A DNA stretch of 64,000 bases from Paenibacillus sp. FSL H8-0548 (GTDB taxonomy: Bacteria; Bacillota; Bacilli; Paenibacillales; Paenibacillaceae): contig NZ_CP152049.1 in NCBI RefSeq assembly GCF_038630985.1, positions 1,941,501 to 2,005,500 on the forward strand, in the 5' to 3' direction. Position numbers and translations under genes: made by a program. Below the pieces are notes generated by a model. That model was given only the letters and a program-made list of their open reading frames with translations. It did no database searches and was not told the origin of the DNA. This document shows, one piece after another, positions 1 through 64,000 of this stretch; positions within the stretch are counted from its first letter, which is position 1; the number at the start of each line of letters is the position of its first letter.

Positions 1-1055
1 CCATGGACAGCCGTATCGTAGCTACGACGCATTATAGCGAGCTAAAGGCATATGCTTATAATCGTAAGGGTGTCATTAATGCGAGTATGGAGTTTGATGT
101 CGCAACGCTAAGTCCGACCTACCGTCTGCTTGTCGGTGTTCCAGGACGAAGCAACGCGTTCGCGATCGCTGAACGGCTGGGCCTGCCTCGCTCCATTATT
201 GAGCATGCAAGAGGAGAAGTCAGTGAAGAGGATCAACGAGTTGAGAATATGATTGCATCACTAGAGGAAAATCGTTTGGGAGCCGAGAATGAGCGGCAAA
301 CGGCTGAAGTTTTGCGCCGTGAGGTAGAGACGCTTAGAGCGCGTCACGAAGCTGAGCGCGAGCGGTTCGAGGAGCAGAAGGAAAAGCTGATGCTTAAAGC
401 GCAGGAGGAAGCACGGGAGGCTGTCGCCAAAGCGAGACGCGAGGCAGAGCAAATTATTGCGGATCTGCGCAAGCTTGCGATGGAGGAAGGCGCATCGGTT
501 AAGGAGCACAAGCTGATCGAGGCGCGCCGGAAGCTTGATGAAGCGTCGCCGGCGGTGCAGAAGGCTAAGCGCGGAGCTTCGAAAGCGACCACGAAGCCTG
601 CCAAAATTGAAGTTGGTGATGAAGTCACTGTGTACAGCCTAAATCAGAAGGGGACGGTGGCAGAGCTTCATGGCTCAGAAGCTACTGTACAGCTGGGCAT
701 TATGAAGATGAAGGTTGCGCTTGATGATTTGGAGCTGATTAAATCTACTGCAGTCTCGAAGGTGCAGCAGCCAAAGCAAGCCGCCAGCTTGAAGCGCTCA
801 CGCGATGAGAGCTTGAAGATGGAGCTTGATTTGCGAGGTGAAAATTTGGAGGAGGCTATCCTCGAGGTGGACCGCTTCCTGGATGAAGCATTTTTATCAG
901 GTCTTGCACAAGTAGCGATTATCCACGGAAAAGGTACAGGAGTGCTTCGTGCAGGAATTCAACAGTATCTTCGCAGGCATAGTCATGTGAAGAGCTATAG
1001 ACTCGGCAATTATGGCGAGGGTGGCATCGGTGTAACCGTTGCGGAGCTTAAATAG
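1..1055 (+). CDS. mutS2: MutS2 (endonuclease MutS2/RqcU), C-terminal part, cut by window edge
   Basis: The frame is open from the left edge, so this is the 3' part of a longer gene and the first visible ATG (position 3) is probably internal. The visible part holds the end of the MutS-type ATPase domain (ATTHYSELKAYAY, then a GVPGRSNAFAIAERLGLP stretch typical of MutS2). A long charged coiled coil (about residues 70-180) and a KOW-like beta segment (about 200-245) follow. A C-terminal Smr domain (about 270-350) carries LDLRGE and the HGKGTGVLR motif. MutS2 proteins bind branched DNA and collided ribosomes in Firmicutes. Seen: domain order and motifs. Known: family roles. The stop codon overlaps a perfect 8-bp hairpin (1053-1073) that has no U-tract. 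Confidence 0.95.
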   Translation, partial: MDSRIVATTHYSELKAYAYNRKGVINASMEFDVATLSPTYRLLVGVPGRSNAFAIAERLGLPRSIIEHARGEVSEEDQRVENMIASLEENRLGAENERQTAEVLRREVETLRARHEAERERFEEQKEKLMLKAQEEAREAVAKARREAEQIIADLRKLAMEEGASVKEHKLIEARRKLDEASPAVQKAKRGASKATTKPAKIEVGDEVTVYSLNQKGTVAELHGSEATVQLGIMKMKVALDDLELIKSTAVSKVQQPKQAASLKRSRDESLKMELDLRGENLEEAILEVDRFLDEAFLSGLAQVAIIHGKGTGVLRAGIQQYLRRHSHVKSYRLGNYGEGGIGVTVAELK

Positions 1056-1103
1056 GAGGCGGCAAGCCTCCTAAAGAAGAAGCCTGATGAGGGAGGACTT
1101 TGA

Positions 1104-1526
1104 ATGGGGAATGAAGTAGATAACTTGCTAAGCAACCACTATGCTGCTTCACTTGTTTATGTATCGGTTACGGTGCTGTCTCTCATTGTGTTTTTATCCT
1201 GCTTTGAGCTGGTAACTCGCTATAAATGCTGGAGAGAGATTAAGAAGGGCAACGTTGCAGTAGCTATGGCAACGAGCGGTAAAATTTTTGGCATATGCAA
1301 TATATTCAGATTTTCGATCGAATCAAATGATTCGGTTTACCAAAGTCTGATTTGGGGGGCTTTTGGGTTCGTCATTTTGATGGCAGCTTATTTTTTATTC
1401 GAATTTCTAACGCCTGTTTTCCGAATTGACGATGAAATTGAACGCGATAACCGTGCGGTTGGACTTATCGCAATGATTATATCTGTATCGTTATCCTACG
1501 TCATCGGAGCTACGGTTATTATGTAA
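1104..1526 (+). CDS. DUF350-family membrane protein
   Basis: A 140-residue hydrophobic protein with about four predicted membrane segments (near residues 17-38, 60-75, 83-104 and 118-138). Its acidic loop IDDEIERDNRAVG before the last helix is characteristic of DUF350 proteins. Start ATG 1104 is preceded by GGGAGGAC at a normal distance. The function of DUF350 proteins is not established. It lies 48 bp after mutS2 and is followed by a tiny membrane peptide and a zinc-ribbon protein, so the three may be one transcription unit. Family assignment is by pattern recognition only. Confidence 0.8.
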   Translation: MGNEVDNLLSNHYAASLVYVSVTVLSLIVFLSCFELVTRYKCWREIKKGNVAVAMATSGKIFGICNIFRFSIESNDSVYQSLIWGAFGFVILMAAYFLFEFLTPVFRIDDEIERDNRAVGLIAMIISVSLSYVIGATVIM

Positions 1527-1541
1527 TCGGAGGAAGCTATT

Positions 1542-1622
1542 TTGAAATATTTATGGAGAATATTAATGGTTGTCGCGGTATTGTTTTTTGTATTTGGCAT
1601 CGTATATGTAATGAAACATTAG
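1542..1622 (+). CDS. 26-residue single-pass membrane peptide (new small ORF)
   Basis: A TTG-started ORF of 26 codons sits between the DUF350 gene and the zinc-ribbon gene, with GGAGG at 1529-1533 eight bases upstream. The product starts MKYLWRILMVVAVLFFVFGI and ends in VYVMKH: a short basic N-terminus, one continuous hydrophobic helix and a basic end, as in many small membrane proteins. Gene spacing is tight (15 bp from the previous stop, 16 bp to the next start), which fits an operon member rather than spacer. No function can be assigned. Possible alternatives are a translational coupler or chance. Confidence 0.6.
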   Translation: MKYLWRILMVVAVLFFVFGIVYVMKH

Positions 1623-1638
1623 AAGGGAAGTAAAAATA

Positions 1639-2250
1639 ATGGAAGAGCATTTGATCTGTCCGTGGTGTTTGACGGAAATTGTATGGGACGAGGAAATTGG
1701 TCCGGAGTCGCACTGTCCGCATTGTGACAATGAGCTGAGTGCATATCGCACGATCGAGCTTGGCTATGACGAGGAAGAGGTAGAAGAAGACGAGCATGAG
1801 CGTTCCGTCCAAGCACTCAAAATCAACGATGCGCATCGTGCAGCTAAGCAGGCGAGCGGAGAAGAAGAGGAAGAGCCGGAGGAAGAAGAGGAAGAGGAAG
1901 AGGATGATTCTGATGACCCGAATCATAAGCGCTGGCTTGAAGAGGGTGATGGCTATCGCAGAGCAGATACGGCTCGCTTTGCTGTTGAGGAAACGGTACA
2001 GCGCATTCTTGATGATCAAGATGAAGTCCCGGAATGTCCAGTGTGCCGAGAATATATGATCGAGGCCGGCGTGCAGGTCATGAACGATCCGCATTTCGAG
2101 TCCAGAATTGCGCCGTCGCTTGGTGAAGCGGTAGTAGCGACACCTTTCCAGCTTACCTTGTACGTATGCCCAGCTTGCTACCACACCTCCTCGATGCTGA
2201 GTCATGGTGACCGCGAGCAGATGATTAAGCGCCTAACGCCGCGGGACTAG
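1639..2250 (+). CDS. Acidic zinc-ribbon protein, function unknown
   Basis: A 203-residue soluble protein. An N-terminal zinc ribbon is formed by CPWC and CPHC (about residues 8-11 and 29-32). A very acidic low-complexity segment follows (about 75-95, nearly all Glu and Asp). A second pair, CPVC and CPAC (about 134-137 and 176-179), suggests another metal site split by about 40 residues. Start ATG 1639 has AGAAGGGAAG upstream. I recognise no named family. Its position behind the DUF350 gene and the small membrane peptide suggests a shared but unknown role. A long reading frame on the opposite strand here is a by-product of the Glu-rich codons. Confidence 0.75.
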   Translation: MEEHLICPWCLTEIVWDEEIGPESHCPHCDNELSAYRTIELGYDEEEVEEDEHERSVQALKINDAHRAAKQASGEEEEEPEEEEEEEEDDSDDPNHKRWLEEGDGYRRADTARFAVEETVQRILDDQDEVPECPVCREYMIEAGVQVMNDPHFESRIAPSLGEAVVATPFQLTLYVCPACYHTSSMLSHGDREQMIKRLTPRD

Positions 2251-2375
2251 ACCTTATTGGCAATAATGGGCGGGCATGGACTGTAAACAAGTAGGGAATG
2301 TTACAAAACGATATTCTGATATGTGGCTGGTTAGCAAGCTGATGCTTGCTTTGTCCAGAGCTGGGAGGAATCGTT

Positions 2376-3599
2376 TTGGCAAAGTCTATGGCAAAGACCT
2401 TGAACGGACAAGCTGTTCTTTTACTTATTGTTCAAGCATTGTATGGCGTGGCAAATGCGCTGTCTGGCACATTTGTCCCCGTATACCTATGGAAAGCAAG
2501 CCAGTCTTATATGCTGATCGGCTGGTTTACGCTGGGACAATATGTGATGAGTGGACTAACGTTTTGGATAGCCGGCAAATGGGTGAAGGAACATAACAAA
2601 ATGAACAGTCTGCGTGTCGGCATCATTTTGTCCGGCATTTTTTACTTCACGGTACTGATGCTGGGTCAACAAGCAAAAGTATATTACGTACCGCTGGGAA
2701 TATTGAATGGTATGGCGTTAGGTTTTTTTTGGATTGCATTTAATGTTGTTTATTTTGAAGTAACTGACCCTGATAATCGCGATCGCTTTAACGGTTGGAC
2801 AGGCCTGCTCGCTGCTGCAGCTGGCATTGCGGCACCATGGACGTCAGGGCTCATCATTACATCAATGAAAGGGGAAACCGGATACCGCTTTATTTTCACA
2901 CTCTCGCTCGTTATTTTTGCAGTCAGCGTCATCCTAAGCTTCTGGCTTAAGAAACGGCATAGCCAGGGGGTTTACAACTGGAAGCATGGCTTGCAGCAGC
3001 TTTTGCAAAAAGGAAATCCTTGGCGTCGGATGCTGCCCGCTATTGCGGCGCAGGGCGTGCGTGAAGGTGTATTTATGTTTTTAGTTGGGCTTACCGTATA
3101 TGTGGCAACACAAAACGAGAGCAAGCTGGGAACCTATTCTCTTATCACGTCGTTTGTAGCCTTAATCAGCTTTTGGTTTGTCGGTAGAATGCTGAAAAAA
3201 AACAATCGAAAGCTAGCGATGCTCATTGGCGTCATTATGATTGGTGTCGTTATTTTACCGTTATTTTGGAAGGTATCCTACACCACGCTATTGATGTTCG
3301 GAGTGGGCACCTCGCTATTTATGCCGCTATATATTATACCGATGACCTCTAGAGTATTTGATTTGATTGGTCAATCGGAGGAAAGCGCTCGCGAGCGCGA
3401 GGAGTTTATCGTGCTTCGCGAGGCTGGACTTGTTATAGGAAGAGTCATCGGTTTATCGTCCTATTTAATTGTGCTGCCGCTGAATCATTCGGCGATTGCG
3501 ATTACATGGCTATTATTTTCGGTAGGCATCGTGCCTATTGCAGGCTGGTGGTTTATGAAGCCATTTTTAGAGGCGCAGCAAATACAGACAAGCAGATAA
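2376..3599 (+). CDS. Major facilitator superfamily transporter
   Basis: A polytopic membrane protein of about 407 residues with roughly 12 hydrophobic segments and a charged central loop (about residues 180-215, LKKRHSQGVYNWKHG), the layout of an MFS carrier. I chose TTG 2376 because GGGAGG at 2363-2368 lies 7 bases upstream. The longer TTG start at 2346 has no such site, and ATG 2388 is also possible. Substrate is unknown. It ends 12 bp before cysK, so co-transcription is likely, but that alone does not define a sulfur-related substrate. Confidence 0.85.
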   Translation: MAKSMAKTLNGQAVLLLIVQALYGVANALSGTFVPVYLWKASQSYMLIGWFTLGQYVMSGLTFWIAGKWVKEHNKMNSLRVGIILSGIFYFTVLMLGQQAKVYYVPLGILNGMALGFFWIAFNVVYFEVTDPDNRDRFNGWTGLLAAAAGIAAPWTSGLIITSMKGETGYRFIFTLSLVIFAVSVILSFWLKKRHSQGVYNWKHGLQQLLQKGNPWRRMLPAIAAQGVREGVFMFLVGLTVYVATQNESKLGTYSLITSFVALISFWFVGRMLKKNNRKLAMLIGVIMIGVVILPLFWKVSYTTLLMFGVGTSLFMPLYIIPMTSRVFDLIGQSEESAREREEFIVLREAGLVIGRVIGLSSYLIVLPLNHSAIAITWLLFSVGIVPIAGWWFMKPFLEAQQIQTSR

Positions 3600-3611
3600 G
3601 GAGAAACATGT

Positions 3612-4529
3612 ATGCCAAGAGTCGTATCGGATATAACAAAACTCATCGGCAACACGCCGGTCGTTCGGCTTAACCGGCTGCCGGAGGAGGGCAGCGCCGA
3701 AGTGTGCGTTAAGCTGGAGCGCTTTAATCCAAGCGGCAGTGTAAAGGACCGTGCAGCTTTTTCACTTATAAATAACGCGGAGGAGCGCGGATTAATTAAG
3801 CCGGGCGATACGATTATTGAACCGACAAGCGGCAATACGGGCATTGGACTCGCGATGAATGCTGCCGCTAGAGGCTACAAAATGATTTTGGTAATGCCCG
3901 ATAACATGACCGCAGAAAGAATTAAGCTGCTGCAGGCTTATGGTGCGGAGGTAGTGCTGACTCCCGCTGCGGAAAGAATGCCGGGAGCAATTCGCAAGGC
4001 AGAAGAGCTTCGAGCACAGCGACCGGGAAGCTATATTCCGAACCAATTTGAAAACCAAGCGAATCCACAAATTCACAGACTGACAACTGCTGTTGAAATT
4101 ATGGACCAAACTGGCGGGCAGCTTGACGCTTTTGTTGCTACAGCAGGGACAGGTGGAACGATAACGGGCACAGGAGAAGCACTTAAGGAGCTGCTGCCTC
4201 ATTTGCATATCGCTGTCGTTGAGCCGAAGGGCTCTCCTGTATTATCAGGTGGAAGTCCAGGTCCTCATAAGCTCGTAGGAACGAGTCCGGGATTTGTCCC
4301 GTCCATACTCAATACTTCTATTTATGATGAAATTATTCAAGTATCCGATGAGCACGCATTATCTACGACAAAAGCATTAGCGCTTAGAGAAGGACTGCTG
4401 CTTGGACCTTCATCTGGTGCTTCAGTATGGGCGGCTATGCAAATTGCTAAGCGGCTCGGACCAGGGAAACGTGTGCTTTGTATCGCTCCTGACACAGGAG
4501 AGCGATACATGAGCATGGATATTTTTTGA
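3612..4529 (+). CDS. cysK: Cysteine synthase (O-acetylserine sulfhydrylase), PLP enzyme
   Basis: A 305-residue fold-type II PLP enzyme that makes cysteine from O-acetylserine and sulfide. Visible signatures: LIGNTPVVRLNRL near the start, the PLP lysine in NPSGSVKDRAA (about residue 42), the substrate loop PTSGNTGIG (about 68-76), the phosphate-binding TAGTGGTITG (about 175-184) and GPSSGAS near the end. The C-terminus ERYMSMDIF matches the usual OASS ending, so the gene looks full length. Cystathionine beta-synthase-like or CysM-type enzymes are the alternatives. It follows an MFS gene and converges with cotH. Confidence 0.92.
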   Translation: MPRVVSDITKLIGNTPVVRLNRLPEEGSAEVCVKLERFNPSGSVKDRAAFSLINNAEERGLIKPGDTIIEPTSGNTGIGLAMNAAARGYKMILVMPDNMTAERIKLLQAYGAEVVLTPAAERMPGAIRKAEELRAQRPGSYIPNQFENQANPQIHRLTTAVEIMDQTGGQLDAFVATAGTGGTITGTGEALKELLPHLHIAVVEPKGSPVLSGGSPGPHKLVGTSPGFVPSILNTSIYDEIIQVSDEHALSTTKALALREGLLLGPSSGASVWAAMQIAKRLGPGKRVLCIAPDTGERYMSMDIF

Positions 4530-4573
4530 AATATAGGAAAATACATCATTTGGCCATGCTTTCTCTATATTTC
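4527..4573. terminator. Possible bidirectional terminator between cysK and cotH
   Basis: An inverted repeat, GAAATATAG paired with CTATATTTC, spans the convergent ends of cysK (plus) and cotH (minus). It is AU-rich and lacks a long U-tract, so it is only a candidate. Confidence 0.4.
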
Positions 4574-4601
4574 TCCGGAATGAAACGAGGAAGTAGGCCA
4601 G

Positions 4602-5672
4602 CTATACCCACTCCCGAAGCGAATGCTGCAATATCTCTCTTCTTTCTTTTATATAATTGTAGATGAAGGCCGGCTCTGTCAGGAAGGAGTCATAGCTTGC
4701 TTTTCGCGTATAATCACCACGAATTGCTGGAGATAGCCGTGCATGCATTTTTGATATTACCGGCTCCAGCTTTTCGGTAGTGAAGGTCGATTGAAGCTGC
4801 TTTCTTAAGATCGTGCGGTATTTTCTGCGGCATGCAGGGAAGGTAAAGAGCTTCTCTGTAAGCTTGTTGTAGCCTTGAAGCCTTACTAAATCACTGCCAC
4901 AGGGCTTTCCATAACAGTTTCTCCCCCAGGTCCCCTCATAGTCCCACGGAATAATTCGATATTTGCCGCTTGTGCTATGCTCATAAAGCGCATAGTTTTG
5001 GTCAAAGCCATCATAGTTTCCAGTAAGAACTGCCCCTGCCAGCCACAATAAATATTGCGAGATATCGAGACGCCTAGCGGTATGAACAGCCAGGTTCTTT
5101 CCTGATGTTCGATTTAAATTTCTGACGAAGGAAGCGAGCCTGCTTTTTGTTCCAGTCTTGCCCTTCATGAGTTCATAGCCGTCAAATAACGAAGATTTCT
5201 TATCTTTCGAAACAGGGTCAGTTAAGCTAAAGTCGGCGTTGTCATTGACCGCGTAAAGAAGTGAAAGATAGCCAATGTCTCTTTTCTTGAAAAAAAGTTG
5301 ATCAACCGCCTCGATTTCCAAATACACTCCCTGTGGAACACCGTTAATTACTAGCCAAAAATGATCGGTTTCCGGTGACGGAACGCCAATTTTATTGAAG
5401 AAGTAAAAGGAAAGGGCATTTCGCATCATGGAAGGATCATCATATTCTGCATTCCAATGAAGTGTTTTACCGCCTTCTATTCGGACTTCATAGGATTTTT
5501 TAGAGTAATTCCGCGTATGGCCGCCACGCAGTCCAAATTTCGCTTGAAAGGTTTGTCCGTCCAGCTCCAGCTCTGCTGATTTGAACTCTCTCCCCCAAGC
5601 GTTTTGCTGAAGCTCTTCAAAATCAGCTGAATCAATGCTAATGGTGCGTAGAGGCAAGTTTTCCGTAGCCAT
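4602..5672 (-). CDS. cotH: CotH-family spore coat protein kinase
   Basis: A 356-residue CotH-type atypical kinase; in Bacillus CotH phosphorylates coat proteins such as CotB and CotG during spore coat assembly. Seen: KFGLRGGHTRNYSKKSYEVRI (the G-rich/Lys region, about residues 46-66), MRNALSFYFFNKIG, YLEIEAVDQLF and the motif NYDGFDQNYALY followed by IIPWDYEGTWG. In CotH the N-D and D-x-E style residues bind metal and ATP. Start ATG 5672 is supported by GGGAGATGATT on the minus strand. It stands alone on the minus strand next to germination and coat genes, which agrees with a spore role. Confidence 0.88.
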   Translation of the reverse strand: MATENLPLRTISIDSADFEELQQNAWGREFKSAELELDGQTFQAKFGLRGGHTRNYSKKSYEVRIEGGKTLHWNAEYDDPSMMRNALSFYFFNKIGVPSPETDHFWLVINGVPQGVYLEIEAVDQLFFKKRDIGYLSLLYAVNDNADFSLTDPVSKDKKSSLFDGYELMKGKTGTKSRLASFVRNLNRTSGKNLAVHTARRLDISQYLLWLAGAVLTGNYDGFDQNYALYEHSTSGKYRIIPWDYEGTWGRNCYGKPCGSDLVRLQGYNKLTEKLFTFPACRRKYRTILRKQLQSTFTTEKLEPVISKMHARLSPAIRGDYTRKASYDSFLTEPAFIYNYIKERREILQHSLREWV

Positions 5673-5812
5673 TTAATCATCTCCCGATGCAAAAGATAAA
5701 GCCTACCGTAAGTCGATAGGCTCTTGATCTTATTTATCGTATTCAGCTGATGCCTAGAATGTCACTGCACCTTTAGGAAGTTGGATTTCCCAAATCCCCT
5801 ATTAAATTAAAC

Positions 5813-5851
5813 CTGTGCTTACTGCCAATAAGGCGTAAGTACAGTTTTTTT
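5813..5851 (+). terminator. Rho-independent terminator without an obvious upstream plus-strand gene
   Basis: A 10-bp stem (CTGTGCTTAC with GTAAGTACAG, one G-U pair) and 11-nt loop are followed by seven T. It reads on the plus strand, but the gene before it (cotH) is on the minus strand and the next plus gene starts at 5915. It could end a short leader RNA or insulate the germination operon. Confidence 0.6.
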
Positions 5852-5914
5852 GTTGATGGATACATTGAGTAGAATGATTTTGGAAACATTATTCTGTAAG
5901 GAAGTGATTGGTAA

Positions 5915-7039
5915 ATGAAAGTAAAACCATTTGGCATGCTACCAGCTATGTTTATGATGATTTTATCAGTAGGGCTTGTTAACCATGTTCTGGTTGCACC
6001 TTTGCTGCTGGATGCAGCGAAACGTGATGCCTGGATTTGTGTACTCCTTGAAATGGTTATTGTTCTGCCGTGGGCTTTAATCCCTTTATTTGGGATTTTG
6101 AAGCGTATGAATGGTTTGCCGATTGATCAATGGTTTAAGCAGCGATTTCCACAATTTATTGCATGGCTGCTGATCGGTATTTTTTTGCTCGTACAATTGC
6201 TGATCGCCTTTGAAACACTCATTTTGACGGCATCCTGGACATCGACGACCTATTTGCCGAAGACGCCACCTGTTGTAGTTTGTGCGGTATTTTTAGGCTT
6301 ATGTTTATTCGCATCGATTTCGGGGCTTCGTACAATCGCTTATGTAAGCTGCATCTTATTACCGATGGTCGTCTTTCTAGGTGATTTCGTCATGTCGGCG
6401 AACATGCCCCACAAGGATTATCACTATCTGCTGCCTATGTTTGAGCACGGCACGAATCCGATGATTAAAGGCATCTTGTATACGCTGACCTCGTCCTGCG
6501 AGCTGTTCGGCTTTATGTTCATTCAGCATCATATAAAGGGCAAATTCAAGCGCTGGCATTTCATCGTGCTTATCCTGTTTTTGTCGCTGCTCACCATTGG
6601 ACCGGTAATGGCAGCCATTTCAGAATTTGGTCCCGTCGAGGCTGCGAAAATGCGTTACCCCGCATTCACTCAGTGGCGCCTTGTAATGGTAGGGAAATAC
6701 TTTGAGCATGTTGATTTTTTTGCTATTTTTCAGTGGATGTCAGGAGCGTTAATACGGCTCGCTATTTCCATCCACATTTTGTCTGAGTTTGGGCCGCTGC
6801 AGCGTTTAAGCAGAAAATGGATTTCACCAGCGGTTCTGGGTTTGATTATTTTTGTTGTATCCGCGTATGGCATCAATCGCATGGTTCAGGTAAAAGAAGT
6901 CATGCATCTGTTTTTTTTGTATACGGGTGTAATTGTTATGATACTTATCGCTATTTTGTGGTTGTTTACTTTATTTCACAAAAAAAATGAGAGAACCCAA
7001 AAAAAGGCGATTATTGGTTCTGAGGAGGGAGAGCAGTAA
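5915..7039 (+). CDS. Spore germination receptor subunit B (GerAB/GerKB family permease)
   Basis: A 374-residue protein with about ten hydrophobic helices, matching the endospore-germination subset of the APC permease superfamily that binds germinant in the inner spore membrane. Seen: an N-terminal MLPAMFMMILSVGLVNHVLVAPLLLDAAKRDAW segment and FGFMFIQHHIKGK and TQWRLV patches typical of GerAB. ATG 5915 is preceded by AAGGAAGTG. It overlaps the next gene by one base (TAATG), so the three receptor genes are translationally linked. The B-A-C gene order differs from the classical A-B-C order. The germinant cannot be predicted. Confidence 0.9.
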   Translation: MKVKPFGMLPAMFMMILSVGLVNHVLVAPLLLDAAKRDAWICVLLEMVIVLPWALIPLFGILKRMNGLPIDQWFKQRFPQFIAWLLIGIFLLVQLLIAFETLILTASWTSTTYLPKTPPVVVCAVFLGLCLFASISGLRTIAYVSCILLPMVVFLGDFVMSANMPHKDYHYLLPMFEHGTNPMIKGILYTLTSSCELFGFMFIQHHIKGKFKRWHFIVLILFLSLLTIGPVMAAISEFGPVEAAKMRYPAFTQWRLVMVGKYFEHVDFFAIFQWMSGALIRLAISIHILSEFGPLQRLSRKWISPAVLGLIIFVVSAYGINRMVQVKEVMHLFFLYTGVIVMILIAILWLFTLFHKKNERTQKKAIIGSEEGEQ

Positions 7040-8493
7040 TGTATCTTGACGAATGCAAAGTACAGCAGGAACAGAATGATATGTCGCTGGAGCGTTTCAG
7101 ACTGAGCTTGGCGGATTGCCATGATGTGATTGAATATAAGCTCACACTGGATGTTGGCGGTCCCGTTGATGTTATTATGTTTTATTGTGATGGCTTGATC
7201 GACAATCAACAATTGCAGCTCGGCTTGCTGCCGCAGCTTGAAAAATGGGCGAATCAGCTACGTAATTTCCCAAATGTAGAGAACGGAGAAATACATAAGC
7301 CCAGTATGCTATTCAGCAGGGTGAATAGCGGACGGAATGGCAGCAACCTGTACGCCCGCTTGTTTGCAGGAAGCGTTATCCTATCCTTCGGGAATCTTGA
7401 AGGTATGTTCGAATTCGATATTGCCGATCAGCCTGGAAGGAACCCCGAAGAATCGACGATGGAGGTTTCCATTCGTGGGCCCCGTGATGGTTTTGTTGAG
7501 CTTCTAGCAACGAATGTTGCGCTTGTCCGCAAACGGCTTAGAACGCCAGATATGCATGTGGAATACAGTAGAATCGGCAGCGAGTCCCTGACGGAAATCG
7601 CACTTATTTATATGGAAGGCAAGGCCGCGAGTGAGCTGGTAGCTGAAGCTAGGAGGAGGCTTGATCAAATTGATATCCCTTCCCTGAGCGGAGGGAGCCA
7701 GTTGGAGGAGCTCTTGTCTGATCGTCGTCTATCCTTGTTTCCGTTAGTTGAGTATGTTGGAAGGCCTGATTACGTCGTTCAGTCGCTGCTGCAAGGGAAG
7801 GTAGCTATCCTACTAGACGGCTCTCCTTCAGCGATTATAGCACCGGGGAATTTATTACTGCTGATTAAGTCACCGGAGGATGCGCACCTGCCCTATTATT
7901 ATGTGTCGCTGGGGCGGCTGCTGAGGCTCGTTGGTCTTGTTTTTTCGCTATGTTTGCCAGGCTTTTGGATTGCGCTCTCGACTTTCAATACGGATCAAAT
8001 TCCGTTTTCACTGCTCGCAACGATTACGATTTCACGGATTGGCTTGCCTATTTCTGCAACGATGGAGATGTTTCTCATGCTTACCATGTTTGAGCTATTT
8101 CGTGAGGCAGGCGTCAGGCTGCCAAGAGCGGTTGGACAAACCGTGTCTGTCGTAGGCGGATTAATTGTCGGTGATGCCGCAATTCGTGCGGGCATGACAT
8201 CACCGACAATGCTGGTAATGGCTGCGGTTACGGCAGTGTCTACCTTCACATTAGTCAATCAATCTCTAAGCGGCTCGGTAAGCGTAATCCGATATTTAAT
8301 TCTAATTTGCTCCTCTGTACTAGGCATTTTTGGATTCTTTGTCGGAACCTTTGCAGTGATTATCTATCTGTGTACATTGGAGTCATTTGGTAGATCCTAT
8401 TTGGAGCCATTAGCACCGCTGCGCTTCAAGCAGCTGATACCTGCAATCTTTCAAATGCCTTGGAAGTTAAAAGATGGCAGGAGGAGCAAGTGA
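7039..8493 (+). CDS. Spore germination receptor subunit A (GerAA/GerKA family)
   Basis: A 484-residue subunit with a soluble N-terminal half (about residues 1-280, containing DVIMFYCDGLID and the IRGPRDGFVE motif highly typical of GerA proteins). A C-terminal membrane domain with about five helices (about 290-470) ends in EPLAPLRFKQLIP. Recent work on the family describes A subunits as oligomeric ion channels opened by germinants. Length is normal, and GAGGAGGGAG precedes ATG 7039. It overlaps gerAB by one base at the start and gerAC by one base at the end. Confidence 0.93.
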   Translation: MYLDECKVQQEQNDMSLERFRLSLADCHDVIEYKLTLDVGGPVDVIMFYCDGLIDNQQLQLGLLPQLEKWANQLRNFPNVENGEIHKPSMLFSRVNSGRNGSNLYARLFAGSVILSFGNLEGMFEFDIADQPGRNPEESTMEVSIRGPRDGFVELLATNVALVRKRLRTPDMHVEYSRIGSESLTEIALIYMEGKAASELVAEARRRLDQIDIPSLSGGSQLEELLSDRRLSLFPLVEYVGRPDYVVQSLLQGKVAILLDGSPSAIIAPGNLLLLIKSPEDAHLPYYYVSLGRLLRLVGLVFSLCLPGFWIALSTFNTDQIPFSLLATITISRIGLPISATMEMFLMLTMFELFREAGVRLPRAVGQTVSVVGGLIVGDAAIRAGMTSPTMLVMAAVTAVSTFTLVNQSLSGSVSVIRYLILICSSVLGIFGFFVGTFAVIIYLCTLESFGRSYLEPLAPLRFKQLIPAIFQMPWKLKDGRRSK

Positions 8494-9668
8494 TGACTGC
8501 AGCACAGCGTCATAAAAAAGTTAACTATTGGATAAAATGGCCGTTACTCGTTTGTGTAATCTTATGCTCATCATTGCTGCTGCAGGGCTGCTGGGATGAG
8601 GTGAATTTGCAGGATGTTAGCTATGTTTCAGCAATTGGCATTGATTATAAGGAGGATCATTTTGAGATCTACGTACAATTGATTAAATTTAGTCTTGTCG
8701 CTAAGACTGAAACTTTGCAGCCCGATCCAAACCCTGTCTGGAATGGGAAAGCTAGTGGCGATTCTATTTTGCTGGCATTACATGATTTGACCCGCGCGGG
8801 CCATTCTATCCTAAGCCTTGAGCATCTGAAAACAGTTATCGTACAAGAAAGAGCGATGGGGAAGATGACGGAAATTCTGGATGGATTAAACCGCCAGCGT
8901 ACATCGCGTTATACTGCTTTTATTTATGGAACGCGGACGTCAATCGAGAAGATCTTTACGACAGAAACGTTCTTTGATCAATCTCCGCTTCAAAGCATTA
9001 TGTATATGCCCGGTCCTCTGGAGAGTCAAAGGAGCTTTATACGCCCGTATCTCATGCAGCTTGCTGTACAGACGTTGAAGGAGCCTGCGATGGTTACCAC
9101 ACTTCCAGCTTTGACGGAAAATGATAAATATTGGTCCAGGAAGAAACAGTCGATCCCAATCCAATTCATCGATGGAATATTTGTTTTCAATGAGCTTCGT
9201 TATCTGGGCTATCTAAAGGAGTCTGATTCAACTGGGATGCGCTGGGTGAATCCTGAGTTTAAGCAGTTCCAACTCAAGGCTGATGGGCCGGAAGGGAGCT
9301 CAACGGTTGTTGTGACTTCATCGAAGGCCCGTATTCACACCAGCTTTGTAGAAGGGAAACCCGTATTTATGCTGAAGCTTAGCCTCACTGGAAATGTTGC
9401 TGAGATGGCGGGTCTCATAAAAGAGGAGGATGTTACTGCATCAGTTGAATCACAGGTAAAGAAGCAAATAGAGGACACTTTCCATAAAGGTATAACAAAA
9501 GGGATGGACTTGTTTGAGCTGGAGCATCATTTGTACCGGTATTATCAGACCTATTGGAAAGAGGAATGCAAAGGGAAGGCTTGGGTTCCAAAGCCCGAAC
9601 AGCTCAAAATAACAGCACATTTTCGGTTAATTCATACCGGGAATTTTGATTTAAATACAGACACATAA
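8493..9668 (+). CDS. Spore germination receptor subunit C, lipoprotein (GerAC/GerKC family)
   Basis: A 391-residue lipoprotein. The N-terminus has a basic region, a hydrophobic stretch and the lipobox LLQGCWDEVNL, with Cys about residue 33 as the lipidation site, followed by the family motif VSAIGIDY. I chose ATG 8493, which overlaps the gerAA stop (TGATG) and has GGAGGAG upstream; an upstream TTG at 8460 lies inside gerAA. C subunits anchor at the inner spore membrane and are needed for receptor function. Three domains and total length agree with the family. Confidence 0.92.
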   Translation: MTAAQRHKKVNYWIKWPLLVCVILCSSLLLQGCWDEVNLQDVSYVSAIGIDYKEDHFEIYVQLIKFSLVAKTETLQPDPNPVWNGKASGDSILLALHDLTRAGHSILSLEHLKTVIVQERAMGKMTEILDGLNRQRTSRYTAFIYGTRTSIEKIFTTETFFDQSPLQSIMYMPGPLESQRSFIRPYLMQLAVQTLKEPAMVTTLPALTENDKYWSRKKQSIPIQFIDGIFVFNELRYLGYLKESDSTGMRWVNPEFKQFQLKADGPEGSSTVVVTSSKARIHTSFVEGKPVFMLKLSLTGNVAEMAGLIKEEDVTASVESQVKKQIEDTFHKGITKGMDLFELEHHLYRYYQTYWKEECKGKAWVPKPEQLKITAHFRLIHTGNFDLNTDT

Positions 9669-9755
9669 ATAAAGGAAATGAAGTACATAATACGTTTGGC
9701 ACGAAAAAATGGATCAATATGTGCTTGAGATTAAAATAAAGAGGAGGATGACCAT

Positions 9756-9980
9756 ATGATTCAGCCAATGACTGGAAAAGAGCTCGAGTACATTGCAGAC
9801 TCTATGTCCAATGAGGATTTATTAATTAAACAGTGCTCAGCGGTAATTGCTACCGGTACAACACCTGCTCTCCGCAGCCTATGCACACAAATGCTGCAAA
9901 CACATCAGCAGCATTATGATTCCTTATTGCATGCCATATCGCATCATCAGCAACTGGCTCCAACACAGCCGCAGCAATAA
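9756..9980 (+). CDS. Small CotF-like spore protein
   Basis: A 74-residue mostly helical protein with GAGGAGGATG upstream of ATG 9756. The pattern SMSNEDLLIKQC plus a helix with TPALRSLCTQMLQTHQQHYDSLL resembles the first helix pair of CotF/ferritin-like coat proteins. The end is His/Gln/Pro-rich (HHQQLAPTQPQQ). It sits 87 bp behind the germination operon and 38 bp before a clear CotF relative, so a spore-coat role is likely by family shape and context, not shown. Confidence 0.7.
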   Translation: MIQPMTGKELEYIADSMSNEDLLIKQCSAVIATGTTPALRSLCTQMLQTHQQHYDSLLHAISHHQQLAPTQPQQ

Positions 9981-10018
9981 CCTGATTTGCAACTATATTC
10001 TATAGGAGGTAAGCCGCA

Positions 10019-10423
10019 ATGTATCAACAACAACAGCAGTCGCAGCAATCGTTTTTGACAGAAGAAGATTTGGTAAGCACAATTTTGTGCGATTTAAAAA
10101 GAGTCGTGCGTGAGTATGCGACAGCGGCTACGGAGTCAACTTGTCCAGATATTCGTCAAATGTTTACTAAGCTGATGGACAGTACTCTTACGCTGCAAGG
10201 CAAACTGTTCGAGGCGATGAAACAAGCGAATATGTACAATACATCTTCACCAGCGCTGCGCCAAGAGCTTGACAAGCAAGCGAAGCAATATCAGCAAACC
10301 AAACAAAAGACGAATCAATTTTTACAGCAAAACCTTGGCCAGCAGCAAAATAAAACGATGTATACGCCGAACATGCAGCAGCAGTCTAATCAACCGCAGG
10401 GCTCACAACACTATTACATGTAA
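10019..10423 (+). CDS. CotF-family spore coat protein
   Basis: A 134-residue protein. Gln-rich ends (MYQQQQQSQQ at the start, QQ and QPQGSQHYYM at the end) flank a helical core SFLTEEDLVSTILCDLKRVVREYATAATESTCPDIRQMF that is typical of CotF coat proteins. Start ATG 10019 has ATAGGAGGTAAG upstream. It ends directly in a strong terminator, closing the coat gene pair. Gln-rich tails could serve cross-linking or assembly in the coat (inference). Confidence 0.85.
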   Translation: MYQQQQQSQQSFLTEEDLVSTILCDLKRVVREYATAATESTCPDIRQMFTKLMDSTLTLQGKLFEAMKQANMYNTSSPALRQELDKQAKQYQQTKQKTNQFLQQNLGQQQNKTMYTPNMQQQSNQPQGSQHYYM

Positions 10424-10447
10424 AGACCCTTCGGGGTCTTTTTTTTT
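10422..10447 (+). terminator. Strong Rho-independent terminator after the CotF-like gene
   Basis: An 8-bp perfect stem AAAGACCC/GGGTCTTT closed by a TTCG tetraloop and followed by a T-run. It overlaps the stop codon of the coat gene. Confidence 0.92.
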
Positions 10448-10553
10448 AATTACAGAAAGTAGCCGTTTCACCTTGTTGTATAGGAAACTATGCATTTTCC
10501 GAACCTGTTGATAACGATGCTGCGCGAGCAGCCGGAGAGCGGATAACGAAAGC

Positions 10554-10736
10554 TAACGGAAGCCAGCGACGCTAAAGTTGTATTTTTGGTTAGCGTCACA
10601 TTTTAACGGAACAGAGAGACGCTATTCCGCAGAAATGAAGCGAGATCGTGCATGTAAGGTACAAATAGAGGCCTGTGTTTCCGTTAGAAGCTTGAAACGA
10701 AAAATAAAGGCAATTTAGCGTCTGTAGTTTCCGTTA
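10554..10736. repeat. Array of four ~23-bp repeats, two direct and two inverted, with 50-bp spacing
   Basis: Two direct units begin TAACGGAA and end GACGCTA (10554-10576 and 10604-10626, start to start 50 bp). Two units in reverse orientation end TTTCCGTTAG (around 10669-10687 and 10714-10737, again 50 bp apart); the last carries the full inverse TTTAGCGTC...CCGTTA. The gene-free stretch 10448-10875 holds this array, a small hairpin (10766-10786) and the alaR-like promoter region. It may be a dispersed intergenic repeat family able to form large stem structures. Confidence 0.65.
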
Positions 10737-10765
10737 GAAGTGTGAGCGGATCTGTCTGCGAATTC

Positions 10766-10790
10766 CAATCACCCGTAAGGGTGATTTTGT
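10766..10790 (+). terminator. Small hairpin followed by a T-rich stretch
   Basis: AATCACCC and GGGTGATT pair around a short loop and are followed by TTGTT. It resembles a weak terminator at the end of the repeat array, before the alaR-like promoter region. Confidence 0.4.
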
Positions 10791-10875
10791 TCATACATAG
10801 GCTTTGATTGCACGGGATTCAAAAAAGTTGTAAACTTATCTTAATAATCGCAGTCGTACTGGAAGGAGTTATACA

Positions 10876-11367
10876 ATGACCGAATTACAGTTGAAAGTGC
10901 TTGAGCTGCTGAAGGAAGACGCGCGAAGGGATGCTGAGTTAATTGCTACCATGCTTGATGTAGGAGTAGAGGAAGTAAAGCAAGCGATCGCTGAGCTTGA
11001 GAATGATCATATCATTGTAAAATACGCAACCGTTGTAAACTGGAGCAAGATTGATGATCAGAAGGTAACTGCACTTATTGAAGTTCAAATTACACCAGAA
11101 CGCGGTCGTGGATTCGAAGGAATCGCTGAGCGCATTTACTTATATCCTGAAGTAAAATCGGTTTACTTAATGTCTGGCGCGTATGATCTGCTCGTTGAGG
11201 TTGAAGGTAAAAGCTTGAAAGAGGTTGCCTCTTTTGTTTCGAATAAATTATCTCCAATTGATGCGGTTCTATCTACGAAAACATTTTTTATTTTGAAAAA
11301 ATACAAACAAGACGGCATTATCTTCGAAGAGCATGAAGGTGACCATCGGCTGATGGTTTCGCCGTGA
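10876..11367 (+). CDS. alaR: Lrp/AsnC-family transcriptional regulator (AlaR-like)
   Basis: A 163-residue regulator. An N-terminal winged HTH (about residues 1-55; LKVLELLKEDARRDAELIATML) is followed by a RAM/AsnC effector domain (about 65-150; VTALIEVQITPERGRGFEGIAERI and YDLLVEVEG). GGAAGGAGTT precedes ATG 10876. The gene lies 16 bp before an aminotransferase, the same arrangement as alaR-alaT (yugG-yugH) of B. subtilis, where AlaR activates the alanine transaminase gene. Symbol assigned from family plus synteny; the effector, probably an amino acid, is inferred. Confidence 0.8.
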   Translation: MTELQLKVLELLKEDARRDAELIATMLDVGVEEVKQAIAELENDHIIVKYATVVNWSKIDDQKVTALIEVQITPERGRGFEGIAERIYLYPEVKSVYLMSGAYDLLVEVEGKSLKEVASFVSNKLSPIDAVLSTKTFFILKKYKQDGIIFEEHEGDHRLMVSP

Positions 11368-11383
11368 AAAAAGGGTGATGGCA

Positions 11384-12604
11384 ATGATTAAAGACGAACA
11401 GATACAACCCTCCACACCTGTGCAGCGCCAATCGATGGCTGATTATTTGTCGCCGCTTGTACGGGGCATTAAACCGTCGGGAATCCGTCGGTTTTTTGAT
11501 TTGGTCAGTACACGCAAGGATGTCATTACGCTTGGAGTAGGCGAGCCCGACTTTGTCACGCCGTGGCATGTGAGGGAAGCTGCAGTCTATGCTTTGGAAA
11601 CGGGCAAAACTCAGTATACGTCCAATGCAGGCATGCCAGAGCTGCGCGAGGCGATCGGTCAATATTTGAATGATCAGTTTTCGGTAGCATACAATCCTGC
11701 AGATGAAATTTTAGTAACGGTAGGCGGGAGCGAGGCCATTGATCTTGCGCTGCGGGCTTTTATTGCACCGGGAGATGAGATATTAATTCCGGAGCCTTGT
11801 TATATTTCTTATTCACCCATTACAGAACTTACTGGCGGCAAGCCTGTAGGGATCGAAACCTTTGCCCAGGATGGCTTTAAGCTGAAGGCGGAGTCCATTC
11901 AAGCCGTGATTACGCCGAGGTCCAAACTGCTTGTTCTTAGCTATCCAAGCAATCCAACTGGCGCGATCATGACGTATGAGGACTGGCTGCCGATAACGAA
12001 GCTTGTAGAAGAGAATGATCTGATCGTCATTTCTGATGAAATCTATGCGGAGCTGACATACGATTCGAAGCATGTTAGCTTTGCAGCTATGCCTGGCATG
12101 AAGGATCGCACGATTCTGGTGAGCGGCTTCTCGAAAGCTTTTGCAATGACAGGCTGGCGGATGGGCTACGCCTGCGGTCATCCCGAGCTTATTGCAGCTA
12201 TGCTGAAGATTCATCAATTTACAGTGATGTGCGCGCCTATTATGGCTCAATACGGAGCCTTGGAGGCACTTCAGCATGGCTTGGAGGAAAAGGATCGGAT
12301 GGTAGAGGCTTATAACCAAAGGCGTCGCCTTGTTGTGAAGGGATTCCGGGAAATTGGTCTCGATTGCCATGCGCCGGAAGGAGCCTTCTATGCTTTCCCA
12401 TCCATAACCTCTACCGGCCTTACAAGCGAGGAGTTCGCGCAGCGGCTGCTTGAGGAAGCGAATGTTGCGGCTGTGCCTGGTGATGTATTTGGACTTGGCG
12501 GCGAAGGTCATCTGCGCTGTTCCTATGCAACCTCTGTGACGAATCTGACGGAGGCGCTGGATCGAATTGGCGGTTTCGTTCATCGTTTGAAGCAGCAGGG
12601 GTAA
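11384..12604 (+). CDS. alaT: Class I PLP aminotransferase, AlaT-like (alanine transaminase)
   Basis: A fold-type I aminotransferase of about 406 residues. Seen: GVGEPDFVTPWHVREA near the start, the YTSNAGMPELREAI segment, YPSNPTGA (about residues 188-195), DEIYAEL and the PLP lysine in SGFSKAFAMTGWRMGY (about 245-260). ATG 11384 is chosen because AAGGG (11371-11375) lies 8 bases upstream; GTG 11375 and ATG 11378 are in frame but crowd that site. Paired with the Lrp-type gene as in alaR-alaT of B. subtilis. Aromatic or aspartate specificity (PatA-like) cannot be excluded from sequence alone. Confidence 0.82.
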   Translation: MIKDEQIQPSTPVQRQSMADYLSPLVRGIKPSGIRRFFDLVSTRKDVITLGVGEPDFVTPWHVREAAVYALETGKTQYTSNAGMPELREAIGQYLNDQFSVAYNPADEILVTVGGSEAIDLALRAFIAPGDEILIPEPCYISYSPITELTGGKPVGIETFAQDGFKLKAESIQAVITPRSKLLVLSYPSNPTGAIMTYEDWLPITKLVEENDLIVISDEIYAELTYDSKHVSFAAMPGMKDRTILVSGFSKAFAMTGWRMGYACGHPELIAAMLKIHQFTVMCAPIMAQYGALEALQHGLEEKDRMVEAYNQRRRLVVKGFREIGLDCHAPEGAFYAFPSITSTGLTSEEFAQRLLEEANVAAVPGDVFGLGGEGHLRCSYATSVTNLTEALDRIGGFVHRLKQQG

Positions 12605-12632
12605 TTTCGGAGCAATTATTCAACTAAAGCAG

Positions 12633-12666
12633 CAGCAGGTCAGGAGCTTATCCGGCCTGCTGTTTG
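12633..12666 (+). terminator. Probable terminator after the alaT-like gene
   Basis: A 9-bp stem, CAGCAGGTC with GGCCTGCTG, is followed by a short T-run (TTT). It is weak but well placed between two units. Confidence 0.5.
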
Positions 12667-12708
12667 CATGATGAAGAGTGATTAGGTATTAGGGGAGGCG
12701 GAGGAGAA

Positions 12709-13281
12709 ATGAAATTATATACGAGAACTGGGGATAGCGGGCAAACATCCTTAATTGGCGGACGTGTACGGAAGGATGATGCACGAGTTGAGGCCTATGG
12801 TACGATTGATGAATTAAATTGCTTTGTCGGGCAGGCCGCTGCGGAAGCAGCTAAGCATGCTGAGCTTGCTGAAATGGCAGACTGGTTAGTTGATATTCAA
12901 CAGGAGCTGTTTGATTGCGGCTCGGATCTTGCTTACGCCGCTCAGGGAGCCCCGCTAAAAATTAATGCGCTGCCGGCTGCTCGTTTAGAGGGCTGGATTG
13001 ATCAATATAGTGCGGAGGCACCGGAGATTACTAGATTTATTTTGCCTGGAGGAAGCTCTATATCGGCATTGCTGCATGTATGCAGAACGGTATGCCGCCG
13101 TGCGGAGCGCCGGGTAGTCACGCTTGCTGCCGAGCATCCGATCAATACAGAGGTGCAAGCGTACTTAAATCGTTTGTCTGACTTTTTCTTCGCAGCGGCG
13201 AGAGCAGCCAATGCGAAGCTGAATGTACCGGATACTGAATATATTCGAAGCGCAGAAGTGTTTCGCAAACCAAAAAAATAA
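12709..13281 (+). CDS. PduO-type ATP:cob(I)alamin adenosyltransferase
   Basis: A 190-residue enzyme that transfers adenosyl from ATP to cob(I)alamin, giving coenzyme B12. Seen: the N-terminal ATP motif YTRTGDSGQTSLIGG with RVRKDD (residues 4-25), AYGTIDELNCFVG (about 29-41), FILPGGS (about 109-115) and the C-terminal CRRAERRVV and LNRLSDFFF motifs, all typical of the PduO/MMAB family. GGGGAGGCGGAGG precedes ATG 12709. Its stop overlaps the start of the pseudouridine synthase gene (TAATG). No B12-dependent enzyme is visible nearby, so it is probably a general salvage enzyme. Confidence 0.93.
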   Translation: MKLYTRTGDSGQTSLIGGRVRKDDARVEAYGTIDELNCFVGQAAAEAAKHAELAEMADWLVDIQQELFDCGSDLAYAAQGAPLKINALPAARLEGWIDQYSAEAPEITRFILPGGSSISALLHVCRTVCRRAERRVVTLAAEHPINTEVQAYLNRLSDFFFAAARAANAKLNVPDTEYIRSAEVFRKPKK

Positions 13282-14237
13282 TGGAGAATATAGAGCAAAG
13301 CTATTACCGCCCGTTAGTTGCCATCGTCAGTGAGGCTGAGCATGGGAAGCAGGTCCGAACCGTACTAGAGCGGCAGCTTGGCGTTTCGCGCAAGCTGCTC
13401 TCACAGGTGAAGCTGACGGAGCATGGGCTGCTTGTGAACGGTATTCGCTCCTATACGACAGCACCTGTATCCGCAGGCGATAGAATAGAGGTGCGAATGG
13501 AACGAGAGGTTTCAGTGGACATTTTGCCTCAGCCTATTGCTATTCAAATTGTTTTTGAGGATGAAGATCTCCTTATTGTTAACAAGCCGGCAGGGATGGT
13601 TGTTCATCCGACGCATGGTCATTACACGGGTACACTTGCTAATGGTGTCGTATATCATTGGCAGCAGCAGGGTGAGCGGGTACGTTTCAGGCCGGTTCAT
13701 CGCTTGGATGAGGAAACCTCCGGCTTAGTTGCGATCGCGAAAACGTCCTACGTGCATCAGCAGCTGTCCGAGCAGATGCAGGCAAATGGTTTTTTAAAGC
13801 TATATCGCGCTTATGTATATGGCAATCCGGATCCAGACAAAGGGACAGTTGATGCGCCGATTGATCGCAATCCCGATCAACCGCATATTCGAATTGTAAC
13901 CCCTCAGGGCTATCCATCAGTGACGCATTATGAGCAATTATTAAGCTTTAAATCGGCAGCTGCGGGCAGCACTGGGGCAGCGGTTCGTTTGAAGCTTGAG
14001 ACGGGCCGCACCCATCAAATTCGAGTACATATGCAGCATATCGGCTGTCCGCTAATTGGCGATAAAATGTACGGCCCTGAGGATGGCGGGGTAGAGGCTT
14101 GGGAGGCGGCAGTCGGAAGACAAGCGCTGCATGCCGAAATTCTTGGCTTTACTCACCCGATTACAAAGCAATGGGTAGAGTGGCAGGCAGCCCTGCCGCC
14201 TGAGCTCGAACGGCTAGAAGAAATACTCAATCAATGA
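13281..14237 (+). CDS. RluA/RluD-family RNA pseudouridine synthase
   Basis: A 318-residue enzyme with an N-terminal S4-like RNA-binding segment (about residues 30-75, LLSQVKLTEHGLLVNG) and a catalytic domain. HRLDEETSGLV (about 139-149) holds the catalytic Asp. VNKPAGMVVHPTHGH, YRAYVYGNP and GRTHQIRVHMQHIGCPLIGD are standard RluA-class motifs. It isomerises uridine in rRNA or tRNA; the target site cannot be told from sequence. It starts inside the stop of the adenosyltransferase gene and lies just before the ArsC-like gene. Confidence 0.92.
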   Translation: MENIEQSYYRPLVAIVSEAEHGKQVRTVLERQLGVSRKLLSQVKLTEHGLLVNGIRSYTTAPVSAGDRIEVRMEREVSVDILPQPIAIQIVFEDEDLLIVNKPAGMVVHPTHGHYTGTLANGVVYHWQQQGERVRFRPVHRLDEETSGLVAIAKTSYVHQQLSEQMQANGFLKLYRAYVYGNPDPDKGTVDAPIDRNPDQPHIRIVTPQGYPSVTHYEQLLSFKSAAAGSTGAAVRLKLETGRTHQIRVHMQHIGCPLIGDKMYGPEDGGVEAWEAAVGRQALHAEILGFTHPITKQWVEWQAALPPELERLEEILNQ

Positions 14238-14262
14238 AATGGAAATCGGAGGATCAATAGCG

Positions 14263-14643
14263 ATGTCGAAGGAACGGCAATTAACCATGATACAATATCC
14301 TAAATGCGGAACTTGCAGAACCGCTCTCAAATCGTTGCAGAGCAAAGGAAACGACGTTCAGTCCCGTCATATTGTCGAGGATACGCCTACGGCGGAAGAG
14401 CTGAAGATTATCGTTGCGAACAGCGGTTTGGAGCTGAAGAAGTTTTTCAATACCTCAGGTGACGTATATAGAGAGCTTGGCTTGAAGGACAAGCTAGCCG
14501 CGATGTCAGAGGATGAGAAGTATGCGCTGCTTGCGTCTAACGGTATGCTCATTAAGCGGCCGATCGTAACTGACGGCAAGAAGGTAACCGTAGGCTACAA
14601 GGAAGATCAGTATGAGGAAGCTTGGAATAACGGAAAAGGGTGA
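14263..14643 (+). CDS. ArsC/Spx-family thioredoxin-fold protein
   Basis: A protein of about 126 residues of the arsenate reductase/Spx/YusI group. It has the redox motif YPKCGTCRTAL near the N-terminus (CxxC), KKFFNTSGDVYRELGLKDKL in the middle and the RPIVTDGKKVTVGYKEDQYEEAW ending. I chose ATG 14263 because GGAGGA (14248-14253) sits 9 bases upstream; ATG 14239 in frame lacks a site. It lacks the RNA-polymerase-binding features I would want to call it Spx, so a reductase-like YusI role is more likely. It is in one run with the neighbouring rluD-like and aminotransferase genes. Confidence 0.85.
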   Translation: MSKERQLTMIQYPKCGTCRTALKSLQSKGNDVQSRHIVEDTPTAEELKIIVANSGLELKKFFNTSGDVYRELGLKDKLAAMSEDEKYALLASNGMLIKRPIVTDGKKVTVGYKEDQYEEAWNNGKG

Positions 14644-14651
14644 TCGAGCGT

Positions 14652-15857
14652 ATGACGCAAACGAAATGGAGGTCGGAGCGGCTGTCGCTGCTCGGCTCTT
14701 CAATTTTTGCCGAGGTTGCAGCATGGAAGCTGGCAGCACTGGAACAAGGGCTGGATATCATCGACCTTGGCATTGGAAGTCCAGATCAACCGCCGTCGCC
14801 GGCGGTTAGGCAGGTGCTGAGCGAGGCCGCATTGCGTTCGGATATGTATGCTTATCCCGCGACAAAAAGCGGATTGCCGTTCCGACTTCATGCTGCGAAA
14901 TGGATGAAGCATCGCTTTAACGTAGAGCTGGACGCTGCAAACGAGATCGTTACATTGCTCGGCTCACAGGATGGCTTAGCACATCTGGCTATGGCGCTTT
15001 GTGACCCAGGCGATATGGCTTTGCTGCCGAATCCAGGATATCCTATTTATGCAGCCTCATTAGCGCTTGCAGGTGTGGAATCCGTGCTGATGCCGCTGCG
15101 AGAAGAAAACGGCTATATGCCCGACTTAGAGGCGATCGCAGATGCAGATTGGGATAGAGCTTCCTTTATTTTGCTCAATTATCCGAATAATCCGATTTCT
15201 GCTGTAGCAGATCTAGCATTTTTTGAAAGACTGCTGGCGAAGGCTAGTCAACATGGAGTATTAGTTGTCCATGATCTAGCTTATTCGGAAATGGGATTTG
15301 ACGGCTGTGAGCCTGTCAGCATTCTCGAGGTGCCGGGGGCAATAGATCAAGCGGTTGAATTTCATTCGTTATCGAAGAGCTTCAACATGGCTGGCTGCCG
15401 AATCGGATTTTTGGCTGGCAATCAGACTGCAGTAGGTGCGCTGAGGGAGTTGAAGGCAAACATTGATTACGGCGTGTTTGATCCGATTCAGGAAGCGGGC
15501 ATCGCAGCACTCGAAGAAGCAATCGTAAATCCGGAGCTTCCGAAGGCGGGCAAACTTTATGAGCAGCGGCGCGATTTGTTTATTGAAGCGCTTCGAGAGG
15601 AAGGCTGGCCTATTGCCAAGCCGAAAGCGACCATGTTCATTTGGGCACAGCTTCCTCCTATGCAGTGGTCGCTGGAGGAGCCTTGGACATCGAGACGAAT
15701 TTCCCAGGAAATGCTGCGTCAAACCGGCGTAGTCGTTGTGCCCGGGGAAGCTTTCGGGACGGAAGGCGAGGGCTTTGTTCGAATTGCACTCGTAGAGAGC
15801 GAAGAGCGATTAGTAGAAGCAGCTAAGCGGATAGGCAGCTTCATTCGCGGATCATAA
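14652..15857 (+). CDS. Class I/II PLP aminotransferase (LL-DAP/methionine aminotransferase-like)
   Basis: An aminotransferase of about 401 residues. Signatures: DLGIGSPDQPPSPAV, YPATKSGLPFRLHAAKWM, LLGSQDGLAHLAMALCDPGD, NPGYPIYAASLALAG, NYPNNPISA and the PLP lysine in HSLSKSFNMAGCRIGF. The pattern is closest to the DapL/PatA-like group with LL-diaminopimelate aminotransferase-type motifs, but the true substrate is open. GTG 14640 overlaps the previous stop and is too close to the AAAAGGG site, so ATG 14652 is preferred. It is followed 44 bp later by the exonuclease gene. Confidence 0.85.
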   Translation: MTQTKWRSERLSLLGSSIFAEVAAWKLAALEQGLDIIDLGIGSPDQPPSPAVRQVLSEAALRSDMYAYPATKSGLPFRLHAAKWMKHRFNVELDAANEIVTLLGSQDGLAHLAMALCDPGDMALLPNPGYPIYAASLALAGVESVLMPLREENGYMPDLEAIADADWDRASFILLNYPNNPISAVADLAFFERLLAKASQHGVLVVHDLAYSEMGFDGCEPVSILEVPGAIDQAVEFHSLSKSFNMAGCRIGFLAGNQTAVGALRELKANIDYGVFDPIQEAGIAALEEAIVNPELPKAGKLYEQRRDLFIEALREEGWPIAKPKATMFIWAQLPPMQWSLEEPWTSRRISQEMLRQTGVVVVPGEAFGTEGEGFVRIALVESEERLVEAAKRIGSFIRGS

Positions 15858-15901
15858 ATGAAAGATCAAGAGGAGAATAAGAAAGAGAGGGTGACGTAAT
15901 A

Positions 15902-16768
15902 ATGAGTGAACAACGATTGCTTTTGGTTGATGGCATGGCTATATTATTTCGGGCTTATTTTGCAACGTCATTCGGAGGCAGCATTCGTAAAACGAGCTTG
16001 GGTGTTCCAGTAAACGCGGTGCATGGTTTTGTGCGTTATTTCATGGACGCTATTAACACGTTTAATCCAACCCATGTTGCCTGCTGCTGGGATATGGGCA
16101 GTACGACATTTCGTACGGAGCAATATGTCGGTTACAAATCAAACCGACCGGCTGCGCCTGAGGATTTGATTCCGCAGTTTGACCTTGTGAAGGATGTTGT
16201 CGCCAGCTTTGGCGTACCGAATATTGGCATTGTAGGCTATGAAGCAGATGACTGCATCGGAACGCTGGCAGCTGCTCTTAAGGACCAAGCGCAAATATTT
16301 GTCGTGACAGGCGATCATGATATGCTGCAGCTGGTGGATGAGCGTGTCTCCGTTGCGATAATGAAAAAGGGAATCGGGAATTACATGGTATACACTCCCG
16401 AGACGTTAATGGAAGAACGTCAGCTTACTGCTAGTCAAATTATAGATATTAAAGGTCTTATGGGCGACACAGCTGATAATTATCCAGGTGTGAAGGGAAT
16501 TGGCGAGAAAACAGCGCATAAGCTAATTCAGGAGCATGGTACCATAGAAGCTTTGCTTGCTAATTTGGATGCGGTATCTAAGACTATTCGGGCAAAAATC
16601 GAAGCGGATCTGGAGATGCTCCATCTATCTCGTGATTTAGCAACGATTCGCTGTGATGTGCCCGTTTCTGCTGCACTTGAGGGCTGTTGCTGGGCTTACG
16701 ATCGCGATACGGTAACTGAAAAATTTGTAGAGCTGGAATTTAACAGCCTGCTTAAACTTATTGGATAA
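15902..16768 (+). CDS. 5'-3' exonuclease, PolA N-terminal-like (YpcP type)
   Basis: A 288-residue stand-alone FEN/PolI-type 5' nuclease. Metal-binding acidic motifs are visible: LLVDGMAILFRAYF (about residues 7-20), YEADDCIG (about 114-121), VTGDHDMLQLV (about 133-143) and the helix-hairpin-helix region LMGDTADNYPGVKGIGEKTA (about 186-205). No polymerase domain follows, as in B. subtilis YpcP (ExoR). It removes RNA primers or flaps. ATG 15902 has GAGAGGGTGA upstream, and the gene is closed by a terminator. Confidence 0.92.
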   Translation: MSEQRLLLVDGMAILFRAYFATSFGGSIRKTSLGVPVNAVHGFVRYFMDAINTFNPTHVACCWDMGSTTFRTEQYVGYKSNRPAAPEDLIPQFDLVKDVVASFGVPNIGIVGYEADDCIGTLAAALKDQAQIFVVTGDHDMLQLVDERVSVAIMKKGIGNYMVYTPETLMEERQLTASQIIDIKGLMGDTADNYPGVKGIGEKTAHKLIQEHGTIEALLANLDAVSKTIRAKIEADLEMLHLSRDLATIRCDVPVSAALEGCCWAYDRDTVTEKFVELEFNSLLKLIG

Positions 16769-16786
16769 GAGTTGTCGCTTGCGCAT

Positions 16787-16838
16787 AAAGGGAGTTGTCT
16801 AATAGGGATATATTCCTTAAAAGACAGCTCTCTTTTTT
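16787..16838 (+). terminator. Rho-independent terminator after the exonuclease gene
   Basis: A long stem (AAAGGGAGTTGTCT with AGACAGCTCTCTTT, two G-U pairs) is followed by TTTTTT. The 21-nt loop is large but the stem is 14 bp. Confidence 0.85.
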
Positions 16839-16852
16839 GGCTCAACCTCAAA

Positions 16853-17731
16853 TTAAACCTTCAAGCACTGATCTCGCTTAGTGTTTCTATACTTTCTAGG
16901 GGTCATTCCCACCTTCTGTTTAAATAAACGAATGAAATAGTTTGTATCAGGCAACCCGGACTGCTCCCCTACCACTTGAATGGGGAGATCGGTTTGCTCG
17001 AGCAGCGACTTCGCCTTTTCCAGCTTTATTTGATGAACATACTGCAGCGGGCTCATTCCTGTATGCTTGCGAAAGCAACGAGACAAGTAATCGAAATGAT
17101 AATGCAATTCCTCCTCTAGATGATTCGCACGGAACTCATTCATAGCGTTTCGACGTAAATAGTCCAGCATTCTCTCACACAATATGATCGAGCGTGCTCG
17201 AGGACGTTCACGTAGCAATTTCTGGAGCTCATAAAAAAGCTGTGAAAGTAATATATGAAGAGGCAATGCTTGAGCGAGTCCATTCGACTGAAATATATCA
17301 CACATCTCGTCCAGAATGGGATACAGATTCAGACCTTCGACAGCGCTATACTTAGGAAGATACATGAATTGCTCCATCGGAACAAGGTCTCGAATCGTCC
17401 CCTTTACTAATTGGCGAGACCATTCGATTTCTGAGGCTGATAGAGATCGAAGAGGCATTTCATGTATAAAATGTACCCAGTAAACTTCCGTATTCACCTC
17501 ACATCGACGATATCCATGATGTGTCCTGCCAGGCTCCAAGACTAACATCTGCCCAGAAACTACTTCATACTCCGATTCATCCTCAGATAGGTATAGCGCT
17601 CCTTCTTTGACGAACACAACATCATATACGTTAAAACTGCGTTTGAAATGGCAGTCTCCCGGTTTCCATATGGCATGTCCCACTGTAATAAATTGCGGAA
17701 GTGGCGGTATTCTCAGCTCTAGGCTTATCAT
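16853..17731 (-). CDS. AraC-family transcriptional regulator
   Basis: A 292-residue regulator. An N-terminal cupin-like sensor domain (about residues 20-110; DVVFVKEGALYLSEDESEYEVVSGQMLVLEPGRTHHGYR) is followed by a C-terminal double HTH (about 185-285) with YHFDYLSRCFRKHTGMSPLQYV and YFIRLFKQKVGMTPRKYR. It is transcribed away from the glycoside hydrolase gene at 17900, so it probably controls that gene in response to a sugar (inference from gene pairing). On the minus strand AAGGAGCGTAAGG lies just before ATG 17731. Confidence 0.9.
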   Translation of the reverse strand: MISLELRIPPLPQFITVGHAIWKPGDCHFKRSFNVYDVVFVKEGALYLSEDESEYEVVSGQMLVLEPGRTHHGYRRCEVNTEVYWVHFIHEMPLRSLSASEIEWSRQLVKGTIRDLVPMEQFMYLPKYSAVEGLNLYPILDEMCDIFQSNGLAQALPLHILLSQLFYELQKLLRERPRARSIILCERMLDYLRRNAMNEFRANHLEEELHYHFDYLSRCFRKHTGMSPLQYVHQIKLEKAKSLLEQTDLPIQVVGEQSGLPDTNYFIRLFKQKVGMTPRKYRNTKRDQCLKV

Positions 17732-17899
17732 CCTTACGCTCCTTGTATTGACGTCTAATACAACTCCAACAATTCATAATCATTTTATCATCAAAAGTCG
17801 TTATTATGCTATTTTAGGTCGCTATCGGATCTGTGAACAATAGCTCATTCTAGATAAGATCAGAATGAGAAGTATTCTAGGAGAGAAGAGGATGCAAAT

Positions 17900-19876
17900 A
17901 TGAGGTTTAGACAGGTTCATCTTGATTTTCATACTTCAGAAGCCATCCAAAGAATTGGAAGCGAATTCAATAAGAAGCAGTTTCAGGATATGCTGCAAGC
18001 AGGCCATGTGGATTCCATTACCGTTTTCTCGAAATGTCATCACGGCTGGGCTTACCATCCGAGTCAAGCGAATGAGATTCATCCACATCTAAGCTTCGAT
18101 CTATTAGGCGAGATGATAGCTGCCGCACATGAAATTGACGTGAAAACGCCAGTCTATCTCTCTGCTGGCTTGGACGAGAAACTGGCCCGCATACATCCGG
18201 AGTGGTTGATTCGTGATCAACAAGATCGAACGAACTGGGTTAGCGGATTCATGTCACCTGGCTACCATCAATTTTGCTTCAATTCCCCTTATTTAGAAAT
18301 TTTGACGGAACAAGTGAAAGAAGTTGTCCGGTCTTATGACGCAGACGGCATATTTCTTGATATTGTGGGAGTTAGAGAATGCTACTGTCATAACTGTGTG
18401 ACATCCATCCGCACAAGGGGGCAAGATCCAAGGGATTTGCAGGCCATGAAGATATTATGGGAGGATACTTATCGGAATTACACGCAGCGTATGCGTGAAG
18501 CTGTAGATAGCTTTAAGCCTGGTCTTCCTGTCTTTCACAATGGTGGTCACATTACGCGTGGCCGTAGAGATTTGGCACAGATGAACTCCCATTTGGAGGT
18601 GGAATCGTTGCCGACGGGAGGTTGGGGCTATGATCATTTTCCATTATCGGCTCGATATGCGCAGACACTTGGTATGGAGTTCCTTGGCATGACCGGAAAG
18701 TTCCATACTTCCTGGGGAGAATTTGGGGGATTTAAGCATCCCAATGCACTTCGATACGAAGCATCACTTAGCTTGGCGAATGGAGCGCGCTGTTCGATTG
18801 GCGATCAACTTCATCCACTCGGTCTAATGGATACAGCGACTTATGAATTAATTGGAAGAGCCTATGCGGAAGTGGAAGCTAAGGAAGCTTGGTGTTCCGA
18901 TACTTCCAATGTAGCCGATGTCGCTTTACTGACGCTCGAAGCAGTAGATTCTCATGGGAGCGCAGATACTGAAAAACCACGAACCTCGTTGTCTGATGCG
19001 GGTGCTGTTAGGATTTTACTCGAAGGAAACATGTTATTTGATGTCGTGGATTTGGATGCGGATTTTCATGCCTATCAAGTGTTGATCCTCCCTGATTATG
19101 TGAAGGTTACCGGCAAGCTTGCGAGCAAACTTCAGCATTTCGTTGCGGCAGGAGGTAAAATTTTAGCAACGGGAATGTCTGGATTGAACGAGGAAGCATC
19201 GGCATTCGTGCTGGACTTGGGTGTTAAGTGGTTGGGAAGCAACCCGTACAAGCCGCACTATTTCCGCCCGGATGTTTCTTTGAATACACTCTCGCCTACT
19301 GCAAATGTCATTTACTCCGAAGGTCAGCGGGTGGGGGCTGCTGGCGGCACCGTACTTGGGGTTAGCGAGGATTCTTATTTCAACCGTGATATCTTCACCT
19401 TCTGTTCTCATCAGCACACGCCGAACCGTCCTGAGCCAGCTGGTCCTGCAATGGTGGAGGGGCCAGATGGGATCTACATGGCATGGAATCTGTTTGAAGA
19501 ATATGCGACCTATGGGAGTTTAGTATTAAAAGAGGCAGCTCTGTTTGCACTGAAGCGACTCCTGCCTAATCAAACCCTGAGTACCAGCCTACCCGCTCAA
19601 GGAATCGTAACGCTTCAGCAGCAGAAGCAAGAACGACGCTGGATCAATCATTTGTTATATGCTTCACCAGTCAAGCGCGGTCAACATATCGAAGTCATTG
19701 AAGACATTTTGCCGGTGTACAATACAACGGTTTCAGTGCGTGTCCCTTCCAATGTCCAACGTGTATATTTGGCTCCTCAGATGGAAAGCCTTGGTTTTGC
19801 TCAGCAGGAGGGTCTTGTTACTTACACGCTACCTGTATTAGAGTGTCATCAAATGGTAGTGTTACAGTTCGATTAA
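17900..19876 (+). CDS. Putative glycoside hydrolase (GHL6-type TIM barrel with beta-galactosidase-like trimerisation region)
   Basis: A 658-residue cytoplasmic protein (no signal peptide). The first about 340 residues look like a TIM barrel of the hypothetical glycosyl hydrolase 6 kind: HPEWLIRDQQDR, FCFNSPYLEILTEQVKEVVRSYDADGIFLDIV and a Cys-rich motif ECYCHNCV, with Asp at GIFLDIV and Glu at HLEVESLPTGGWGY as possible catalytic acids. A middle domain (about 350-540; VLILPDYVKVTGKL) resembles the trimerisation domain of GH42 enzymes. GH29-like fucosidase activity or another specificity is possible. Its divergent AraC partner suggests induction by a sugar. Confidence 0.75.
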   Translation: MRFRQVHLDFHTSEAIQRIGSEFNKKQFQDMLQAGHVDSITVFSKCHHGWAYHPSQANEIHPHLSFDLLGEMIAAAHEIDVKTPVYLSAGLDEKLARIHPEWLIRDQQDRTNWVSGFMSPGYHQFCFNSPYLEILTEQVKEVVRSYDADGIFLDIVGVRECYCHNCVTSIRTRGQDPRDLQAMKILWEDTYRNYTQRMREAVDSFKPGLPVFHNGGHITRGRRDLAQMNSHLEVESLPTGGWGYDHFPLSARYAQTLGMEFLGMTGKFHTSWGEFGGFKHPNALRYEASLSLANGARCSIGDQLHPLGLMDTATYELIGRAYAEVEAKEAWCSDTSNVADVALLTLEAVDSHGSADTEKPRTSLSDAGAVRILLEGNMLFDVVDLDADFHAYQVLILPDYVKVTGKLASKLQHFVAAGGKILATGMSGLNEEASAFVLDLGVKWLGSNPYKPHYFRPDVSLNTLSPTANVIYSEGQRVGAAGGTVLGVSEDSYFNRDIFTFCSHQHTPNRPEPAGPAMVEGPDGIYMAWNLFEEYATYGSLVLKEAALFALKRLLPNQTLSTSLPAQGIVTLQQQKQERRWINHLLYASPVKRGQHIEVIEDILPVYNTTVSVRVPSNVQRVYLAPQMESLGFAQQEGLVTYTLPVLECHQMVVLQFD

Positions 19877-19907
19877 TTGAGCAAGGCATATAACGATAAT
19901 TTCTATG

Positions 19908-19941
19908 ACAGGCTGTTGATCTTATGCAGCCTGTTTTTTTT
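19908..19941 (+). terminator. Rho-independent terminator after the glycoside hydrolase gene
   Basis: An 8-bp perfect stem ACAGGCTG/CAGCCTGT is followed by seven T. It isolates the upstream gene from the SinR-type promoter 20 bp on. Confidence 0.9.
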
Positions 19942-19961
19942 CTGCGATGCGAAGAAGGGTA

Positions 19962-20013
19962 TTGACCTGTTCTTTTTAAAGAACTACAATAGATTTATTG
20001 TCTGTTATAACGC
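19962..20013 (+). promoter_or_regulatory. Sigma-A-like promoter with SinR-type operator, for the slrR-like gene
   Basis: TTGACC (19962-19967) and TACAAT (19985-19990) are separated by 17 bp. The last 16 bp of that spacer are the palindrome GTTCTTTTTAAAGAAC (19969-19984), containing the SinR consensus GTTCTYT, so a bound protein would block polymerase. A second, weaker site (GTCTGTTATAAC at 20000) follows at a 31-bp centre-to-centre step. Same geometry as upstream of the first eps gene. Confidence 0.82.
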
Positions 20014-20078
20014 ATTTCCTCTTTTCATACTAGCGTGAAGATTGACGTTAGGATCTAAACTGACTGAAGGAGAATTTT

Positions 20079-20489
20079 ATGATTGGGGAACGGATTAAGA
20101 GTCTACGGGAAAAAAAGGGCTATTCGATAACGAAGCTTGCCGACCTAGCAGGCGTATCCAAGTCCTACTTAAGCTACATTGAAAGAAATATGCAGAATAA
20201 CCCTTCTCTCCAGGTAATGGCGAAAATAGCGGCTCCATTGGATTCTAACATTGAATACTTGCTCGGAGAAGAGCATTTACCGAAAATTCATGCTGATGAA
20301 ACACTTGATGAGGAATGGCGCTCTATTATTAAAGAAGCAGTGGAAGAGGGGATGAGTAAAGGTGATTTCCAGGCATTAAAGGACTTGATTCGTTCTAATA
20401 TATGGAAGAACGGTCGAGCGAATACAAATGGCTACTCCAGCGATCAAAAGAATTCATCAAATATTATCATTCTACATATCGATAATTGA
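20079..20489 (+). CDS. SinR/SlrR-type transcriptional regulator
   Basis: A 136-residue regulator. The N-terminal HTH (about residues 1-65) reads IKSLREKKGYSITKLADLAGVSKSYLSYIER, very close to SinR/SlrR. A SinI-type interaction helix pair follows (about 82-110; LDEEWRSIIKEAVEEGMSKGDFQALKDLI). The C-terminal about 25 residues are low complexity. ATG 20079 follows GAAGGAGAATTT. It lies immediately upstream of the eps genes, as slrR does in B. subtilis, though here in the same direction, and its promoter carries the SinR-type operator. I read it as a positional SlrR analogue; the true SinR orthologue is at 48428. Confidence 0.88.
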   Translation: MIGERIKSLREKKGYSITKLADLAGVSKSYLSYIERNMQNNPSLQVMAKIAAPLDSNIEYLLGEEHLPKIHADETLDEEWRSIIKEAVEEGMSKGDFQALKDLIRSNIWKNGRANTNGYSSDQKNSSNIIILHIDN

Positions 20490-20517
20490 TGCTGAATGAA
20501 AAAAACGAAAAAGTGTC

Positions 20518-20569
20518 TTGACATGTTCTATATAAAGAACTAATATTGTGTTATTGTTCTTTATAACAA
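20518..20569 (+). promoter_or_regulatory. Sigma-A-like promoter with SinR-type operator, for the first eps block
   Basis: TTGACA (20518-20523) and TAATAT (20541-20546) with a 17-bp spacer whose last 16 bp are GTTCTATATAAAGAAC (20525-20540). A second palindromic site TTGTTCTTTATAACAA (20554-20569) follows with a 31-bp step between the GTTC starts. The layout matches repression by promoter occlusion, as SinR does at eps in B. subtilis. Confidence 0.85.
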
Positions 20570-20589
20570 ACATAGTAAGCAGGTGTGTA

Positions 20590-21339
20590 ATGGAAGGTTC
20601 ACGAGGGGAAGAGCTGCAGACGATACGCAGCGAAAAGGAAAGCAGGATGGTCAAAGAAATAAATCTTAAGGCTTTGTATGTAACGATTCGCAAACGTGTA
20701 TGGATGGTTTTACTGATTACGATATCTTTAACCATTCTCGCAGGCTTGTACAATTCCAGACCTGAAACACCAATGTATTCTTCATCTGCACGAGTGATCA
20801 TTGCAACTACCGCAGATATGATGGGAACGGTAAGAGTACTGTTTCGAGAGCCGATCGTGATGAATGAAGTCATCGAGGCTTTGCAGCTTAATCGATCTGC
20901 TGCACAGCTCAGAAGCCAGTTTAGGGTAGATAGTGTGGATGGCACATTAGTAACAGTCATATCTGTGGTAGATAGCGATTCAAAGCTTGCGGCTGATATC
21001 GTGAACACTGCTGTTGACGCCTATAAAAAGGCGGCAGCCCAAATTCTGGGCATTACGAATATTCAGGTTTTAACAACTGCACAAGAAAATCCTAACTCTA
21101 TTAATGAAAAAAGCAATACTATTGTTTTCGTAGGCTTCATACTAGGACTTATTTTGAGCTTAGCTTTCATATTTCTGTTGGATTCTCTCGATGATTCGAT
21201 CAAATCAGATCGTCAGATTGAGGATGTACTTGGTTTAACGGTGCTTGGCGATGTGTCTCAAATGAAGAAAAAAGATTATGCGAGACATTTAAAGAAACAA
21301 AAGAGCATTTTAGTGCGGGGTGAGACCATTGGTTCATGA
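20590..21339 (+). CDS. epsA: Wzz-type chain-length/tyrosine-kinase modulator (EpsA-like)
   Basis: A 249-residue polysaccharide co-polymerase subunit. Two membrane helices (about residues 36-55 and 178-200) flank an extracellular region, as in Wzz/YwqC/EpsA modulators that control chain length and activate the partner BY-kinase. A C-terminal DDSIKSDRQIEDVLGLTVLGDV motif is typical. Start is ambiguous: ATG 20590 has only AGCAGGTG upstream, whereas ATG 20647 has AAAAGGAA. First gene of the eps block, overlapping the next gene by 11 bp. Confidence 0.88.
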   Translation: MEGSRGEELQTIRSEKESRMVKEINLKALYVTIRKRVWMVLLITISLTILAGLYNSRPETPMYSSSARVIIATTADMMGTVRVLFREPIVMNEVIEALQLNRSAAQLRSQFRVDSVDGTLVTVISVVDSDSKLAADIVNTAVDAYKKAAAQILGITNIQVLTTAQENPNSINEKSNTIVFVGFILGLILSLAFIFLLDSLDDSIKSDRQIEDVLGLTVLGDVSQMKKKDYARHLKKQKSILVRGETIGS

Positions 21340-21994
21340 ACGGAAAAAGGCGTCAAAATCTTACGTGAATAAAAGCTTGCTAGCGTATATTCATCCTCAT
21401 GGTGATATTTCAGAGCAATATCGGACAATTCGCAACAATATTCATTATGCCGCAAATGGCAGCAAGGTCCGCTCATTGCTCGTTACATCGCCCTCTGAGG
21501 GAGAAGGCAAATCGACGACAACCGTTAATCTGGCAGTTTGTATGGCGCAGCGCGGGGATCGTGTACTCATTATCGATGTCAATTTTAGAAATCCAATTAT
21601 AAATAAAATTTTCAATGTACAAACCTCGCCAGGACTGTCGAATATACTTGGCCAGCAGCTTGAAATTCGCGAGGCCATTTATAATACGGAGATCGAAGGT
21701 TTGGATATTTTGCCGAGCGGACAGCGGCTTTATAATTCGACAGAGCTGCTGGATTCACCACTGATGGACGATGTTATGGCATTTGCTTACGAGAAATATG
21801 ATATGGTCCTGCTTGATTGCCCGCAGGTGCTTGGTGTGCCCGACACAAACGCGCTTGCCAGCAAATGCGATGGCGTGCTACTGCTGCTTAAAAGTGGAAA
21901 GACGCAGCAAGAGCATGCTGTAGAAGCAAAACGCACCTTGCTGTTTGCCAAAGCCAATATTTTGGGCGTCATACTTAATAAGAAAAGCGTTTGA
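21329..21994 (+). CDS. epsB: BY-kinase (EpsB-like tyrosine kinase) lacking the C-terminal tyrosine cluster
   Basis: A protein of about 221 residues with Walker A SPSEGEGKSTTTVNLA (about residues 54-69), Walker A' VLIIDVNFRNP and Walker B MVLLDCP, the bacterial tyrosine kinase set. It ends NILGVILNKKSV with no Tyr-rich tail, unlike PtkA and many CpsD proteins, so classic autophosphorylation control may be missing. TTG 21329 is preferred because GGGGTGAG sits about 7 bases upstream; GTG 21320 touches that site. With EpsA it would gate polymer length and export. Confidence 0.88.
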   Translation: MVHERKKASKSYVNKSLLAYIHPHGDISEQYRTIRNNIHYAANGSKVRSLLVTSPSEGEGKSTTTVNLAVCMAQRGDRVLIIDVNFRNPIINKIFNVQTSPGLSNILGQQLEIREAIYNTEIEGLDILPSGQRLYNSTELLDSPLMDDVMAFAYEKYDMVLLDCPQVLGVPDTNALASKCDGVLLLLKSGKTQQEHAVEAKRTLLFAKANILGVILNKKSV

Positions 21995-22021
21995 TGATCA
22001 TAATCGGATAGCGCTTTTTTT
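21983..22021 (+). terminator. Possible weak terminator between epsB and the EAR-like RNA
   Basis: AAAAGCG and CGCTTTT pair around a 22-nt loop and are followed by T residues, overlapping the epsB stop. If real, it is the kind of signal an EAR-type antiterminator would help polymerase pass. Confidence 0.45.
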
Positions 22022-22074
22022 ACGGAATTTTCGTTCTCTATAAAGTACAAACGACGACGGATACAGACGATTCC

Positions 22075-22276
22075 GTTCGGTAATGTCTCCTAACCGTTAT
22101 CAATGGAGGCACTCGGCCATGCTGTGGGTGATCAAAAGCCTTAGACGCGAGTCGTCAGGAGTGTGGTGTGAGGAGGGGTTGAATGCCCTTGATTTTACGT
22201 TGGAAGGTTTCACTATCAGGCTTTGTGGAAAGCCTCATGGTGAAACACTCTAAATGGTGTTTCAGCCACCCACGGA
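22075..22276 (+). ncRNA. EAR-like processive antitermination RNA (eps-associated RNA)
   Basis: The 350-bp gap between the epsB-like and epsC-like genes matches the known place of EAR in B. subtilis eps. The segment folds: GTGGGTG (22124-22130) pairs with CACCCAC (22267-22273), extended by two more pairs. Inside are hairpins AGGCTTT/AAAGCCT (22218-22235) and TGAAACAC/GTGTTTCA (22241-22264). A GACG-CGAGT-CGTC hairpin (22144-22156) has a loop complementary to ACTCG at 22111-22115, i.e. a pseudoknot. No protein gene fits here. The assignment rests on position plus these pairings; I could not match it to the EAR covariance model. Confidence 0.7.
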
Positions 22277-22344
22277 ATGAATTTTCATAAGTTAAAGCTG
22301 GCATTGGTATTTATTTTGATGTTTTTAGGAAAGGGTGACCAGGA

Positions 22345-24171
22345 TTGACGTATCGGCAAAGATTTTCTTTATTAATTTTGATGGATTCTTTTATTGTGCT
22401 AACAGCGATCTTCTTCAGCAGGCTCTTACTAAGCGCTTCGCTAGATGTAGTAACGATACCGATTGTAATCAGCTCCATTACATTATTACTCAGCCATCAT
22501 TTTTTTTCCTTCTATTACAAGCTCTATAAGAAGGCGTGGGAATATGCAAGCGTGGGTGAGCTTATCATCATCACAAAGGCAGTATCCTTCTCTATCTTTG
22601 CTGCTGCAATTATTCAGCAGCTGGTCATGAAGGACGTCTTTTTCCGGCTGCTTGCGGTAACGTGGATGATTCATATGCTGCTTATTGGCGGCTCCAGACT
22701 TTGCTGGAGAATATTTAGAGGCCGCTACAGCAAGCATGATGGTCAGCAAAAAAGAACTTTAATCGTAGGGGCCGGCTCAGCGGGCACGATGCTTGCGCGG
22801 CAGCTGCTTAACAACAGCGATACGGAGCTGCTGCCAATCGCTTTTATAGACGACGATATCCATAAGCATAATCTAGATATTATGGGGATACCGGTCAGCG
22901 GAGGCGTGTCTAGTATTGCAAAACTAGCGCTTGATAAGGATATACATAATATTGTCATCGCGATTCCATCGCTTAGCAAGAAGCAGCTGAATACGATTTT
23001 TGGCGAATGCGCGAAAACGAAGGCGAAAACGCAAATTATTCCGATGCTTGAGGATTTGGCTACGGGGAGAGTTTCAGTGAGTCAATTCCGTGACGTTCAG
23101 GTAGAGGATTTGCTAGGCCGCGAGCCCGTTGAGCTGGATATCGAGAGTATCTCAGGCTATGTCACTCAGAAGGTCGTTATGGTAACCGGTGCAGGCGGCT
23201 CGATTGGTTCAGAGGTTTGCCGGCAGGTTTCTCGTTTTTTACCGGAGAAGCTTATTTTGCTTGGTCATGGGGAGAACAGCATCTATTCCATCGAGATGGA
23301 GCTGAAGGAGCTGTATGGCCATACTCAAATCGAGTTCATAACCGAAATAGCCGACTTGCAGGATGCGAACAAAATGATGGCGGTTATGCTGGCCCATCGT
23401 CCTCAGGTGGTCTATCATGCGGCTGCTCATAAGCATGTTCCCTTAATGGAGCGAAATCCAGAGGAAGCGTTCAAAAACAATGTGCTGGGCACGATGAATG
23501 CAGCCAAAGCGGCAAGCCAAGCGCGTGTCGACACATTCGTAATGATCTCAACGGATAAGGCGGTTAATCCGACAAGTGTGATGGGATCGACTAAACGTAT
23601 TGCAGAAATGGTTATCCAACATATGGACCGAATAAGCAATACGAAGTTTGTTGCGGTTCGTTTCGGCAATGTTCTAGGCAGCAGGGGAAGCGTTATTCCG
23701 CTGTTCAAAAAACAAATTGAGAAGGGCGGCCCCGTAACGGTAACACATCCCGACATGGTTCGTTATTTTATGACGATACCAGAGGCTTCGAGGCTCGTGA
23801 TTCAAGCTGGCGCACTCGCCAAGGGCGGCGAAATATTCGTGCTCGATATGGGCGATCCTGTCAAAATCACAGATCTTGCGCAAAATGTGATTCGAATGTC
23901 AGGCTATACGGTCGAGGAAATTGGCATTCAGTACACGGGTATCCGGCCAGGAGAGAAGCTGTTTGAGGAAATGCTCAAGGCGAATGAAATGGATGAGCAG
24001 CAGGTTTATCCGAAAATTTATATTGGAAAGTCCTTTGAGATTTATTTTGAACAAATTGAAGAAATTATCGCGCTCCACGGTGGAATGAGCAAAGCAGAAC
24101 TGCGAATTAAGCTGCTGGATTTGGCGAATAACGTAGTGGAAGTTCCGGATTTCGTATCTGTAACAGGCTAA
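22345..24171 (+). CDS. epsC: EpsC-like membrane-bound UDP-sugar 4,6-dehydratase
   Basis: A 608-residue protein. Four N-terminal membrane helices (about residues 8-115) precede a first Rossmann domain (VGAGSAGTMLARQLL, about 140-154). The catalytic SDR domain starts at VTGAGGSIGSEVCRQ (about 276-290), then ISTDKAVNPTSVMGSTKR and RFGNVLGSRGSVIPLF. This is the CapD/PglF/EpsC layout that makes UDP-4-keto-6-deoxy-sugars, here presumably feeding EpsN and EpsM. TTG 22345 has AAAGGGTGA upstream. In B. subtilis EpsC, EpsN and EpsM make UDP-N,N'-diacetylbacillosamine. Confidence 0.93.
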   Translation: MTYRQRFSLLILMDSFIVLTAIFFSRLLLSASLDVVTIPIVISSITLLLSHHFFSFYYKLYKKAWEYASVGELIIITKAVSFSIFAAAIIQQLVMKDVFFRLLAVTWMIHMLLIGGSRLCWRIFRGRYSKHDGQQKRTLIVGAGSAGTMLARQLLNNSDTELLPIAFIDDDIHKHNLDIMGIPVSGGVSSIAKLALDKDIHNIVIAIPSLSKKQLNTIFGECAKTKAKTQIIPMLEDLATGRVSVSQFRDVQVEDLLGREPVELDIESISGYVTQKVVMVTGAGGSIGSEVCRQVSRFLPEKLILLGHGENSIYSIEMELKELYGHTQIEFITEIADLQDANKMMAVMLAHRPQVVYHAAAHKHVPLMERNPEEAFKNNVLGTMNAAKAASQARVDTFVMISTDKAVNPTSVMGSTKRIAEMVIQHMDRISNTKFVAVRFGNVLGSRGSVIPLFKKQIEKGGPVTVTHPDMVRYFMTIPEASRLVIQAGALAKGGEIFVLDMGDPVKITDLAQNVIRMSGYTVEEIGIQYTGIRPGEKLFEEMLKANEMDEQQVYPKIYIGKSFEIYFEQIEEIIALHGGMSKAELRIKLLDLANNVVEVPDFVSVTG

Positions 24172-24195
24172 ATTGATGAAGGAGTTGCTAACACG

Positions 24196-25077
24196 ATGAA
24201 AGTTAGAAAAGCGATTATACCTGCCGCAGGACTCGGCACCAGATTTCTCCCTGCAACAAAAGCTATGCCGAAGGAAATGCTTCCCATTGTAGATAAGCCA
24301 ACGATTCAGTATATCGTGGAGGAAGCGATAGAGTCTGGTATTGAGGATATTATTATTGTCACGGGTAAAGGAAAACGGGCGATTGAGGATCATTTTGATA
24401 ATTCACTGGAGCTTGAGCAAATTTTGACAGCTAAGCATAAATTTGAATTGCTGAGCGAGGTTCGCAAATCGGCTGATATGGTTGATATTCATTATATTCG
24501 CCAGAAGGAGCCGAAAGGTCTTGGACATGCGATATGGTGTGCTCGCAAGTTCATAGGGAACGAGCCCTTCGCTGTACTGCTGGGTGATGATATCATCTCA
24601 GCCGAGAAGCCGTGCATCAGACAGATGATTGAAAAATATGAGGAATATCATACCTCTATCATAGGTGTGCAGCGCGTGGCGGATGAGGCAGTTTCCCGGT
24701 ATGGGATCGTCGATGGCGCGCCAATGGAGGAATCATTCCACCGCGTTCGCCATTTGGTCGAAAAGCCCTCGAGAGAAGAGGCACCCTCCAATATGGCGAT
24801 TATGGGACGTTATATTTTGAATCCGGCTATTTTCGATATTTTGGGCAAGCAGATGCCGGGAGCAGGCGGAGAAATCCAATTGACGGACGCTATTGCTGCC
24901 TTGAATTTATCGGAAGCGGTATATGCCTATGAATTCGAGGGCAAGCGTTATGACGTAGGCGAGAAGATGGGCTTTATACAGACGACGGTTGAATTTGCGC
25001 TTCAGCGTGAGGATCTGCGCTATGAGCTGTTGGATTATTTATCACGAACGGTTGAAAGAGAGGCTGCTAGAAAATAA
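24196..25077 (+). CDS. gtaB: UTP-glucose-1-phosphate uridylyltransferase
   Basis: A 293-residue nucleotidyltransferase with [31 protein letters not shown] at the N-terminus (UTP binding and catalysis), [23 protein letters not shown] and the [19 protein letters not shown] segment. It makes UDP-glucose from glucose-1-phosphate and UTP, the precursor for galE here and for glucosylation. The core B. subtilis eps operon has no gtaB, so its insertion between epsC and epsD is a local addition. GAAGGAGTTG precedes ATG 24196. Confidence 0.95.
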
Positions 25078-25100
25078 TGCTAGTTTAGGATGGTGTACTC

Positions 25101-26267
25101 ATGCCTAATAAAATATTATTTTGTGCAACAGTGGATTATCATTTTAAGGCATTTCATCTGCCGATGATGGAATGGTTCAAGCAGCAGGGCTGGGAGGTTC
25201 ATGTCGCCGCTAAGGGCGAACTGGACCTCCCTTTTGTTGACAAGAAGTTTAATTTGCCTATCGAGCGCTCTCCGATTCATTTGCAAAATATTAAAGCGTA
25301 TCAAGAGCTGAAGCAAATTATTAAGCAGCAGAAATACAGCATTATTCATTGTCATACGCCAATGGGCGGCGTGCTTGCGAGGCTGGCCGCGCAATCGGCA
25401 CGCAAAACAGGGACAAAGGTTATTTATACGGCGCATGGCTTTCATTTTTGCAAGGGAGCATCACTTCTGAATTGGTCGGTTTATTACCCAATAGAGAAGA
25501 TGCTGTCAAGCCTAACCGATTGCCTCATTACGATAAATGAAGAGGATTATGAGCTTGCAGTGTCAAGGGGCTTCAAAGCAAAGGAAATTGCTCATGTGCA
25601 TGGGGTAGGCGTAAATGCCATTCGATTTAAGCCGGTACAGAAAATTGAAAAATGGCGGCTGCGGCAGGAGTATGAATACAGAACGGATGATATCCTCCTC
25701 TTCTATGCTGCTGAATTCAATAAAAACAAAAATCATGAGCTGCTGCTGCATGCTCTGGCCTTAATCAAGGATCAGGTGCCCAGTACGAAGCTGCTGCTTG
25801 CAGGAAAGGGGCCGCTGCTGGAATCCACCCAGCTGCTGGCGAGCAGGCTTGGGCTAGATCACATGGTTCATTTTCTTGGGTTTCGGAATGACATTGATCG
25901 TCTGCTGCCGATGAGTGATATTGCCGTGGCATCGAGTTTGCGTGAAGGGCTGCCAGTCAATATTATGGAGGCGATGTCTTGTGGACTTCCGATTGTTGCA
26001 ACGCAGAATAGAGGGCACTCGGAGCTTATAGTCGAGGGTGAGAATGGCTTCGTCTTGGCACCAAGCGATACTGATTTATTTGCTATCCGCATGAAGCAAT
26101 TGATTGAATCCGCTGAACTTAGGCAGCAAATGGGAATGAGCAGTATGCAGCGAATGAAGATGTACAACTCATTGCAGGTTGAACAAGAGCTTGGGGGGAT
26201 TTATAAGTCGTATATGCTGGAGGAGCAAAATGAAGCCGAAAGTCAGTATCGTCGTGCCTATATATAA
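25101..26267 (+). CDS. epsD: Glycosyltransferase family 4 (EpsD-like)
   Basis: A 388-residue GT-B glycosyltransferase. The N-terminal acceptor domain contains HCHTPMGGVLARLAA, TAHGFHFCKGASLLNW and the PIEK segment shared with EpsD. The C-terminal domain has LLLAGKGPLLE, FRNDIDRLLPMSDIAVASSLREGLPVNIMEAMSCGLPIVATQNRGHSELI, with the nucleotide-sugar EX7E-type Glu pair. It is expected to add a sugar to the lipid-linked repeat unit in the cytoplasm. It overlaps the next GT gene by 38 bp. Confidence 0.88.
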   Translation: MPNKILFCATVDYHFKAFHLPMMEWFKQQGWEVHVAAKGELDLPFVDKKFNLPIERSPIHLQNIKAYQELKQIIKQQKYSIIHCHTPMGGVLARLAAQSARKTGTKVIYTAHGFHFCKGASLLNWSVYYPIEKMLSSLTDCLITINEEDYELAVSRGFKAKEIAHVHGVGVNAIRFKPVQKIEKWRLRQEYEYRTDDILLFYAAEFNKNKNHELLLHALALIKDQVPSTKLLLAGKGPLLESTQLLASRLGLDHMVHFLGFRNDIDRLLPMSDIAVASSLREGLPVNIMEAMSCGLPIVATQNRGHSELIVEGENGFVLAPSDTDLFAIRMKQLIESAELRQQMGMSSMQRMKMYNSLQVEQELGGIYKSYMLEEQNEAESQYRRAYI

Positions 26268-27417
26268 TATGGAAGATTATTTGGACAGATGCCTTAGGAG
26301 CCTGCTGAGACAAACGCTTACGGCCATCGAAATTATAGCGGTGAATGATGGCTCGCAGGATGCTAGCCTGAGGCTTCTTCAGCAGTATGCGGAGCATGAC
26401 TCGCGAATCGTTATTATAAATAAAGCAAACGGCGGTGTTTCTGCAGCCAGAAATGATGGCGTCAAGGCAGCGAGAGGGCAGTACATTGGCTTTGTAGATC
26501 CTGACGACTGGGTTGACGATCGTATGTATGAGGAACTGTACCATGCAGCGATTCAAGATCATATCGACATAGCGATGTGCACGTATATAAGGGAATTTGA
26601 ATCCCATGCGAAGGAAAAGCATTTCGATATGCCGCACAAGCAAATCTATCGCGGCGAAGAGGTGCAGGCAAAGCTGCTGCGGCGGCTAGTAGGGCCCTTG
26701 AAAGAAGAACTCGCTAGTCCCGAGTTTCTAGATGCTTGGGGAACGGTTTGGTCTAAGATTTATCGTGCTGAATGGTTAAAGGACCATGGCTTTGAGTTTA
26801 TGGATCTAAGTGTGATCGGAAGCAATGAGGATACGCTGTTCAATATTCATGCTTTCCATTATGCCGAATCCTTTATCTTTCTGAATCGTCCATTCTATCA
26901 TTATTGGCGTGCGAATACAGAATCGATTACGTCTACCTATAATGCGAAACTGCCGGAGAAATTCGATAGGCTGTATACAGCTATGCAATCCTTTATTGTA
27001 GAAAAGCAGCTTGCCGATGATTACAAAACAGCCTTTAACAATCGGATTTGTATGAATATTATCGGGCTAGGAATCAACATGATGAGCGAGGGCAAAGCCT
27101 CATCTGCAGGAAAGAAGCTGAAGGCTGTTCACGCTCTGCTGCATAGCAATCGAGTTAGCGAATCCTTTAGACAGTTTGACACGAGCTACTGTCCTTTGAT
27201 TTGGAAGGTGTTTTTTGTTAGTGCAAAACATAAATTTACGTTTGCGGTTTACTTTATGCTAATCGTCATAAATGGGCTGCGCGCGAAGAGCTTAAGGAGG
27301 ACAAAAGTTGAATCCAGTTCGAATTTTGCAAGTGGTAACCATTATGAATCGCGGCGGCTTAGAAACGATGCTGATGAATTATTATCGTCAAATGGATCGA
27401 AGCCAAATTCAGTTTGA
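26230..27417 (+). CDS. Glycosyltransferase family 2 (EpsJ/EpsH-like), with long read-through tail
   Basis: A 395-residue GT-A enzyme: VSIVVPIYNMEDYLDRCLRSLLRQ at the start, VNDGSQD, GGVSAARNDGVKAARGQYIGFVDPDDWV with the metal-binding D-x-D type motif, and WSKIYRAEWL. ATG 26230 follows GGAGGAGCAA; an in-frame upstream start lacks support. The last about 36 residues (from KVESSSNF) lie over the start of epsF (110-bp overlap), are low complexity and look like reading past a lost stop. It resembles EpsJ more than the flagellar-clutch enzyme EpsE. Acceptor is unknown. Confidence 0.87.
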   Translation: MKPKVSIVVPIYNMEDYLDRCLRSLLRQTLTAIEIIAVNDGSQDASLRLLQQYAEHDSRIVIINKANGGVSAARNDGVKAARGQYIGFVDPDDWVDDRMYEELYHAAIQDHIDIAMCTYIREFESHAKEKHFDMPHKQIYRGEEVQAKLLRRLVGPLKEELASPEFLDAWGTVWSKIYRAEWLKDHGFEFMDLSVIGSNEDTLFNIHAFHYAESFIFLNRPFYHYWRANTESITSTYNAKLPEKFDRLYTAMQSFIVEKQLADDYKTAFNNRICMNIIGLGINMMSEGKASSAGKKLKAVHALLHSNRVSESFRQFDTSYCPLIWKVFFVSAKHKFTFAVYFMLIVINGLRAKSLRRTKVESSSNFASGNHYESRRLRNDADELLSSNGSKPNSV

Positions 27418-28429
27418 TTTTCTCGTTCATCGCTTGGAGCCGGGGCATTATGATCAAGAAATAATCGCATTAGGCGGCAGAATATTTCGGATGCCCCAAA
27501 TTAGACCAGGCAATTACTCGTTATATTTTAAACGGCTGGATCAATTTTTTGTGGATCATCCTCGTTATCAAGTCGTGCACGCCCATATCAATGAAAATAG
27601 CAGCTTTGTTCTTAAGGCTGCGAAGAAGGCGGGCGTTGCCTGCCGTATTACGCATAGTCATTTAAGTGATCTGGGCATTGACATTAAGCTCCCCTTTCGC
27701 CTTTACGCAAGGCTCGCGATGAAGGATAATCCGAGCAGCTACTTTGCTTGCTCGAAAAAAGCAGGGGAATGGTTATTTGGCAAACGGATATCAAGCACAG
27801 GGAAAGTTGTCGTACTCAACAATGCAGTAGATGTAGAGCAATTTACGTTCAATTCCACGATTCGTGATCAGATAAGAGCAGAGCTTGCTGCAGAAGATCG
27901 TTTGGTTATCGGCCATATTGGCAGATTCAATCAACAAAAGAACCATGATTTTCTCATTGATGTGTTCAAGGCGCTTCATGAAAGAGAGCCAAAGTCATTG
28001 CTGGTGCTTGCCGGCGAAGGTCAGCTGCGGCCACTAATTGAAGCCAAGATCAACAGGCTAGGTCTCTCCGAGCATGTACGGCTGCTGGGCGTTCGGAATG
28101 ATGTATCGAATTTACTGCAAGGGATCGATATTTTTCTATTTCCTTCCTTGTTTGAGGGACTGCCGGTCGTATTGGTGGAAGCTCAGGCAGCGGGCCTTAA
28201 CTGTGTTGTTTCTGATGCTATTACATCGGAGACGGATATAACTGGGAAGCTGCAGTTTATTAGCTTGAAGCAGAAAGCGGACTACTGGGCGGAGCAAATT
28301 ATGAGTACCCCGCGCGAGCGCAGTGATACATCGGATTCCTTGCGTCATAAAGGCTACGATACAGCAACAATGGCAAAATGGTTGTCTGATTACTACATGG
28401 ATCAATTGTCCATGGAAGTTTCAATGTAA
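27308..28429 (+). CDS. epsF: Glycosyltransferase family 4 (EpsF-like)
   Basis: A 373-residue GT-B enzyme. The N-terminus ILQVVTIMNRGGLETMLMNYYRQMD strongly resembles EpsF. FDFLVHRLEPGHYDQEIIALGGRIF and VHAHINENSSFVLKAAKKAGV follow, then the C-terminal donor domain with IGHIGRFNQQKNHDFLIDVF, VLAGEGQLRP and FLFPSLFEGLPVVLVEAQAAGL. TTG 27308 follows AAGGAGGACAAAAG, a strong site, which supports this start inside the previous ORF. It takes part in building the EPS repeat on its lipid carrier. Confidence 0.9.
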   Translation: MNPVRILQVVTIMNRGGLETMLMNYYRQMDRSQIQFDFLVHRLEPGHYDQEIIALGGRIFRMPQIRPGNYSLYFKRLDQFFVDHPRYQVVHAHINENSSFVLKAAKKAGVACRITHSHLSDLGIDIKLPFRLYARLAMKDNPSSYFACSKKAGEWLFGKRISSTGKVVVLNNAVDVEQFTFNSTIRDQIRAELAAEDRLVIGHIGRFNQQKNHDFLIDVFKALHEREPKSLLVLAGEGQLRPLIEAKINRLGLSEHVRLLGVRNDVSNLLQGIDIFLFPSLFEGLPVVLVEAQAAGLNCVVSDAITSETDITGKLQFISLKQKADYWAEQIMSTPRERSDTSDSLRHKGYDTATMAKWLSDYYMDQLSMEVSM

Positions 28430-28444
28430 GAGGAGTGAAGGTAA

Positions 28445-29341
28445 ATGAAGCCAATGCTGACGGTTTTTACGCCTACTTATAACCGCGCCTATACTCTTCA
28501 TCTTTGTTATGAGAGTCTTAAGCGTCAAAGCTGCAAGAGCTTTGTATGGCTCATTATTGACGATGGCTCCACAGATCAGACGAAGGAGCTTGTAGCCGGC
28601 TGGATGGCAGAGAAAATAATCCCGATTCGGTATCGTTATCAAGAAAATCAAGGGATGCACGGGGCGCATAATACAGCCTATGAGCTTGTGGATACAGAGC
28701 TAAACGTCTGTATTGATTCCGATGATTATATGGCCGATGATGCGGTAGAAAAAATAACGAGCTTCTGGCAGGCAGAGGGCAATAAGCAGTATGCAGGCAT
28801 TGTTGGCCTGGACATCTCTCAGAATCAGGAGCTTATCGGCACTAGACTGCCCGAGCAGTTGAAATCGTCGAGGTTAACAGATTTATATGCTTTGCATCAT
28901 GTGAAGGGCGACAAAAAGATCGTCTATCGCTCGGAGATTACGAGTAAATATCCCCCGTATCCTTTGTTTCAAGGAGAAAAATATTGCCCGCTGTCCTATA
29001 AATACATACTAATTGATCAGGATTTTCCACTGCTAATTCTAAATGAGGTGCTGTGCGTCGTTGAGTATAGAGAAGACGGTTCAAGCATGAATATGATGAA
29101 GCAATATTTGAAAAACCCGCAGGGCTTCGCCTTTTTCCGCAAGGTTGCGATGGTTTATGCTCCATCCTGGAAAGATACCATTCGTGAAGCCATGCATTAT
29201 GTATCGAGCAGTATAATCAGCCGAAATAAAGGGTTTTTGAAAGAATCACCACGAAAAGGGGTAACAGTGCTTGCAATTCCGCTTGGATTATTACTTTATG
29301 CTTATATTCAGAATACGAACAAAAGAATGGCGGTCAAATAA
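28445..29341 (+). CDS. Glycosyltransferase family 2
   Basis: A 298-residue GT-A protein: LTVFTPTYNRAYTLHLCYESLKRQ, IIDDGSTDQT and the conserved CIDSDDYMADDAVEKI metal site. A C-terminal hydrophobic stretch (about residues 275-290) may attach it to the membrane. AGAGGAGTGAAG precedes ATG 28445. It stands where epsH is found in B. subtilis, next to the polymerase gene, but the identity of the transferred sugar is not visible. It is not obviously EpsE. Confidence 0.85.
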   Translation: MKPMLTVFTPTYNRAYTLHLCYESLKRQSCKSFVWLIIDDGSTDQTKELVAGWMAEKIIPIRYRYQENQGMHGAHNTAYELVDTELNVCIDSDDYMADDAVEKITSFWQAEGNKQYAGIVGLDISQNQELIGTRLPEQLKSSRLTDLYALHHVKGDKKIVYRSEITSKYPPYPLFQGEKYCPLSYKYILIDQDFPLLILNEVLCVVEYREDGSSMNMMKQYLKNPQGFAFFRKVAMVYAPSWKDTIREAMHYVSSSIISRNKGFLKESPRKGVTVLAIPLGLLLYAYIQNTNKRMAVK

Positions 29342-29391
29342 AATCAAGGTTGAACAGTTTATAAAGGATGGGATAGAGGGGGAGGAATAAG

Positions 29392-30465
29392 ATGACAATT
29401 CTGTGGTTGACATTAATTTTTGTATTTTCAGTCTCTTTAACAGCTAGATACTTTTCAGTCCCCGCGCTTGTCTCCCCTTCTACAATCATTCCGAATAGGT
29501 TTCTTGTTATGATTGCTGCGTTAGCGCTAGCTATGGTATCTGGTCTGCGATCCAATATCGGAGATACCTTTTTTTATATGCACAGCTACACGATAGGAGA
29601 TTTTAGCTGGCAGGCTGTTGCTACTAGCGATGATATTGGATTTAATATCTTTCAAATGCTGCTGAAGCAGCTGTCCGACGATCCTCAAATTTTAGTTCTA
29701 ACAACAGGAATTATAACTAATTTGCTCATTGTTTGGGTGCTGTACAACTATACGAGGCTGTTTGAGCTAAGCGTATTTTTATACATAACTACGGGAACTT
29801 TCACCGTGTCTATGAACGGCATCAGGCAATTTTTAGCTGCTTCCATTGTATTTGCGGCAACGAAGTTTTTGCTTGAGGGCAAATGGAAATCTTATCTCAG
29901 TATCGTCGTATTTGCTTCTTTCTTTCATCAAAGTGCACTCATTATGATTCCGATGTATTTTATTGTAAGAAGAAAAGCATGGACTAAAACAACAGCTATG
30001 CTTCTTGCTTTAGCCGTAATTATTGTCATGGGCTTTAGCAAGTTTTCTGAGCTGTTATTTACAGTAATAAAAGATACTCAGTACGGCTCTTACGAATCGT
30101 TTGATGAGGGCGGTGCAAATATACTTAGGGCGCTTGTCTGGATTATCCCGATTATCATAGCCTATTTTGGCAGGGATAAGCTAAGAGTGCTGTTTCCAAA
30201 ATCAGATATCATCGTAAATATTTCTCTTATTGGCGTTATATTAATGATCATATCGACGCAAAATTGGATTTTTGCAAGAATGGCCATCTATTTTAATTTA
30301 TACCAGCTTATCCTTATCGCTTGGTTGATTAAGGTTTTTCGTGAAAAGGATCAGAAGCTCATTTATTTGATCATATTATGCTTTTATTTATTATTTTATT
30401 TCTATGAAAGTGTAATTGCGCTTGATCTGCAATATAGAAGCAATTATTTAATATGGCCATTTTAG
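29392..30465 (+). CDS. epsG: Wzy-type EPS polymerase (EpsG-like)
   Basis: A 357-residue integral membrane protein with about 9-11 hydrophobic helices. GLRSNIGDTFFYMHSY near residues 52-67 and NGIRQFLAASIVFAATKFL near 140 are characteristic of the EpsG family of O-antigen/capsule polymerases. It links lipid-carried repeat units into polymer outside the membrane. AGAGGGGGAGGAATAAG precedes ATG 29392, and the stop lies in the ribosome site of the next gene, so coupling is likely. Confidence 0.88.
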   Translation: MTILWLTLIFVFSVSLTARYFSVPALVSPSTIIPNRFLVMIAALALAMVSGLRSNIGDTFFYMHSYTIGDFSWQAVATSDDIGFNIFQMLLKQLSDDPQILVLTTGIITNLLIVWVLYNYTRLFELSVFLYITTGTFTVSMNGIRQFLAASIVFAATKFLLEGKWKSYLSIVVFASFFHQSALIMIPMYFIVRRKAWTKTTAMLLALAVIIVMGFSKFSELLFTVIKDTQYGSYESFDEGGANILRALVWIIPIIIAYFGRDKLRVLFPKSDIIVNISLIGVILMIISTQNWIFARMAIYFNLYQLILIAWLIKVFREKDQKLIYLIILCFYLLFYFYESVIALDLQYRSNYLIWPF

Positions 30466-30476
30466 GAGGAAATGAA

Positions 30477-31220
30477 ATGGAGGCTGCAACGAATATACCT
30501 CGAATTGTTCATTATTGCTGGTTTGGGCGCGGTGAAAAGCCCAGCAAAATGGTCAAGTGTATGCGGAGCTGGGAAAAGCATTTAGTCGGTTATCAGTTTA
30601 TCGAATGGAATGAGGACAACTTCGATTTGGCAATCAATCGGTATGTCATTGAAGCCTACGAGGCTAAGAAATATGCCTTTGTTAGTGATTATGTTCGTCT
30701 GTACGCCTTATATACGCACGGCGGCATATATATGGATACTGACGTTGAGGTTGTCAAATCGCTGGACCCCTTCTTGTTGCATGAGGCGTTTTCTGGCTTC
30801 GAGGATGAGAAGTTTCTACAGTCCGGAACGATGGGGGCAGCCAAACAGCATCACTGGATTAAAGAACTGCTCGATGATTATGACAGCAGAAGTTTTTTAC
30901 GTCCAGACGGTACCTATGATTTAACGACCAATACGGCGGTTATAACGGCTATTTGTAATAAACATGGTCTCGTTCTGAATGGAAGCCATCAGGTTCTGCA
31001 AAATGGCGTTGTCTTTTATCCGCGTGACTATTTCAGTCCCTATGATTATATTAATGGCGGAATATTTAGAACAGATAACAGCCATACGATACATCATTTT
31101 GCAAAATCATGGCTGCCTGCGCATGTTCGAATCAGAGGCGAAGTGAAGCGGCTGGTGAGCCGTATCGTCGGTCCAAAAGCGATTGCTAAAATGCGAAAGC
31201 TGCTTTCATCTTCACATTAA
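30477..31220 (+). CDS. GT32-type glycosyltransferase (DXD sugar-binding domain)
   Basis: A 247-residue protein with IPRIVHYCWFGRGEKPSKMVKCMRSWEKHL, AFVSDYVRLYALYTHGGIYMDTDVEVVKSL and a C-terminal IHHFAKSWLP. IYMDTDVEV contains the DXD metal site of Gly_transf_sug/GT32 enzymes. ATG 30477 follows AGGAGGA with 6-bp spacing, so it is preferred over the ATG at 30453. B. subtilis eps has no GT32 gene, so this is an accessory transferase, probably adding Gal, Man or GlcNAc (family-level guess). Confidence 0.87.
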   Translation: MEAATNIPRIVHYCWFGRGEKPSKMVKCMRSWEKHLVGYQFIEWNEDNFDLAINRYVIEAYEAKKYAFVSDYVRLYALYTHGGIYMDTDVEVVKSLDPFLLHEAFSGFEDEKFLQSGTMGAAKQHHWIKELLDDYDSRSFLRPDGTYDLTTNTAVITAICNKHGLVLNGSHQVLQNGVVFYPRDYFSPYDYINGGIFRTDNSHTIHHFAKSWLPAHVRIRGEVKRLVSRIVGPKAIAKMRKLLSSSH

Positions 31221-31256
31221 GTGAAGGATTGATTATGAGATTAGGAGCTATTCATT

Positions 31257-31865
31257 ATGGTGAAACGAATATTTGATGTTGTGATCGCAAGCATACTGCT
31301 CATCGTTCTAAGCCCATTTATACTGCTGACAGCGATTATGGTTAGAACGAAGCTCGGTGCGCCGGTCATATTTAAGCAGAAGCGTCCAGGCTTGTATGGC
31401 AAGCCCTTTCTAATGTATAAGTTTCGAACGATGACTTCGGAGAAAGACAGCGAAGGACAATTGCTTCCTGATCATCTCAGACTTACAGCATTCGGAGGGC
31501 TGATTCGCAAGCTGAGCCTGGATGAGCTTCTTCAACTGTTTAACGTCATTAAGGGCGAGCAAAGCTTAATTGGTCCTCGTCCGCTGCTCATGGAATATTT
31601 ACCGCTCTATAATGAGGAGCAAGCAAAGCGTCATGCAGTAAGGCCTGGTATTACAGGCTGGGCACAAATTCACGGCAGAAACGCGGTTTCTTGGGAAGAG
31701 CGCTTCGAGCATGATGTATGGTATGTCGAGAACCAAAGTCTGGCGCTGGATATTAAAATATTGCTTCTTACCGTGAAAAAGGTAATTAGATCAGAAGGCG
31801 TTTCGAATACTAACCATGTAACCATGCCTGTCTTTCAAGGTACGACAAGCAGTCAAGAAGGCTAA
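31257..31865 (+). CDS. epsL: Initiating sugar-phosphate transferase (EpsL-like)
   Basis: A 202-residue polyprenyl-phosphate phosphoglycosyltransferase. One membrane or re-entrant helix (about residues 8-30; VVIASILLIVLSPFILLTAI) is followed by KQKRPGLYGKPFLMYKFRTM, LSLDELLQLFNVIKGEQSLIGPRPLL, RHAVRPGITGWAQIHGRN and the WEERFEHDVWYV signature. The DE pair in LSLDELLQ is the catalytic centre of this monotopic family. EpsL transfers diNAcBac-1-phosphate to undecaprenyl phosphate in Bacillus. Confidence 0.94.
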   Translation: MVKRIFDVVIASILLIVLSPFILLTAIMVRTKLGAPVIFKQKRPGLYGKPFLMYKFRTMTSEKDSEGQLLPDHLRLTAFGGLIRKLSLDELLQLFNVIKGEQSLIGPRPLLMEYLPLYNEEQAKRHAVRPGITGWAQIHGRNAVSWEERFEHDVWYVENQSLALDIKILLLTVKKVIRSEGVSNTNHVTMPVFQGTTSSQEG

Positions 31866-31928
31866 AGCCGTTTCTTCTTAAATAGAGGAATGGCTTATTT
31901 TTTTAATAAGAAAAGGATGTGTAGCGAC

Positions 31929-33110
31929 GTGTCAGTAAACGAAATGAAGCGTATCTATTTATCTCCTCCGCATATGAGCGGCAAGGAACGGTTTTATATT
32001 GATCAAGCCTTCGAATCCAATTGGATTGCGCCGCTAGGGCCGAATATAGACGCATTCGAGAAACAAATTGCCTCCTACACTGGAGCAGCGGATGCCGTAG
32101 CGCTCAGCTCGGGAACTGCTGCTATCCATTTATCACTTCAGCTGCTTGGCGTCGGAGCTGGGGATACGGTGTTTTGTTCCAGCTTTACCTTTGTAGCTAG
32201 TGCAAATCCAATTCGTTATAGTGGAGCAGAGCCCGTATTTATCGATTCGGAGCCGGAAACATGGAATATGTCGCCGCAGGCACTGCGAATGGCGTTTGAG
32301 GATGCGAATCGTCATGGCAAGCTGCCGAAAGCGGTTATCGTTGTACACTTGTATGGCCAAATAGCCAAGATGGACGAGATTATCGAGCTTTGCGAGCAGT
32401 ATGAGGTGCCTATCATTGAGGATGCCGCTGAATCGCTTGGCTCTACCTACAAAGGCAAACAGAGCGGTACCTTCGGGAAGTTCGGCATCTTTTCTTTTAA
32501 CGGAAATAAAATTATTACGACCTCCGGCGGCGGCATGCTCATATCCGATGATGTAGAGCTGTTGAAAAAAGCACGTTTTCTTGCTACACAAGCAAGGGAT
32601 GCTGCTGCTCATTATCAGCACAGCCATTTAGGCTTCAATTATCGGATGAGCAATATATTAGCAGGTGTTGGAAGAGCACAGCTAGAGGTACTCGATGAGC
32701 GGGTTGCGGCAAGAAGAGCGATTTATGAAAACTACGTTGGAGCGTTCTCGGAGCGAAGCGGCATTAGCTTCATGCCAGAATTATCGAATACGAGAAGCAA
32801 TCGCTGGCTGACTGCAGCATTGATTGATGAGCATGAGATGAATACAACGATCCCTGAGCTTCTGGATGCGTTGTCGGCAGCGAATATTGAGGCGCGTCCG
32901 CTTTGGAAGCCATTGCATTTGCAGCCTCTTTTTGAGGGCAGCCGTTTCTATTCCCATACAGAGGGCGCTTCCTTGTGCGAGCAGCTGTTTCAAAGCGGAA
33001 TATGTTTGCCTTCTGGCTCAAGTATGACGGTTGTCGATCAAGTAAGGGTAGTTGATTGTATGAATAACCTCTTCAACAGCTCGGCTGAGAGCAGCGCTCA
33101 ATCCGCATAA
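31929..33110 (+). CDS. epsN: UDP-4-keto-sugar aminotransferase (EpsN-like)
   Basis: A DegT/AryC1/EryC1-family PLP enzyme of about 393 residues. Its core, IYLSPPHMSGKERFYIDQAF and SNWIAPLGPNIDAFE, is almost identical in pattern to EpsN. GTFGKFGIFSFNGNKIITTSGGGM contains the PLP lysine, and NYRMSN and NIEARPLWKPLH follow. Start is uncertain: GTG 31929 has a poorly spaced AAGGA; ATG 31944 (MKRIYLSPP) lines up best with EpsN but lacks a site; ATG 31890 is too close to its site. It aminates the EpsC product. Confidence 0.93.
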   Translation: MSVNEMKRIYLSPPHMSGKERFYIDQAFESNWIAPLGPNIDAFEKQIASYTGAADAVALSSGTAAIHLSLQLLGVGAGDTVFCSSFTFVASANPIRYSGAEPVFIDSEPETWNMSPQALRMAFEDANRHGKLPKAVIVVHLYGQIAKMDEIIELCEQYEVPIIEDAAESLGSTYKGKQSGTFGKFGIFSFNGNKIITTSGGGMLISDDVELLKKARFLATQARDAAAHYQHSHLGFNYRMSNILAGVGRAQLEVLDERVAARRAIYENYVGAFSERSGISFMPELSNTRSNRWLTAALIDEHEMNTTIPELLDALSAANIEARPLWKPLHLQPLFEGSRFYSHTEGASLCEQLFQSGICLPSGSSMTVVDQVRVVDCMNNLFNSSAESSAQSA

Positions 33111-33118
33111 TAAGCCGA

Positions 33119-33775
33119 TTAAAGATAACGCTCTCCCTTTATTCGTGTGCGAATCACTTTGGCTGGGGTTCCATAGGCAATGGAATAGGCTGGAATGTCG
33201 CCTAATACGGTGGAGCCAGCGCCAACAATGGTATGCTCGCCAATGCTTTTACCATGAATGATCGTTGCCCCTAAGGAAACGACAGAAAAATCGCCAATCG
33301 TTACGGTGCCGCCTGTACCGGCTTTGGGAGCTAGAGTCACATAGTTTCCGAGTGTAGAGTCATGATCGGCTGAGGCATGAGTATAGAGTACATTATGCTC
33401 GCCAATAGCAGTATCACTGTTAACGACGCAGCCTGCCATTACGACAGTTCCGGCTCCAATCCGTGCGCCTCGGGCAATGGAGGAGGTGGGATGAATAGCG
33501 CTGACAAAGGTGAAGTGAGGTGCAATTGCTGTTATTTTTGAAACGACCCTCGCACGCAGCCAGTTGTCTCCAATAGCTACGATGCCGCCGAACACCGCTT
33601 CAGCGTTTGCAGCGAGCCAGCTCTCATCGCCTAGAATCGTATAGCCATAAAATAACGTGCCTGCAGTCTTATAGCCGTCCAGCAATCCGATAATATGGTA
33701 CACGCCAGCCTTCTCAATCGTATCAATAACGGCCTTTGCATGACCGCCAGCACCATAAACGACAATATTTTTCAT
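33119..33775 (-). CDS. epsM: Sugar O/N-acetyltransferase, inverted in the locus (EpsM/PglD-like)
   Basis: A 218-residue left-handed beta-helix acetyltransferase. An N-terminal Rossmann-like sugar-binding part (NIVVYGAGGHAKAVIDTI) is followed by hexapeptide repeats (IHPTSSIARGARIGAGTVVMAG through NYVTLAPKAGTGGTVTIGDF), with the catalytic His in THASADHD. EpsM acetylates the amino sugar formed by EpsN. In B. subtilis epsM precedes epsN in the same direction. Here it is on the minus strand, convergent with epsN and 8 bp away, with its own site GGGGAGG. Confidence 0.92.
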   Translation of the reverse strand: MKNIVVYGAGGHAKAVIDTIEKAGVYHIIGLLDGYKTAGTLFYGYTILGDESWLAANAEAVFGGIVAIGDNWLRARVVSKITAIAPHFTFVSAIHPTSSIARGARIGAGTVVMAGCVVNSDTAIGEHNVLYTHASADHDSTLGNYVTLAPKAGTGGTVTIGDFSVVSLGATIIHGKSIGEHTIVGAGSTVLGDIPAYSIAYGTPAKVIRTRIKGERYL

Positions 33776-33879
33776 TCGTTGGAAACCTCCCCTTTTATGA
33801 AACCATACAGATGGAACTCTTTTATTCTAGCAGATCGTTCGTTTTCTTGTAAAAGAATTGTGAACACTCGGAATGATGA

Positions 33880-33960
33880 TTGACAGATAATGGGGAAGGT
33901 GATAATCTGTACTAGTGTTCGTTTTATAGAACAATAATATTAATTTTGTTCGTTATTGGC
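33880..33960 (+). promoter_or_regulatory. Sigma-A-like promoter with SinR-type operator downstream of -10, for the second EPS block
   Basis: TTGACA (33880-33885) and TAATCT (33903-33908) are 17 bp apart. The 16-bp GTTCGTTTTATAGAAC (33917-33932, imperfect palindrome) begins 8 nt after the -10, and a half-site GTTCGTTATT (33948) follows at the same 31-bp step. The -10-to-operator geometry equals that of the lasso promoter at 49045. Confidence 0.78.
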
Positions 33961-33983
33961 TAATTAGTATGAAGGAGATATCC

Positions 33984-35165
33984 ATGAATAACGACGTCAC
34001 GCTACATATAGAAGATCTGTCTGACGAGCTGCGATTAATGCTTGCATTTCTCTCATCAGATGATGAGGCGGAGCAATCCTTTGATTGTCAGGAACTACTG
34101 CAAAAGGCGGATTGGGACCGATTTATTGAGCTCGCGAGACATCATCGCGTGTTTCCTACCGTGAATCGCAGGCTGAAGGAGCTGAAAGCAGCGGAAATTC
34201 CGGTTTTTGTCACGCAGATGTTTAACCGTGACTATTATCGGAATACGCTGCAAATGCTTGCGCTTAGCGGGGAGATGGAGCAGCTTGCGAAGGAGTTCTC
34301 CGAATGCGGCTTGCATACGCTGTTTTTGAAGGGACCGGTTATAGCTGCGGATTTATATGGGGATGTGTCGCTTCGTACCTCTTGTGATCTTGATCTGCTT
34401 ATTCCGATCAAGGAGCTCGATCAGGCAGAAGCGCTTCTAGTATCCTTGGGCTACGAGAAGGATGAATATATTGTTTCGATACTGAATGATTGGAAATGGC
34501 GGCATCATCATACGACCTTTCTGCATCCGAAGAAAGGAATTAAGGTAGAGCTGCACTGGCGGTTAAATCCGGCTCCCTCGAAGGAGCCGAGCTTCAAGGA
34601 TCTTTGGAGCCGCAAGCGTAAGAGTGCGTTGATCAGCCGACCCATCTATTATTTGGGAAGAGAAGATTTGTTTATGTTTCTGGTGTCCCATGGCGCAAGG
34701 CACGGCTGGTCCAGACTGCGCTGGCTGCTTGATATTAAGCAGCTCGTTAATCAGAAGCTGGACTGGCCAAAGCTTATCAGGCTGCTGAGGAAGCATAGCT
34801 ATACTCATATTGGAGGGCAAGCGCTGCTGCTGGTGTCACGCTTATTATCGCTTCCTCTGCGTGAAGAGATGAAGCCGCTGGTAGCGGGAAGGAAGGCATA
34901 CTGGCTGGCGGAGGATTCGATGTTTTATGTGCAAAGGCTGGTCAATCTGCATTCGCCGCCGCTTCCGGAGGAGGTAAGAGTTTTTCATAGTCGATATCTC
35001 TTTACTTTGCTCACTGCTCCTCAAAAAGTACAGTTTATAGCGAGTCTTATGTATCCATTTCCTGAGGATGCACAGACGCTGCCGCTGCCGAAGGGTCTTC
35101 ATTTCTTATACTTTCCGCTGAGACCTTTTTTGTGGACATGGAGAAAAACCCGAAAAATGATTTGA
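33984..35165 (+). CDS. Nucleotidyltransferase-like protein (NTP_transf_5 / PF14907 type)
   Basis: A 393-residue protein. LFLKGPVIAADLYGDVSLRTSCDLDLLIP (about residues 112-140) is the key patch, with the polymerase-beta-like D-x-D; VELHWRLNP and FLVSHGARHGWSRLRWLLDI follow. ATG 33984 has AAGGAGATAT directly upstream, better than ATG 33969. This family often occurs in Firmicutes lasso-peptide clusters, and a lasso cluster lies 15 kb away, but here the gene opens the second EPS block. Its chemistry is not established, so a role in either pathway is possible. Confidence 0.8.
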   Translation: MNNDVTLHIEDLSDELRLMLAFLSSDDEAEQSFDCQELLQKADWDRFIELARHHRVFPTVNRRLKELKAAEIPVFVTQMFNRDYYRNTLQMLALSGEMEQLAKEFSECGLHTLFLKGPVIAADLYGDVSLRTSCDLDLLIPIKELDQAEALLVSLGYEKDEYIVSILNDWKWRHHHTTFLHPKKGIKVELHWRLNPAPSKEPSFKDLWSRKRKSALISRPIYYLGREDLFMFLVSHGARHGWSRLRWLLDIKQLVNQKLDWPKLIRLLRKHSYTHIGGQALLLVSRLLSLPLREEMKPLVAGRKAYWLAEDSMFYVQRLVNLHSPPLPEEVRVFHSRYLFTLLTAPQKVQFIASLMYPFPEDAQTLPLPKGLHFLYFPLRPFLWTWRKTRKMI

Positions 35166-35220
35166 ATGATAAAAATATAATGTTTTCGCAAGAGTAATCA
35201 AAGTAAGTCAGGGGATAGCT

Positions 35221-36444
35221 ATGAAAAACGTGCTAATTGCTTCTTATGATATGGAGGTTGGAGGCGTCGAGCGGAGCTTGGCAGGTATGCTGGGAGAGTT
35301 CCAATATGATCGTTTTCATGTTGATTTAATGCTGTATCGACATAAAGGCGAGTTTATGGAGCTTCTGGATGTTCGGGCTAAGCTTCTCAATGAAATTCCA
35401 GCGTACGCCTCTTTCAGAAAGAGTATTCGGCAAATCGTCTTTTCCAGACAGCTTCATTTAGGAATGGCACGCTTTATCTCAAAAATTCATGCGCGGATCA
35501 TCGGCAGTGTAAAGGGGATTTCAGAAGCGGGGTATATTCAGCAGCAGCTCATGTGGAAGTATGCTTTGCCATTTCTCCCCAAAGAGACCAAAACATACGA
35601 TATTGCAATCAGCTATTTATGGCCGCATTATTTTGTGGCAGATAAAGTAAAGGCAAAGATGAAGCTAGCGTGGATACATACTGATTTTTCGACTGTGGAT
35701 ACGATTCAAAGCACAGATTTGAAAATGTGGCATAAATTCGACTATATTATCGCCGTTTCTGATGCATGTAGGCAATCTTTTTTAGAAAAGTATCCTGCCC
35801 TAAGCAATAAAACAAAGGTGATTGAAAATATTATGTCACCGGAATTCGTGAGGAGCATGGCGTCTGAGCGGCTGGATAATAATCCAATGGCGTCAGATAC
35901 GCGCTTTAAACTGCTTACCGTTGCCAGATTGTCTCATGCGAAAGGGATTGATAATGCGGTTAAGGCACTTAAGCTTCTCTCTGATCAAGGCTACGATGAT
36001 ATCGTTTGGTACATAGTTGGCTACGGAGGAGATGAAGTGATGATTCAGAGTCTGATTGCGGAGTATCAGCTGGAAGACCGCTTTATTTTGTTAGGCAAAC
36101 AGATTAATCCTTATCCTTATGTTCAAGCCTGTGACTTATATGTACAGCCTTCTAGATACGAAGGGAAAGCGGTAACCGTTACGGAAGCGAAAATATTAGG
36201 AAAACCTATCGTGATAACGAATTATGCGACTGCAAATAGTCAGGTTGTCCACGAGTTTGACGGAGTGATTTCCGAATTATCTGTTGAGGGAATTGCGAAT
36301 GGCGTTAAGAGGCTATATCGTGATCCGGAGCTCAGGGAATGCTTATCCAAAAATTGTGCGGAAATGGATTACGGAAATGATAAGGAGCTTGATCAGCTGT
36401 ATGAGTTGTTTGAATCCTCCGCCGAGAGGGGGCTTGCAACGTGA
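35221..36444 (+). CDS. Glycosyltransferase family 4, first of three related enzymes
   Basis: A 407-residue GT-B enzyme. MEVGGVERSLAGML near the N-terminus and AWIHTDFSTVD with FDYIIAVSDACRQSFLEKYP mark the acceptor half. VARLSHAKGIDNAVKALKLL, YIVGYGGDE and YVQPSRYEGKAVTVTEAKILGKPIVITNYATANSQV mark the donor half. It shares a distinctive layout with the enzymes at 38657 and 39861 (WKY, WIHTDY and EAKILxKPI motifs). It overlaps the next gene by 4 bp (GTGA). Confidence 0.87.
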   Translation: MKNVLIASYDMEVGGVERSLAGMLGEFQYDRFHVDLMLYRHKGEFMELLDVRAKLLNEIPAYASFRKSIRQIVFSRQLHLGMARFISKIHARIIGSVKGISEAGYIQQQLMWKYALPFLPKETKTYDIAISYLWPHYFVADKVKAKMKLAWIHTDFSTVDTIQSTDLKMWHKFDYIIAVSDACRQSFLEKYPALSNKTKVIENIMSPEFVRSMASERLDNNPMASDTRFKLLTVARLSHAKGIDNAVKALKLLSDQGYDDIVWYIVGYGGDEVMIQSLIAEYQLEDRFILLGKQINPYPYVQACDLYVQPSRYEGKAVTVTEAKILGKPIVITNYATANSQVVHEFDGVISELSVEGIANGVKRLYRDPELRECLSKNCAEMDYGNDKELDQLYELFESSAERGLAT

Positions 36445-37484
36445 ATAGGAAACTAAGCATCGTTATTCCTGTTTACAACGCTGAGCCTCATATTAAACGC
36501 TGCATGGAATCGCTGTTAAAACAAACGTTACAAGATTACGAGCTCATATTTGTGAATGACGGATCTACGGATAACAGCCAGTCTATCATTGAGAGCTATC
36601 AGAAGAGCAATTCGCAGATCATCCTTGTTAACCAGGAAAATCAAGGGGTCAGTGTAGCGAGAAATGTAGGCTTAGCTCTCGCAGCAGGCGAGTATGTAGG
36701 CTTTGTAGATGCTGATGATGATGTTGAGCACGATATGTATGAGAGGCTGTATGCCGCAGCTAAATTAGGAGATTGTGACGTCGTCATTTCCAATTATGAG
36801 AGTGAGCAAGCTGGGCACCTTCTGCTTACGTCGTACCCTTTTTCTACGGAAGTCGTCTTAACAAAAGCAGATATTCAAAAGCAGATTCTGCCTTTCTTCT
36901 TAAAAAGTGATCAATTAAATACAGCCTGCAGCAAAATTTATCGAAATGAAATTATTATGGAGCATGACATTGTATTTCCAGCAAAGGTAGCTTTGGGTGA
37001 AGATCAAATCTTTAATTTATATTTTTTTAGCCATGCAAAAAGAGCCAAATATATTGATTACACTGGCTATCATTACCGTGAAACAGCCGAGAGTGCAACT
37101 CGAAATGTTTCTCAGAAGGATTATTTTCAACGTGCGATTGAGGTGTATACGTCAGAGGTTCCAATCACTTATTTGCATTTAATCGATGAAGCCAGCGTTC
37201 AACAATTCAAAGCCATAAGACTGATTCATTGTGTTATGGCCTATATCCATATTTATCTAGAGCCATCGGCTAGTATGCCTTTTAAAGCTAAGCTTGAATA
37301 TGTCAGAAACATGATTCTGCATAAGGATGTAAGGGAAGCATTGCCCATCTATCTCAATGAAATGAGCATTGAATTAGGCAAGTATCAAAAAATACTATTG
37401 TATCTCATGGATCAAAAATCGTTGCTTGGTATTTATTTGATAACGGCCTACAGCAGATTTAGAAATAGAAAGGTGTGGGGATAA
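36441..37484 (+). CDS. Glycosyltransferase family 2
   Basis: A 347-residue GT-A enzyme: LSIVIPVYNAEPHIKRCMESLLKQ, FVNDGSTDNS, GVSVARNVGLALAAGEYVGFVDADDDVEHDMYERL with the DADDD metal site, and a C-terminal helical part with possible membrane contact (ILLYLMDQKSLLGIYLITAYS). GTG 36441 overlaps the preceding stop, showing translational coupling. It most resembles EpsJ-type transferases. The sugar is unknown. Confidence 0.88.
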   Translation: MNRKLSIVIPVYNAEPHIKRCMESLLKQTLQDYELIFVNDGSTDNSQSIIESYQKSNSQIILVNQENQGVSVARNVGLALAAGEYVGFVDADDDVEHDMYERLYAAAKLGDCDVVISNYESEQAGHLLLTSYPFSTEVVLTKADIQKQILPFFLKSDQLNTACSKIYRNEIIMEHDIVFPAKVALGEDQIFNLYFFSHAKRAKYIDYTGYHYRETAESATRNVSQKDYFQRAIEVYTSEVPITYLHLIDEASVQQFKAIRLIHCVMAYIHIYLEPSASMPFKAKLEYVRNMILHKDVREALPIYLNEMSIELGKYQKILLYLMDQKSLLGIYLITAYSRFRNRKVWG

Positions 37485-37488
37485 AGCG

Positions 37489-38646
37489 ATGAAAATCATG
37501 ATGTTTGCACATGACGGAAGTCTGAATAGAGGCTGTGAAGCCATTGTCCGTTCTTCTACAGCTATTTTGAAGGAACGGATTAAAGATGCCAAAGTATATT
37601 TGGCCTCAGCAAACCCAGAAACCGATCGAATGATAGTTAAGCTCGACGGAATATATGATGGATCTGTGCTGGAAATAAAAAAGTACTCCTATGATTGGTT
37701 TCTATCTTCATTAAAGGTAAAGCTATATCAGGATGAATCCTATGCACTAGGGAAAATTCACAACAATATTATTAAAAATATAAAAGAAATGGATGTTTGC
37801 TTATCTATTGGCGGCGACAATTATTGTTATGGTGAGCAGCCAGGCTGGTATGAGATTGATAGGCGAGTGAAGGAACAAGGAAAGAAGCTGGTATTATGGG
37901 GCTGCTCGATCGGTGAAGAGGATATGTCAGAGAGAAAGCTCGAGGATTTAAAGCTTTTTGATCTTATTTTATCCCGGGAGTCATTAACCTACAATATGCT
38001 TGTTGGCAAGGGACTTAACAATGTTAAGCTGTGTGCGGACCCGGCATTTACGATGGAGAAGGAAGAATTGGCATTGCCAAATGGCTGGCAGGAAGGAAAT
38101 ACGGTCGGGCTTAATTTCAGTCCGCTGGTCTGGAAGCGCAATAAGCAGTCACAGGCTGCCGTAGATGAGCTAATTCGGCATATATTGAATAAAACCGATA
38201 TGACAATTGCTTTAACGCCACATGTGATGATTAACGGCAACAATGATTATGAGCTGTTGAAAAATTACTATGAGGCTTACCAGGATACGGGAAGAGTCAT
38301 TCTTTTGCCGGATCATTTAACAGCCATTCAATACAAAGGTTATATTGCGAGAATGAGATTTTTTATAGGTGCACGCACACACGCAACGATTGCTGCTTAT
38401 TCCAACAACGTGCCAACGATGGTGCTTGGCTACAGCGTAAAGTCGAAAGGAATAGCAATGGATATTTTCGGCGAGGAAAAATTGGTGCTTGGCATTGAGG
38501 AAATATCAAATGGAGAGCGTCTAATTGCAAAGTTCAATGAGATGCAGCAGGAAGAAGTGGAAATTAGAAATCAGTTAAAGAAAGCTATGCCGCGTATCCA
38601 AAAAATGTCCTATAGCGCAGTCGATTATATCAAAGGTCTAGGTTAA
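37489..38646 (+). CDS. Polysaccharide pyruvyl transferase family protein
   Basis: A 385-residue protein of the CsaB/EpsI/EpsO group. FAHDGSLNRGCEAIVRSS at the N-terminus, LSIGGDNYCYG, LWGCSIGEEDMSE, LILSRESLTYNMLVGKG and the C-terminal MRFFIGARTHATIAAYSNNVPTMVLGYSVKSKGIAMDIFG match the family. Such enzymes add a ketal pyruvate from PEP to a sugar, giving negative charge to the polymer. ATG 37489 lies 4 bp behind the GT2 stop. Only one such gene is seen, against two in B. subtilis eps. Confidence 0.9.
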   Translation: MKIMMFAHDGSLNRGCEAIVRSSTAILKERIKDAKVYLASANPETDRMIVKLDGIYDGSVLEIKKYSYDWFLSSLKVKLYQDESYALGKIHNNIIKNIKEMDVCLSIGGDNYCYGEQPGWYEIDRRVKEQGKKLVLWGCSIGEEDMSERKLEDLKLFDLILSRESLTYNMLVGKGLNNVKLCADPAFTMEKEELALPNGWQEGNTVGLNFSPLVWKRNKQSQAAVDELIRHILNKTDMTIALTPHVMINGNNDYELLKNYYEAYQDTGRVILLPDHLTAIQYKGYIARMRFFIGARTHATIAAYSNNVPTMVLGYSVKSKGIAMDIFGEEKLVLGIEEISNGERLIAKFNEMQQEEVEIRNQLKKAMPRIQKMSYSAVDYIKGLG

Positions 38647-38656
38647 TGAGGGGAAT

Positions 38657-39850
38657 ATGAAAAAAAACCTACTGTTTGTCATGCCAAGCTTATCCTCCGG
38701 CGGCGGTGAACGAAGCTTAGTTAATTTATTGAATCAAATAGACTTCGATCAATATAACGTGGATCTCCAGCTGCTGAATGTAGAAGGGCTGTTTATGGAG
38801 CTGGTGCCTAAGCAGGTTCGTATTGTTCCAGTAGCTGGAACCTTTCATTTATTTAAGCTAGGTCTTGGTCTATCAGTACAACGCTATTTACGAAGCGGGA
38901 ATCTCTCACTTGCCTATTATAGATTTATGTTTAGCTTGGAAAATAGAAGAGCCAAAAATGCCTCTATTGGAGAACAGCTTAGTTGGAAGTATATGTCTAA
39001 GTCTATGGAGAAATTGAAAAAACATTATGATGCCGCCATCGGATTTTTAGAAAAAACGTCCATTTATTATTGTATTGAAAAGGTGGATGCCGATAAGAAA
39101 ATTGGCTGGATTCACACCGATTACGATAAATTAGGGATGGATCCGATCCATGATATTAATTATTTTGAAAAATTGGATTACATCGTGACCGTATCCGAGG
39201 AGTGTGCCAATACGCTGGAAAGAAATTTCCCGGATCAATCCCACAAGATTAATATTATTCACAATATTGTATCCCCAACCACGATTAGAAGCATGGCAGA
39301 GGAACAAGAGCATGATGTTTACGACCGAACCGGAGATGAGCTGATTATTCTGTCGGTTGGAAGACTGACGCCGGAGAAAGGGTTCGATTTGGCCGTAGAG
39401 GCGTGTAGAGATCTGCTTAACCGCGGCTATCATGTGAAGTGGAATATTATTGGAGAAGGTGAGGAGAGAGAAAAATTAACGAAGCTAATTGAGGAAAATG
39501 GATTAACACAGCACTTCAAGCTGCTCGGCTTAAAGAACAATCCGTATAGCTACATCAAGCAGGCTGATATTTTTGTGCAAACCTCTAAATTTGAAGGGAA
39601 ATCGATTGCGATAGATGAAGCGAAAATTTTAAATAAACCGATTGTCGTTACTCGTTTCAATACAGCAAAGGATCAAATTAATGATGGCGTGGATGGTCTT
39701 ATTGTCGATATGAACGCAGCTGCGGTCGCCTCTGGTATTGAAGCTCTCATACAAGACAAGGGACTTGCCAATCAAATTGTTGAGCATTTATCGAGACAAA
39801 AGCTAGGGACAGAAGAAGAGATAAAGAAGCTGTACCAACTCCTTGCATAG
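38657..39850 (+). CDS. Glycosyltransferase family 4, second of three related enzymes
   Basis: A 397-residue GT-B enzyme. MPSLSSGGGERSLVNLLNQIDFDQYNVDLQLL opens the acceptor domain. AAIGFLEKTSIYYCIEKVDADKKIGWIHTDYDKLGMDPIHDINYF is nearly repeated in the next gene. SVGRLTPEKGFDLAVEAC, GEGEEREKL and FVQTSKFEGKSIAIDEAKILNKPIVVTRFNTAKDQI form the donor domain. The closeness to 39861 shows tandem duplication followed by divergence, so the two may add different sugars or work at neighbouring positions. Confidence 0.88.
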   Translation: MKKNLLFVMPSLSSGGGERSLVNLLNQIDFDQYNVDLQLLNVEGLFMELVPKQVRIVPVAGTFHLFKLGLGLSVQRYLRSGNLSLAYYRFMFSLENRRAKNASIGEQLSWKYMSKSMEKLKKHYDAAIGFLEKTSIYYCIEKVDADKKIGWIHTDYDKLGMDPIHDINYFEKLDYIVTVSEECANTLERNFPDQSHKINIIHNIVSPTTIRSMAEEQEHDVYDRTGDELIILSVGRLTPEKGFDLAVEACRDLLNRGYHVKWNIIGEGEEREKLTKLIEENGLTQHFKLLGLKNNPYSYIKQADIFVQTSKFEGKSIAIDEAKILNKPIVVTRFNTAKDQINDGVDGLIVDMNAAAVASGIEALIQDKGLANQIVEHLSRQKLGTEEEIKKLYQLLA

Positions 39851-39860
39851 GTGGACGAAA

Positions 39861-41042
39861 ATGAAAAAAAAAATATTGTTCGTAATGAATAACTTGAATT
39901 GCGGCGGAGCAGAGAAGGCATTGATCTCCTTATTCCAGACGATAGATTATTCCAAATACGAGGTCGATCTTTATTTATTTAAGCATGAAGGTATTTTTTA
40001 CGATAAGATCCCAGAGCAAGTAACAGTGCTTAATGAAAGCAATGATTACAGCTACTTTGACATGTCGATGAAATCGGCGGTTGTAGATTGTTTGAAAAAA
40101 GGGAAAATTGGTTTAGCAGCAGCTAGGCTGAAAGCGGGCTTCATCTTTTATACAGAAAAAAATCCAGCTAGATGCGAGCAACGGGTATGGAAGTATCTGT
40201 CCAAAGCGCTGCCAAGGCTTGATCAAAGCTATGACGCAGCAATCGGATTCCTTGAGAAGAATCCGGTTTATTTCAGTATTGAGAAGGTTAATGCAGCTGT
40301 AAAGCTTGGTTTTATTCATAATGATTATGACAAGCTGGGGATGGACGCAGGTCTGGACATTCCATACTTTGAGCAATTGGATCATCTGATTACGGTGTCG
40401 GAAGGCTGTGGAGAAGTACTGATGCAGCGTTTTCCGCACTTTAAACAAAAGGTTAGTGTTATTCATAACATTGTATCGCCTGCCATGATTCATGAAATGT
40501 CGGCTGTGAAAACAGAATTTAGGCAAACCAAAGGGATAACGATTGTTTCAATCGGGCGCTTGAATTACCAGAAGGGCTTTGAGCTTGCTATTGAAGCCTG
40601 TGGGATATTGGTGAGCAGCGGGCATGACGTTAAGTGGTACGTCGTAGGTGAAGGGGATGACAGGCAGAAGCTGGAGTTGCTTATTGAGGAGCAAGGGCTC
40701 GCTCAGCATTTTTATTTAGTGGGAATGAAGGAAAATCCGTACCCTTATATTAAAGAGGCAGATATTTATGTTCAGCCCTCACGATTTGAGGGGAAATCGA
40801 TAGCCATTGACGAGGCGAAAATTTTGAATAAACCTATTATTCTTACTAATTTTAGTACAGCTAAAGACCAAATTGAGCATAACCACAATGGATTAATTGT
40901 TGAGATGAATGCTGCAGCACTGTCAGAAGGAATTGAACTGCTGATCAAGGACAAGGGTCTTAGGGATTCTTTTGCTAATGAGCTTTCAAAGGAATATTTC
41001 GGAACCGAGCAGGAAATCGAAAAATTATATGCGCTAATATAA
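39861..41042 (+). CDS. Glycosyltransferase family 4, third of three related enzymes
   Basis: A 393-residue GT-B enzyme: NNLNCGGAEKALISLFQTIDYSKYEVDLYLF, AIGFLEKNPVYFSIEKVNAAVKLGFIHNDYDKLGMDAGLDIPYFEQLDHLITVSEG, then SIGRLNYQKGFELAIEACGIL and VQPSRFEGKSIAIDEAKILNKPIILTNFSTAKDQIEHN. ATG 39861 is chosen over the TTG at 39843, which lies inside the preceding gene. A tandem paralogue of the gene just before it. Confidence 0.88.
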   Translation: MKKKILFVMNNLNCGGAEKALISLFQTIDYSKYEVDLYLFKHEGIFYDKIPEQVTVLNESNDYSYFDMSMKSAVVDCLKKGKIGLAAARLKAGFIFYTEKNPARCEQRVWKYLSKALPRLDQSYDAAIGFLEKNPVYFSIEKVNAAVKLGFIHNDYDKLGMDAGLDIPYFEQLDHLITVSEGCGEVLMQRFPHFKQKVSVIHNIVSPAMIHEMSAVKTEFRQTKGITIVSIGRLNYQKGFELAIEACGILVSSGHDVKWYVVGEGDDRQKLELLIEEQGLAQHFYLVGMKENPYPYIKEADIYVQPSRFEGKSIAIDEAKILNKPIILTNFSTAKDQIEHNHNGLIVEMNAAALSEGIELLIKDKGLRDSFANELSKEYFGTEQEIEKLYALI

Positions 41043-41065
41043 TGGTGTAAAGAGGAGCGAATAAG

Positions 41066-42250
41066 ATGCTAGAAATTCTAGCTGCTATTTTGTTGATTAT
41101 CGTTGCTATTATTGTATGCATTGATGTCATACCCGTTGGAAGGGATTGGCTGAGTAGAATACATATTGGAAGATATAAGGATAAACAGGCATGGAATCAA
41201 TCCATTACGCATATTGGCGTAAGCTGGCTTAAACATACACCGAAAATTAAAGTAACCGATAACGTGAGACTGGTTGCGATTGATATGCTGAAAGGCAACT
41301 ATTCGAAGAGCGTTATTCAGCACTGGCAGGAAGCATCCTTGCTGCTAGGACTGTCTGAGCGCTTGAAAAACGGAGCAGATAACGAGCTGAAAAGCAGTGT
41401 CGAGCAATATTTAAAAACAAAGTTTGATGAAAACGGACAATGGAGGGAGCCGCCAGTCTATATCGATTCAGCCATTCTTGCTTACGGAGTGATGAAGCTT
41501 GATGGGATAGACATAACGAAATATAAGCCAGCGCTGGACAGCATATGGGAGCTAATTCAAGCTCATATCGGTGAGGATGGCACGGTCCAATATCGGAAAT
41601 TTATGAAGGATTATCGTTATGTCGATACGATTGGCTTCATCTGTCCATTCCTCGTTTCCTATGGAATAAAGTATAACAATGAGGCTTGTGTTCAGCTCGC
41701 AGTCAAGCAGCTTGAGCAATATGAACGATACGGTATGCTTGATGGCCATTGTATTCCAAGCCATGCCTACCACACGAAAAATGCGTTGCCGTTAGGATTA
41801 TTTGGCTGGGGGCGGGGACTTGGCTGGCTAGCGATTGGGTTAATCGATGCCTGGCGTGAATTGCCAGATGGGCATGAGGCAAAGGAAAAGCTAGATCTCT
41901 TTGTGAAAAAATTCGCTCGGGCGATTCTTGCTTTCCAAAGGCCAGATGGAAATTGGAACTGGACCGTAACTCGAAACGAGACGAGAGCGGATTCTTCCAC
42001 CACAGCTACATTAGGCTGGTTTCTGCTGCAAGCCTCACAAATTAACGAGCTTGCTGAACCATGCACCGAGGGAGCAGAGCGAGCGATTCATTATTTAATG
42101 AAGGTGACCAGAAGAAACGGCGCGGTAGATTTCTCCCAAGGAGATACAAAGGATATAGGCGTGTACTCTATGCTGTTTAACGTACTGCCCTTTACGCAAG
42201 GCTTCTGTATTCGTTTAGTAAATGGACATTCTAAAGCAGTGGGAAGGTAG
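41066..42250 (+). CDS. Membrane-anchored GH88/GH105-like unsaturated glycuronyl hydrolase
   Basis: A 394-residue protein with one N-terminal membrane anchor (about residues 3-24, ILAAILLIIVAIIVCIDVIPV) and an (alpha/alpha)6-barrel-like body. IDSAILAYGVMKLDG, AYHTKNALPLGLFGWGRGLGWLAIGLIDAW and FQRPDGNWNW recall YteR/YesR-type GH105 enzymes that release unsaturated uronic acids left by polysaccharide lyases. Together with the beta-helix protein at 44499 it suggests editing or turnover of the polymer. AGAGGAGCGAATAAG precedes ATG 41066. Confidence 0.75.
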   Translation: MLEILAAILLIIVAIIVCIDVIPVGRDWLSRIHIGRYKDKQAWNQSITHIGVSWLKHTPKIKVTDNVRLVAIDMLKGNYSKSVIQHWQEASLLLGLSERLKNGADNELKSSVEQYLKTKFDENGQWREPPVYIDSAILAYGVMKLDGIDITKYKPALDSIWELIQAHIGEDGTVQYRKFMKDYRYVDTIGFICPFLVSYGIKYNNEACVQLAVKQLEQYERYGMLDGHCIPSHAYHTKNALPLGLFGWGRGLGWLAIGLIDAWRELPDGHEAKEKLDLFVKKFARAILAFQRPDGNWNWTVTRNETRADSSTTATLGWFLLQASQINELAEPCTEGAERAIHYLMKVTRRNGAVDFSQGDTKDIGVYSMLFNVLPFTQGFCIRLVNGHSKAVGR

Positions 42251-42300
42251 ATATGCTGCTTAATATTCTCATTCCATATAGGAAAGTTGGGTAGGACATA

Positions 42301-42858
42301 GTGAAGAGGATAATATCATTTGCAAAAGCAAGAATACGTAAATGGATATTGGAGGAACTATGGCTTGATGATTATGTGAAGCTCGGAATGAAAATTGGTG
42401 GAAATTGCTCAATACAGCCTGGAGTCATCTTTGATTATTCGCATTGTTGGCTGATTAGCATAGGCAATAATGTTACTATAGCGCCACATGTATACATATT
42501 GGCACATGATGCAAGCACTAAATTAATAACTGGATATACTAAAATTGGCTGCGTTACGATAGAAGACGATGTTTTTATTGGTGCAAGAGCAGTCATCATG
42601 CCGGGAGTAATATTAGGCAAGGGATCAATAATAGCAGCAGGTAGTGTTGTTACTAAATCGGTAACAGAAGGATGTATTGTAGCGGGGAATCCTGCCAAAG
42701 TGATTAGTACTGTTGAGGATTATATCGCGAAATCAAGAAAATTATTAGAAGTGATTCCTAAGTACGATGAAAGCTATACCTTAAGAGGGGAAATATCTAA
42801 AGTACAGCGTGAAAGCATGTCCCAAGCCTTGCGAGGAACAAATGGATTTATCAGATAG
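42301..42858 (+). CDS. Hexapeptide-repeat acyltransferase (WbbJ/LbH type)
   Basis: A 185-residue acetyltransferase. Its hexapeptide rungs run from [43 protein letters not shown] to [41 protein letters not shown] and end VAGNPAKVI, the usual closing. The His in ILAHDAS is the probable catalytic residue. GTG 42301 is the best start, although only a weak site lies upstream. The gene is AT-rich relative to its neighbours, hinting at separate origin. It probably O-acetylates the polymer. Confidence 0.88.
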
Positions 42859-42867
42859 GAGTATCGT

Positions 42868-44448
42868 ATGAGAGTAAAAAGTTCATTATTAAATATTTCT
42901 GTCGGCCTAGGCAATCAGCTCGTAATTACGATATTAAGCTTCGTATCAAGGACTGTTTTCATTAATAGTTTAGGAGTCGAATACTTAGGTATTAATGGTC
43001 TATTCACAAGCATACTCGCCATGCTTACCTTGGCAGAGGCTGGCATAGGTTCGAGTATTATCTATAATCTATATAAGCCAGTCGCCAATAATGATAGGCC
43101 GAAAATATTAGCTCTAATGAGCTTGTACAAAAAAGCCTATCTTATTATAGCTGGCATTGTGCTGCTGCTTGGTTTAGCGGTAATGCCCTTTTTGGATCTA
43201 TTTATAAAGGAAACAAGTGTTGAAAATATTAGTATTATCTATTTATTGTTTTTGATTAATACAGCAGTGCCTTATTTATTTGTTTACAAGCATTCCTTTT
43301 TGAATGTAAATCAGAAAAACTACATCATCACAGCCGTATTTTCTGTATCAGCTATCATTTCTACCGGTATGAAAATTGCTATTTTGTATTTCACAAAAAA
43401 CTATATCTTATATTTAGCAATAGAGAGTGCTCTTTCCATTATTACCTCCATAATATTAGTGCTTATTGTAAATAAGCTGTATCCGTTCTTGAAGGAGAAG
43501 GTGCAGAGCAAGCTGGACCCGGAGACAAAGGCTAATTTCATCAAAAATATGAAGGCAATTATCCTTCAAAATATCGGTAATTATTTTATATTTGGAGTGG
43601 ACAGTATACTTATTTCTTCCTTTGTAAGTATTGCTGCTGTAGGCTTGTATTCTAATTATAAAATGCTAATCGATATTTGCCGAACCTTGCTTAATCAAAT
43701 ATTTTCAAATATGTATCATAGCCTTGGCAATTTAATCGCTAAGGAGAGTGCGGCAGCCGTATACCGAATTTTTAAGGTTACGTATTTGCTTAATTTTTGG
43801 TTATATTCACTATTGTCCATTGGACTTTATTTATTGATTGATCCGCTAATCGAGATTTGGATCGGGCAAGAGTATCAAATGACGAATATCGTGGTGCTTC
43901 TGCTCATCCTATCATTTTATGAACGAGGAATGAGAAACTCATTAACCGCAGTGAAATCGACGGCCGGTATTTTTCATGAGGATCGATTTGCTCCGTTGTT
44001 TCAAGCTGTAGTTAATCTCGCGTTATCTCTAGTTCTTGTTCAATATATAGGTATAGCTGGAATATTTATAGGTACATTAGTGAGCGCTCTGCTCGTCCCT
44101 TTCTGGTATACCCCATTGCTTGTATACCGTAAGGTATTCAATCAACCAGTAAGACATTATTATTATCACTACGCTCTTTATACTACCTTAGGAATTGCTG
44201 CTGGTGGAATCGTGGGTTATGTTATTCATTTTCTGCCGTCTTCTACTATTGCGTGGCTGTTCCTTAAAGGGATAATCTGTCTCTTTATCGTGAATGTTTT
44301 TTATATTATCGTGTTTCATCGGACCGAACAATTCAAATATTTGTATAATATTGTTCAAGCACTATTAAGCAAGCTGATGATGAAGAGCACAAGTCTTTGG
44401 AATCAGATTAAGCGGCGTAATAGACTAGGCACAGAGTCCAATAAGTAA
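42868..44448 (+). CDS. Oligosaccharide flippase, Wzx/PST type (EpsK-like role)
   Basis: A 526-residue polytopic protein with about 12-14 hydrophobic helices. It starts MRVKSSLLNISVGLGNQLVITILSFVSRTVFINSLGVEYLGINGLFTSILAMLTLAEAGIGSSIIYNLYKP, a pattern seen in many Firmicutes repeat-unit flippases. It moves the lipid-linked unit across the membrane for EpsG. It lies 9 bp after the acetyltransferase gene and is similarly AT-rich. The first eps block has no flippase, so this gene, in the second block, is needed to complete the pathway (inference). Confidence 0.88.
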   Translation: MRVKSSLLNISVGLGNQLVITILSFVSRTVFINSLGVEYLGINGLFTSILAMLTLAEAGIGSSIIYNLYKPVANNDRPKILALMSLYKKAYLIIAGIVLLLGLAVMPFLDLFIKETSVENISIIYLLFLINTAVPYLFVYKHSFLNVNQKNYIITAVFSVSAIISTGMKIAILYFTKNYILYLAIESALSIITSIILVLIVNKLYPFLKEKVQSKLDPETKANFIKNMKAIILQNIGNYFIFGVDSILISSFVSIAAVGLYSNYKMLIDICRTLLNQIFSNMYHSLGNLIAKESAAAVYRIFKVTYLLNFWLYSLLSIGLYLLIDPLIEIWIGQEYQMTNIVVLLLILSFYERGMRNSLTAVKSTAGIFHEDRFAPLFQAVVNLALSLVLVQYIGIAGIFIGTLVSALLVPFWYTPLLVYRKVFNQPVRHYYYHYALYTTLGIAAGGIVGYVIHFLPSSTIAWLFLKGIICLFIVNVFYIIVFHRTEQFKYLYNIVQALLSKLMMKSTSLWNQIKRRNRLGTESNK

Positions 44449-44498
44449 CCTTTTACTGACAAGCTGCATACGTTGATAGTAAAAGGAAGGTGAAGAAA

Positions 44499-46805
44499 AT
44501 GAATGAACAAACCTCTTACCGCATTGAATTAGATCGTTTTAATATTAGTAACATAGGCTTGAATGCAGTTGAGGCCACGAAAGGGATCAATAATGCCATT
44601 AGTTGGGCCAAGTCTGCGGGTTATCTCCATGTCATTCTACCAAAAGGCAGCTATTCTGTTAGTCTTGATCCAAGCTCTCTCGTCGCGATTCAAATGCAGA
44701 GCGGCATCCATTTTGAGCTTGAGGATGGCTGTACGATTAAGTTAGTAGGCACTTCCTCACCAAGTTATTCTATCATTGAAATGAGAGGGCTTACTAACTC
44801 GAAAATATCAGGCGGCAGGCTGGTAGGTGATAAGCAGGAGCATATTTACGAGATAGCTGTTAAATTTGTTAGAGGCGGAGTGAATGCTGACGGAACTCTG
44901 AACAATGATCCTAACTGGATTCGCAGTGAGGTTGTTGATCGTTATGCAAACCCGGGACTGCTAGCTTATTTTAGACTATGGAGTATACCTGGGGTGAATG
45001 CTGCCGGCTATCATTTCTATCAATATAAAGATACGATTTCCAAACAAACATTAACTGGTTCGCGTACGGATGGCCTTTTTGCACCTGCGAGCTCAACGGG
45101 AAGAGGCTGGTTTCTTAATGAAGAGAAGGACTTCAGTAAAAACAACAAAATGATTTTTACGATCCCACTTGCTGCTCCACTAACAGATAGTCAAATTGCT
45201 AGTATTCAAGCGAAGGTGGATAACTCATTTTATACACATGAGAGCGGTTATGGAATCGGATCATTTGGCTCCAATCATATTGAAATCTTCAACATTGAAA
45301 TTTCAGATTGTATCGGAGATGGGATTATTACTGGATACGAAAATTATCTGATTGATCCTGCGGCCTATACCCAGGAGCAAATGGGGCAGCATATCCTTAT
45401 TCACGATTGCCATATTCATCATTGCAGAAGACAAGGCATTTCCATTTGTGCATCCAATGATACTCATGTCTACCGCAATAAGATTCATCATATCGGCTAT
45501 GCGGAGGATGGAGTGACCACAAATTTTCGAAACGGCACCCCTCCTATGTTTGGCATTGATATTGAATCTATGTACATGGAAACCAATATTCCATACAAGA
45601 CAGCGGACCGCCCGAATGGAATAGAGCTTAACTATCGCATTTATATTAAAGATAATCATATTTATAGCAATGCTAGAGGACATTTGGTCAATGCCGACGG
45701 GTCTAACGTTTCTATCGATGGCAATACCTTCGAAGGGACAAATGTCGGAGGTGTGAGCTCATATGCAAACTTTCCGAATGTGAAGTTTACGAACAATACG
45801 TTTAAAGGATGCGAGCTGTGGGTGCAAGGCGATAATTTTGTAAACGGTGCTGTTATTCAAAATGGAAATTTGAGACTTCTTGATGTGAGAGGGGCCGTTG
45901 TTCAAAATATTCAAATCAAAGATGGCCTATTTTATGGCTCAAGCATTTATGGATATTTCGGTACGCCTGTAGTGAATACGTCCACGAGTACCTTTACGTT
46001 TAAAACCGCGCACGGCATGGGCAACGGAGCAAAAGTATCATTTGAGCAGTGGATAGGGAAGGTGCCAACCGGCATAAGTGTTGATAAGCTGTATTACACC
46101 ATAAATGTTACATCGGTAAGCTTCCAGGTTTCTGAAACTCTTGGAGGGGCGCCGGTAGCCATTAAGGATGCAGGAGTAGCGGGATTTAATATCGGAAGAT
46201 ATAATTATGGTAGATGCTATATTTACAACGTATCGGTAGAGAGAGATTGGCGCCCAGATAATGCTTCAACACCAAACTTTAATATTATAGCAGCAGGTGC
46301 CGTTATAAAAAATGTAACCGTCAAAAACTACGATGCAGCTGTAGTCGTACCTCAGAATTATGCTGGTAGACCGAATTTAGTAGAGGGAATGACCGTCATT
46401 GAAGGTTCTGTGCGTTTTGAGGGCAGCCATGTTAGTGACAGTGAGTTTATTCGTGCGAAAACGCCGCTCCTTGGAAACAGTGATATACAGCTAGGCTCTA
46501 ACAATGCTGAGTATACGAGGCAGGTTACTATGCGAAATAGTTTGCTTCAAAGTATAGGGCTGATGATGGAAGGCAACTCGCTTGTTACGGGCTCTACCTT
46601 TGTGAATGCTTCAATTGGGAAAGCAGACAATGACAATAAAGCGATAATTGCGCAATCCTATATGGACAATACAAAATTGAATTTCCACTGGCTTCGGAAA
46701 AACAATTCCGTAACCGTTGCAAAATCTGTATTTAAGGGCGCAGCAATTACGGGTACTGCACCGTTTGTCCGATTAATTGATAATACAGACTTAGGAAATA
46801 CCTGA
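44499..46805 (+). CDS. Right-handed parallel beta-helix protein with phage-tail-like insert (putative polysaccharide-degrading enzyme)
   Basis: A 768-residue protein, no signal peptide. The N-terminal half (about residues 20-450) is a pectate-lyase-like beta-helix: TKGINNAISWAKSAGYLHVILPKGSYS, then many short Asn- and Gly-rich rungs such as ILIHDCHIHHCRRQGISICASNDTHVYRNKIHHIGY. Residues about 495-560 form a module with FKTAHGMGNGAKVSFEQW and KLYYTINVTSVSFQVSETLGGAPV, like repeats in phage tail fibres. A further beta-helix follows. ATG 44499 follows AAGGAAGG. It might cleave the EPS or act as a scaffold. Without a signal peptide, secretion would need another route. Confidence 0.72.
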   Translation: MNEQTSYRIELDRFNISNIGLNAVEATKGINNAISWAKSAGYLHVILPKGSYSVSLDPSSLVAIQMQSGIHFELEDGCTIKLVGTSSPSYSIIEMRGLTNSKISGGRLVGDKQEHIYEIAVKFVRGGVNADGTLNNDPNWIRSEVVDRYANPGLLAYFRLWSIPGVNAAGYHFYQYKDTISKQTLTGSRTDGLFAPASSTGRGWFLNEEKDFSKNNKMIFTIPLAAPLTDSQIASIQAKVDNSFYTHESGYGIGSFGSNHIEIFNIEISDCIGDGIITGYENYLIDPAAYTQEQMGQHILIHDCHIHHCRRQGISICASNDTHVYRNKIHHIGYAEDGVTTNFRNGTPPMFGIDIESMYMETNIPYKTADRPNGIELNYRIYIKDNHIYSNARGHLVNADGSNVSIDGNTFEGTNVGGVSSYANFPNVKFTNNTFKGCELWVQGDNFVNGAVIQNGNLRLLDVRGAVVQNIQIKDGLFYGSSIYGYFGTPVVNTSTSTFTFKTAHGMGNGAKVSFEQWIGKVPTGISVDKLYYTINVTSVSFQVSETLGGAPVAIKDAGVAGFNIGRYNYGRCYIYNVSVERDWRPDNASTPNFNIIAAGAVIKNVTVKNYDAAVVVPQNYAGRPNLVEGMTVIEGSVRFEGSHVSDSEFIRAKTPLLGNSDIQLGSNNAEYTRQVTMRNSLLQSIGLMMEGNSLVTGSTFVNASIGKADNDNKAIIAQSYMDNTKLNFHWLRKNNSVTVAKSVFKGAAITGTAPFVRLIDNTDLGNT

Positions 46806-46816
46806 TATTGGGAATT

Positions 46817-46852
46817 AATCCCTGGAGTTTTTCTGCTGCAGGGATTTTATTT
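46817..46852 (+). terminator. Rho-independent terminator closing the second EPS block
   Basis: An 8-bp stem AATCCCTG/CAGGGATT with a 14-nt loop, followed by T-rich sequence. It separates the beta-helix gene from galE. Confidence 0.7.
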
Positions 46853-46917
46853 GAATAGATTGTGTACATAAGGAATAATTTGTTCTATATCATAATTACG
46901 GAAGAGGGGTTAGTGAA

Positions 46918-47973
46918 ATGGCAATTTTAATTACAGGCGGCGCCGGTTATATTGGCAGTCATACATGCATTGAGCTTCTTGAAGCTGGGTATGAGGTAGT
47001 GGTCGTGGACAATTTGAGCAATAGCAGCCATATCTCATTAAATAGAGTTGCGGAAATTACGAACAAAAACTTTACCTTTTACAAAATGGATCTTATGGAC
47101 CGTGGTGGACTGGAGCTCGTGTTCTCTAGACATTCAATTGATGCCGTTATTCATTTTGCTGGCCTTAAGGCGGTTGGCGAATCGGTTCAATTGCCGCTGT
47201 CCTATTATTATACCAATATAACGAGCACCTTAATTTTGTGCGAGGTCATGAATAAATATAATGTACATAAGCTTGTATTCAGCTCTTCAGCGACGGTTTA
47301 CGGGCGTCCCGAGCTATCCCCGATAGCGGAAGATTCTCCGCTTGGCGCGACGAATCCCTATGGAAGAACAAAGCTCATGCTTGAGCAAATTTTACAGGAT
47401 TTAGCCGCATCGAGCGAGCAATGGGGAATTTCTATTTTGCGTTATTTCAATCCGATCGGCGCACATAAAAGCGGAAAAATTGGCGAGAATCCTAACGGAA
47501 TTCCCAACAACCTGATGCCTTATATTTCGCAGGTTGCGGTTGGCAAGCTGGAGAAGGTGAACGTATTTGGCAGCGACTATGAAACAGTTGATGGAACGGG
47601 TGTAAGAGATTATATTCATGTCGTGGATCTTGCAAAGGGCCATCTGAGAGCGTTGGAGAAGGTTATGGGCAAGTCAGGCGTAGATATTTATAATCTTGGC
47701 ACAGGACAGGGCTATAGCGTATTAGAGATGATAGCAGGCTTCGAGAGAGTAGCAGGGAGAAGTATTCCTTATCAAATCGCTGCTCGCAGACCCGGTGACA
47801 TTGCCGTTTGTTTTGCGGATACTCAGAAGGCGAATGCTGAGCTGAATTGGACCGCGGAACGTGGAATTGAGGAAATGTGCGAGGATTCCTGGAGATGGCA
47901 ATCATCCAATCCAAACGGCTACGAGGAAAACTCGTCTTCCGTACGTGAAATTGCAGCAGCCTCTTGGGAGTGA
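46918..47973 (+). CDS. galE: UDP-glucose 4-epimerase
   Basis: A 351-residue SDR-family epimerase that interconverts UDP-glucose and UDP-galactose. ILITGGAGYIGSHTCIELLEAGYEVVVVDNLSNS (NAD-binding), VIHFAGLKAVGES, FSSSATVYG, NPYGRTKLMLEQ with the catalytic YxxxK, and the C-terminal GDIAVCFADTQKANAEL are all present. With GtaB upstream it gives UDP-galactose for the EPS. AAGAGGGGTTAGTGAA precedes ATG 46918. A SinR-like half-site GTTCTATAT at 46882 is weak. Confidence 0.95.
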   Translation: MAILITGGAGYIGSHTCIELLEAGYEVVVVDNLSNSSHISLNRVAEITNKNFTFYKMDLMDRGGLELVFSRHSIDAVIHFAGLKAVGESVQLPLSYYYTNITSTLILCEVMNKYNVHKLVFSSSATVYGRPELSPIAEDSPLGATNPYGRTKLMLEQILQDLAASSEQWGISILRYFNPIGAHKSGKIGENPNGIPNNLMPYISQVAVGKLEKVNVFGSDYETVDGTGVRDYIHVVDLAKGHLRALEKVMGKSGVDIYNLGTGQGYSVLEMIAGFERVAGRSIPYQIAARRPGDIAVCFADTQKANAELNWTAERGIEEMCEDSWRWQSSNPNGYEENSSSVREIAAASWE

Positions 47974-48055
47974 AAATGCACTGCAAAACTACGATGAAAT
48001 TTTCTAGGCTAAACCTACTAGTCATGTCAATCGCATTTACAAAAATGAAAGATTA

Positions 48056-48132
48056 TTCGACAAAAAATATAATTATTTCCTATTTTTATGAGACATGAAG
48101 TGACAGCATGCGCAATTGGACTCATATATAAT
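48056..48132 (+). promoter_or_regulatory. Possible Spo0A box and promoter upstream of the sinI-like gene
   Basis: TTCGACA at 48056-48062 is a perfect inverse of the 0A box TGTCGAA. A perfect TATAAT lies at 48127-48132 with only a poor -35 (CAGCAT at 48104), as expected for an activated promoter. In B. subtilis sinI is switched on by Spo0A-P. A 7-bp match alone occurs by chance several times in 64 kb, so this rests on context. Confidence 0.5.
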
Positions 48133-48171
48133 ACAGATATAAGCGAATGACAAGCATAGGGAGACGTTGAA

Positions 48172-48264
48172 ATGCGTTTATTATCTGGGCACCTTAAACG
48201 CGTGGAGTCAGTGGTGCAACCGTCCCAAAATGAATGGGGGACAAGTGGAAATGGTACTTGTTAA
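48172..48264 (+). CDS. 30-codon leader ORF overlapping the sinI-like start (possible)
   Basis: ATG 48172 has the best site in this stretch (GGGAG at 48159-48163). It opens a frame of 30 codons (starting MRLLSGHLKR) that ends at 48264, 14 bases into the sinI-like gene. It may couple translation to sinI. I see no known protein. Chance is quite possible. Confidence 0.35.
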   Translation: MRLLSGHLKRVESVVQPSQNEWGTSGNGTC

Positions 48265-48412
48265 ATCGGAAGATAACCAAGACTTGGATATGGAGTGGGT
48301 TGCATTGATCCAAAATGCACGTTCTTTGGGGTTTAGCAAAGATGATGTGCGAAAGGTTCTACTATGCCTTACTGAGAGCAAAACCAATGATATCCAAGAA
48401 ACAGCCGTTTAA
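48251..48412 (+). CDS. sinI: SinI-like antirepressor
   Basis: A protein of about 53 residues. LDMEWVALIQNARSLGFSKDDVRKVLL matches the SinI helix pair (LDQEWVELMVEAKEANISPEEIRKYLL in B. subtilis), which binds SinR and removes it from DNA. ATG 48251 gives a SinI-like length, with GGGGG ten bases upstream. A longer frame open from TTG 48167 has extra N-terminal residues unlike SinI. The gene converges with the SinR orthologue and shares a bidirectional hairpin with it, while in B. subtilis sinI and sinR are in tandem. It is the likely switch for the palindromic operators. Confidence 0.8.
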   Translation: MVLVKSEDNQDLDMEWVALIQNARSLGFSKDDVRKVLLCLTESKTNDIQETAV

Positions 48413-48418
48413 AAAGTA

Positions 48419-48442
48419 AAAAAAGCGCTATTCGCGCTTTAT
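48419..48442. terminator. Bidirectional hairpin terminator between sinI-like and sinR genes
   Basis: A 7-bp stem AAAGCGC/GCGCTTT with a 5-nt loop lies between A-rich and T-rich flanks, so it can work on both strands. It overlaps the last codons of sinR. Confidence 0.75.
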
Positions 48443-48760
48443 TTTCCATTTGTTGAATTCTAGAAACTCTTTAAACTGATCCTTGCTTACGCCGGAGGCC
48501 ATGGCTTCTTTAACTAAGTCAGCCCATTCATTGTCCAATTGATCAGGATTGCGATCAGTTTTATCGTCATTATTGAGAAAATCCTCAACTGTTACGTTTA
48601 AGACGATGCCTACCTTTTCGAGAAATTGAATCGAAGGGTTCTGCTGTAGCCCTCGCTCAATGGAGCTTAGATATGACTTTGCAACACCTGCCCGTTGGGA
48701 TAACTCCGTTAGGGATAGGCCTTTTCTCTTGCGCAGCATCTGAATGCGTTCTCCGACCAT
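48428..48760 (-). CDS. sinR: SinR orthologue, biofilm master repressor
   Basis: A 110-residue protein nearly superposable on SinR. The HTH (residues 1-66) has MVGERIQMLRKRKGLSLTELSQRAGVAKSYLSSIERGLQQNPSIQFLEKVG. The C-terminal SinI-type domain has LDNEWADLVKEAMASGVSKDQFKEFLEFNKWK. SinR binds GTTCTYT-containing sites and represses eps and tapA; SinI sequesters it. On the minus strand CGGAGGAGTATGTT precedes ATG 48760, with a TATAAT at 48801-48806. Compared with the relative at 20079 this one is closer to SinR. Confidence 0.93.
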   Translation of the reverse strand: MVGERIQMLRKRKGLSLTELSQRAGVAKSYLSSIERGLQQNPSIQFLEKVGIVLNVTVEDFLNNDDKTDRNPDQLDNEWADLVKEAMASGVSKDQFKEFLEFNKWKIKRE

Positions 48761-48800
48761 AACATACTCCTCCGTTATCGCTTCGTTGTAGACTTTCTCT

Positions 48801-48849
48801 ATTATAACGAAAATTTCTTAATTACGAAAGCTTGTGAGCTATAACGAAC
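48801..48849 (-). promoter_or_regulatory. sinR promoter region with two GTTCGTTATA-type half-sites
   Basis: On the minus strand a perfect TATAAT (48801-48806) has a poor -35. Half-sites reading TTTTCGTTATA (48803-48813) and GTTCGTTATA (48840-48849) lie 37 bp apart, similar to half of the 16-bp operator, so self-regulation is plausible. Confidence 0.5.
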
Positions 48850-48873
48850 TAAGATTTTTAATTTAGACAGAAG

Positions 48874-48910
48874 GATCTGCTTATTCGTTGTAATAAGTGG
48901 ATCTTTTTTT
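48874..48910 (+). terminator. Rho-independent terminator reading plus strand, ahead of the lasso promoter
   Basis: A 12-bp stem (GATCTGCTTATT with AATAAGTGGATC, two G-U pairs), 6-nt loop and seven T. No plus-strand gene directly precedes it because sinR is on the minus strand. It could stop read-through antisense to sinR. The 410-bp stretch 48761-49170 holds only regulatory signals. Confidence 0.8.
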
Positions 48911-49044
48911 GCTGGAAATGAATTTTATTTTTATGGTGTAAAGCAAATGGCCAGCAGATTATAATCATAGGTTAAAAAACGCTGGAGTGTTTTTAATAAA
49001 GAACAAAAAACCTGTAATTTTTGGAATAATTCACTAAAATGTGA

Positions 49045-49097
49045 TTGACAAAGGTGGTTTTCAAGTGTAATATTCAAATATGTTCTTTATAAAGAAC
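49045..49097 (+). promoter_or_regulatory. Sigma-A-like promoter with SinR-type operator for the lasso cluster
   Basis: TTGACA (49045-49050) and TAATAT (49068-49073) with a 17-bp spacer. The perfect palindrome GTTCTTTATAAAGAAC (49082-49097) begins 8 nt after the -10, over the expected transcription start. Position and spacing equal those at 33880. No second site at 31 bp was found here. Confidence 0.85.
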
Positions 49098-49170
49098 TAT
49101 CATCAATTTGAATGAACGACTACAGTTAATCACTATATAGAATGAAAGTAAGCTTTAACCGGAGGGAACC

Positions 49171-51111
49171 ATGAGCGCCATTGCAGGAGTAATCCAAACC
49201 GACAAGGAAGATCAAGCATGGATATGTGGCGGCAAAATAATGGAAGCTTTATCCCATTATCCTTGCGATGCGGCTCAAGCTTGGCAAGAGGATCATATTT
49301 TTCTAGGCTGCCATAATCAGTGGATTACACCAGAGTCGATAGGTGAGCGAAACCCTTGTTATGATCCGCTTAGAGAATTAGTCATAACGGCGGATGCTAT
49401 TATTGATAACCGGTTGGAGCTGTTTAACCGGCTTCAAGTAGGGCCAGCACATAGGGAGACGATATCTGATACCGAGCTTATCTTGCTCGCCTATGATAAG
49501 TGGGGGAATGAAGCGCCGCGGCATTTGGTGGGTGATTTTGCTTTCATGATCTGGGATCGTAAAAAAAACAAGCTGTTCGGTGCTAGAGATTTCTCTGGCG
49601 GACGAACGCTGTATTACCATCGCCATACTGGACGCTTTGCTTTCTGCACAACCATTGAACCATTGCTAAAACTGTCTGGAACGGATCGTTTGCTGAATGA
49701 GCAATGGCTTGCAGAGTATCTGGCGATATCCGGTATGGTTGATACCGTAGATGCTTCAAAAACCGTGTATCTGAATATTGAGCAGCTCCCGCCCTCCCAT
49801 AGCATTACGATAATAGGCGAGCGAATGGTGCTCGAACGATATGACCAGCTTCAGGCGGTTCAGCCTATACGCTTCAAATCGGATGACCAATATGTCGAAG
49901 CCTTCCAAGAGGTGTTCCAGCAAGCGGTATCCTCAAGGCTGCGTACGAACCGCGAGGTGGGCGCACAGCTTAGCGGAGGTTTGGACTCAGGCTCAATTGT
50001 AGGTTTCGCTGCTCGGACACTGCTCCCTCAAAATAAGAAGCTCCATACGTTCAGCTACGTTCCTACTGATGATTTTATTGATTATACACCGAAATTTATG
50101 GTCACAAACGAACGTCCTTTTATTGAAGCTACTGTCAAGCATGTTGGAGGCATCGAGGATCACTATCTTGCTTTTGAAGGAAGAGATTCCTACTCCGAGA
50201 TCGACGGTTTTCTAGATATTATGGAAATGCCATATAAGTTTTTTGAGAACTCCTTTTGGATGAAAGGGATGTTTGAGAAAGCTCAGGAGCAGGGAGTAGG
50301 CGTGCTGCTCAATGGAGGGAGAGGGAATCTTTCCATCTCCTGGGGTTCCGCGGTTCCGTATTACGCTAAGCTGCTGAAAAAAATGAGTTGGTTCAAGCTG
50401 CTTCGTGAAATGCGGTTGTATAGCTTGAATACAGGCACAGGCCGTGCGCATGTTTTCTCAAATGTGAGCCGAAAGGCATTTCCGATTTTAGAACAACTGC
50501 GACCTAGTGAGAATGAATATCACTACCCAGTAATTATCAATGCTGATTTTGCCAAAAGGACAGATGTGTTCCATCGGCTGAGAGAATGTGGCTTCAACGA
50601 ATCGGGCTGGTTTGCCGACAACGATATTTATAAAGGAAGAAAGAGTCACTTTGAAGAGTTGTTCCATTGGAATGCTAGCAATACGCTGTCAACGAAGCTG
50701 TCACTAAGGTACGGGCTATGGAAGCGGGATCCGACTAACGATATCCGAGTGATCCAATATTGTCTTTCTCTTCCAGAGGGACAGTATGTTCAGAAGGGGA
50801 TGGATCGTGCTCTGATTAGGCGTGCTACCGATAAGCTGCTGCCCGATCAGATCAGACTGAATCAGCGGACAAGAGGAGTACAAGGAGCCGATTGGGTTCA
50901 CCGTATGCTGCCGAGGTGGAAGGACTTCATGGAGGAACTTCGGCAAATGAGCAAAGACCCTACATTTATGCAGTATATGGATGGCAAGGTTGTTGATTCC
51001 GCGCTTTCTCGACTCGAAGAAGGTGCTAAGCCGAGGCATGCGATTGATCCTAATTACAGATTGCTGATGAGAAGCGTTATTTTGTACCGCTTTCTCAAAA
51101 AAATGACTTGA
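49171..51111 (+). CDS. Lasso peptide cyclase (asparagine synthetase-like, C protein)
   Basis: A 646-residue asparagine-synthetase-B-type enzyme that adenylates the ring acid side chain and closes the lasso macrolactam. The N-terminal glutaminase-like domain (about residues 1-200) begins MSAIAGVI, without the Cys2 needed for glutamine hydrolysis, as expected for lasso cyclases. The ATP site AQLSGGLDSGSIVG (about 267-280) carries the SGGxDS loop. GLWKRDPTNDIRVIQYCLSLP also fits the family. ACCGGAGGGAACC precedes ATG 49171. It is the first gene of the cluster, 98 bp after the SinR-type operator start, with the precursor 15 bp downstream. Confidence 0.92.
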   Translation: MSAIAGVIQTDKEDQAWICGGKIMEALSHYPCDAAQAWQEDHIFLGCHNQWITPESIGERNPCYDPLRELVITADAIIDNRLELFNRLQVGPAHRETISDTELILLAYDKWGNEAPRHLVGDFAFMIWDRKKNKLFGARDFSGGRTLYYHRHTGRFAFCTTIEPLLKLSGTDRLLNEQWLAEYLAISGMVDTVDASKTVYLNIEQLPPSHSITIIGERMVLERYDQLQAVQPIRFKSDDQYVEAFQEVFQQAVSSRLRTNREVGAQLSGGLDSGSIVGFAARTLLPQNKKLHTFSYVPTDDFIDYTPKFMVTNERPFIEATVKHVGGIEDHYLAFEGRDSYSEIDGFLDIMEMPYKFFENSFWMKGMFEKAQEQGVGVLLNGGRGNLSISWGSAVPYYAKLLKKMSWFKLLREMRLYSLNTGTGRAHVFSNVSRKAFPILEQLRPSENEYHYPVIINADFAKRTDVFHRLRECGFNESGWFADNDIYKGRKSHFEELFHWNASNTLSTKLSLRYGLWKRDPTNDIRVIQYCLSLPEGQYVQKGMDRALIRRATDKLLPDQIRLNQRTRGVQGADWVHRMLPRWKDFMEELRQMSKDPTFMQYMDGKVVDSALSRLEEGAKPRHAIDPNYRLLMRSVILYRFLKKMT

Positions 51112-51126
51112 AGGGAGGTGACAACT

Positions 51127-51270
51127 ATGGAAGCAAAAAAACAATGGAACAAACCTGAGCTGGAAATCCTTCATGTACATATGACTGCGGCTTCGACTAC
51201 AGGCGGTCCGTTTACGGATGAGGCTTATGTGCCAGGTGAATATTCTGAGAACCCGCGTTTTACTAGCTAA
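51127..51270 (+). CDS. Lasso peptide precursor, predicted 7-residue ring and C-terminal Ser
   Basis: A 47-codon gene with AAGGGAGGTG upstream. The leader (residues 1-25) has WNKPELEIL, the aromatic-x-x-P-x-L motif read by B1/RRE proteins, and ends ...AASTT with Thr at -2, as leader peptidases require. The predicted core is residues 26-47: ring GGPFTDE, tail AYVPGEYSENP then RFTS. Gly1 to Glu7 gives a seven-residue ring, like xanthomonins (GGPLAGE as I recall); Asp6 would give an unprecedented ring. C-terminal Ser22 suits phosphorylation by the adjacent kinase, as in paeninodin. Confidence 0.9.
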   Translation: MEAKKQWNKPELEILHVHMTAASTTGGPFTDEAYVPGEYSENPRFTS

Positions 51271-51294
51271 TCATTATATCAATCGTATGGCAAA

Positions 51295-51329
51295 GAAAGC
51301 CCTTATACATGAAGTGTATAGGGGCTTTC
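51295..51329 (+). terminator. Hairpin between precursor and kinase genes (attenuator or stability element)
   Basis: A perfect stem of about 14 bp (GAAAGCCCTTATAC with GTATAGGGGCTTTC, one G-U pair) and 5-nt loop, followed by only a few T. It may protect or partly end the precursor mRNA, giving more precursor than enzymes. Confidence 0.7.
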
Positions 51330-51363
51330 CAGCTATTATTAAGCAAGAGATGGAGTGAGAACA

Positions 51364-52287
51364 TTGTTGGTCACGCAAACCAAAATGATATACGGAGCAT
51401 TTGGGCTGACTTTTGAGAGCGAGCTGCCATTGCCTGAGCTTCCCCATAGGATCGCATTCAGCGGACATGCTGATGTTGAAATCATCGTTGACCGTTATTT
51501 AAAGGATACGATAAGCATTGAGCCATATGACTTTGATGTAGCTGGCGCTGCTGTTACTGTCCTTATGCCCGATGCAGCGGTATTTCGTATTGAGGCTGGT
51601 AAAAGGATTATCGTTTCCCCTATCGAGGGAGCTGATGAGGATTTAATCCGTCTGTATGTATTGGGCACCTGCGTAGGAGCGCTGCTGCTGCAGCGCAGCA
51701 TCTATCCGTTGCATGGAAGCGCGATTGCGATCAATGGCAAAGCCTATGCGTTTGCAGGTCACTCAGGTGCTGGTAAATCAACGCTAGCAGCTGCATTTTT
51801 AAGCAAGGGCTACTCACTATTAAGTGATGACGTTATTGCGCTCACTCAGCCCGCAGCAGATAAGCCAATGGTAGTTTGGCCTGCATATCCGCAGCAAAAG
51901 CTCTGGCAGCAAAGTCTCGACGCCTTTGGGTTAGAAAATTCGGAGCTGCGCAGCATTTATGGCAGGGAAGAAAAATTTTGCCTGCCGGTTGAAGAAAGCT
52001 TTTGCTCTAGCCCTCTGCCGCTGGGAGGTGTGTTCGAGCTAGCGAAAACGGATTCTTTGCAAGTAGGTGCTAAACTCATCTCTAAGCTTGAGCGGTTTGA
52101 CATGTTGTTCAAACACACCTATAGGCAATTTTTGATTCAAAAGCTAGGTTTGACGCGCTGGCATTTCAACTGCTCTGCCAAGCTTGCAGCGGAGCTGCCC
52201 ATTTATCAGATCAGCAGGCCCATATCCGGGTTTACGGCACCGCAGCTAGTCGATCTTATTTTAAATATTATAAGTACGGAGGAATAG
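51364..52287 (+). CDS. HPr-kinase-like lasso peptide kinase (PadeK/ThcoK type)
   Basis: A 307-residue protein. The C-terminal half has LHGSAIAINGKAYAFAGHSGAGKSTLAAAFL, with P-loop GHSGAGKST, and LLSDDVIAL, as in HPr kinase/phosphorylase. The N-terminal part is all-beta and less conserved. Paeninodin-type kinases phosphorylate the precursor's C-terminal Ser. The predicted Ser22 fits. TTG 51364 has GGAG about 8 bases upstream; GTG 51355 is an alternative. It stands between the precursor and the RRE gene. Confidence 0.88.
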   Translation: MLVTQTKMIYGAFGLTFESELPLPELPHRIAFSGHADVEIIVDRYLKDTISIEPYDFDVAGAAVTVLMPDAAVFRIEAGKRIIVSPIEGADEDLIRLYVLGTCVGALLLQRSIYPLHGSAIAINGKAYAFAGHSGAGKSTLAAAFLSKGYSLLSDDVIALTQPAADKPMVVWPAYPQQKLWQQSLDAFGLENSELRSIYGREEKFCLPVEESFCSSPLPLGGVFELAKTDSLQVGAKLISKLERFDMLFKHTYRQFLIQKLGLTRWHFNCSAKLAAELPIYQISRPISGFTAPQLVDLILNIISTEE

Positions 52288-52290
52288 AAC

Positions 52291-52599
52291 ATGACAAAGA
52301 GTGGGACCACTACGATTCAAGCTTTATTGATGGAGCGGCTAGTTGTGCAAGACCCCGGCAATATTGTAAGCGACATGGGCGAGGAAAAGGTCATTTTGAG
52401 CATTGAAAACGGGAAATATTATAATTTGGGCGTAATGGGCAGCCAGATCTGGGATTTGCTCAAGGAGCCAATTGCCATTCGGGATGTAGTAGAAGCTCTG
52501 CTGGTAGATTATGAAGTAACCAGAGAGGTTTGTGAGGAGCAGGTGCTGTCATTTTTGACCCACTTGGTAGAAGAACGTCTTATTCATTTGAAAGAATAG
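52291..52599 (+). CDS. Lasso RRE protein B1 (PqqD-like)
   Basis: A 102-residue winged-helix PqqD-like protein: ERLVVQDPGNIVSDMGEEKVILSIENGKYYNLGVMGSQIWDLL, the conserved RiPP recognition element fold. It binds the leader's aromatic-x-x-P-x-L motif and hands the precursor to the leader peptidase. GGAGGAATAGAAC precedes ATG 52291, 3 bp after the kinase stop. Confidence 0.92.
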   Translation: MTKSGTTTIQALLMERLVVQDPGNIVSDMGEEKVILSIENGKYYNLGVMGSQIWDLLKEPIAIRDVVEALLVDYEVTREVCEEQVLSFLTHLVEERLIHLKE

Positions 52600-52614
52600 T
52601 TCTGCGGAGAGCCT

Positions 52615-53073
52615 ATGGAAAAGATGATGAGATTAAAAGCATTGTTTTCACTGGATGCGATGACGCTATTTCTATTAGTAGAAGCTGCGTTATTTTTGGG
52701 ATGGGCTAGAATTTGCATAGCTTATCAGCCCTTCTCGAAGATTGCTCCCTCGCTGGGACAATATATGAGAGAAACGAATAAGGAGCCAGTTGCGGATCAT
52801 AGGCAATCGCTAGTCCAGATTCGTTCTGCCATTCATATCGTAAGCAAGCATACGCCATGGGATAGCAAATGTTTGGCTCGAGCCATTGCTGGAATGAGGA
52901 TGCTGGAGCGACGAAACATAAGCAGCACGCTTTATCTAGGAACATGCAAGGACGAGTGCGGTAAGCTGATCGCACACGCATGGCTGCGAAGCGGTTCACA
53001 ATACATTACTGGCGCTGAAGAAATGGACCGGTTTACGGTTACAGGTATGTTTGCTAAAGGAATACATTACTAA
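52615..53073 (+). CDS. Lasso leader peptidase B2 (transglutaminase-like)
   Basis: A 152-residue transglutaminase-fold Cys protease. TPWDSKCLARAIAGMRML holds the catalytic Cys, HAWLRSG the catalytic His, and the downstream acidic residues complete the triad. It cuts the leader before Gly1. A hydrophobic N-terminal region (about residues 14-30) may lie at the membrane. CGGAGAGCCT precedes ATG 52615. Confidence 0.92.
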   Translation: MEKMMRLKALFSLDAMTLFLLVEAALFLGWARICIAYQPFSKIAPSLGQYMRETNKEPVADHRQSLVQIRSAIHIVSKHTPWDSKCLARAIAGMRMLERRNISSTLYLGTCKDECGKLIAHAWLRSGSQYITGAEEMDRFTVTGMFAKGIHY

Positions 53074-53093
53074 ATAAAGAAGGTAATGAATCG

Positions 53094-54899
53094 ATGAATC
53101 AGCTTATGTTTTTCTCCAAGAAGCTCCATGAATACGGCGGTAAGGCGCTATACTTTAATTTAATTGGAATGATGCTCATAGGTTTGCTGGACGGCATAGG
53201 GATTCTGATGATAGCCCCTTTGCTTAGCATAATTGGAATTGTTGAAATTCCACTAGCATCCATACCTGGTATTCATTATTTAGCAGCGCTTCAGCAACTG
53301 CCGAAAGCAAATGCGTTGTTTATTATTTTAGCGATCTATATCACGTTGGTTGCTGTACAAGGTTTAGTAGGAAGAACTTTAAGTTTGCGAGAAATGAAAA
53401 TGCATACCGGCTATGTCAATCACATTCGATTAGAAGTGTATCGGTCGCTTCTGCAAGCCAACTGGGGCTTCTTTATTACGCGAAGAAAAAGTGACCTAAT
53501 CAATGCTTTGACAGGCGAGCTCGCCCGCGTTACGAATGGCACATTCCTCTTTTTGCAGCTTATCGCATCCGCTGCGTTCACCGTTATCCAAATTGGTTTA
53601 GCATTTTTTATTTCGCCTCTAATGACCTTATTTGTTTTATGCTGCGGAATCGCCGTAGCGCTGCTCTCAAGAAAATACATTAAGCAATCCAGAGTCATTG
53701 GGAAAGCTACGACAGAGCTCGCCCAAAACTATTTGGCAGGCATTTCTGATCATTTTAACGGGATGAAGGATATTAAGAGCAATTTGCTAGAAGCATCGCG
53801 CTACCGCTGGCTGCTTGATTGGTCCGGGAAGATCGCGCATGAACGATATGAAAATTCAAGAGTGCGGAGCAATTCGCAGCTCTTTTATAAATTGTTTTCG
53901 GCTATCATGATCGCAGCCTTCGTATTCGCCTCGGTCATGCTCTTCCAAAGTCAAGGAGGATATTTGCTGCTCATTATGGTCATTTTCGCACGCCTATGGC
54001 CGCGCTTTACAACGATACAATCGAATATGGAGCAGCTCGCTTCTTCCTTGCCTGCTTTTAAGGTGTTAATGGATCTTCAAGAGGAATGTATCGCAGCTAA
54101 GGAATTGAAGGCTGGAGATGAGCTGGGCGGCGAACATGTTATCCCTCACGAAATCGAGCATCAGCTTGAATGTCAGCAGGTTTATTTTCGATATGACAAG
54201 GAGCAACCTGATTTTACGCTGGAAGCGATTAATTTGAAAATTCCTGCTAACGGAATGACTGCGATCGTTGGTCAATCTGGGGCTGGTAAAAGTACCTTGA
54301 TCGATTTGATGATGGGGCTGATGAAGCCGGAGCTTGGTCATATTCTCATTGATGGTAAAGTAGTTACGGACAGTGAGCTGTTCTCTCTAAGAAGAGCAGT
54401 CAGCTACGTTCCACAAGAGCCTTTTCTATTTCATGGAACGATTAAGGAAAACCTATTAATCATCGATCCAAGTGCAAGTGAGGAGATAATGTGGGAAGCG
54501 ATGGAGTTTTCCTCAGCAGCTGAATTTGTTCGAAAGCTTCCGGAGGGCCTAGATACGGTCATTGGTGACCGCGGCATTCGTTTATCAGGTGGAGAGCGTC
54601 AGCGACTGGTGCTCGCAAGAGCTATTTTGAGGAGACCGCATATTTTGATTCTCGATGAAGCTACGAGTTCTCTGGACAGCTTAAATGAAAAGAAAATTCA
54701 AGAGGCGCTTGAGCGGCTGAAGGGATTTATGACAGTAATCGTCGTTGCACATCGCTTGTCTACGATTCGTAATGCAGATCAGGTTATTGTTTTGGAGCAG
54801 GGTAAGGTGGTGCAGTCAGGTAGTTTTATCATGCTGTCGGAGGACAAAAAAGGACTGTTTAGCCATCTGCTTGGCAATCAGCTGCAGGTAGCTTTGTAG
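53094..54899 (+). CDS. ABC exporter of the lasso cluster (D protein)
   Basis: A 601-residue fused permease-ATPase. About six membrane helices (to about residue 300) precede an ATP-binding domain: Walker A IVGQSGAGKSTL (about 389-400), signature RLSGGERQRLVLARA, Walker B HILILDEATSSLD and H-loop VVAHRLSTIR. No peptidase domain is fused. It would export the mature lasso peptide and give self-protection. GAAGGTAATG precedes ATG 53094. Last gene of the cluster. Confidence 0.92.
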   Translation: MNQLMFFSKKLHEYGGKALYFNLIGMMLIGLLDGIGILMIAPLLSIIGIVEIPLASIPGIHYLAALQQLPKANALFIILAIYITLVAVQGLVGRTLSLREMKMHTGYVNHIRLEVYRSLLQANWGFFITRRKSDLINALTGELARVTNGTFLFLQLIASAAFTVIQIGLAFFISPLMTLFVLCCGIAVALLSRKYIKQSRVIGKATTELAQNYLAGISDHFNGMKDIKSNLLEASRYRWLLDWSGKIAHERYENSRVRSNSQLFYKLFSAIMIAAFVFASVMLFQSQGGYLLLIMVIFARLWPRFTTIQSNMEQLASSLPAFKVLMDLQEECIAAKELKAGDELGGEHVIPHEIEHQLECQQVYFRYDKEQPDFTLEAINLKIPANGMTAIVGQSGAGKSTLIDLMMGLMKPELGHILIDGKVVTDSELFSLRRAVSYVPQEPFLFHGTIKENLLIIDPSASEEIMWEAMEFSSAAEFVRKLPEGLDTVIGDRGIRLSGGERQRLVLARAILRRPHILILDEATSSLDSLNEKKIQEALERLKGFMTVIVVAHRLSTIRNADQVIVLEQGKVVQSGSFIMLSEDKKGLFSHLLGNQLQVAL

Positions 54900-54990
54900 A
54901 GAAAAGTTCATTATACTAATATAAGTTGAACTAAAATAATGATCTACTCGCGTAGCGCCAATCAGTGATTATTTGAATAGGAGGACGTAT

Positions 54991-55755
54991 TTGGCTATTA
55001 TTCTAACAGCAGCAGGATCGGTGCTTCTCCTCTATCTTTTCTTTATTTTCCCTACACAATGGCTCAAGATTGAGAAGGTCAGCCATCCGATCGGCTTAAA
55101 CAAACGGGTACTGCAAATTAGTGATCTGCACGTAGATCGCTTGCGTGTGAGCGCTACACGAATTCGTCAAGAGATTGAAAAGGCGAAGCCGGATTATATA
55201 TTTCTGACAGGCGATTATACGTACAAAGAACGTTTTATTCCGCGTGTTGCCTATTATCTCAAAGTTATTGCCGGTTGCGGGGTTCCTGTGTATGCGGTGC
55301 TTGGCAATCATGATTATGAGCTGCCTCGTTTACAGAGACTCCTTGACGTATTTAAAGCTTATGGCATTCCCGTCCTTCGAAATGAAAATAGAAGAGTAGG
55401 AGATTTCGAGCTCGTTGGCATCGATAACGACAGTACGAATCATAGTCGAATTCGGCCATCGTTCAAGGGAATTGATAACAAATTGCCGATCGTTGTAATC
55501 ACTCATGACCCGAATGTACTGTTGTCCATCAAGCAGCCTTATCATTATTTAATGGCCGGCCATCTGCATGGAAAGCAGTTGAATGTGCCGTTCTTTTTTG
55601 TATTTAAACCGAAAGGACCATTAACGGTCAAAGGCATCTATAAAGGGTTGCACAAGGATCAGAATGGTACCTTCTATATTTCGAAGGGCATTGGCCAAGC
55701 AGGGGTAAATGCAAGGTTCATGGTGAGAAGCGAAATAACGATTCATGATCTGTGA
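54991..55755 (+). CDS. Membrane-anchored metallophosphoesterase (YkuE/YaeI-like)
   Basis: A protein of about 254 residues: one N-terminal anchor (about residues 2-20) then a calcineurin-like phosphoesterase with QISDLHVDR, FLTGDYTYK, VLGNHDYELPR and ITHDPNVLL, LMAGHLHGKQL, the full metal-binding set. TTG 54991 is chosen because AGGAGG (54979-54984) lies 6 bases upstream, while TTG 54973 contains that site. Such proteins hydrolyse phosphodiesters or UDP-diacylglucosamine-like lipids, substrate here unknown. Near the lasso cluster but with its own spacing, so probably independent. Confidence 0.88.
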   Translation: MAIILTAAGSVLLLYLFFIFPTQWLKIEKVSHPIGLNKRVLQISDLHVDRLRVSATRIRQEIEKAKPDYIFLTGDYTYKERFIPRVAYYLKVIAGCGVPVYAVLGNHDYELPRLQRLLDVFKAYGIPVLRNENRRVGDFELVGIDNDSTNHSRIRPSFKGIDNKLPIVVITHDPNVLLSIKQPYHYLMAGHLHGKQLNVPFFFVFKPKGPLTVKGIYKGLHKDQNGTFYISKGIGQAGVNARFMVRSEITIHDL

Positions 55756-55771
55756 GCTAAAGCAGGAAAAA

Positions 55772-55820
55772 AAAGAGCCCTTGGCTGTGCACGCAAATTG
55801 CGGCACATCAAGGGCTCAAC
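55772..55820 (-). terminator. Rho-independent terminator for the minus-strand gene at 55825
   Basis: GAGCCCTTGG/TCAAGGGCTC stem (about 9 bp) is followed on the minus strand by a run of T. On the plus strand no T-run follows, so it mainly serves the minus-strand genes. Confidence 0.8.
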
Positions 55821-55824
55821 TTAT

Positions 55825-56103
55825 TTAGGGCTCGTCATGCACTTCCGGGAAAGGATGACTGTACTCATCTTCTCCCGGATAGTCACGTGGCAAATCAACA
55901 TGAAGCGCTCGATTTTCATAGCTAAAGCGGTTGGAGGAACGCTGGTCTATACGCCAAGGCGCACTCTTCCCGAGTGACTCCAGCATCAGGTCGGAGCCAT
56001 AGGGGCCCTCGGGGAACTCCTCCGGAATAAGATCGTTGCGCTGTGATTCTACTGTTGAAACATCTGTATACGGCTGGCGATTCTCCTGAATAAACCGATC
56101 CAT
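55825..56103 (-). CDS. Small acidic conserved protein, function unknown
   Basis: A 92-residue hydrophilic protein rich in Asp, Glu and Pro, with PWRIDQRSSNRFSYENRALHVDLPRDYPGEDEYSHPFPEVHDEP at the C-terminus in pieces that suggest a conserved small Bacillales family; I cannot name it with certainty. The start at 56103 (MDRFIQEN) has AGGAGGAG upstream on the minus strand; the longer frame from 56139 lacks a site. It forms a pair with the gene at 56155. Confidence 0.65.
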   Translation of the reverse strand: MDRFIQENRQPYTDVSTVESQRNDLIPEEFPEGPYGSDLMLESLGKSAPWRIDQRSSNRFSYENRALHVDLPRDYPGEDEYSHPFPEVHDEP

Positions 56104-56154
56104 AAGCAGACTCCTCCTGAAATGGTATTTGACTACCACTTCATTGTTCCCAGA

Positions 56155-56448
56155 TTAATCGGTAAAATGCACCGTTCCAACAACAAAATATAAAAATTGG
56201 GCGAGCTCGGCAGCTTCTTCTTCTGTTATTTTAAAGGCATATTCAAGGTATCCTTCTTCTTCGAGGTCATCTGGCCCGATAATTGCTGTTTTGCCAAACT
56301 GCAGATCGGTGACCAGCTTCTTGCCGTAAAATCGGCTTGTAGAAGTAATAGCAAGGTCAAAGCGCTTTAAGCTAGGTCCGATAAAGGTGACGAATCTTGT
56401 AGATGTATCTTCCGTTAAATCGGACATGAAATCAAATTCAGGCAGCAT
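56155..56448 (-). CDS. DUF3055/SAV0927-like conserved protein
   Basis: A 97-residue protein: TRFVTFIGPSLKRFDLAITSTSRFYGKKL and FGKTAIIGPDDLEEEGYLEYAFKI match the pattern of the small SAV0927/DUF3055 family, whose function is unknown. On the minus strand TGGAGGATAAC lies before ATG 56448. It is followed by the small protein at 55825 and their common terminator. Confidence 0.72.
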   Translation of the reverse strand: MLPEFDFMSDLTEDTSTRFVTFIGPSLKRFDLAITSTSRFYGKKLVTDLQFGKTAIIGPDDLEEEGYLEYAFKITEEEAAELAQFLYFVVGTVHFTD

Positions 56449-56560
56449 GTTTTGTTATCCTCCACTTTATTAGTACATTTATTATACAACAATAAAATGC
56501 TTGTCATAAAGAAATCATTATGATAGCATGAAAGCAATCGAATCATTGAACTTGAGAGGA

Positions 56561-56600
56561 AGCACCTCCTTTGCCGTAGGCAGAGGGGGTGCTTTTTTTT
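56561..56600 (+). terminator. Strong Rho-independent terminator in the 5' region of the HRDC gene
   Basis: A 10-bp stem AGCACCTCCT/AGGGGGTGCT-like with an inner TGCC/GGCA helix and eight T. No plus-strand gene precedes it, so it would end a short leader transcript or a small RNA starting near 56537. Confidence 0.85.
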
Positions 56601-56689
56601 GTTATCCCTCACATCTGCCTTCAGCTTGGACTGCTGCTCTGCTGTTCATGTTCACGATTACATCTAATTATTGGAGGATTGAGGCTAAC

Positions 56690-57688
56690 ATGCAAATCGT
56701 ATTTTTGAACACATTCGAAAAGCCCGGGGAAGAGCATCAGTTCGTGAGCGCGCAGCTGTCTATTAGTGAAAACCAGGGGGTATGGTCAGTGATATGGGTA
56801 GAGGATGAGGAGAATAATGCAGACCCTCAGTCCTGGTTTGAAGGCACTTCATGGGAGGAAATGATGATCGTCTTCCGTCATGGCGTCGCGAGAGTGATGG
56901 GGGAAGGTTATGTTCCCATCATTGATGGCATGCTCGACGATCGTCGGGGCTCTATTAGCAGCTTTGTATCCATGCTGCAATGCTATGGAGAGCTGCATGC
57001 GAATGAGGAGCTCTTTCAGAAGCTGAGGGAATGGCGCCGCTCCAGAGCCATATTAGAAAAACGTTCAGCGTATTTAATTGCGACCAATCGTATTCTATGG
57101 ATGATCAGCGCATTTGTTCCGAAGACAGAGGATGAGCTGACGCAAATTCCAGGATGGGGCAGCACTAAGCATGCTTCCTATGGACAGGAGATGCTGGCAA
57201 TAACATCCGAGGCTGAAAGAACGAGTGCTTTTCCACTGCAATGGGTAGAGGAGAAGCTGGATGCCGAGGCGTATACGCAATGGCTATATAAACAAAAGGA
57301 AGTAAAATTCAAAGCGCAAATGGATCGTCATGCGGCGAAAAAACATATATTGCTGACCGTGCAGCAAGGAGGCACGCTTGAGCAGCTTGGAGTAGAGCTT
57401 GAGCTCTCTAGACGAGAGCTGATGGATCGGATTGAGCAGCTTGAGCAGGAGGGCTATGATTTTGAACCGTTAATTGTGAGAGAGCTTATAGAAGTGCCGG
57501 AGGATGAGCAGCAGCTCGTATGGGAAGCTCTTACTACGGTCGGCGACAAATATTTAAAGCCAGTGCTTCAGCAGGTATACGGTACATTGGAGCCAGCTCA
57601 GCTAAATAAGCCAGTCGATGTGCTGTATGAGCGTCTGCGATTAATAAGACTGCGCTTTCGTAGAAATATTACGGGAAAAGCGGTTTAG
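56690..57688 (+). CDS. HRDC-domain protein with C-terminal helical (RQC/HTH-like) region
   Basis: A 332-residue protein. The HRDC part (about residues 115-185; LREWRRSRAILEKRSAYLIATNRILWMISAFVPKTEDELTQIPGWGSTKHASYGQEML) resembles RecQ and RNase D helical nucleic-acid-binding domains. A C-terminal HTH-like part (about 215-260; LEQLGVELELSRRELMDRIEQL) follows. No helicase or nuclease active site is present. ATG 56690 has GAGG close by; the open frame upstream (from 56528) covers the terminator and is not coding. Confidence 0.8.
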   Translation: MQIVFLNTFEKPGEEHQFVSAQLSISENQGVWSVIWVEDEENNADPQSWFEGTSWEEMMIVFRHGVARVMGEGYVPIIDGMLDDRRGSISSFVSMLQCYGELHANEELFQKLREWRRSRAILEKRSAYLIATNRILWMISAFVPKTEDELTQIPGWGSTKHASYGQEMLAITSEAERTSAFPLQWVEEKLDAEAYTQWLYKQKEVKFKAQMDRHAAKKHILLTVQQGGTLEQLGVELELSRRELMDRIEQLEQEGYDFEPLIVRELIEVPEDEQQLVWEALTTVGDKYLKPVLQQVYGTLEPAQLNKPVDVLYERLRLIRLRFRRNITGKAV

Positions 57689-57719
57689 CTGCTAACTAAA
57701 CCGCATGGCAAGCGATCAG

Positions 57720-58730
57720 CTAAGGAGCCTCCGTGATGCCGGGCTGGTCAGGCCATATCGTATCTGCGAAACGAATGCACACAGCTGGGTCGTAATCCAG
57801 ACCAGTCTCATAAGAGCGATTGCCAATCAAGGAAATGGCGGCGTCTCTTAGCTGACGAACGTGAGTGCGATCCTCTTTGGTAAATTGGGGTGTATGATGT
57901 GCCCTTAACCAAGTCAGGATGGCACTCACTACTTCAAGTGCGTCATTCGTAGCTTGCTCCCATAACGTCCACACGCTTTCATTATGATAGGTGCTGCCAT
58001 CTACTGGATCAAGCCAAGGCTGCTCTGCAAGATTTAATATATCGCCATCAAGCGCTTCTTTTTTGTATACAAACGGTTCTATTCGTCCAAAGGTTAGTTT
58101 CCTTCGTATGCTGGTTGGATCATGGAACAAACGCTGTGCTGCTTTGAAATCACGATTTGCTTGGTTCCAGTCCTCACGACGAATAAGCGGCGACAGCTCC
58201 TTATAATAGGTAGAGACAATAGATTCAAAGGCATCGATAATTGGAGGAGGAAAGCTGCCCTTCGTATCAATGTATAACCAAACAGGAGTCTTCCATGTTT
58301 CAATGTTCCACAGCTCTTTAGCCATTAACGTATCCATCATAATTTCGAATCGCTGATGATCCCATTTGCGGAAGCCGGATTTACTAAATACATAAGGATG
58401 CAAATTTCGATCAAGAACATGATGGAGAACGAATCCTAGTGTGTACAAAACTGCGGAATCAGGACGTGTAGCGCTTATAGGTCTACCGCTAATATGATCA
58501 AGCAATTCTACGAGCACTGGTCCACAGCTTTTATTATGCATGTATGAGCCCAATCGATTTAAGGCGGCGCTGCGCTGCCAAGGTAGGAAACGATGATAAA
58601 ATAAAAAATCAGGTCCCTGACAGCCCATGTTAAACATATTTTTATGCTCGTCCGACAGAAGTAGTTCGCTTTCATTAAGCTTTTCAAGTACAAGCTGTCC
58701 AAATATCAAATGAGCCCAGACATTAGGCAT
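57720..58730 (-). CDS. Zinc-dependent phospholipase C-like protein
   Basis: A 336-residue helical protein of the Zn-dependent PLC (PF00882-like) group. MPNVWAHLIFGQLV at the N-terminus, HNKSCGPVLVELLD, LGFVLHHVLDRNLHPYVF and Asp/His residues in DFLFYHRFLP would bind zinc. Unlike clostridial alpha-toxin it lacks a signal peptide and a C2-like domain. Such proteins are common in Bacilli, and the substrate is unknown. The start at 58730 has only a distant GGAG. Confidence 0.85.
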   Translation of the reverse strand: MPNVWAHLIFGQLVLEKLNESELLLSDEHKNMFNMGCQGPDFLFYHRFLPWQRSAALNRLGSYMHNKSCGPVLVELLDHISGRPISATRPDSAVLYTLGFVLHHVLDRNLHPYVFSKSGFRKWDHQRFEIMMDTLMAKELWNIETWKTPVWLYIDTKGSFPPPIIDAFESIVSTYYKELSPLIRREDWNQANRDFKAAQRLFHDPTSIRRKLTFGRIEPFVYKKEALDGDILNLAEQPWLDPVDGSTYHNESVWTLWEQATNDALEVVSAILTWLRAHHTPQFTKEDRTHVRQLRDAAISLIGNRSYETGLDYDPAVCIRFADTIWPDQPGITEAP

Positions 58731-58902
58731 CGCAAAATCAGCTCCATTCCATATCTATGCAAAAAAATATAATTTTCCTGCAAATAATTAGTTCTTACGA
58801 TCTATAGAATTTATTTATAGTATACTTGTCCTATATAATTAAGTATAATAAAATTAAATAAGACAAAGCACGAATTTTGTCGAAAAGGAGCGTAACCTCA
58901 TT

Positions 58903-59364
58903 ATGAAGGCTGAGTACATTAACCCGTTTTTGGAATCCGCCAAAATTGTGATTGAGCAGGTAGTTCAAATACGTCCTGAGACTGGAGTACTAGGTCTCAA
59001 GGATATCAAGTTTGTGGAAAACTATATTTGGATTCAAATCGGTCTCAAAGGACAGATGCAGGGTGACATTGTATTTGGATTAAGTGAAGAGGTAGCTATG
59101 AAAATGGTTTCCGCCATGATGGGCGGATACGTGATTTCTGAAATCGACGAAATCGTGAAGAGCGCTATTTCTGAGCTTGGCAACATGATTAGCGGGAATG
59201 CCAGCACAATGCTGTTTAACCAAGGTGTGAGAGTAGACATTACGCCTCCGAAGGTTATCCAGTCTGCTCAGTCAGCAGGCTTCACAGCACAGAAGGCGTT
59301 GACGATTCCGCTTATTATGGAAGGCATCGGAGAACTTGATATTCAAGTTTTAATCGCATCTTAG
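58903..59364 (+). CDS. CheX-type CheY-P phosphatase
   Basis: A 153-residue protein of the CheC/CheX/FliY family. Its AISELGNMISGNAS segment carries the E-x-x-N motif that inserts in CheY-P to remove phosphate. MGGYVISEIDEIVKSA and the beta strand at the end (IGELDIQVLIAS) agree with CheX. AAAGGAGCGTAACC precedes ATG 58903. A chemotaxis gene here may be a single gene outside the main che operon. Confidence 0.93.
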   Translation: MKAEYINPFLESAKIVIEQVVQIRPETGVLGLKDIKFVENYIWIQIGLKGQMQGDIVFGLSEEVAMKMVSAMMGGYVISEIDEIVKSAISELGNMISGNASTMLFNQGVRVDITPPKVIQSAQSAGFTAQKALTIPLIMEGIGELDIQVLIAS

Positions 59365-59373
59365 CACAGAAAT

Positions 59374-59395
59374 AGCTCCTTAGGGAGCTTTTTTT
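59374..59395 (+). terminator. Rho-independent terminator after cheX
   Basis: AGCTCC/GGAGCT stem with TTAG loop followed by seven T. Confidence 0.9.
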
Positions 59396-59441
59396 GCGTC
59401 TATAGTTCCAATCAAGTAAACTTGTAAATGGGTGATGTGGG

Positions 59442-60215
59442 ATGTTGAAGGATAAAGTCATTTTAATATCAGGAGCATCAAGCGGGCTTGGAGCTTTATT
59501 GGCAAAAGAATTGGCGGAACGCGGTGCAATTCCGGTGCTGACAGGACGCAATTTGGAGAAGCTGAAGGGGATATCAGCTTCAATTAAAGGGAAATACTGC
59601 TACTATCAAATGGATGTGACGGATTACGAGCAGGTATTAGAAACAGTGGATGCCGTCATCGCGAAATATGGTAAAATAGATGTATTGCTGAACAATGCCG
59701 GCTACGGCCAATTCGAAAATTTTACAAGCATGCCTGTGGAGAGTTTTGAGGAAATGATGGATACGAACTATATGGGAGTTGTCCGCTGTACGAAGGCGGT
59801 TATCCCTCATATGGTGAAGGCAGGAAACGGGCATATTGTTAATATTGCATCGCTCGCTGGGAAGATAGGGACTGCGAAATCAACCAGCTATACGGCTACG
59901 AAGCATGCGGTGCTCGGCTTCACTAACTCACTGCGAATGGAGCTTCGCGCACAAGGCATTCAAGTGTCGGCGGTGAATCCAGGTCCGATCGATACGCCTT
60001 TTTTTTCACTGGCTGATCCTTCCGGCTCTTACGTTAAAAATGTCAGTTGGTTTATGATGAAGCCAGAGTATGTTGTGAAAGGCATTATTCGTTTGATTGA
60101 ACGGCGGAAGTCAGAGCTCGACCTGCCAAGAACAGCAGCTTTTGGAATCAAGCTCTATCAATTGCTGCCACGCACGATTGATCGATTATTTGGCGGTATG
60201 TTGAATCGAAAATAA
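59442..60215 (+). CDS. Short-chain dehydrogenase/reductase (YqjQ-like)
   Basis: A 257-residue SDR: LISGASSGLGALLAKELAERG (NAD(P) loop), LNNAGYGQFENF, HIVNIASLAGKIGT and the catalytic SYTATKHAVLGF. An NPGPIDTPF motif ends the core. Reaction and substrate are unknown. GGGTGATGTGGG precedes the start. It lies 26 bp before the DEAD-box helicase gene and may share its transcript. Confidence 0.9.
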   Translation: MLKDKVILISGASSGLGALLAKELAERGAIPVLTGRNLEKLKGISASIKGKYCYYQMDVTDYEQVLETVDAVIAKYGKIDVLLNNAGYGQFENFTSMPVESFEEMMDTNYMGVVRCTKAVIPHMVKAGNGHIVNIASLAGKIGTAKSTSYTATKHAVLGFTNSLRMELRAQGIQVSAVNPGPIDTPFFSLADPSGSYVKNVSWFMMKPEYVVKGIIRLIERRKSELDLPRTAAFGIKLYQLLPRTIDRLFGGMLNRK

Positions 60216-60241
60216 AGGGTTGAATGAGAGAGGATTACAGA

Positions 60242-61699
60242 ATGAGCAAGTACACTTGGACTGAGATAGGTATTAATGAGCTGCTGGCGAACAAGCTGGC
60301 AGCAAACGGAATAGTAGAACCGACAGATGTGCAGGCGGAGACGATTCCTATTTTACTCGGAGGCAGCGATGTATCCGCTAGATCCCAGACCGGCACAGGA
60401 AAAACGTTAGCTTACTTGCTGCCGCTGCTTCAGAAGCTGAATTCGTATTCGAATGCGATTCAAGGGGTTATACTGGCTCCGACACAGGAGCTTGCTATGC
60501 AAATTGTACGTGTGGCAGAGATTTATGCTGAGCCGCTAGACATTCGCGTGCAGCAATTGATCGGGGGAGCAGCGCTTAAACGTCAAGTGGAGAAGCTGAA
60601 GCTGCGCCCGCAGCTTGTTATCGGAACGCCTGGGCGCATACATGAGCTGCTCAGACTGCGTAAGCTCAAGCTAAACGATGTTAACAATGTTGTAATCGAT
60701 GAAGCGGATCAGGTGTTTCAACTAGGCTCGACGAAAGAGGTAGAAATTATTTTGCACGGCATGGGAAGAGATCGGCAAATGGCCTTTTTCTCTGCGACTT
60801 ACCCGGATCAGATGGCTCGCTTCGAGGGGCGCTGGATGAAAAATCCAGAACGTATTCAAATTACGCCAGAGCACCGCGTTTCTGAAACGGTCGAGAACTA
60901 CTTTGTTGTCAGCGATAAACGGGATAAAACGGATACGGCTCGCAGACTTATTCGCTTGCTTAATCCGTCCTCCGCGCTGCTCTTCCTGAATGATACGGAT
61001 AACATTGCTAACTGGGAGTCGAAGCTTAGCTATGAGGGCTTCACGGTTGAAGCTTTGTACGGCGATGCGGATAAGCAGAAGAGAGCGGCAACATTGACAC
61101 GTTTCCGCGATGGACGCTGCCAGCTCCTGCTCGCTACGGATGTTGCTGCGCGCGGCCTCGATATTGAAGGGTTGCCGCTTGTCATTCAGCTCGATCCAGC
61201 GGCTGACGCGGATCATTATGTCCATCGTGCAGGTCGTACCGGACGGATGGGGAAAGCGGGTACTGTTATTTCGCTCGTAATGCCGCAGGAGCTGTTTATC
61301 ATGGAGAAATTCCGAAAACAGCTGGGTATCGCTTTGACCGAGCGGACGATGTTTAGAGGCAAGCTGCTTTCCGAGGAGGAGCTGAGGGACGCGACGCGTC
61401 CTTTTGCGGCAAGACATGAGGCAAAGCTGGCAGAGCGTTCGGAAGCCTCACAAGCTAAGCGCCTCGTTGAGCGCAAGGAAACTCCGCAAGCCACGCCGGC
61501 ATCGGCATCGGACAAGCAGGAGACGCCAAGAGCAGCTGTCTCTTCAGTATCGAAGCCTAGTGCAAAGCCTGTTGTAAAGTCAGCAGTAAAGCCTGCCGCG
61601 AAGCCTGCGCCTAAGAAAGTGGAGCGCAAGCGCGAAGGTAAAAACAAGGGCGCGCCAAAATGGTTGAAGGCCAAACGCGAAGCCGAAAAAGAACAATAA
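60242..61699 (+). CDS. DEAD-box RNA helicase
   Basis: A 485-residue RNA helicase. SQTGTGKTLAYLLPLL (motif I), PTQELAMQIV (Ia), GTPGRIHEL (Ib), IDEADQVF (II), FSATYP (III), ATDVAARGLDIEGLPLVI (V) and HRAGRTGRMG (VI) are all present. The tail (about 385-485) is basic and repetitive, rich in Lys, Ala and Pro, a typical RNA-binding extension. ATG 60242 has GAGAGAGG upstream; ATG 60224 is less likely. It probably assists ribosome assembly or cold-adapted translation (CshA/CshB/YfmL class). Confidence 0.93.
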   Translation: MSKYTWTEIGINELLANKLAANGIVEPTDVQAETIPILLGGSDVSARSQTGTGKTLAYLLPLLQKLNSYSNAIQGVILAPTQELAMQIVRVAEIYAEPLDIRVQQLIGGAALKRQVEKLKLRPQLVIGTPGRIHELLRLRKLKLNDVNNVVIDEADQVFQLGSTKEVEIILHGMGRDRQMAFFSATYPDQMARFEGRWMKNPERIQITPEHRVSETVENYFVVSDKRDKTDTARRLIRLLNPSSALLFLNDTDNIANWESKLSYEGFTVEALYGDADKQKRAATLTRFRDGRCQLLLATDVAARGLDIEGLPLVIQLDPAADADHYVHRAGRTGRMGKAGTVISLVMPQELFIMEKFRKQLGIALTERTMFRGKLLSEEELRDATRPFAARHEAKLAERSEASQAKRLVERKETPQATPASASDKQETPRAAVSSVSKPSAKPVVKSAVKPAAKPAPKKVERKREGKNKGAPKWLKAKREAEKEQ

Positions 61700-61809
61700 A
61701 ATATTTTTTTTGATAGCCACCCTCTTATATCGAGCTTCCTAACCCGAATCATATGGGCGTAGGAATAAAATGCGGCAACGCCCGCAATCGAAAAAGGAGA
61801 GTGGCTTTC

Positions 61810-63045
61810 TTGATAAAACAAACGATGTGGAAAAAGACAGCAATATCCTCGCTTGCGCTGTTAATGCTTGCAGGTGGAGCGACGTCAGCTTTTGCAAATG
61901 GAAAAGGTAATGGCAAAGGCCAAGGTGGCGGACGTGACGATGACAAGGGTCGCCAAGAGGACAAGCATAATAAAAATGATGATCAGTATAAAGTAACGTG
62001 GAAATTTAAGGACGAGGCCGAGCTCAAATGGGCAATGGAGTATATCATGCGCTTGTCATCAAAAGGTGTATTCACGGGCTATGAGGATGGAACATTCAAG
62101 CCGTATCAAAATATTAGCCGTATTGAAACGTTAACGGCTGCGGTAAGATTGATGGGTCTTCGCACACAAGCGGAATCGGCTGAGGAAATGAAAACAGAGC
62201 TGCAATTCAAGGATGCTGACAAAATTGCTAAGAAGTATCCCTGGGCTGTAGGCTATGTAGCTGTTGCTCTTGAGAACGATTTGTTTGCCGAAACAGAGTC
62301 AGAAGTGAAACCGGAGGCTAATGCAACTCGCTTGTGGTCTACGATCCTTCTCATTAAAGCGCTTAAATTGGAAGATGAAGCTAAGGCTTTAAATAATACG
62401 AAGCTGGACTTTAAAGATGCGAAGGAAATTCCAGCTGGCTCGGTTGGTTATGTTGCCCTTGCTTTGCAGAAGGGAATCATTACAGGATACAATGATAAAC
62501 AGGGTAAGACTTTCCGTCCGAATCAGCCGGTTACAAGAGCAGAGCTTGCCGCGCTTCTTGACCGTACCGATAGCGAGATGCCCGATCAGGATGCAAAGGC
62601 AATTACGGGCAAGTTGAAAGCAGCAGCTGCATCTGGCAAGCTAACGGTGGTAAAAGCGGACAACACGGAAGTGAATTTGGAGCTGGATCCGAACGTATTC
62701 ATCTTCCGTGAGGATAAGAAGGCGGCAGTAAGTGCGCTTCGAGCGGGTGATGAAGTACTGATTCGTACTTATCAGAACAAAGTTGTATTCATCGAGGTAA
62801 CGAAGGCAGCGGCAGTTAATACGTCTTTTTCAGAGCAAGGTATTATTAATACACTTACGTTCAATGCGCAAGCAAAGCTCGCAACCATTTCAATCACCCG
62901 TCTGGATAACGGACAAACCCTTGTCTTTATTTATAACGTAGATACAAATGTATCCGTCGTCGGAGATGCATCATTGTTAAAGGTTGGGCAAACGGTTAAG
63001 CTTAAAGGCGATAACAGTATTGTGAAATCTATTGAACTAAAATAA
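61810..63045 (+). CDS. Secreted S-layer homology (SLH) domain protein
   Basis: A protein of about 411 residues: signal peptide (about residues 6-30, ISSLALLMLAGGATSAFA), then a GKGNGKGQGGGRDDDKGRQEDKH linker of charged low complexity, then three SLH domains (about 45-250; GVFTGYEDGTFKPYQNISRIETLTA, YPWAVGYVAVALENDL, KGIITGYNDKQGKTFRPNQPVTRAELAALL). A C-terminal beta region of about 150 residues follows. It would sit on the wall by pyruvylated polymer. TTG 61810 fits with AAGGAGAG upstream. A terminator follows. Confidence 0.9.
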   Translation: MIKQTMWKKTAISSLALLMLAGGATSAFANGKGNGKGQGGGRDDDKGRQEDKHNKNDDQYKVTWKFKDEAELKWAMEYIMRLSSKGVFTGYEDGTFKPYQNISRIETLTAAVRLMGLRTQAESAEEMKTELQFKDADKIAKKYPWAVGYVAVALENDLFAETESEVKPEANATRLWSTILLIKALKLEDEAKALNNTKLDFKDAKEIPAGSVGYVALALQKGIITGYNDKQGKTFRPNQPVTRAELAALLDRTDSEMPDQDAKAITGKLKAAAASGKLTVVKADNTEVNLELDPNVFIFREDKKAAVSALRAGDEVLIRTYQNKVVFIEVTKAAAVNTSFSEQGIINTLTFNAQAKLATISITRLDNGQTLVFIYNVDTNVSVVGDASLLKVGQTVKLKGDNSIVKSIELK

Positions 63046-63060
63046 ATGATTTAAATTGGA

Positions 63061-63091
63061 GGCGTCACCCTTTGCGGTGATGTCTTTTTTT
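63061..63091 (+). terminator. Rho-independent terminator after the SLH protein gene
   Basis: A 9-bp stem GGCGTCACC/GGTGATGTC (two G-U pairs) and T-run of seven. Confidence 0.85.
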
Positions 63092-63160
63092 GATATTAGG
63101 CGGAATATTAGGTATGCTTGTTAGTAGATCAAACTAATTTGTGATGCTGAAGGTGATGGG

Positions 63161-63910
63161 ATGGAGCCTATTTTACAAGTGAACGGTTTAACTGGTGGTT
63201 ATAGTCCGAGAAGACCCGTCTTGCATGATATTGCTTTCGAGGTGAAGGCTGGGGAAATGGTAGGCCTTATTGGACTAAACGGTGCGGGCAAAAGTACGAC
63301 CATTAAGCATATACTTGGCTTAATGAAGCCGCAAATTGGAGAAGTAAAGGTAAGCGGAGTTACGCTCGAAGAAAATACCGAACGGTACCGCAGCGCTTTT
63401 GCCTATGTCCCAGAGACGCCGGTACTTTTCGATGAGCTGACGGTGGAGGAGCATTTGCGCCTGACCGGTATGGCCTACAGCGTGCAGGATAATTCCTATG
63501 AAGCTAAGGAAGAAGAGCTGCTGAAGCAATTTCAGATGGTTCCAAAGCGCAAAGCCTTTGCTTCTCATTTGTCTAAGGGGATGAAGCAAAAGGTCATGAT
63601 TATGAACGCGCTGCTGGCAGAGCCGCCGCTGTATATTATCGATGAGCCATTTCTAGGACTTGATCCGCTTGGCATACGCTCCTTGCTTGAACGCTTAGTC
63701 GAGGTGAAGCGCAAGGGAGCAGCCATTTTAATGAGCTCGCATATTTTGTCAACCGTTGAAGCCTATTGCGATCGGTTTATCGTCATGCATCATGGCAAGG
63801 TTGTTGCATTAGGTACGCTCGATGAGGTTAGGCAAGCAGCCGGAATGGATGCGCGAGGCGGTACATTGGAGGATGCCTTCTATAAGCTGGTTACTGGGGG
63901 CAATACATAA
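63161..63910 (+). CDS. ecsA: ABC transporter ATP-binding protein EcsA
   Basis: A 249-residue ATPase: LIGLNGAGKSTTIKHILGL (Walker A, about residues 33-51), HLSKGMKQKVMIMNALL (signature, variant SKGMKQK typical of EcsA) and LYIIDEPFLGLDPLG (Walker B), SSHILSTVEAYCDR (H-loop). EcsAB affects secretion and protease RasP in B. subtilis. GAAGGTGATGGG precedes ATG 63161. Its stop overlaps the next gene start (TAATG). Confidence 0.9.
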   Translation: MEPILQVNGLTGGYSPRRPVLHDIAFEVKAGEMVGLIGLNGAGKSTTIKHILGLMKPQIGEVKVSGVTLEENTERYRSAFAYVPETPVLFDELTVEEHLRLTGMAYSVQDNSYEAKEEELLKQFQMVPKRKAFASHLSKGMKQKVMIMNALLAEPPLYIIDEPFLGLDPLGIRSLLERLVEVKRKGAAILMSSHILSTVEAYCDRFIVMHHGKVVALGTLDEVRQAAGMDARGGTLEDAFYKLVTGGNT

Positions 63911-64000
63911 TGAGCCATAATCGTAATTTGGAGACGATATGGCAGCAGCGTGCCAAGGCGTTCCGTAAGGAGACGATGCCATATTTTCGTTATATGGGAC
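63910..64000 (+). CDS. ecsB: EcsB, ABC transporter permease, N-terminal fragment cut by window edge
   Basis: The first 30 codons of the next gene (begins MSHNRNLETIWQQRAKAFRK and continues ETMPYFRYMG), which resembles the start of EcsB. The stop of ecsA overlaps its ATG. Continues outside the window. Confidence 0.75.
   Translation, partial: MSHNRNLETIWQQRAKAFRKETMPYFRYMG

Follow-up and report, generated by a model that had tools for sequence, protein, structure and literature searches.

Genes and features of the locus

The window analysed here is a 64,000-nucleotide stretch of DNA from Paenibacillus sp. FSL H8-0548, and its features lie on the forward strand unless stated otherwise. EPS block 1 (20590–33110) encodes Wzz, a BY-kinase, PglF/epsC, GalU, glycosyltransferases, EpsG, a sugar transferase and an aminotransferase; the Wzz start was set at ATG 20590, where the ORF list has GTG 20548, and an epsC RNA element (RF01735, 22078–22189) scores 108.8 bits (gathering 42). 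Ahead of this block, 20079–20489 encodes a SinR-family paralogue with an HTH_3 domain, a SinI domain that scores under its cut-off, and Tyr33 in the recognition helix. This protein reaches 86.1 of the 250 bits required by the SlrR equivalog NCBIfam model NF046032, and it is called SlrR-like here only by position and architecture. EPS block 2 is headed by an NTP transferase gene (NTP_transf_5, PF14907, hereafter NTP5; 33969–35165), a homologue of the NTP transferases of lasso clusters, and continues from 35221 to 47973 with glycosyltransferases, a pyruvyl transferase, GH88, Wzx, a beta-helix protein and GalE.

The initial annotation had placed a SinR orthologue and a SinI-like partner at 48.2–48.8 kb, and domain and homology matches find both encoded there. 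The sinR gene (48428–48760, reverse strand) encodes HTH_3 and SinI domains, and its product matches B. subtilis SinR (1b0n/3zkc) at E 1.2e-36, spanning residues 1–107 of 1b0n_A; residues 25–36 are identical to the B. subtilis protein, and residues 25–37 are conserved in 23 of 25 loci. The convergent sinI (48251–48412) encodes a SinI domain (Pfam, 35.6 bits; cut-off 31.4), while its product reaches 27.7 of the 80 bits required by the NCBIfam Bacillus SinI equivalog. The listed ORF starts at 48167, inside a riboswitch aptamer, and ATG 48251, giving 53 aa, is preferred as the likely true start.

Judged from its genes alone, 49171–54899 is a paeninodin-type lasso peptide cluster with a complete set of A, B1, B2, C and D genes plus an HPr-kinase-like kinase. 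It comprises the cyclase or C protein (49171–51111; lass_lactam_cya, E 2.9e-116, 389.6 bits, under the cut-off of 525), the precursor peptide (51127–51270; 47 aa), an HPr-kinase-like, PadeK-like tailoring kinase (51355–52287), a PqqD-type B1 (52291–52599; lasso_PqqD_Bac over cut-off), the B2 leader peptidase (52615–53073; lasso_biosyn_B2 over cut-off) and the ABC exporter D (53094–54899). The precursor ends in a C-terminal Ser, as do those of 28 of 28 site-bearing loci in relatives. Its core reads ASTTGGPFTDEAY..., with an ambiguous cut site and ring residue, and is unlike the AGPG..PDAVQPDP form common among relatives; paeninodin-type precursors are expected to have an AGPG-like core and an acidic residue at position 7–9 to close the ring.

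Putative operator palindromes and promoter geometries

The initial annotation had reported GTTC-N8-GAAC palindromes at 19969, 20525, 33917 and 49082 in two promoter geometries; a check of the window sequence confirmed all four palindromes, and both geometries can be read from the sequence and were recovered by pattern search. In geometry 1, the operator occupies the full −35/−10 spacer. This is seen at the slrR-like gene (promoter 19962–19990: TTGACC, T plus operator 19969–19984, TACAAT) and at the Wzz/epsA-like start of EPS block 1 (promoter 20518–20546: TTGACA, T plus operator 20525–20540, TAATAT). In geometry 2, the operator begins 8 nt after the −10, as at the EPS block 2 or NTP5 promoter (33880–33932: TTGACA-N17-TAATCT-N8, operator 33917–33932) and the lasso cluster promoter (49045–49097: TTGACA-N17-TAATAT-N8, operator 49082–49097, a perfect palindrome). 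A second site at a 31-bp step had been claimed for three promoters; it is a good match at EPS block 1 (GTTCTTTATAACAAAC, 20556–20571), only a half-site at NTP5 (GTTCGTTATTGGCTAA, 33948–33963) and weak at the slrR-like gene (GTCTGTTATAACGCAT, 20000–20015). Three features are new relative to that annotation: a conserved operator-like site before PglF/epsC (GTTCTCTATAAAGTAC, 22033–22048) and a site 93 bp before the main lasso operator (GTTTTTAATAAAGAAC, 48989–49004), each with one arm mismatch, and a c-di-GMP-II riboswitch at 48153–48234.

The window holds five GTTC-N8-GAAC matches, the fifth at 9585 within a listed 402-aa ORF, against a shuffle mean of 0.5, and none of 100 shuffles reached five. 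Across the 7.35 Mb genome, with at most one mismatch, each geometry has exactly two matches, all four of them inside the window; reversed controls gave one match for geometry 1 and none for geometry 2. The loose motif shows no genome-wide enrichment, with 54 places at three mismatches against 81 for the reversed control, and the degenerate motif at one mismatch occurs 73 and 81 times on the two strands of the whole genome against 98 and 94 in controls. A motif spread widely without promoters had been named beforehand as counting against SinR control; the genome scan found such a spread for the loose motif and not for the two geometries. The signal is carried by the best matches together with promoter geometry.

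All four sites are inverted repeats with the same spacing as the 16-bp repeat bound by B. subtilis SinR. GTTCTYT half-sites stand in inverted repeat at the target promoters, with some variation of arms and half-sites, such as GTTCGTT at 33917. It has been reported that SinR binds an oligonucleotide with this inverted-repeat spacing with a Kd of 300 nM, roughly tenfold more tightly than it binds tandem or single sites (PMC3163267), and the SinR-1 site of kinB is likewise 16 nt long (PMC5733473).

Conservation of the sites among relatives

Two sets were compared, 60 related genomes and a wider set of 80 named lasso cyclase loci. Geometry 1 was matched 62 times in 29 of the 60 genomes (control 15); a SinR orthologue at E 1e-30 or better was found in 30 genomes, and these include all 29. 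Geometry 2 gave 43 matches in 27 of the 60 (reversed control 1), of which 25 stand before the NTP transferase gene at the head of EPS block 2, 15 before the lasso cyclase and 2 before lasso B1, and one is a stray. The exact palindrome is present at the slrR-like gene in 24 genomes, and the site upstream of epsC occurs in 27 of 28, either exact (8) or with one arm mismatch. Among these relatives, a second GTTC lies at exactly +31 in 24 of 54 geometry-1 sites and at +30 to +32 in 22 of 23 NTP5-type sites; it lies at +31 in only 2 of the 17 other geometry-2 sites.

Among genomes with a lasso cyclase, the lasso-promoter site is present in 27 of 28 SinR-positive and 0 of 8 SinR-negative genomes, a count that ignores kinship. 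In the wider set, the exact palindrome stands upstream of 56 of the 80 cyclase genes (coding control 0/80; shuffle mean 0.28) and is retained across Paenibacillus and many Bacillaceae genera; when 256 arms were tested with 21 spacers on these loci, the one combination to outscore GTTC-N8-GAAC was a nested register of that palindrome. Ten of the 24 loci lacking an exact site have a near-consensus one, and five have neither a near-consensus site nor a close upstream gene. SinR presence separates little in this set because SinR is nearly universal there (48 of 50 genomes, including 22 of the 24 without an exact site). Second lasso clusters in the same genomes mostly have no site. Paired lasso sites show no 10.5-bp phasing (Rayleigh p 0.56), and DNA looping is therefore unsupported.

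Of the 80 cyclases, 62 have an NTP5 homologue no more than 8 kb away, often between B2 and D, and the 26 copies from EPS blocks make up a single group that nests within the remaining NTP5 homologues.

Riboswitch and candidate Spo0A box upstream of sinI

The aptamer in the sinI leader (RF01786, 48153–48234) scores 70.7 bits (gathering 53.5). The covariance model finds RF01786 in 23 of 23 scanned sinI loci of the genus, at 62 to 77.6 bits in the 22 relatives. It lies in sense orientation as a 5' leader, and the next ORF is SinI-like by motif in 22 of the 23 loci and was found by tblastn in the remaining one (L044). The class of c-di-GMP riboswitch at sinI is II in the genus and in genome G052, I in G037 and I-GGC in three Bacillaceae. 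A Shine-Dalgarno-like GGGGGA (48236–48241) can pair with GUCCC of the aptamer (48222–48226); when the closing stem P1 was forced in computed folds, the ribosome site became freer in 20 of the 23 leaders and was not freed in the other three. These folds predict an ON switch. Further upstream, TTCGACA (48056–48062) resembles the Spo0A box; it lies 92–101 nt before the aptamer in all 23 loci and is a candidate site for Spo0A control of sinI.

Proposed circuit and alternative explanations

From the sites, their geometry and conservation, the co-occurrence of SinR, and the match and position of the riboswitch, we infer SinR binding, repression, an ON direction for the riboswitch and a joint output. 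It is highly likely that the palindromes are SinR operators, that SinR represses the slrR-like gene, EPS and the lasso cluster, and that SinI, with Spo0A and c-di-GMP inputs, relieves this repression. SinR would hold down the slrR-like gene, both EPS blocks and the lasso cluster simultaneously, with a further putative site before epsC within EPS block 1; at two promoters it would occupy the −35/−10 spacer and at the other two it would sit 8 nt after the −10, hence over the expected transcription start. SinI, made from the gene convergent with sinR, would remove it. Through the predicted Spo0A box and riboswitch, with bound c-di-GMP freeing the sinI ribosome site, high Spo0A~P and c-di-GMP would raise SinI, remove SinR and turn on EPS and the lasso peptide together. 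The link between EPS and lasso promoters through SinR, as claimed in the initial annotation, gains from the comparison of lasso loci and of SinR-positive and SinR-negative genomes; on these comparative grounds, SinR control of lasso clusters is strongly supported, and EPS and lasso peptide are probably switched on together. SinR has been reported to act positively as well, at kinB (PMC5733473).

The main reader of the operators might be the SlrR-like paralogue (20079) or a SinR–SlrR complex rather than SinR alone. In most relatives that have SinR, one or more close paralogues are also encoded, so the binder could be such a paralogue; the SlrR-like one here has the SinR fold and, for the most part, the SinR recognition helix (GVSKSYLSYIERN, 24 of 26 loci), adjoins EPS block 1 and has this operator at its own promoter too, and in B. 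subtilis the binding of SlrR redirects SinR (PMC3163267). We regard this as unlikely, given that the palindrome is the SinR consensus and that the paralogue has Tyr33 where SinR has Ser33; in the same source, Ser in SinR versus Lys in SlrR at this position is noted as possibly affecting DNA choice. That the operators belong to a different transcription factor recognising this half-site, SinR merely co-occurring, is very improbable: XRE-family regulators are numerous per genome and SinR binding is itself a prediction, but the operators are the exact 16-bp SinR inverted repeat, stand before eps genes, which SinR is known to control in B. subtilis, and are missing in all eight lasso-bearing genomes without SinR. 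Hardly any credence can be given to the palindrome at 49082 being an autoregulatory element of the divergent sinR that precedes the lasso cluster by chance. It does sit between sinR and lasC in the window, and some sinR upstream regions have an exact or near site; yet it forms an exact geometry-2 promoter oriented toward lasC, and many loci have the palindrome at lasC with no sinR inside 8 kb. This explanation is already contradicted by the inverted clusters (G003, G007, G020, G022 and G026), which keep sites at lasC kilobases from sinR and have none in the 250 bp before sinR at the threshold used; split clusters (G004, G028) carry sites before lasB1, and the site is therefore not merely a sinR element.

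With SinR kept as the preferred repressor, it can still be asked whether NTP5 and EPS block 2 simply serve polysaccharide synthesis and the lasso cluster is a chance neighbour that gained the EPS regulator. NTP5 is surrounded by glycosyltransferases, and in two relatives (loci L289 and L293) it lies by Wzz, GalU and sugar transferase genes, where no lasso gene was found up to about 9 kb away. We consider this doubtful, though worth keeping in view: the proximity of NTP5 homologues to most lasso cyclases, the nesting of the EPS-block copies, the geometry 2 common to NTP5 and lasso promoters, and the already published linkage of lasso clusters to polysaccharide loci (PMC13381572) all argue against it. 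We lean slightly towards a single programme, in which c-di-GMP, through the sinI riboswitch, and Spo0A~P would turn on EPS and lasso peptide via SinR, the c-di-GMP input at sinI would have arisen repeatedly, and the lasso peptide would be made specifically for the matrix phase, with the kinase perhaps adding phosphate and the NTP transferase of EPS block 2 perhaps contributing a sugar tailoring.

Relation to known systems and significance

The locus resembles the SinR–SinI–SlrR switch of B. subtilis in its SinR orthologue, SinI, inverted-repeat operators, predicted eps and slrR-like targets and candidate Spo0A box at sinI, while the putative regulon here adds a lasso cluster and an NTP transferase. 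Here, sinI has a c-di-GMP riboswitch in its leader and converges on sinR; B. subtilis sinI is not known to have either property. The lasso genes share with the paeninodin (Paenibacillus dendritiformis) and pseudomycoidin clusters the A, B1, B2, C and D genes, an HPr-kinase-like kinase, a C-terminal Ser and the NTP transferase family; PsmK and PsmN of pseudomycoidin have been described (PMC9266682). Unlike in paeninodin-type clusters, the NTP transferase here is detached and heads EPS block 2, and SinR operators are predicted.

The embedding of lasso and LPP clusters, paeninodin-like ones among them, in capsular polysaccharide loci of Bacilli was described in a paper of May 2026, together with a joint stationary-phase rise of lasso, lpp and one eps gene in P. 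alginolyticus (PMC13381572); the main text of that paper has no occurrence of SinR. Our literature search found no report of a SinR-controlled lasso cluster, in agreement with the initial annotation, which knew of none. For Paenibacillus sp. FSL P4, a c-di-GMP-I riboswitch beside a sinR homologue has been read as antisense-acting on that SinR-like gene, with no occurrence of sinI (PMC9943018, 2023), whereas the aptamer here is sense and precedes a small sinI; by analogy, the FSL P4 riboswitch may be the leader of an overlooked sinI. The search likewise found no description of Spo0A and c-di-GMP joined at one small antirepressor.

Paeninodin-type lasso peptides have no known role, and the 2026 paper calls a role in biofilms untested (PMC13381572). 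The predicted operator of a biofilm repressor before the cyclase gene offers a direct handle on that role, and SinR control might, speculatively, explain the poor detection of such products in ordinary culture. If the circuit is true, the sinI riboswitch would let a single small antirepressor integrate the Spo0A and c-di-GMP signal systems.

Genes and Palindromes of the Window

The genes of the window were identified by Pfam and NCBIfam scans. EPS block 1 lies between a SinR-family paralogue at 20079 (slrR-like) and the NTP transferase gene NTP5 (PF14907), with which EPS block 2 begins at 33969; SinI is encoded between EPS block 2 and SinR (48428, minus strand), and beyond SinR the lasso genes follow in the order cyclase (C), precursor, HPr-kinase-like K, B1, B2 and exporter D. 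Among the matches listed, the named loci nearest to the window cyclase are those of P. luteus R-3, Paenibacillus sp. PL91 and FSL A5-0031, which places the window in Paenibacillus. The precursor (51127-51270) ends in Ser, and its core in the window's group reads AST-x-x-GP-x-TDEAY; a paeninodin-like leader cut would leave ring positions 7-9 of this core without an acidic residue.

The four GTTC-N8-GAAC palindromes, at 19969 (slrR-like gene), 20525 (EPS block 1), 33917 (NTP5 and EPS block 2) and 49082 (lasso cluster), lie where the initial annotation had placed them, and the two promoter arrangements it described, in which the operator fills the -35/-10 spacer (geometry 1) or begins 8 nt after the -10 (geometry 2), were both seen directly and recovered by pattern search. 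A fifth match in the window, at 9585, is within an ORF. Across the 7.35-Mb genome, a search allowing a single mismatch at most finds two copies of each geometry, all of them inside the window. The loose motif is no commoner than its reversed control, which is equally or more frequent, leaving that scan uninformative. Chance alone makes the loose motif frequent, so the case for operators rests on promoter geometry and conservation. More intergenic near-consensus sites are found in the same genome (G000:C1 1179941, 2424320, 2393430, 4030532 and 5862014), where they precede an AMP-binding enzyme, a family-4 glycosyltransferase, a beta-helix protein, two ORFs without a Pfam match and a family-2 glycosyltransferase.

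Conservation of the geometries was followed in a set of 60 genomes, of which 37, counting the window's own, belong to the genus and 23 come from the same order. For geometry 2 there were 43 matches in 27 of the 60, compared with 1 for the reversed pattern (at most one mismatch); these precede NTP5 in 25 cases, the lasso cyclase in 15 and lasso B1 in 2, and the one found elsewhere, in genome G058, has one mismatch. Geometry 1 gave 62 matches in 29 genomes (reversed control 15), usually paired about 555 bp apart ahead of the slrR-like gene and Wzz. Upstream of PglF/epsC, a further SinR-like site is exact in 8 of 28 genomes, carries one arm mismatch in 19 and is absent in G041; in the window, this site and an epsC RNA after it together occupy 22033-22189. 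In a group of relatives, the PglF/epsC site is about 50-65 bp from the gene, as against about 260-320 bp.

Putative Operators at Lasso Promoters

Among 52 full-length cyclase homologues in the 60 genomes, the exact palindrome was found within 450 bp upstream of 28 of 41 in SinR-positive genomes and of 0 of 11 in SinR-negative ones, with the upstream region counted from the match start, which in G005:C24, G035:C42 and G045:C3 is some 20 codons inside the gene. Counted per genome, a site is present in 27/28 SinR-positive and 0/8 SinR-negative genomes (Fisher 3e-7, phylogeny not corrected for). The 13 site-less cyclases of SinR-positive genomes belong to G003, G005, G007, G011, G020, G023, G028 and G035; apart from G011, each of these genomes holds another cyclase gene with sites. 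The second cluster on G034:C22 does carry a site. On G003:C26, G005:C46, G007:C4, G011:C44 and G020:C5, a second lasso cluster is seen that has a tandem pair of cyclase genes and lacks an upstream operator. EPS genes and the site-bearing cluster share one contig in 25 genomes, and in G018 and G028 that cluster is next to sinIR on a different contig. Where lasB1-B2 are separated (G004, G028), the operator precedes lasB1. The lasso cassette adjoins sinIR in either orientation, and when it is inverted, the operators remain with lasC, on which ground sinR autoregulation was rejected as the reason for the 49082 site. Helical phasing between paired lasso operators gave no 10.5-bp signal in 28 spacings.

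In the best 80 named cyclase loci, several of which are duplicate records of the relatives (e.g., L209-L211), the exact site occurs in 56; the same palindrome occurs in 0/80 coding controls and in a mean of 0.28 (maximum 2) after shuffling. When all 256 four-base arms were ranked with spacers of 0-20, the top motif was TTCT-N6-AGAA (59 loci), a shorter register of the same palindrome, followed by GTTC-N8-GAAC (56); ranks 3-6 were again registers of it, and the best other motif scored 17. Site-bearing loci come from Paenibacillus and from Bacillaceae genera such as Cytobacillus, Neobacillus, Mesobacillus and Virgibacillus, and four of them (L228, L243, L248 and L276) have no window-EPS homologue among the matches listed within 8 kb. 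As for the 24 site-less loci, 10 have a near-consensus site, in 9 others the gap between the cyclase and the preceding ORF is under 150 bp, as it also is in 4/56 site-bearing loci, and 5 show neither.

SinR as the Probable Reader of the Sites

That the window encodes a SinR orthologue with a SinI partner was borne out: SinR matches B. subtilis SinR (1b0n/3zkc) with E 1.2e-36 over residues 1-107, and sequence comparison finds its recognition helix conserved. For B. subtilis SinR, a Kd of 300 nM has been reported on TTTGTTCTCTAAAGAGAACTTA, where the repeat is likewise inverted and of equal spacing (PMC3163267), and kinB is reported to be repressed through an inverted pair spanning 16 nt (PMC5733473). 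SinR orthologues (E 1e-30 or better) are present in 30/60 genomes, including all 29 with geometry 1 and 26 of the 27 with geometry 2, the exception being G058; G011, G037, G052 and G059 are SinR-positive without geometry 2. Among the named-cyclase genomes tested, SinR was found in 26/26 site-bearing and 22/24 site-less ones, a weak test since SinR is nearly universal there.

Predicted Inputs to sinI

A c-di-GMP-II aptamer (RF01786) stands ahead of sinI in the window (48153-48234) and in 22/22 further genus loci scanned, a set without G011 and G035; a SinI-like ORF follows it, recognized by motif in 22 and by tblastn in one (L044). TTCGACA, which we take to be Spo0A-box-like, lies 92-101 nt before the aptamer in 23/23 loci; distances were taken from the aptamer, and several SinI-ORF matches covered only the riboswitch portion. 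The first 28 codons of the predicted SinI ORF (48167-48250) look protein-conserved because they lie in or just after the riboswitch, and the true start is probably 48251. GGGGGA, likely the ribosome site of sinI, occurs within a few bases after the aptamer, and the CCC of the closing stem can alternatively pair with it; GGGGGAC follows 8/8 aptamers with GUCC in the closing stem and 1/15 of the others. In folding calculations, the median unpaired probability of the ribosome site rises from 0.20 in the unconstrained fold to 0.67 with the closing stem forced (up in 20/23), and on this freeing of the ribosome site the riboswitch is predicted to act as a translational ON switch.

Outside the genus set, 19 sinR regions (18 plus L162) were scanned, and an aptamer with a sinI-like gene was found in five: class I in G037, class I-GGC in L309, L310 and L311, and class II about 300 nt before the gene in L297. 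No aptamer above threshold was detected in 13/19; in one (L301:5489-5573), a SinR paralogue gene is followed by a c-di-GMP-II aptamer, behind which no sinI was recognised. Cobalamin riboswitches occur near sinR-sinI in two Paenibacillus genomes (L306:3248-3462 and L314:5161-5377).

Origin of the Block-2 NTP Transferase

Of the best 80 named cyclases, 62 have an NTP5-family member no more than 8 kb away, often between the B2 and D genes. In the 24 genomes with the closest NTP5 copy (65% or more), that copy heads EPS block 2, and no NTP5 was found within the EPS-linked lasso cluster. In a midpoint-rooted tree from a short search, all 26 copies of block 2 fall into a single group (support 80) that branches from within the other copies; the label for membership of a lasso cluster in this tree was assigned by exclusion rather than row by row. 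Since NTP5 is found near lasso genes and the block-2 copies are nested, NTP5 in block 2 is likely to be a lasso tailoring enzyme that was displaced. Six genomes have an NTP5 homologue without a window-like cyclase, four of them by lasK-B1-B2-D and two by Wzz/GalU/sugar transferase genes; a seventh homologue (G017), weak and partial, adjoins a lasK-like gene and Wzz/GalU. None of the genomes that carry the lasK-B1-B2-NTP5-D clusters of L290, L291, L292 and L294 yielded a window-like cyclase. PsmN has been reported to put hexoses, directly or indirectly, on the phosphorylated Ser of pseudomycoidin (PMC9266682).

Relation to Reported Systems

It has been reported that paeninodin-like clusters are linked to polysaccharide loci and that in P. 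alginolyticus the lasso, lpp and eps genes go up jointly in stationary phase; SinR is not mentioned in the main text of that report (PMC13381572). A c-di-GMP-I riboswitch beside a SinR-like gene has been reported as antisense-acting, in an account that makes no mention of sinI (PMC9943018). The initial annotation knew of no lasso cluster under SinR control, and none was found described in the openly licensed literature, mostly titles and abstract openings; within the same literature, no c-di-GMP riboswitch on sinI was seen either. The predicted regulatory link is well supported in silico: SinR, antagonised by SinI, would repress the EPS genes and the lasso cluster through these palindromes.
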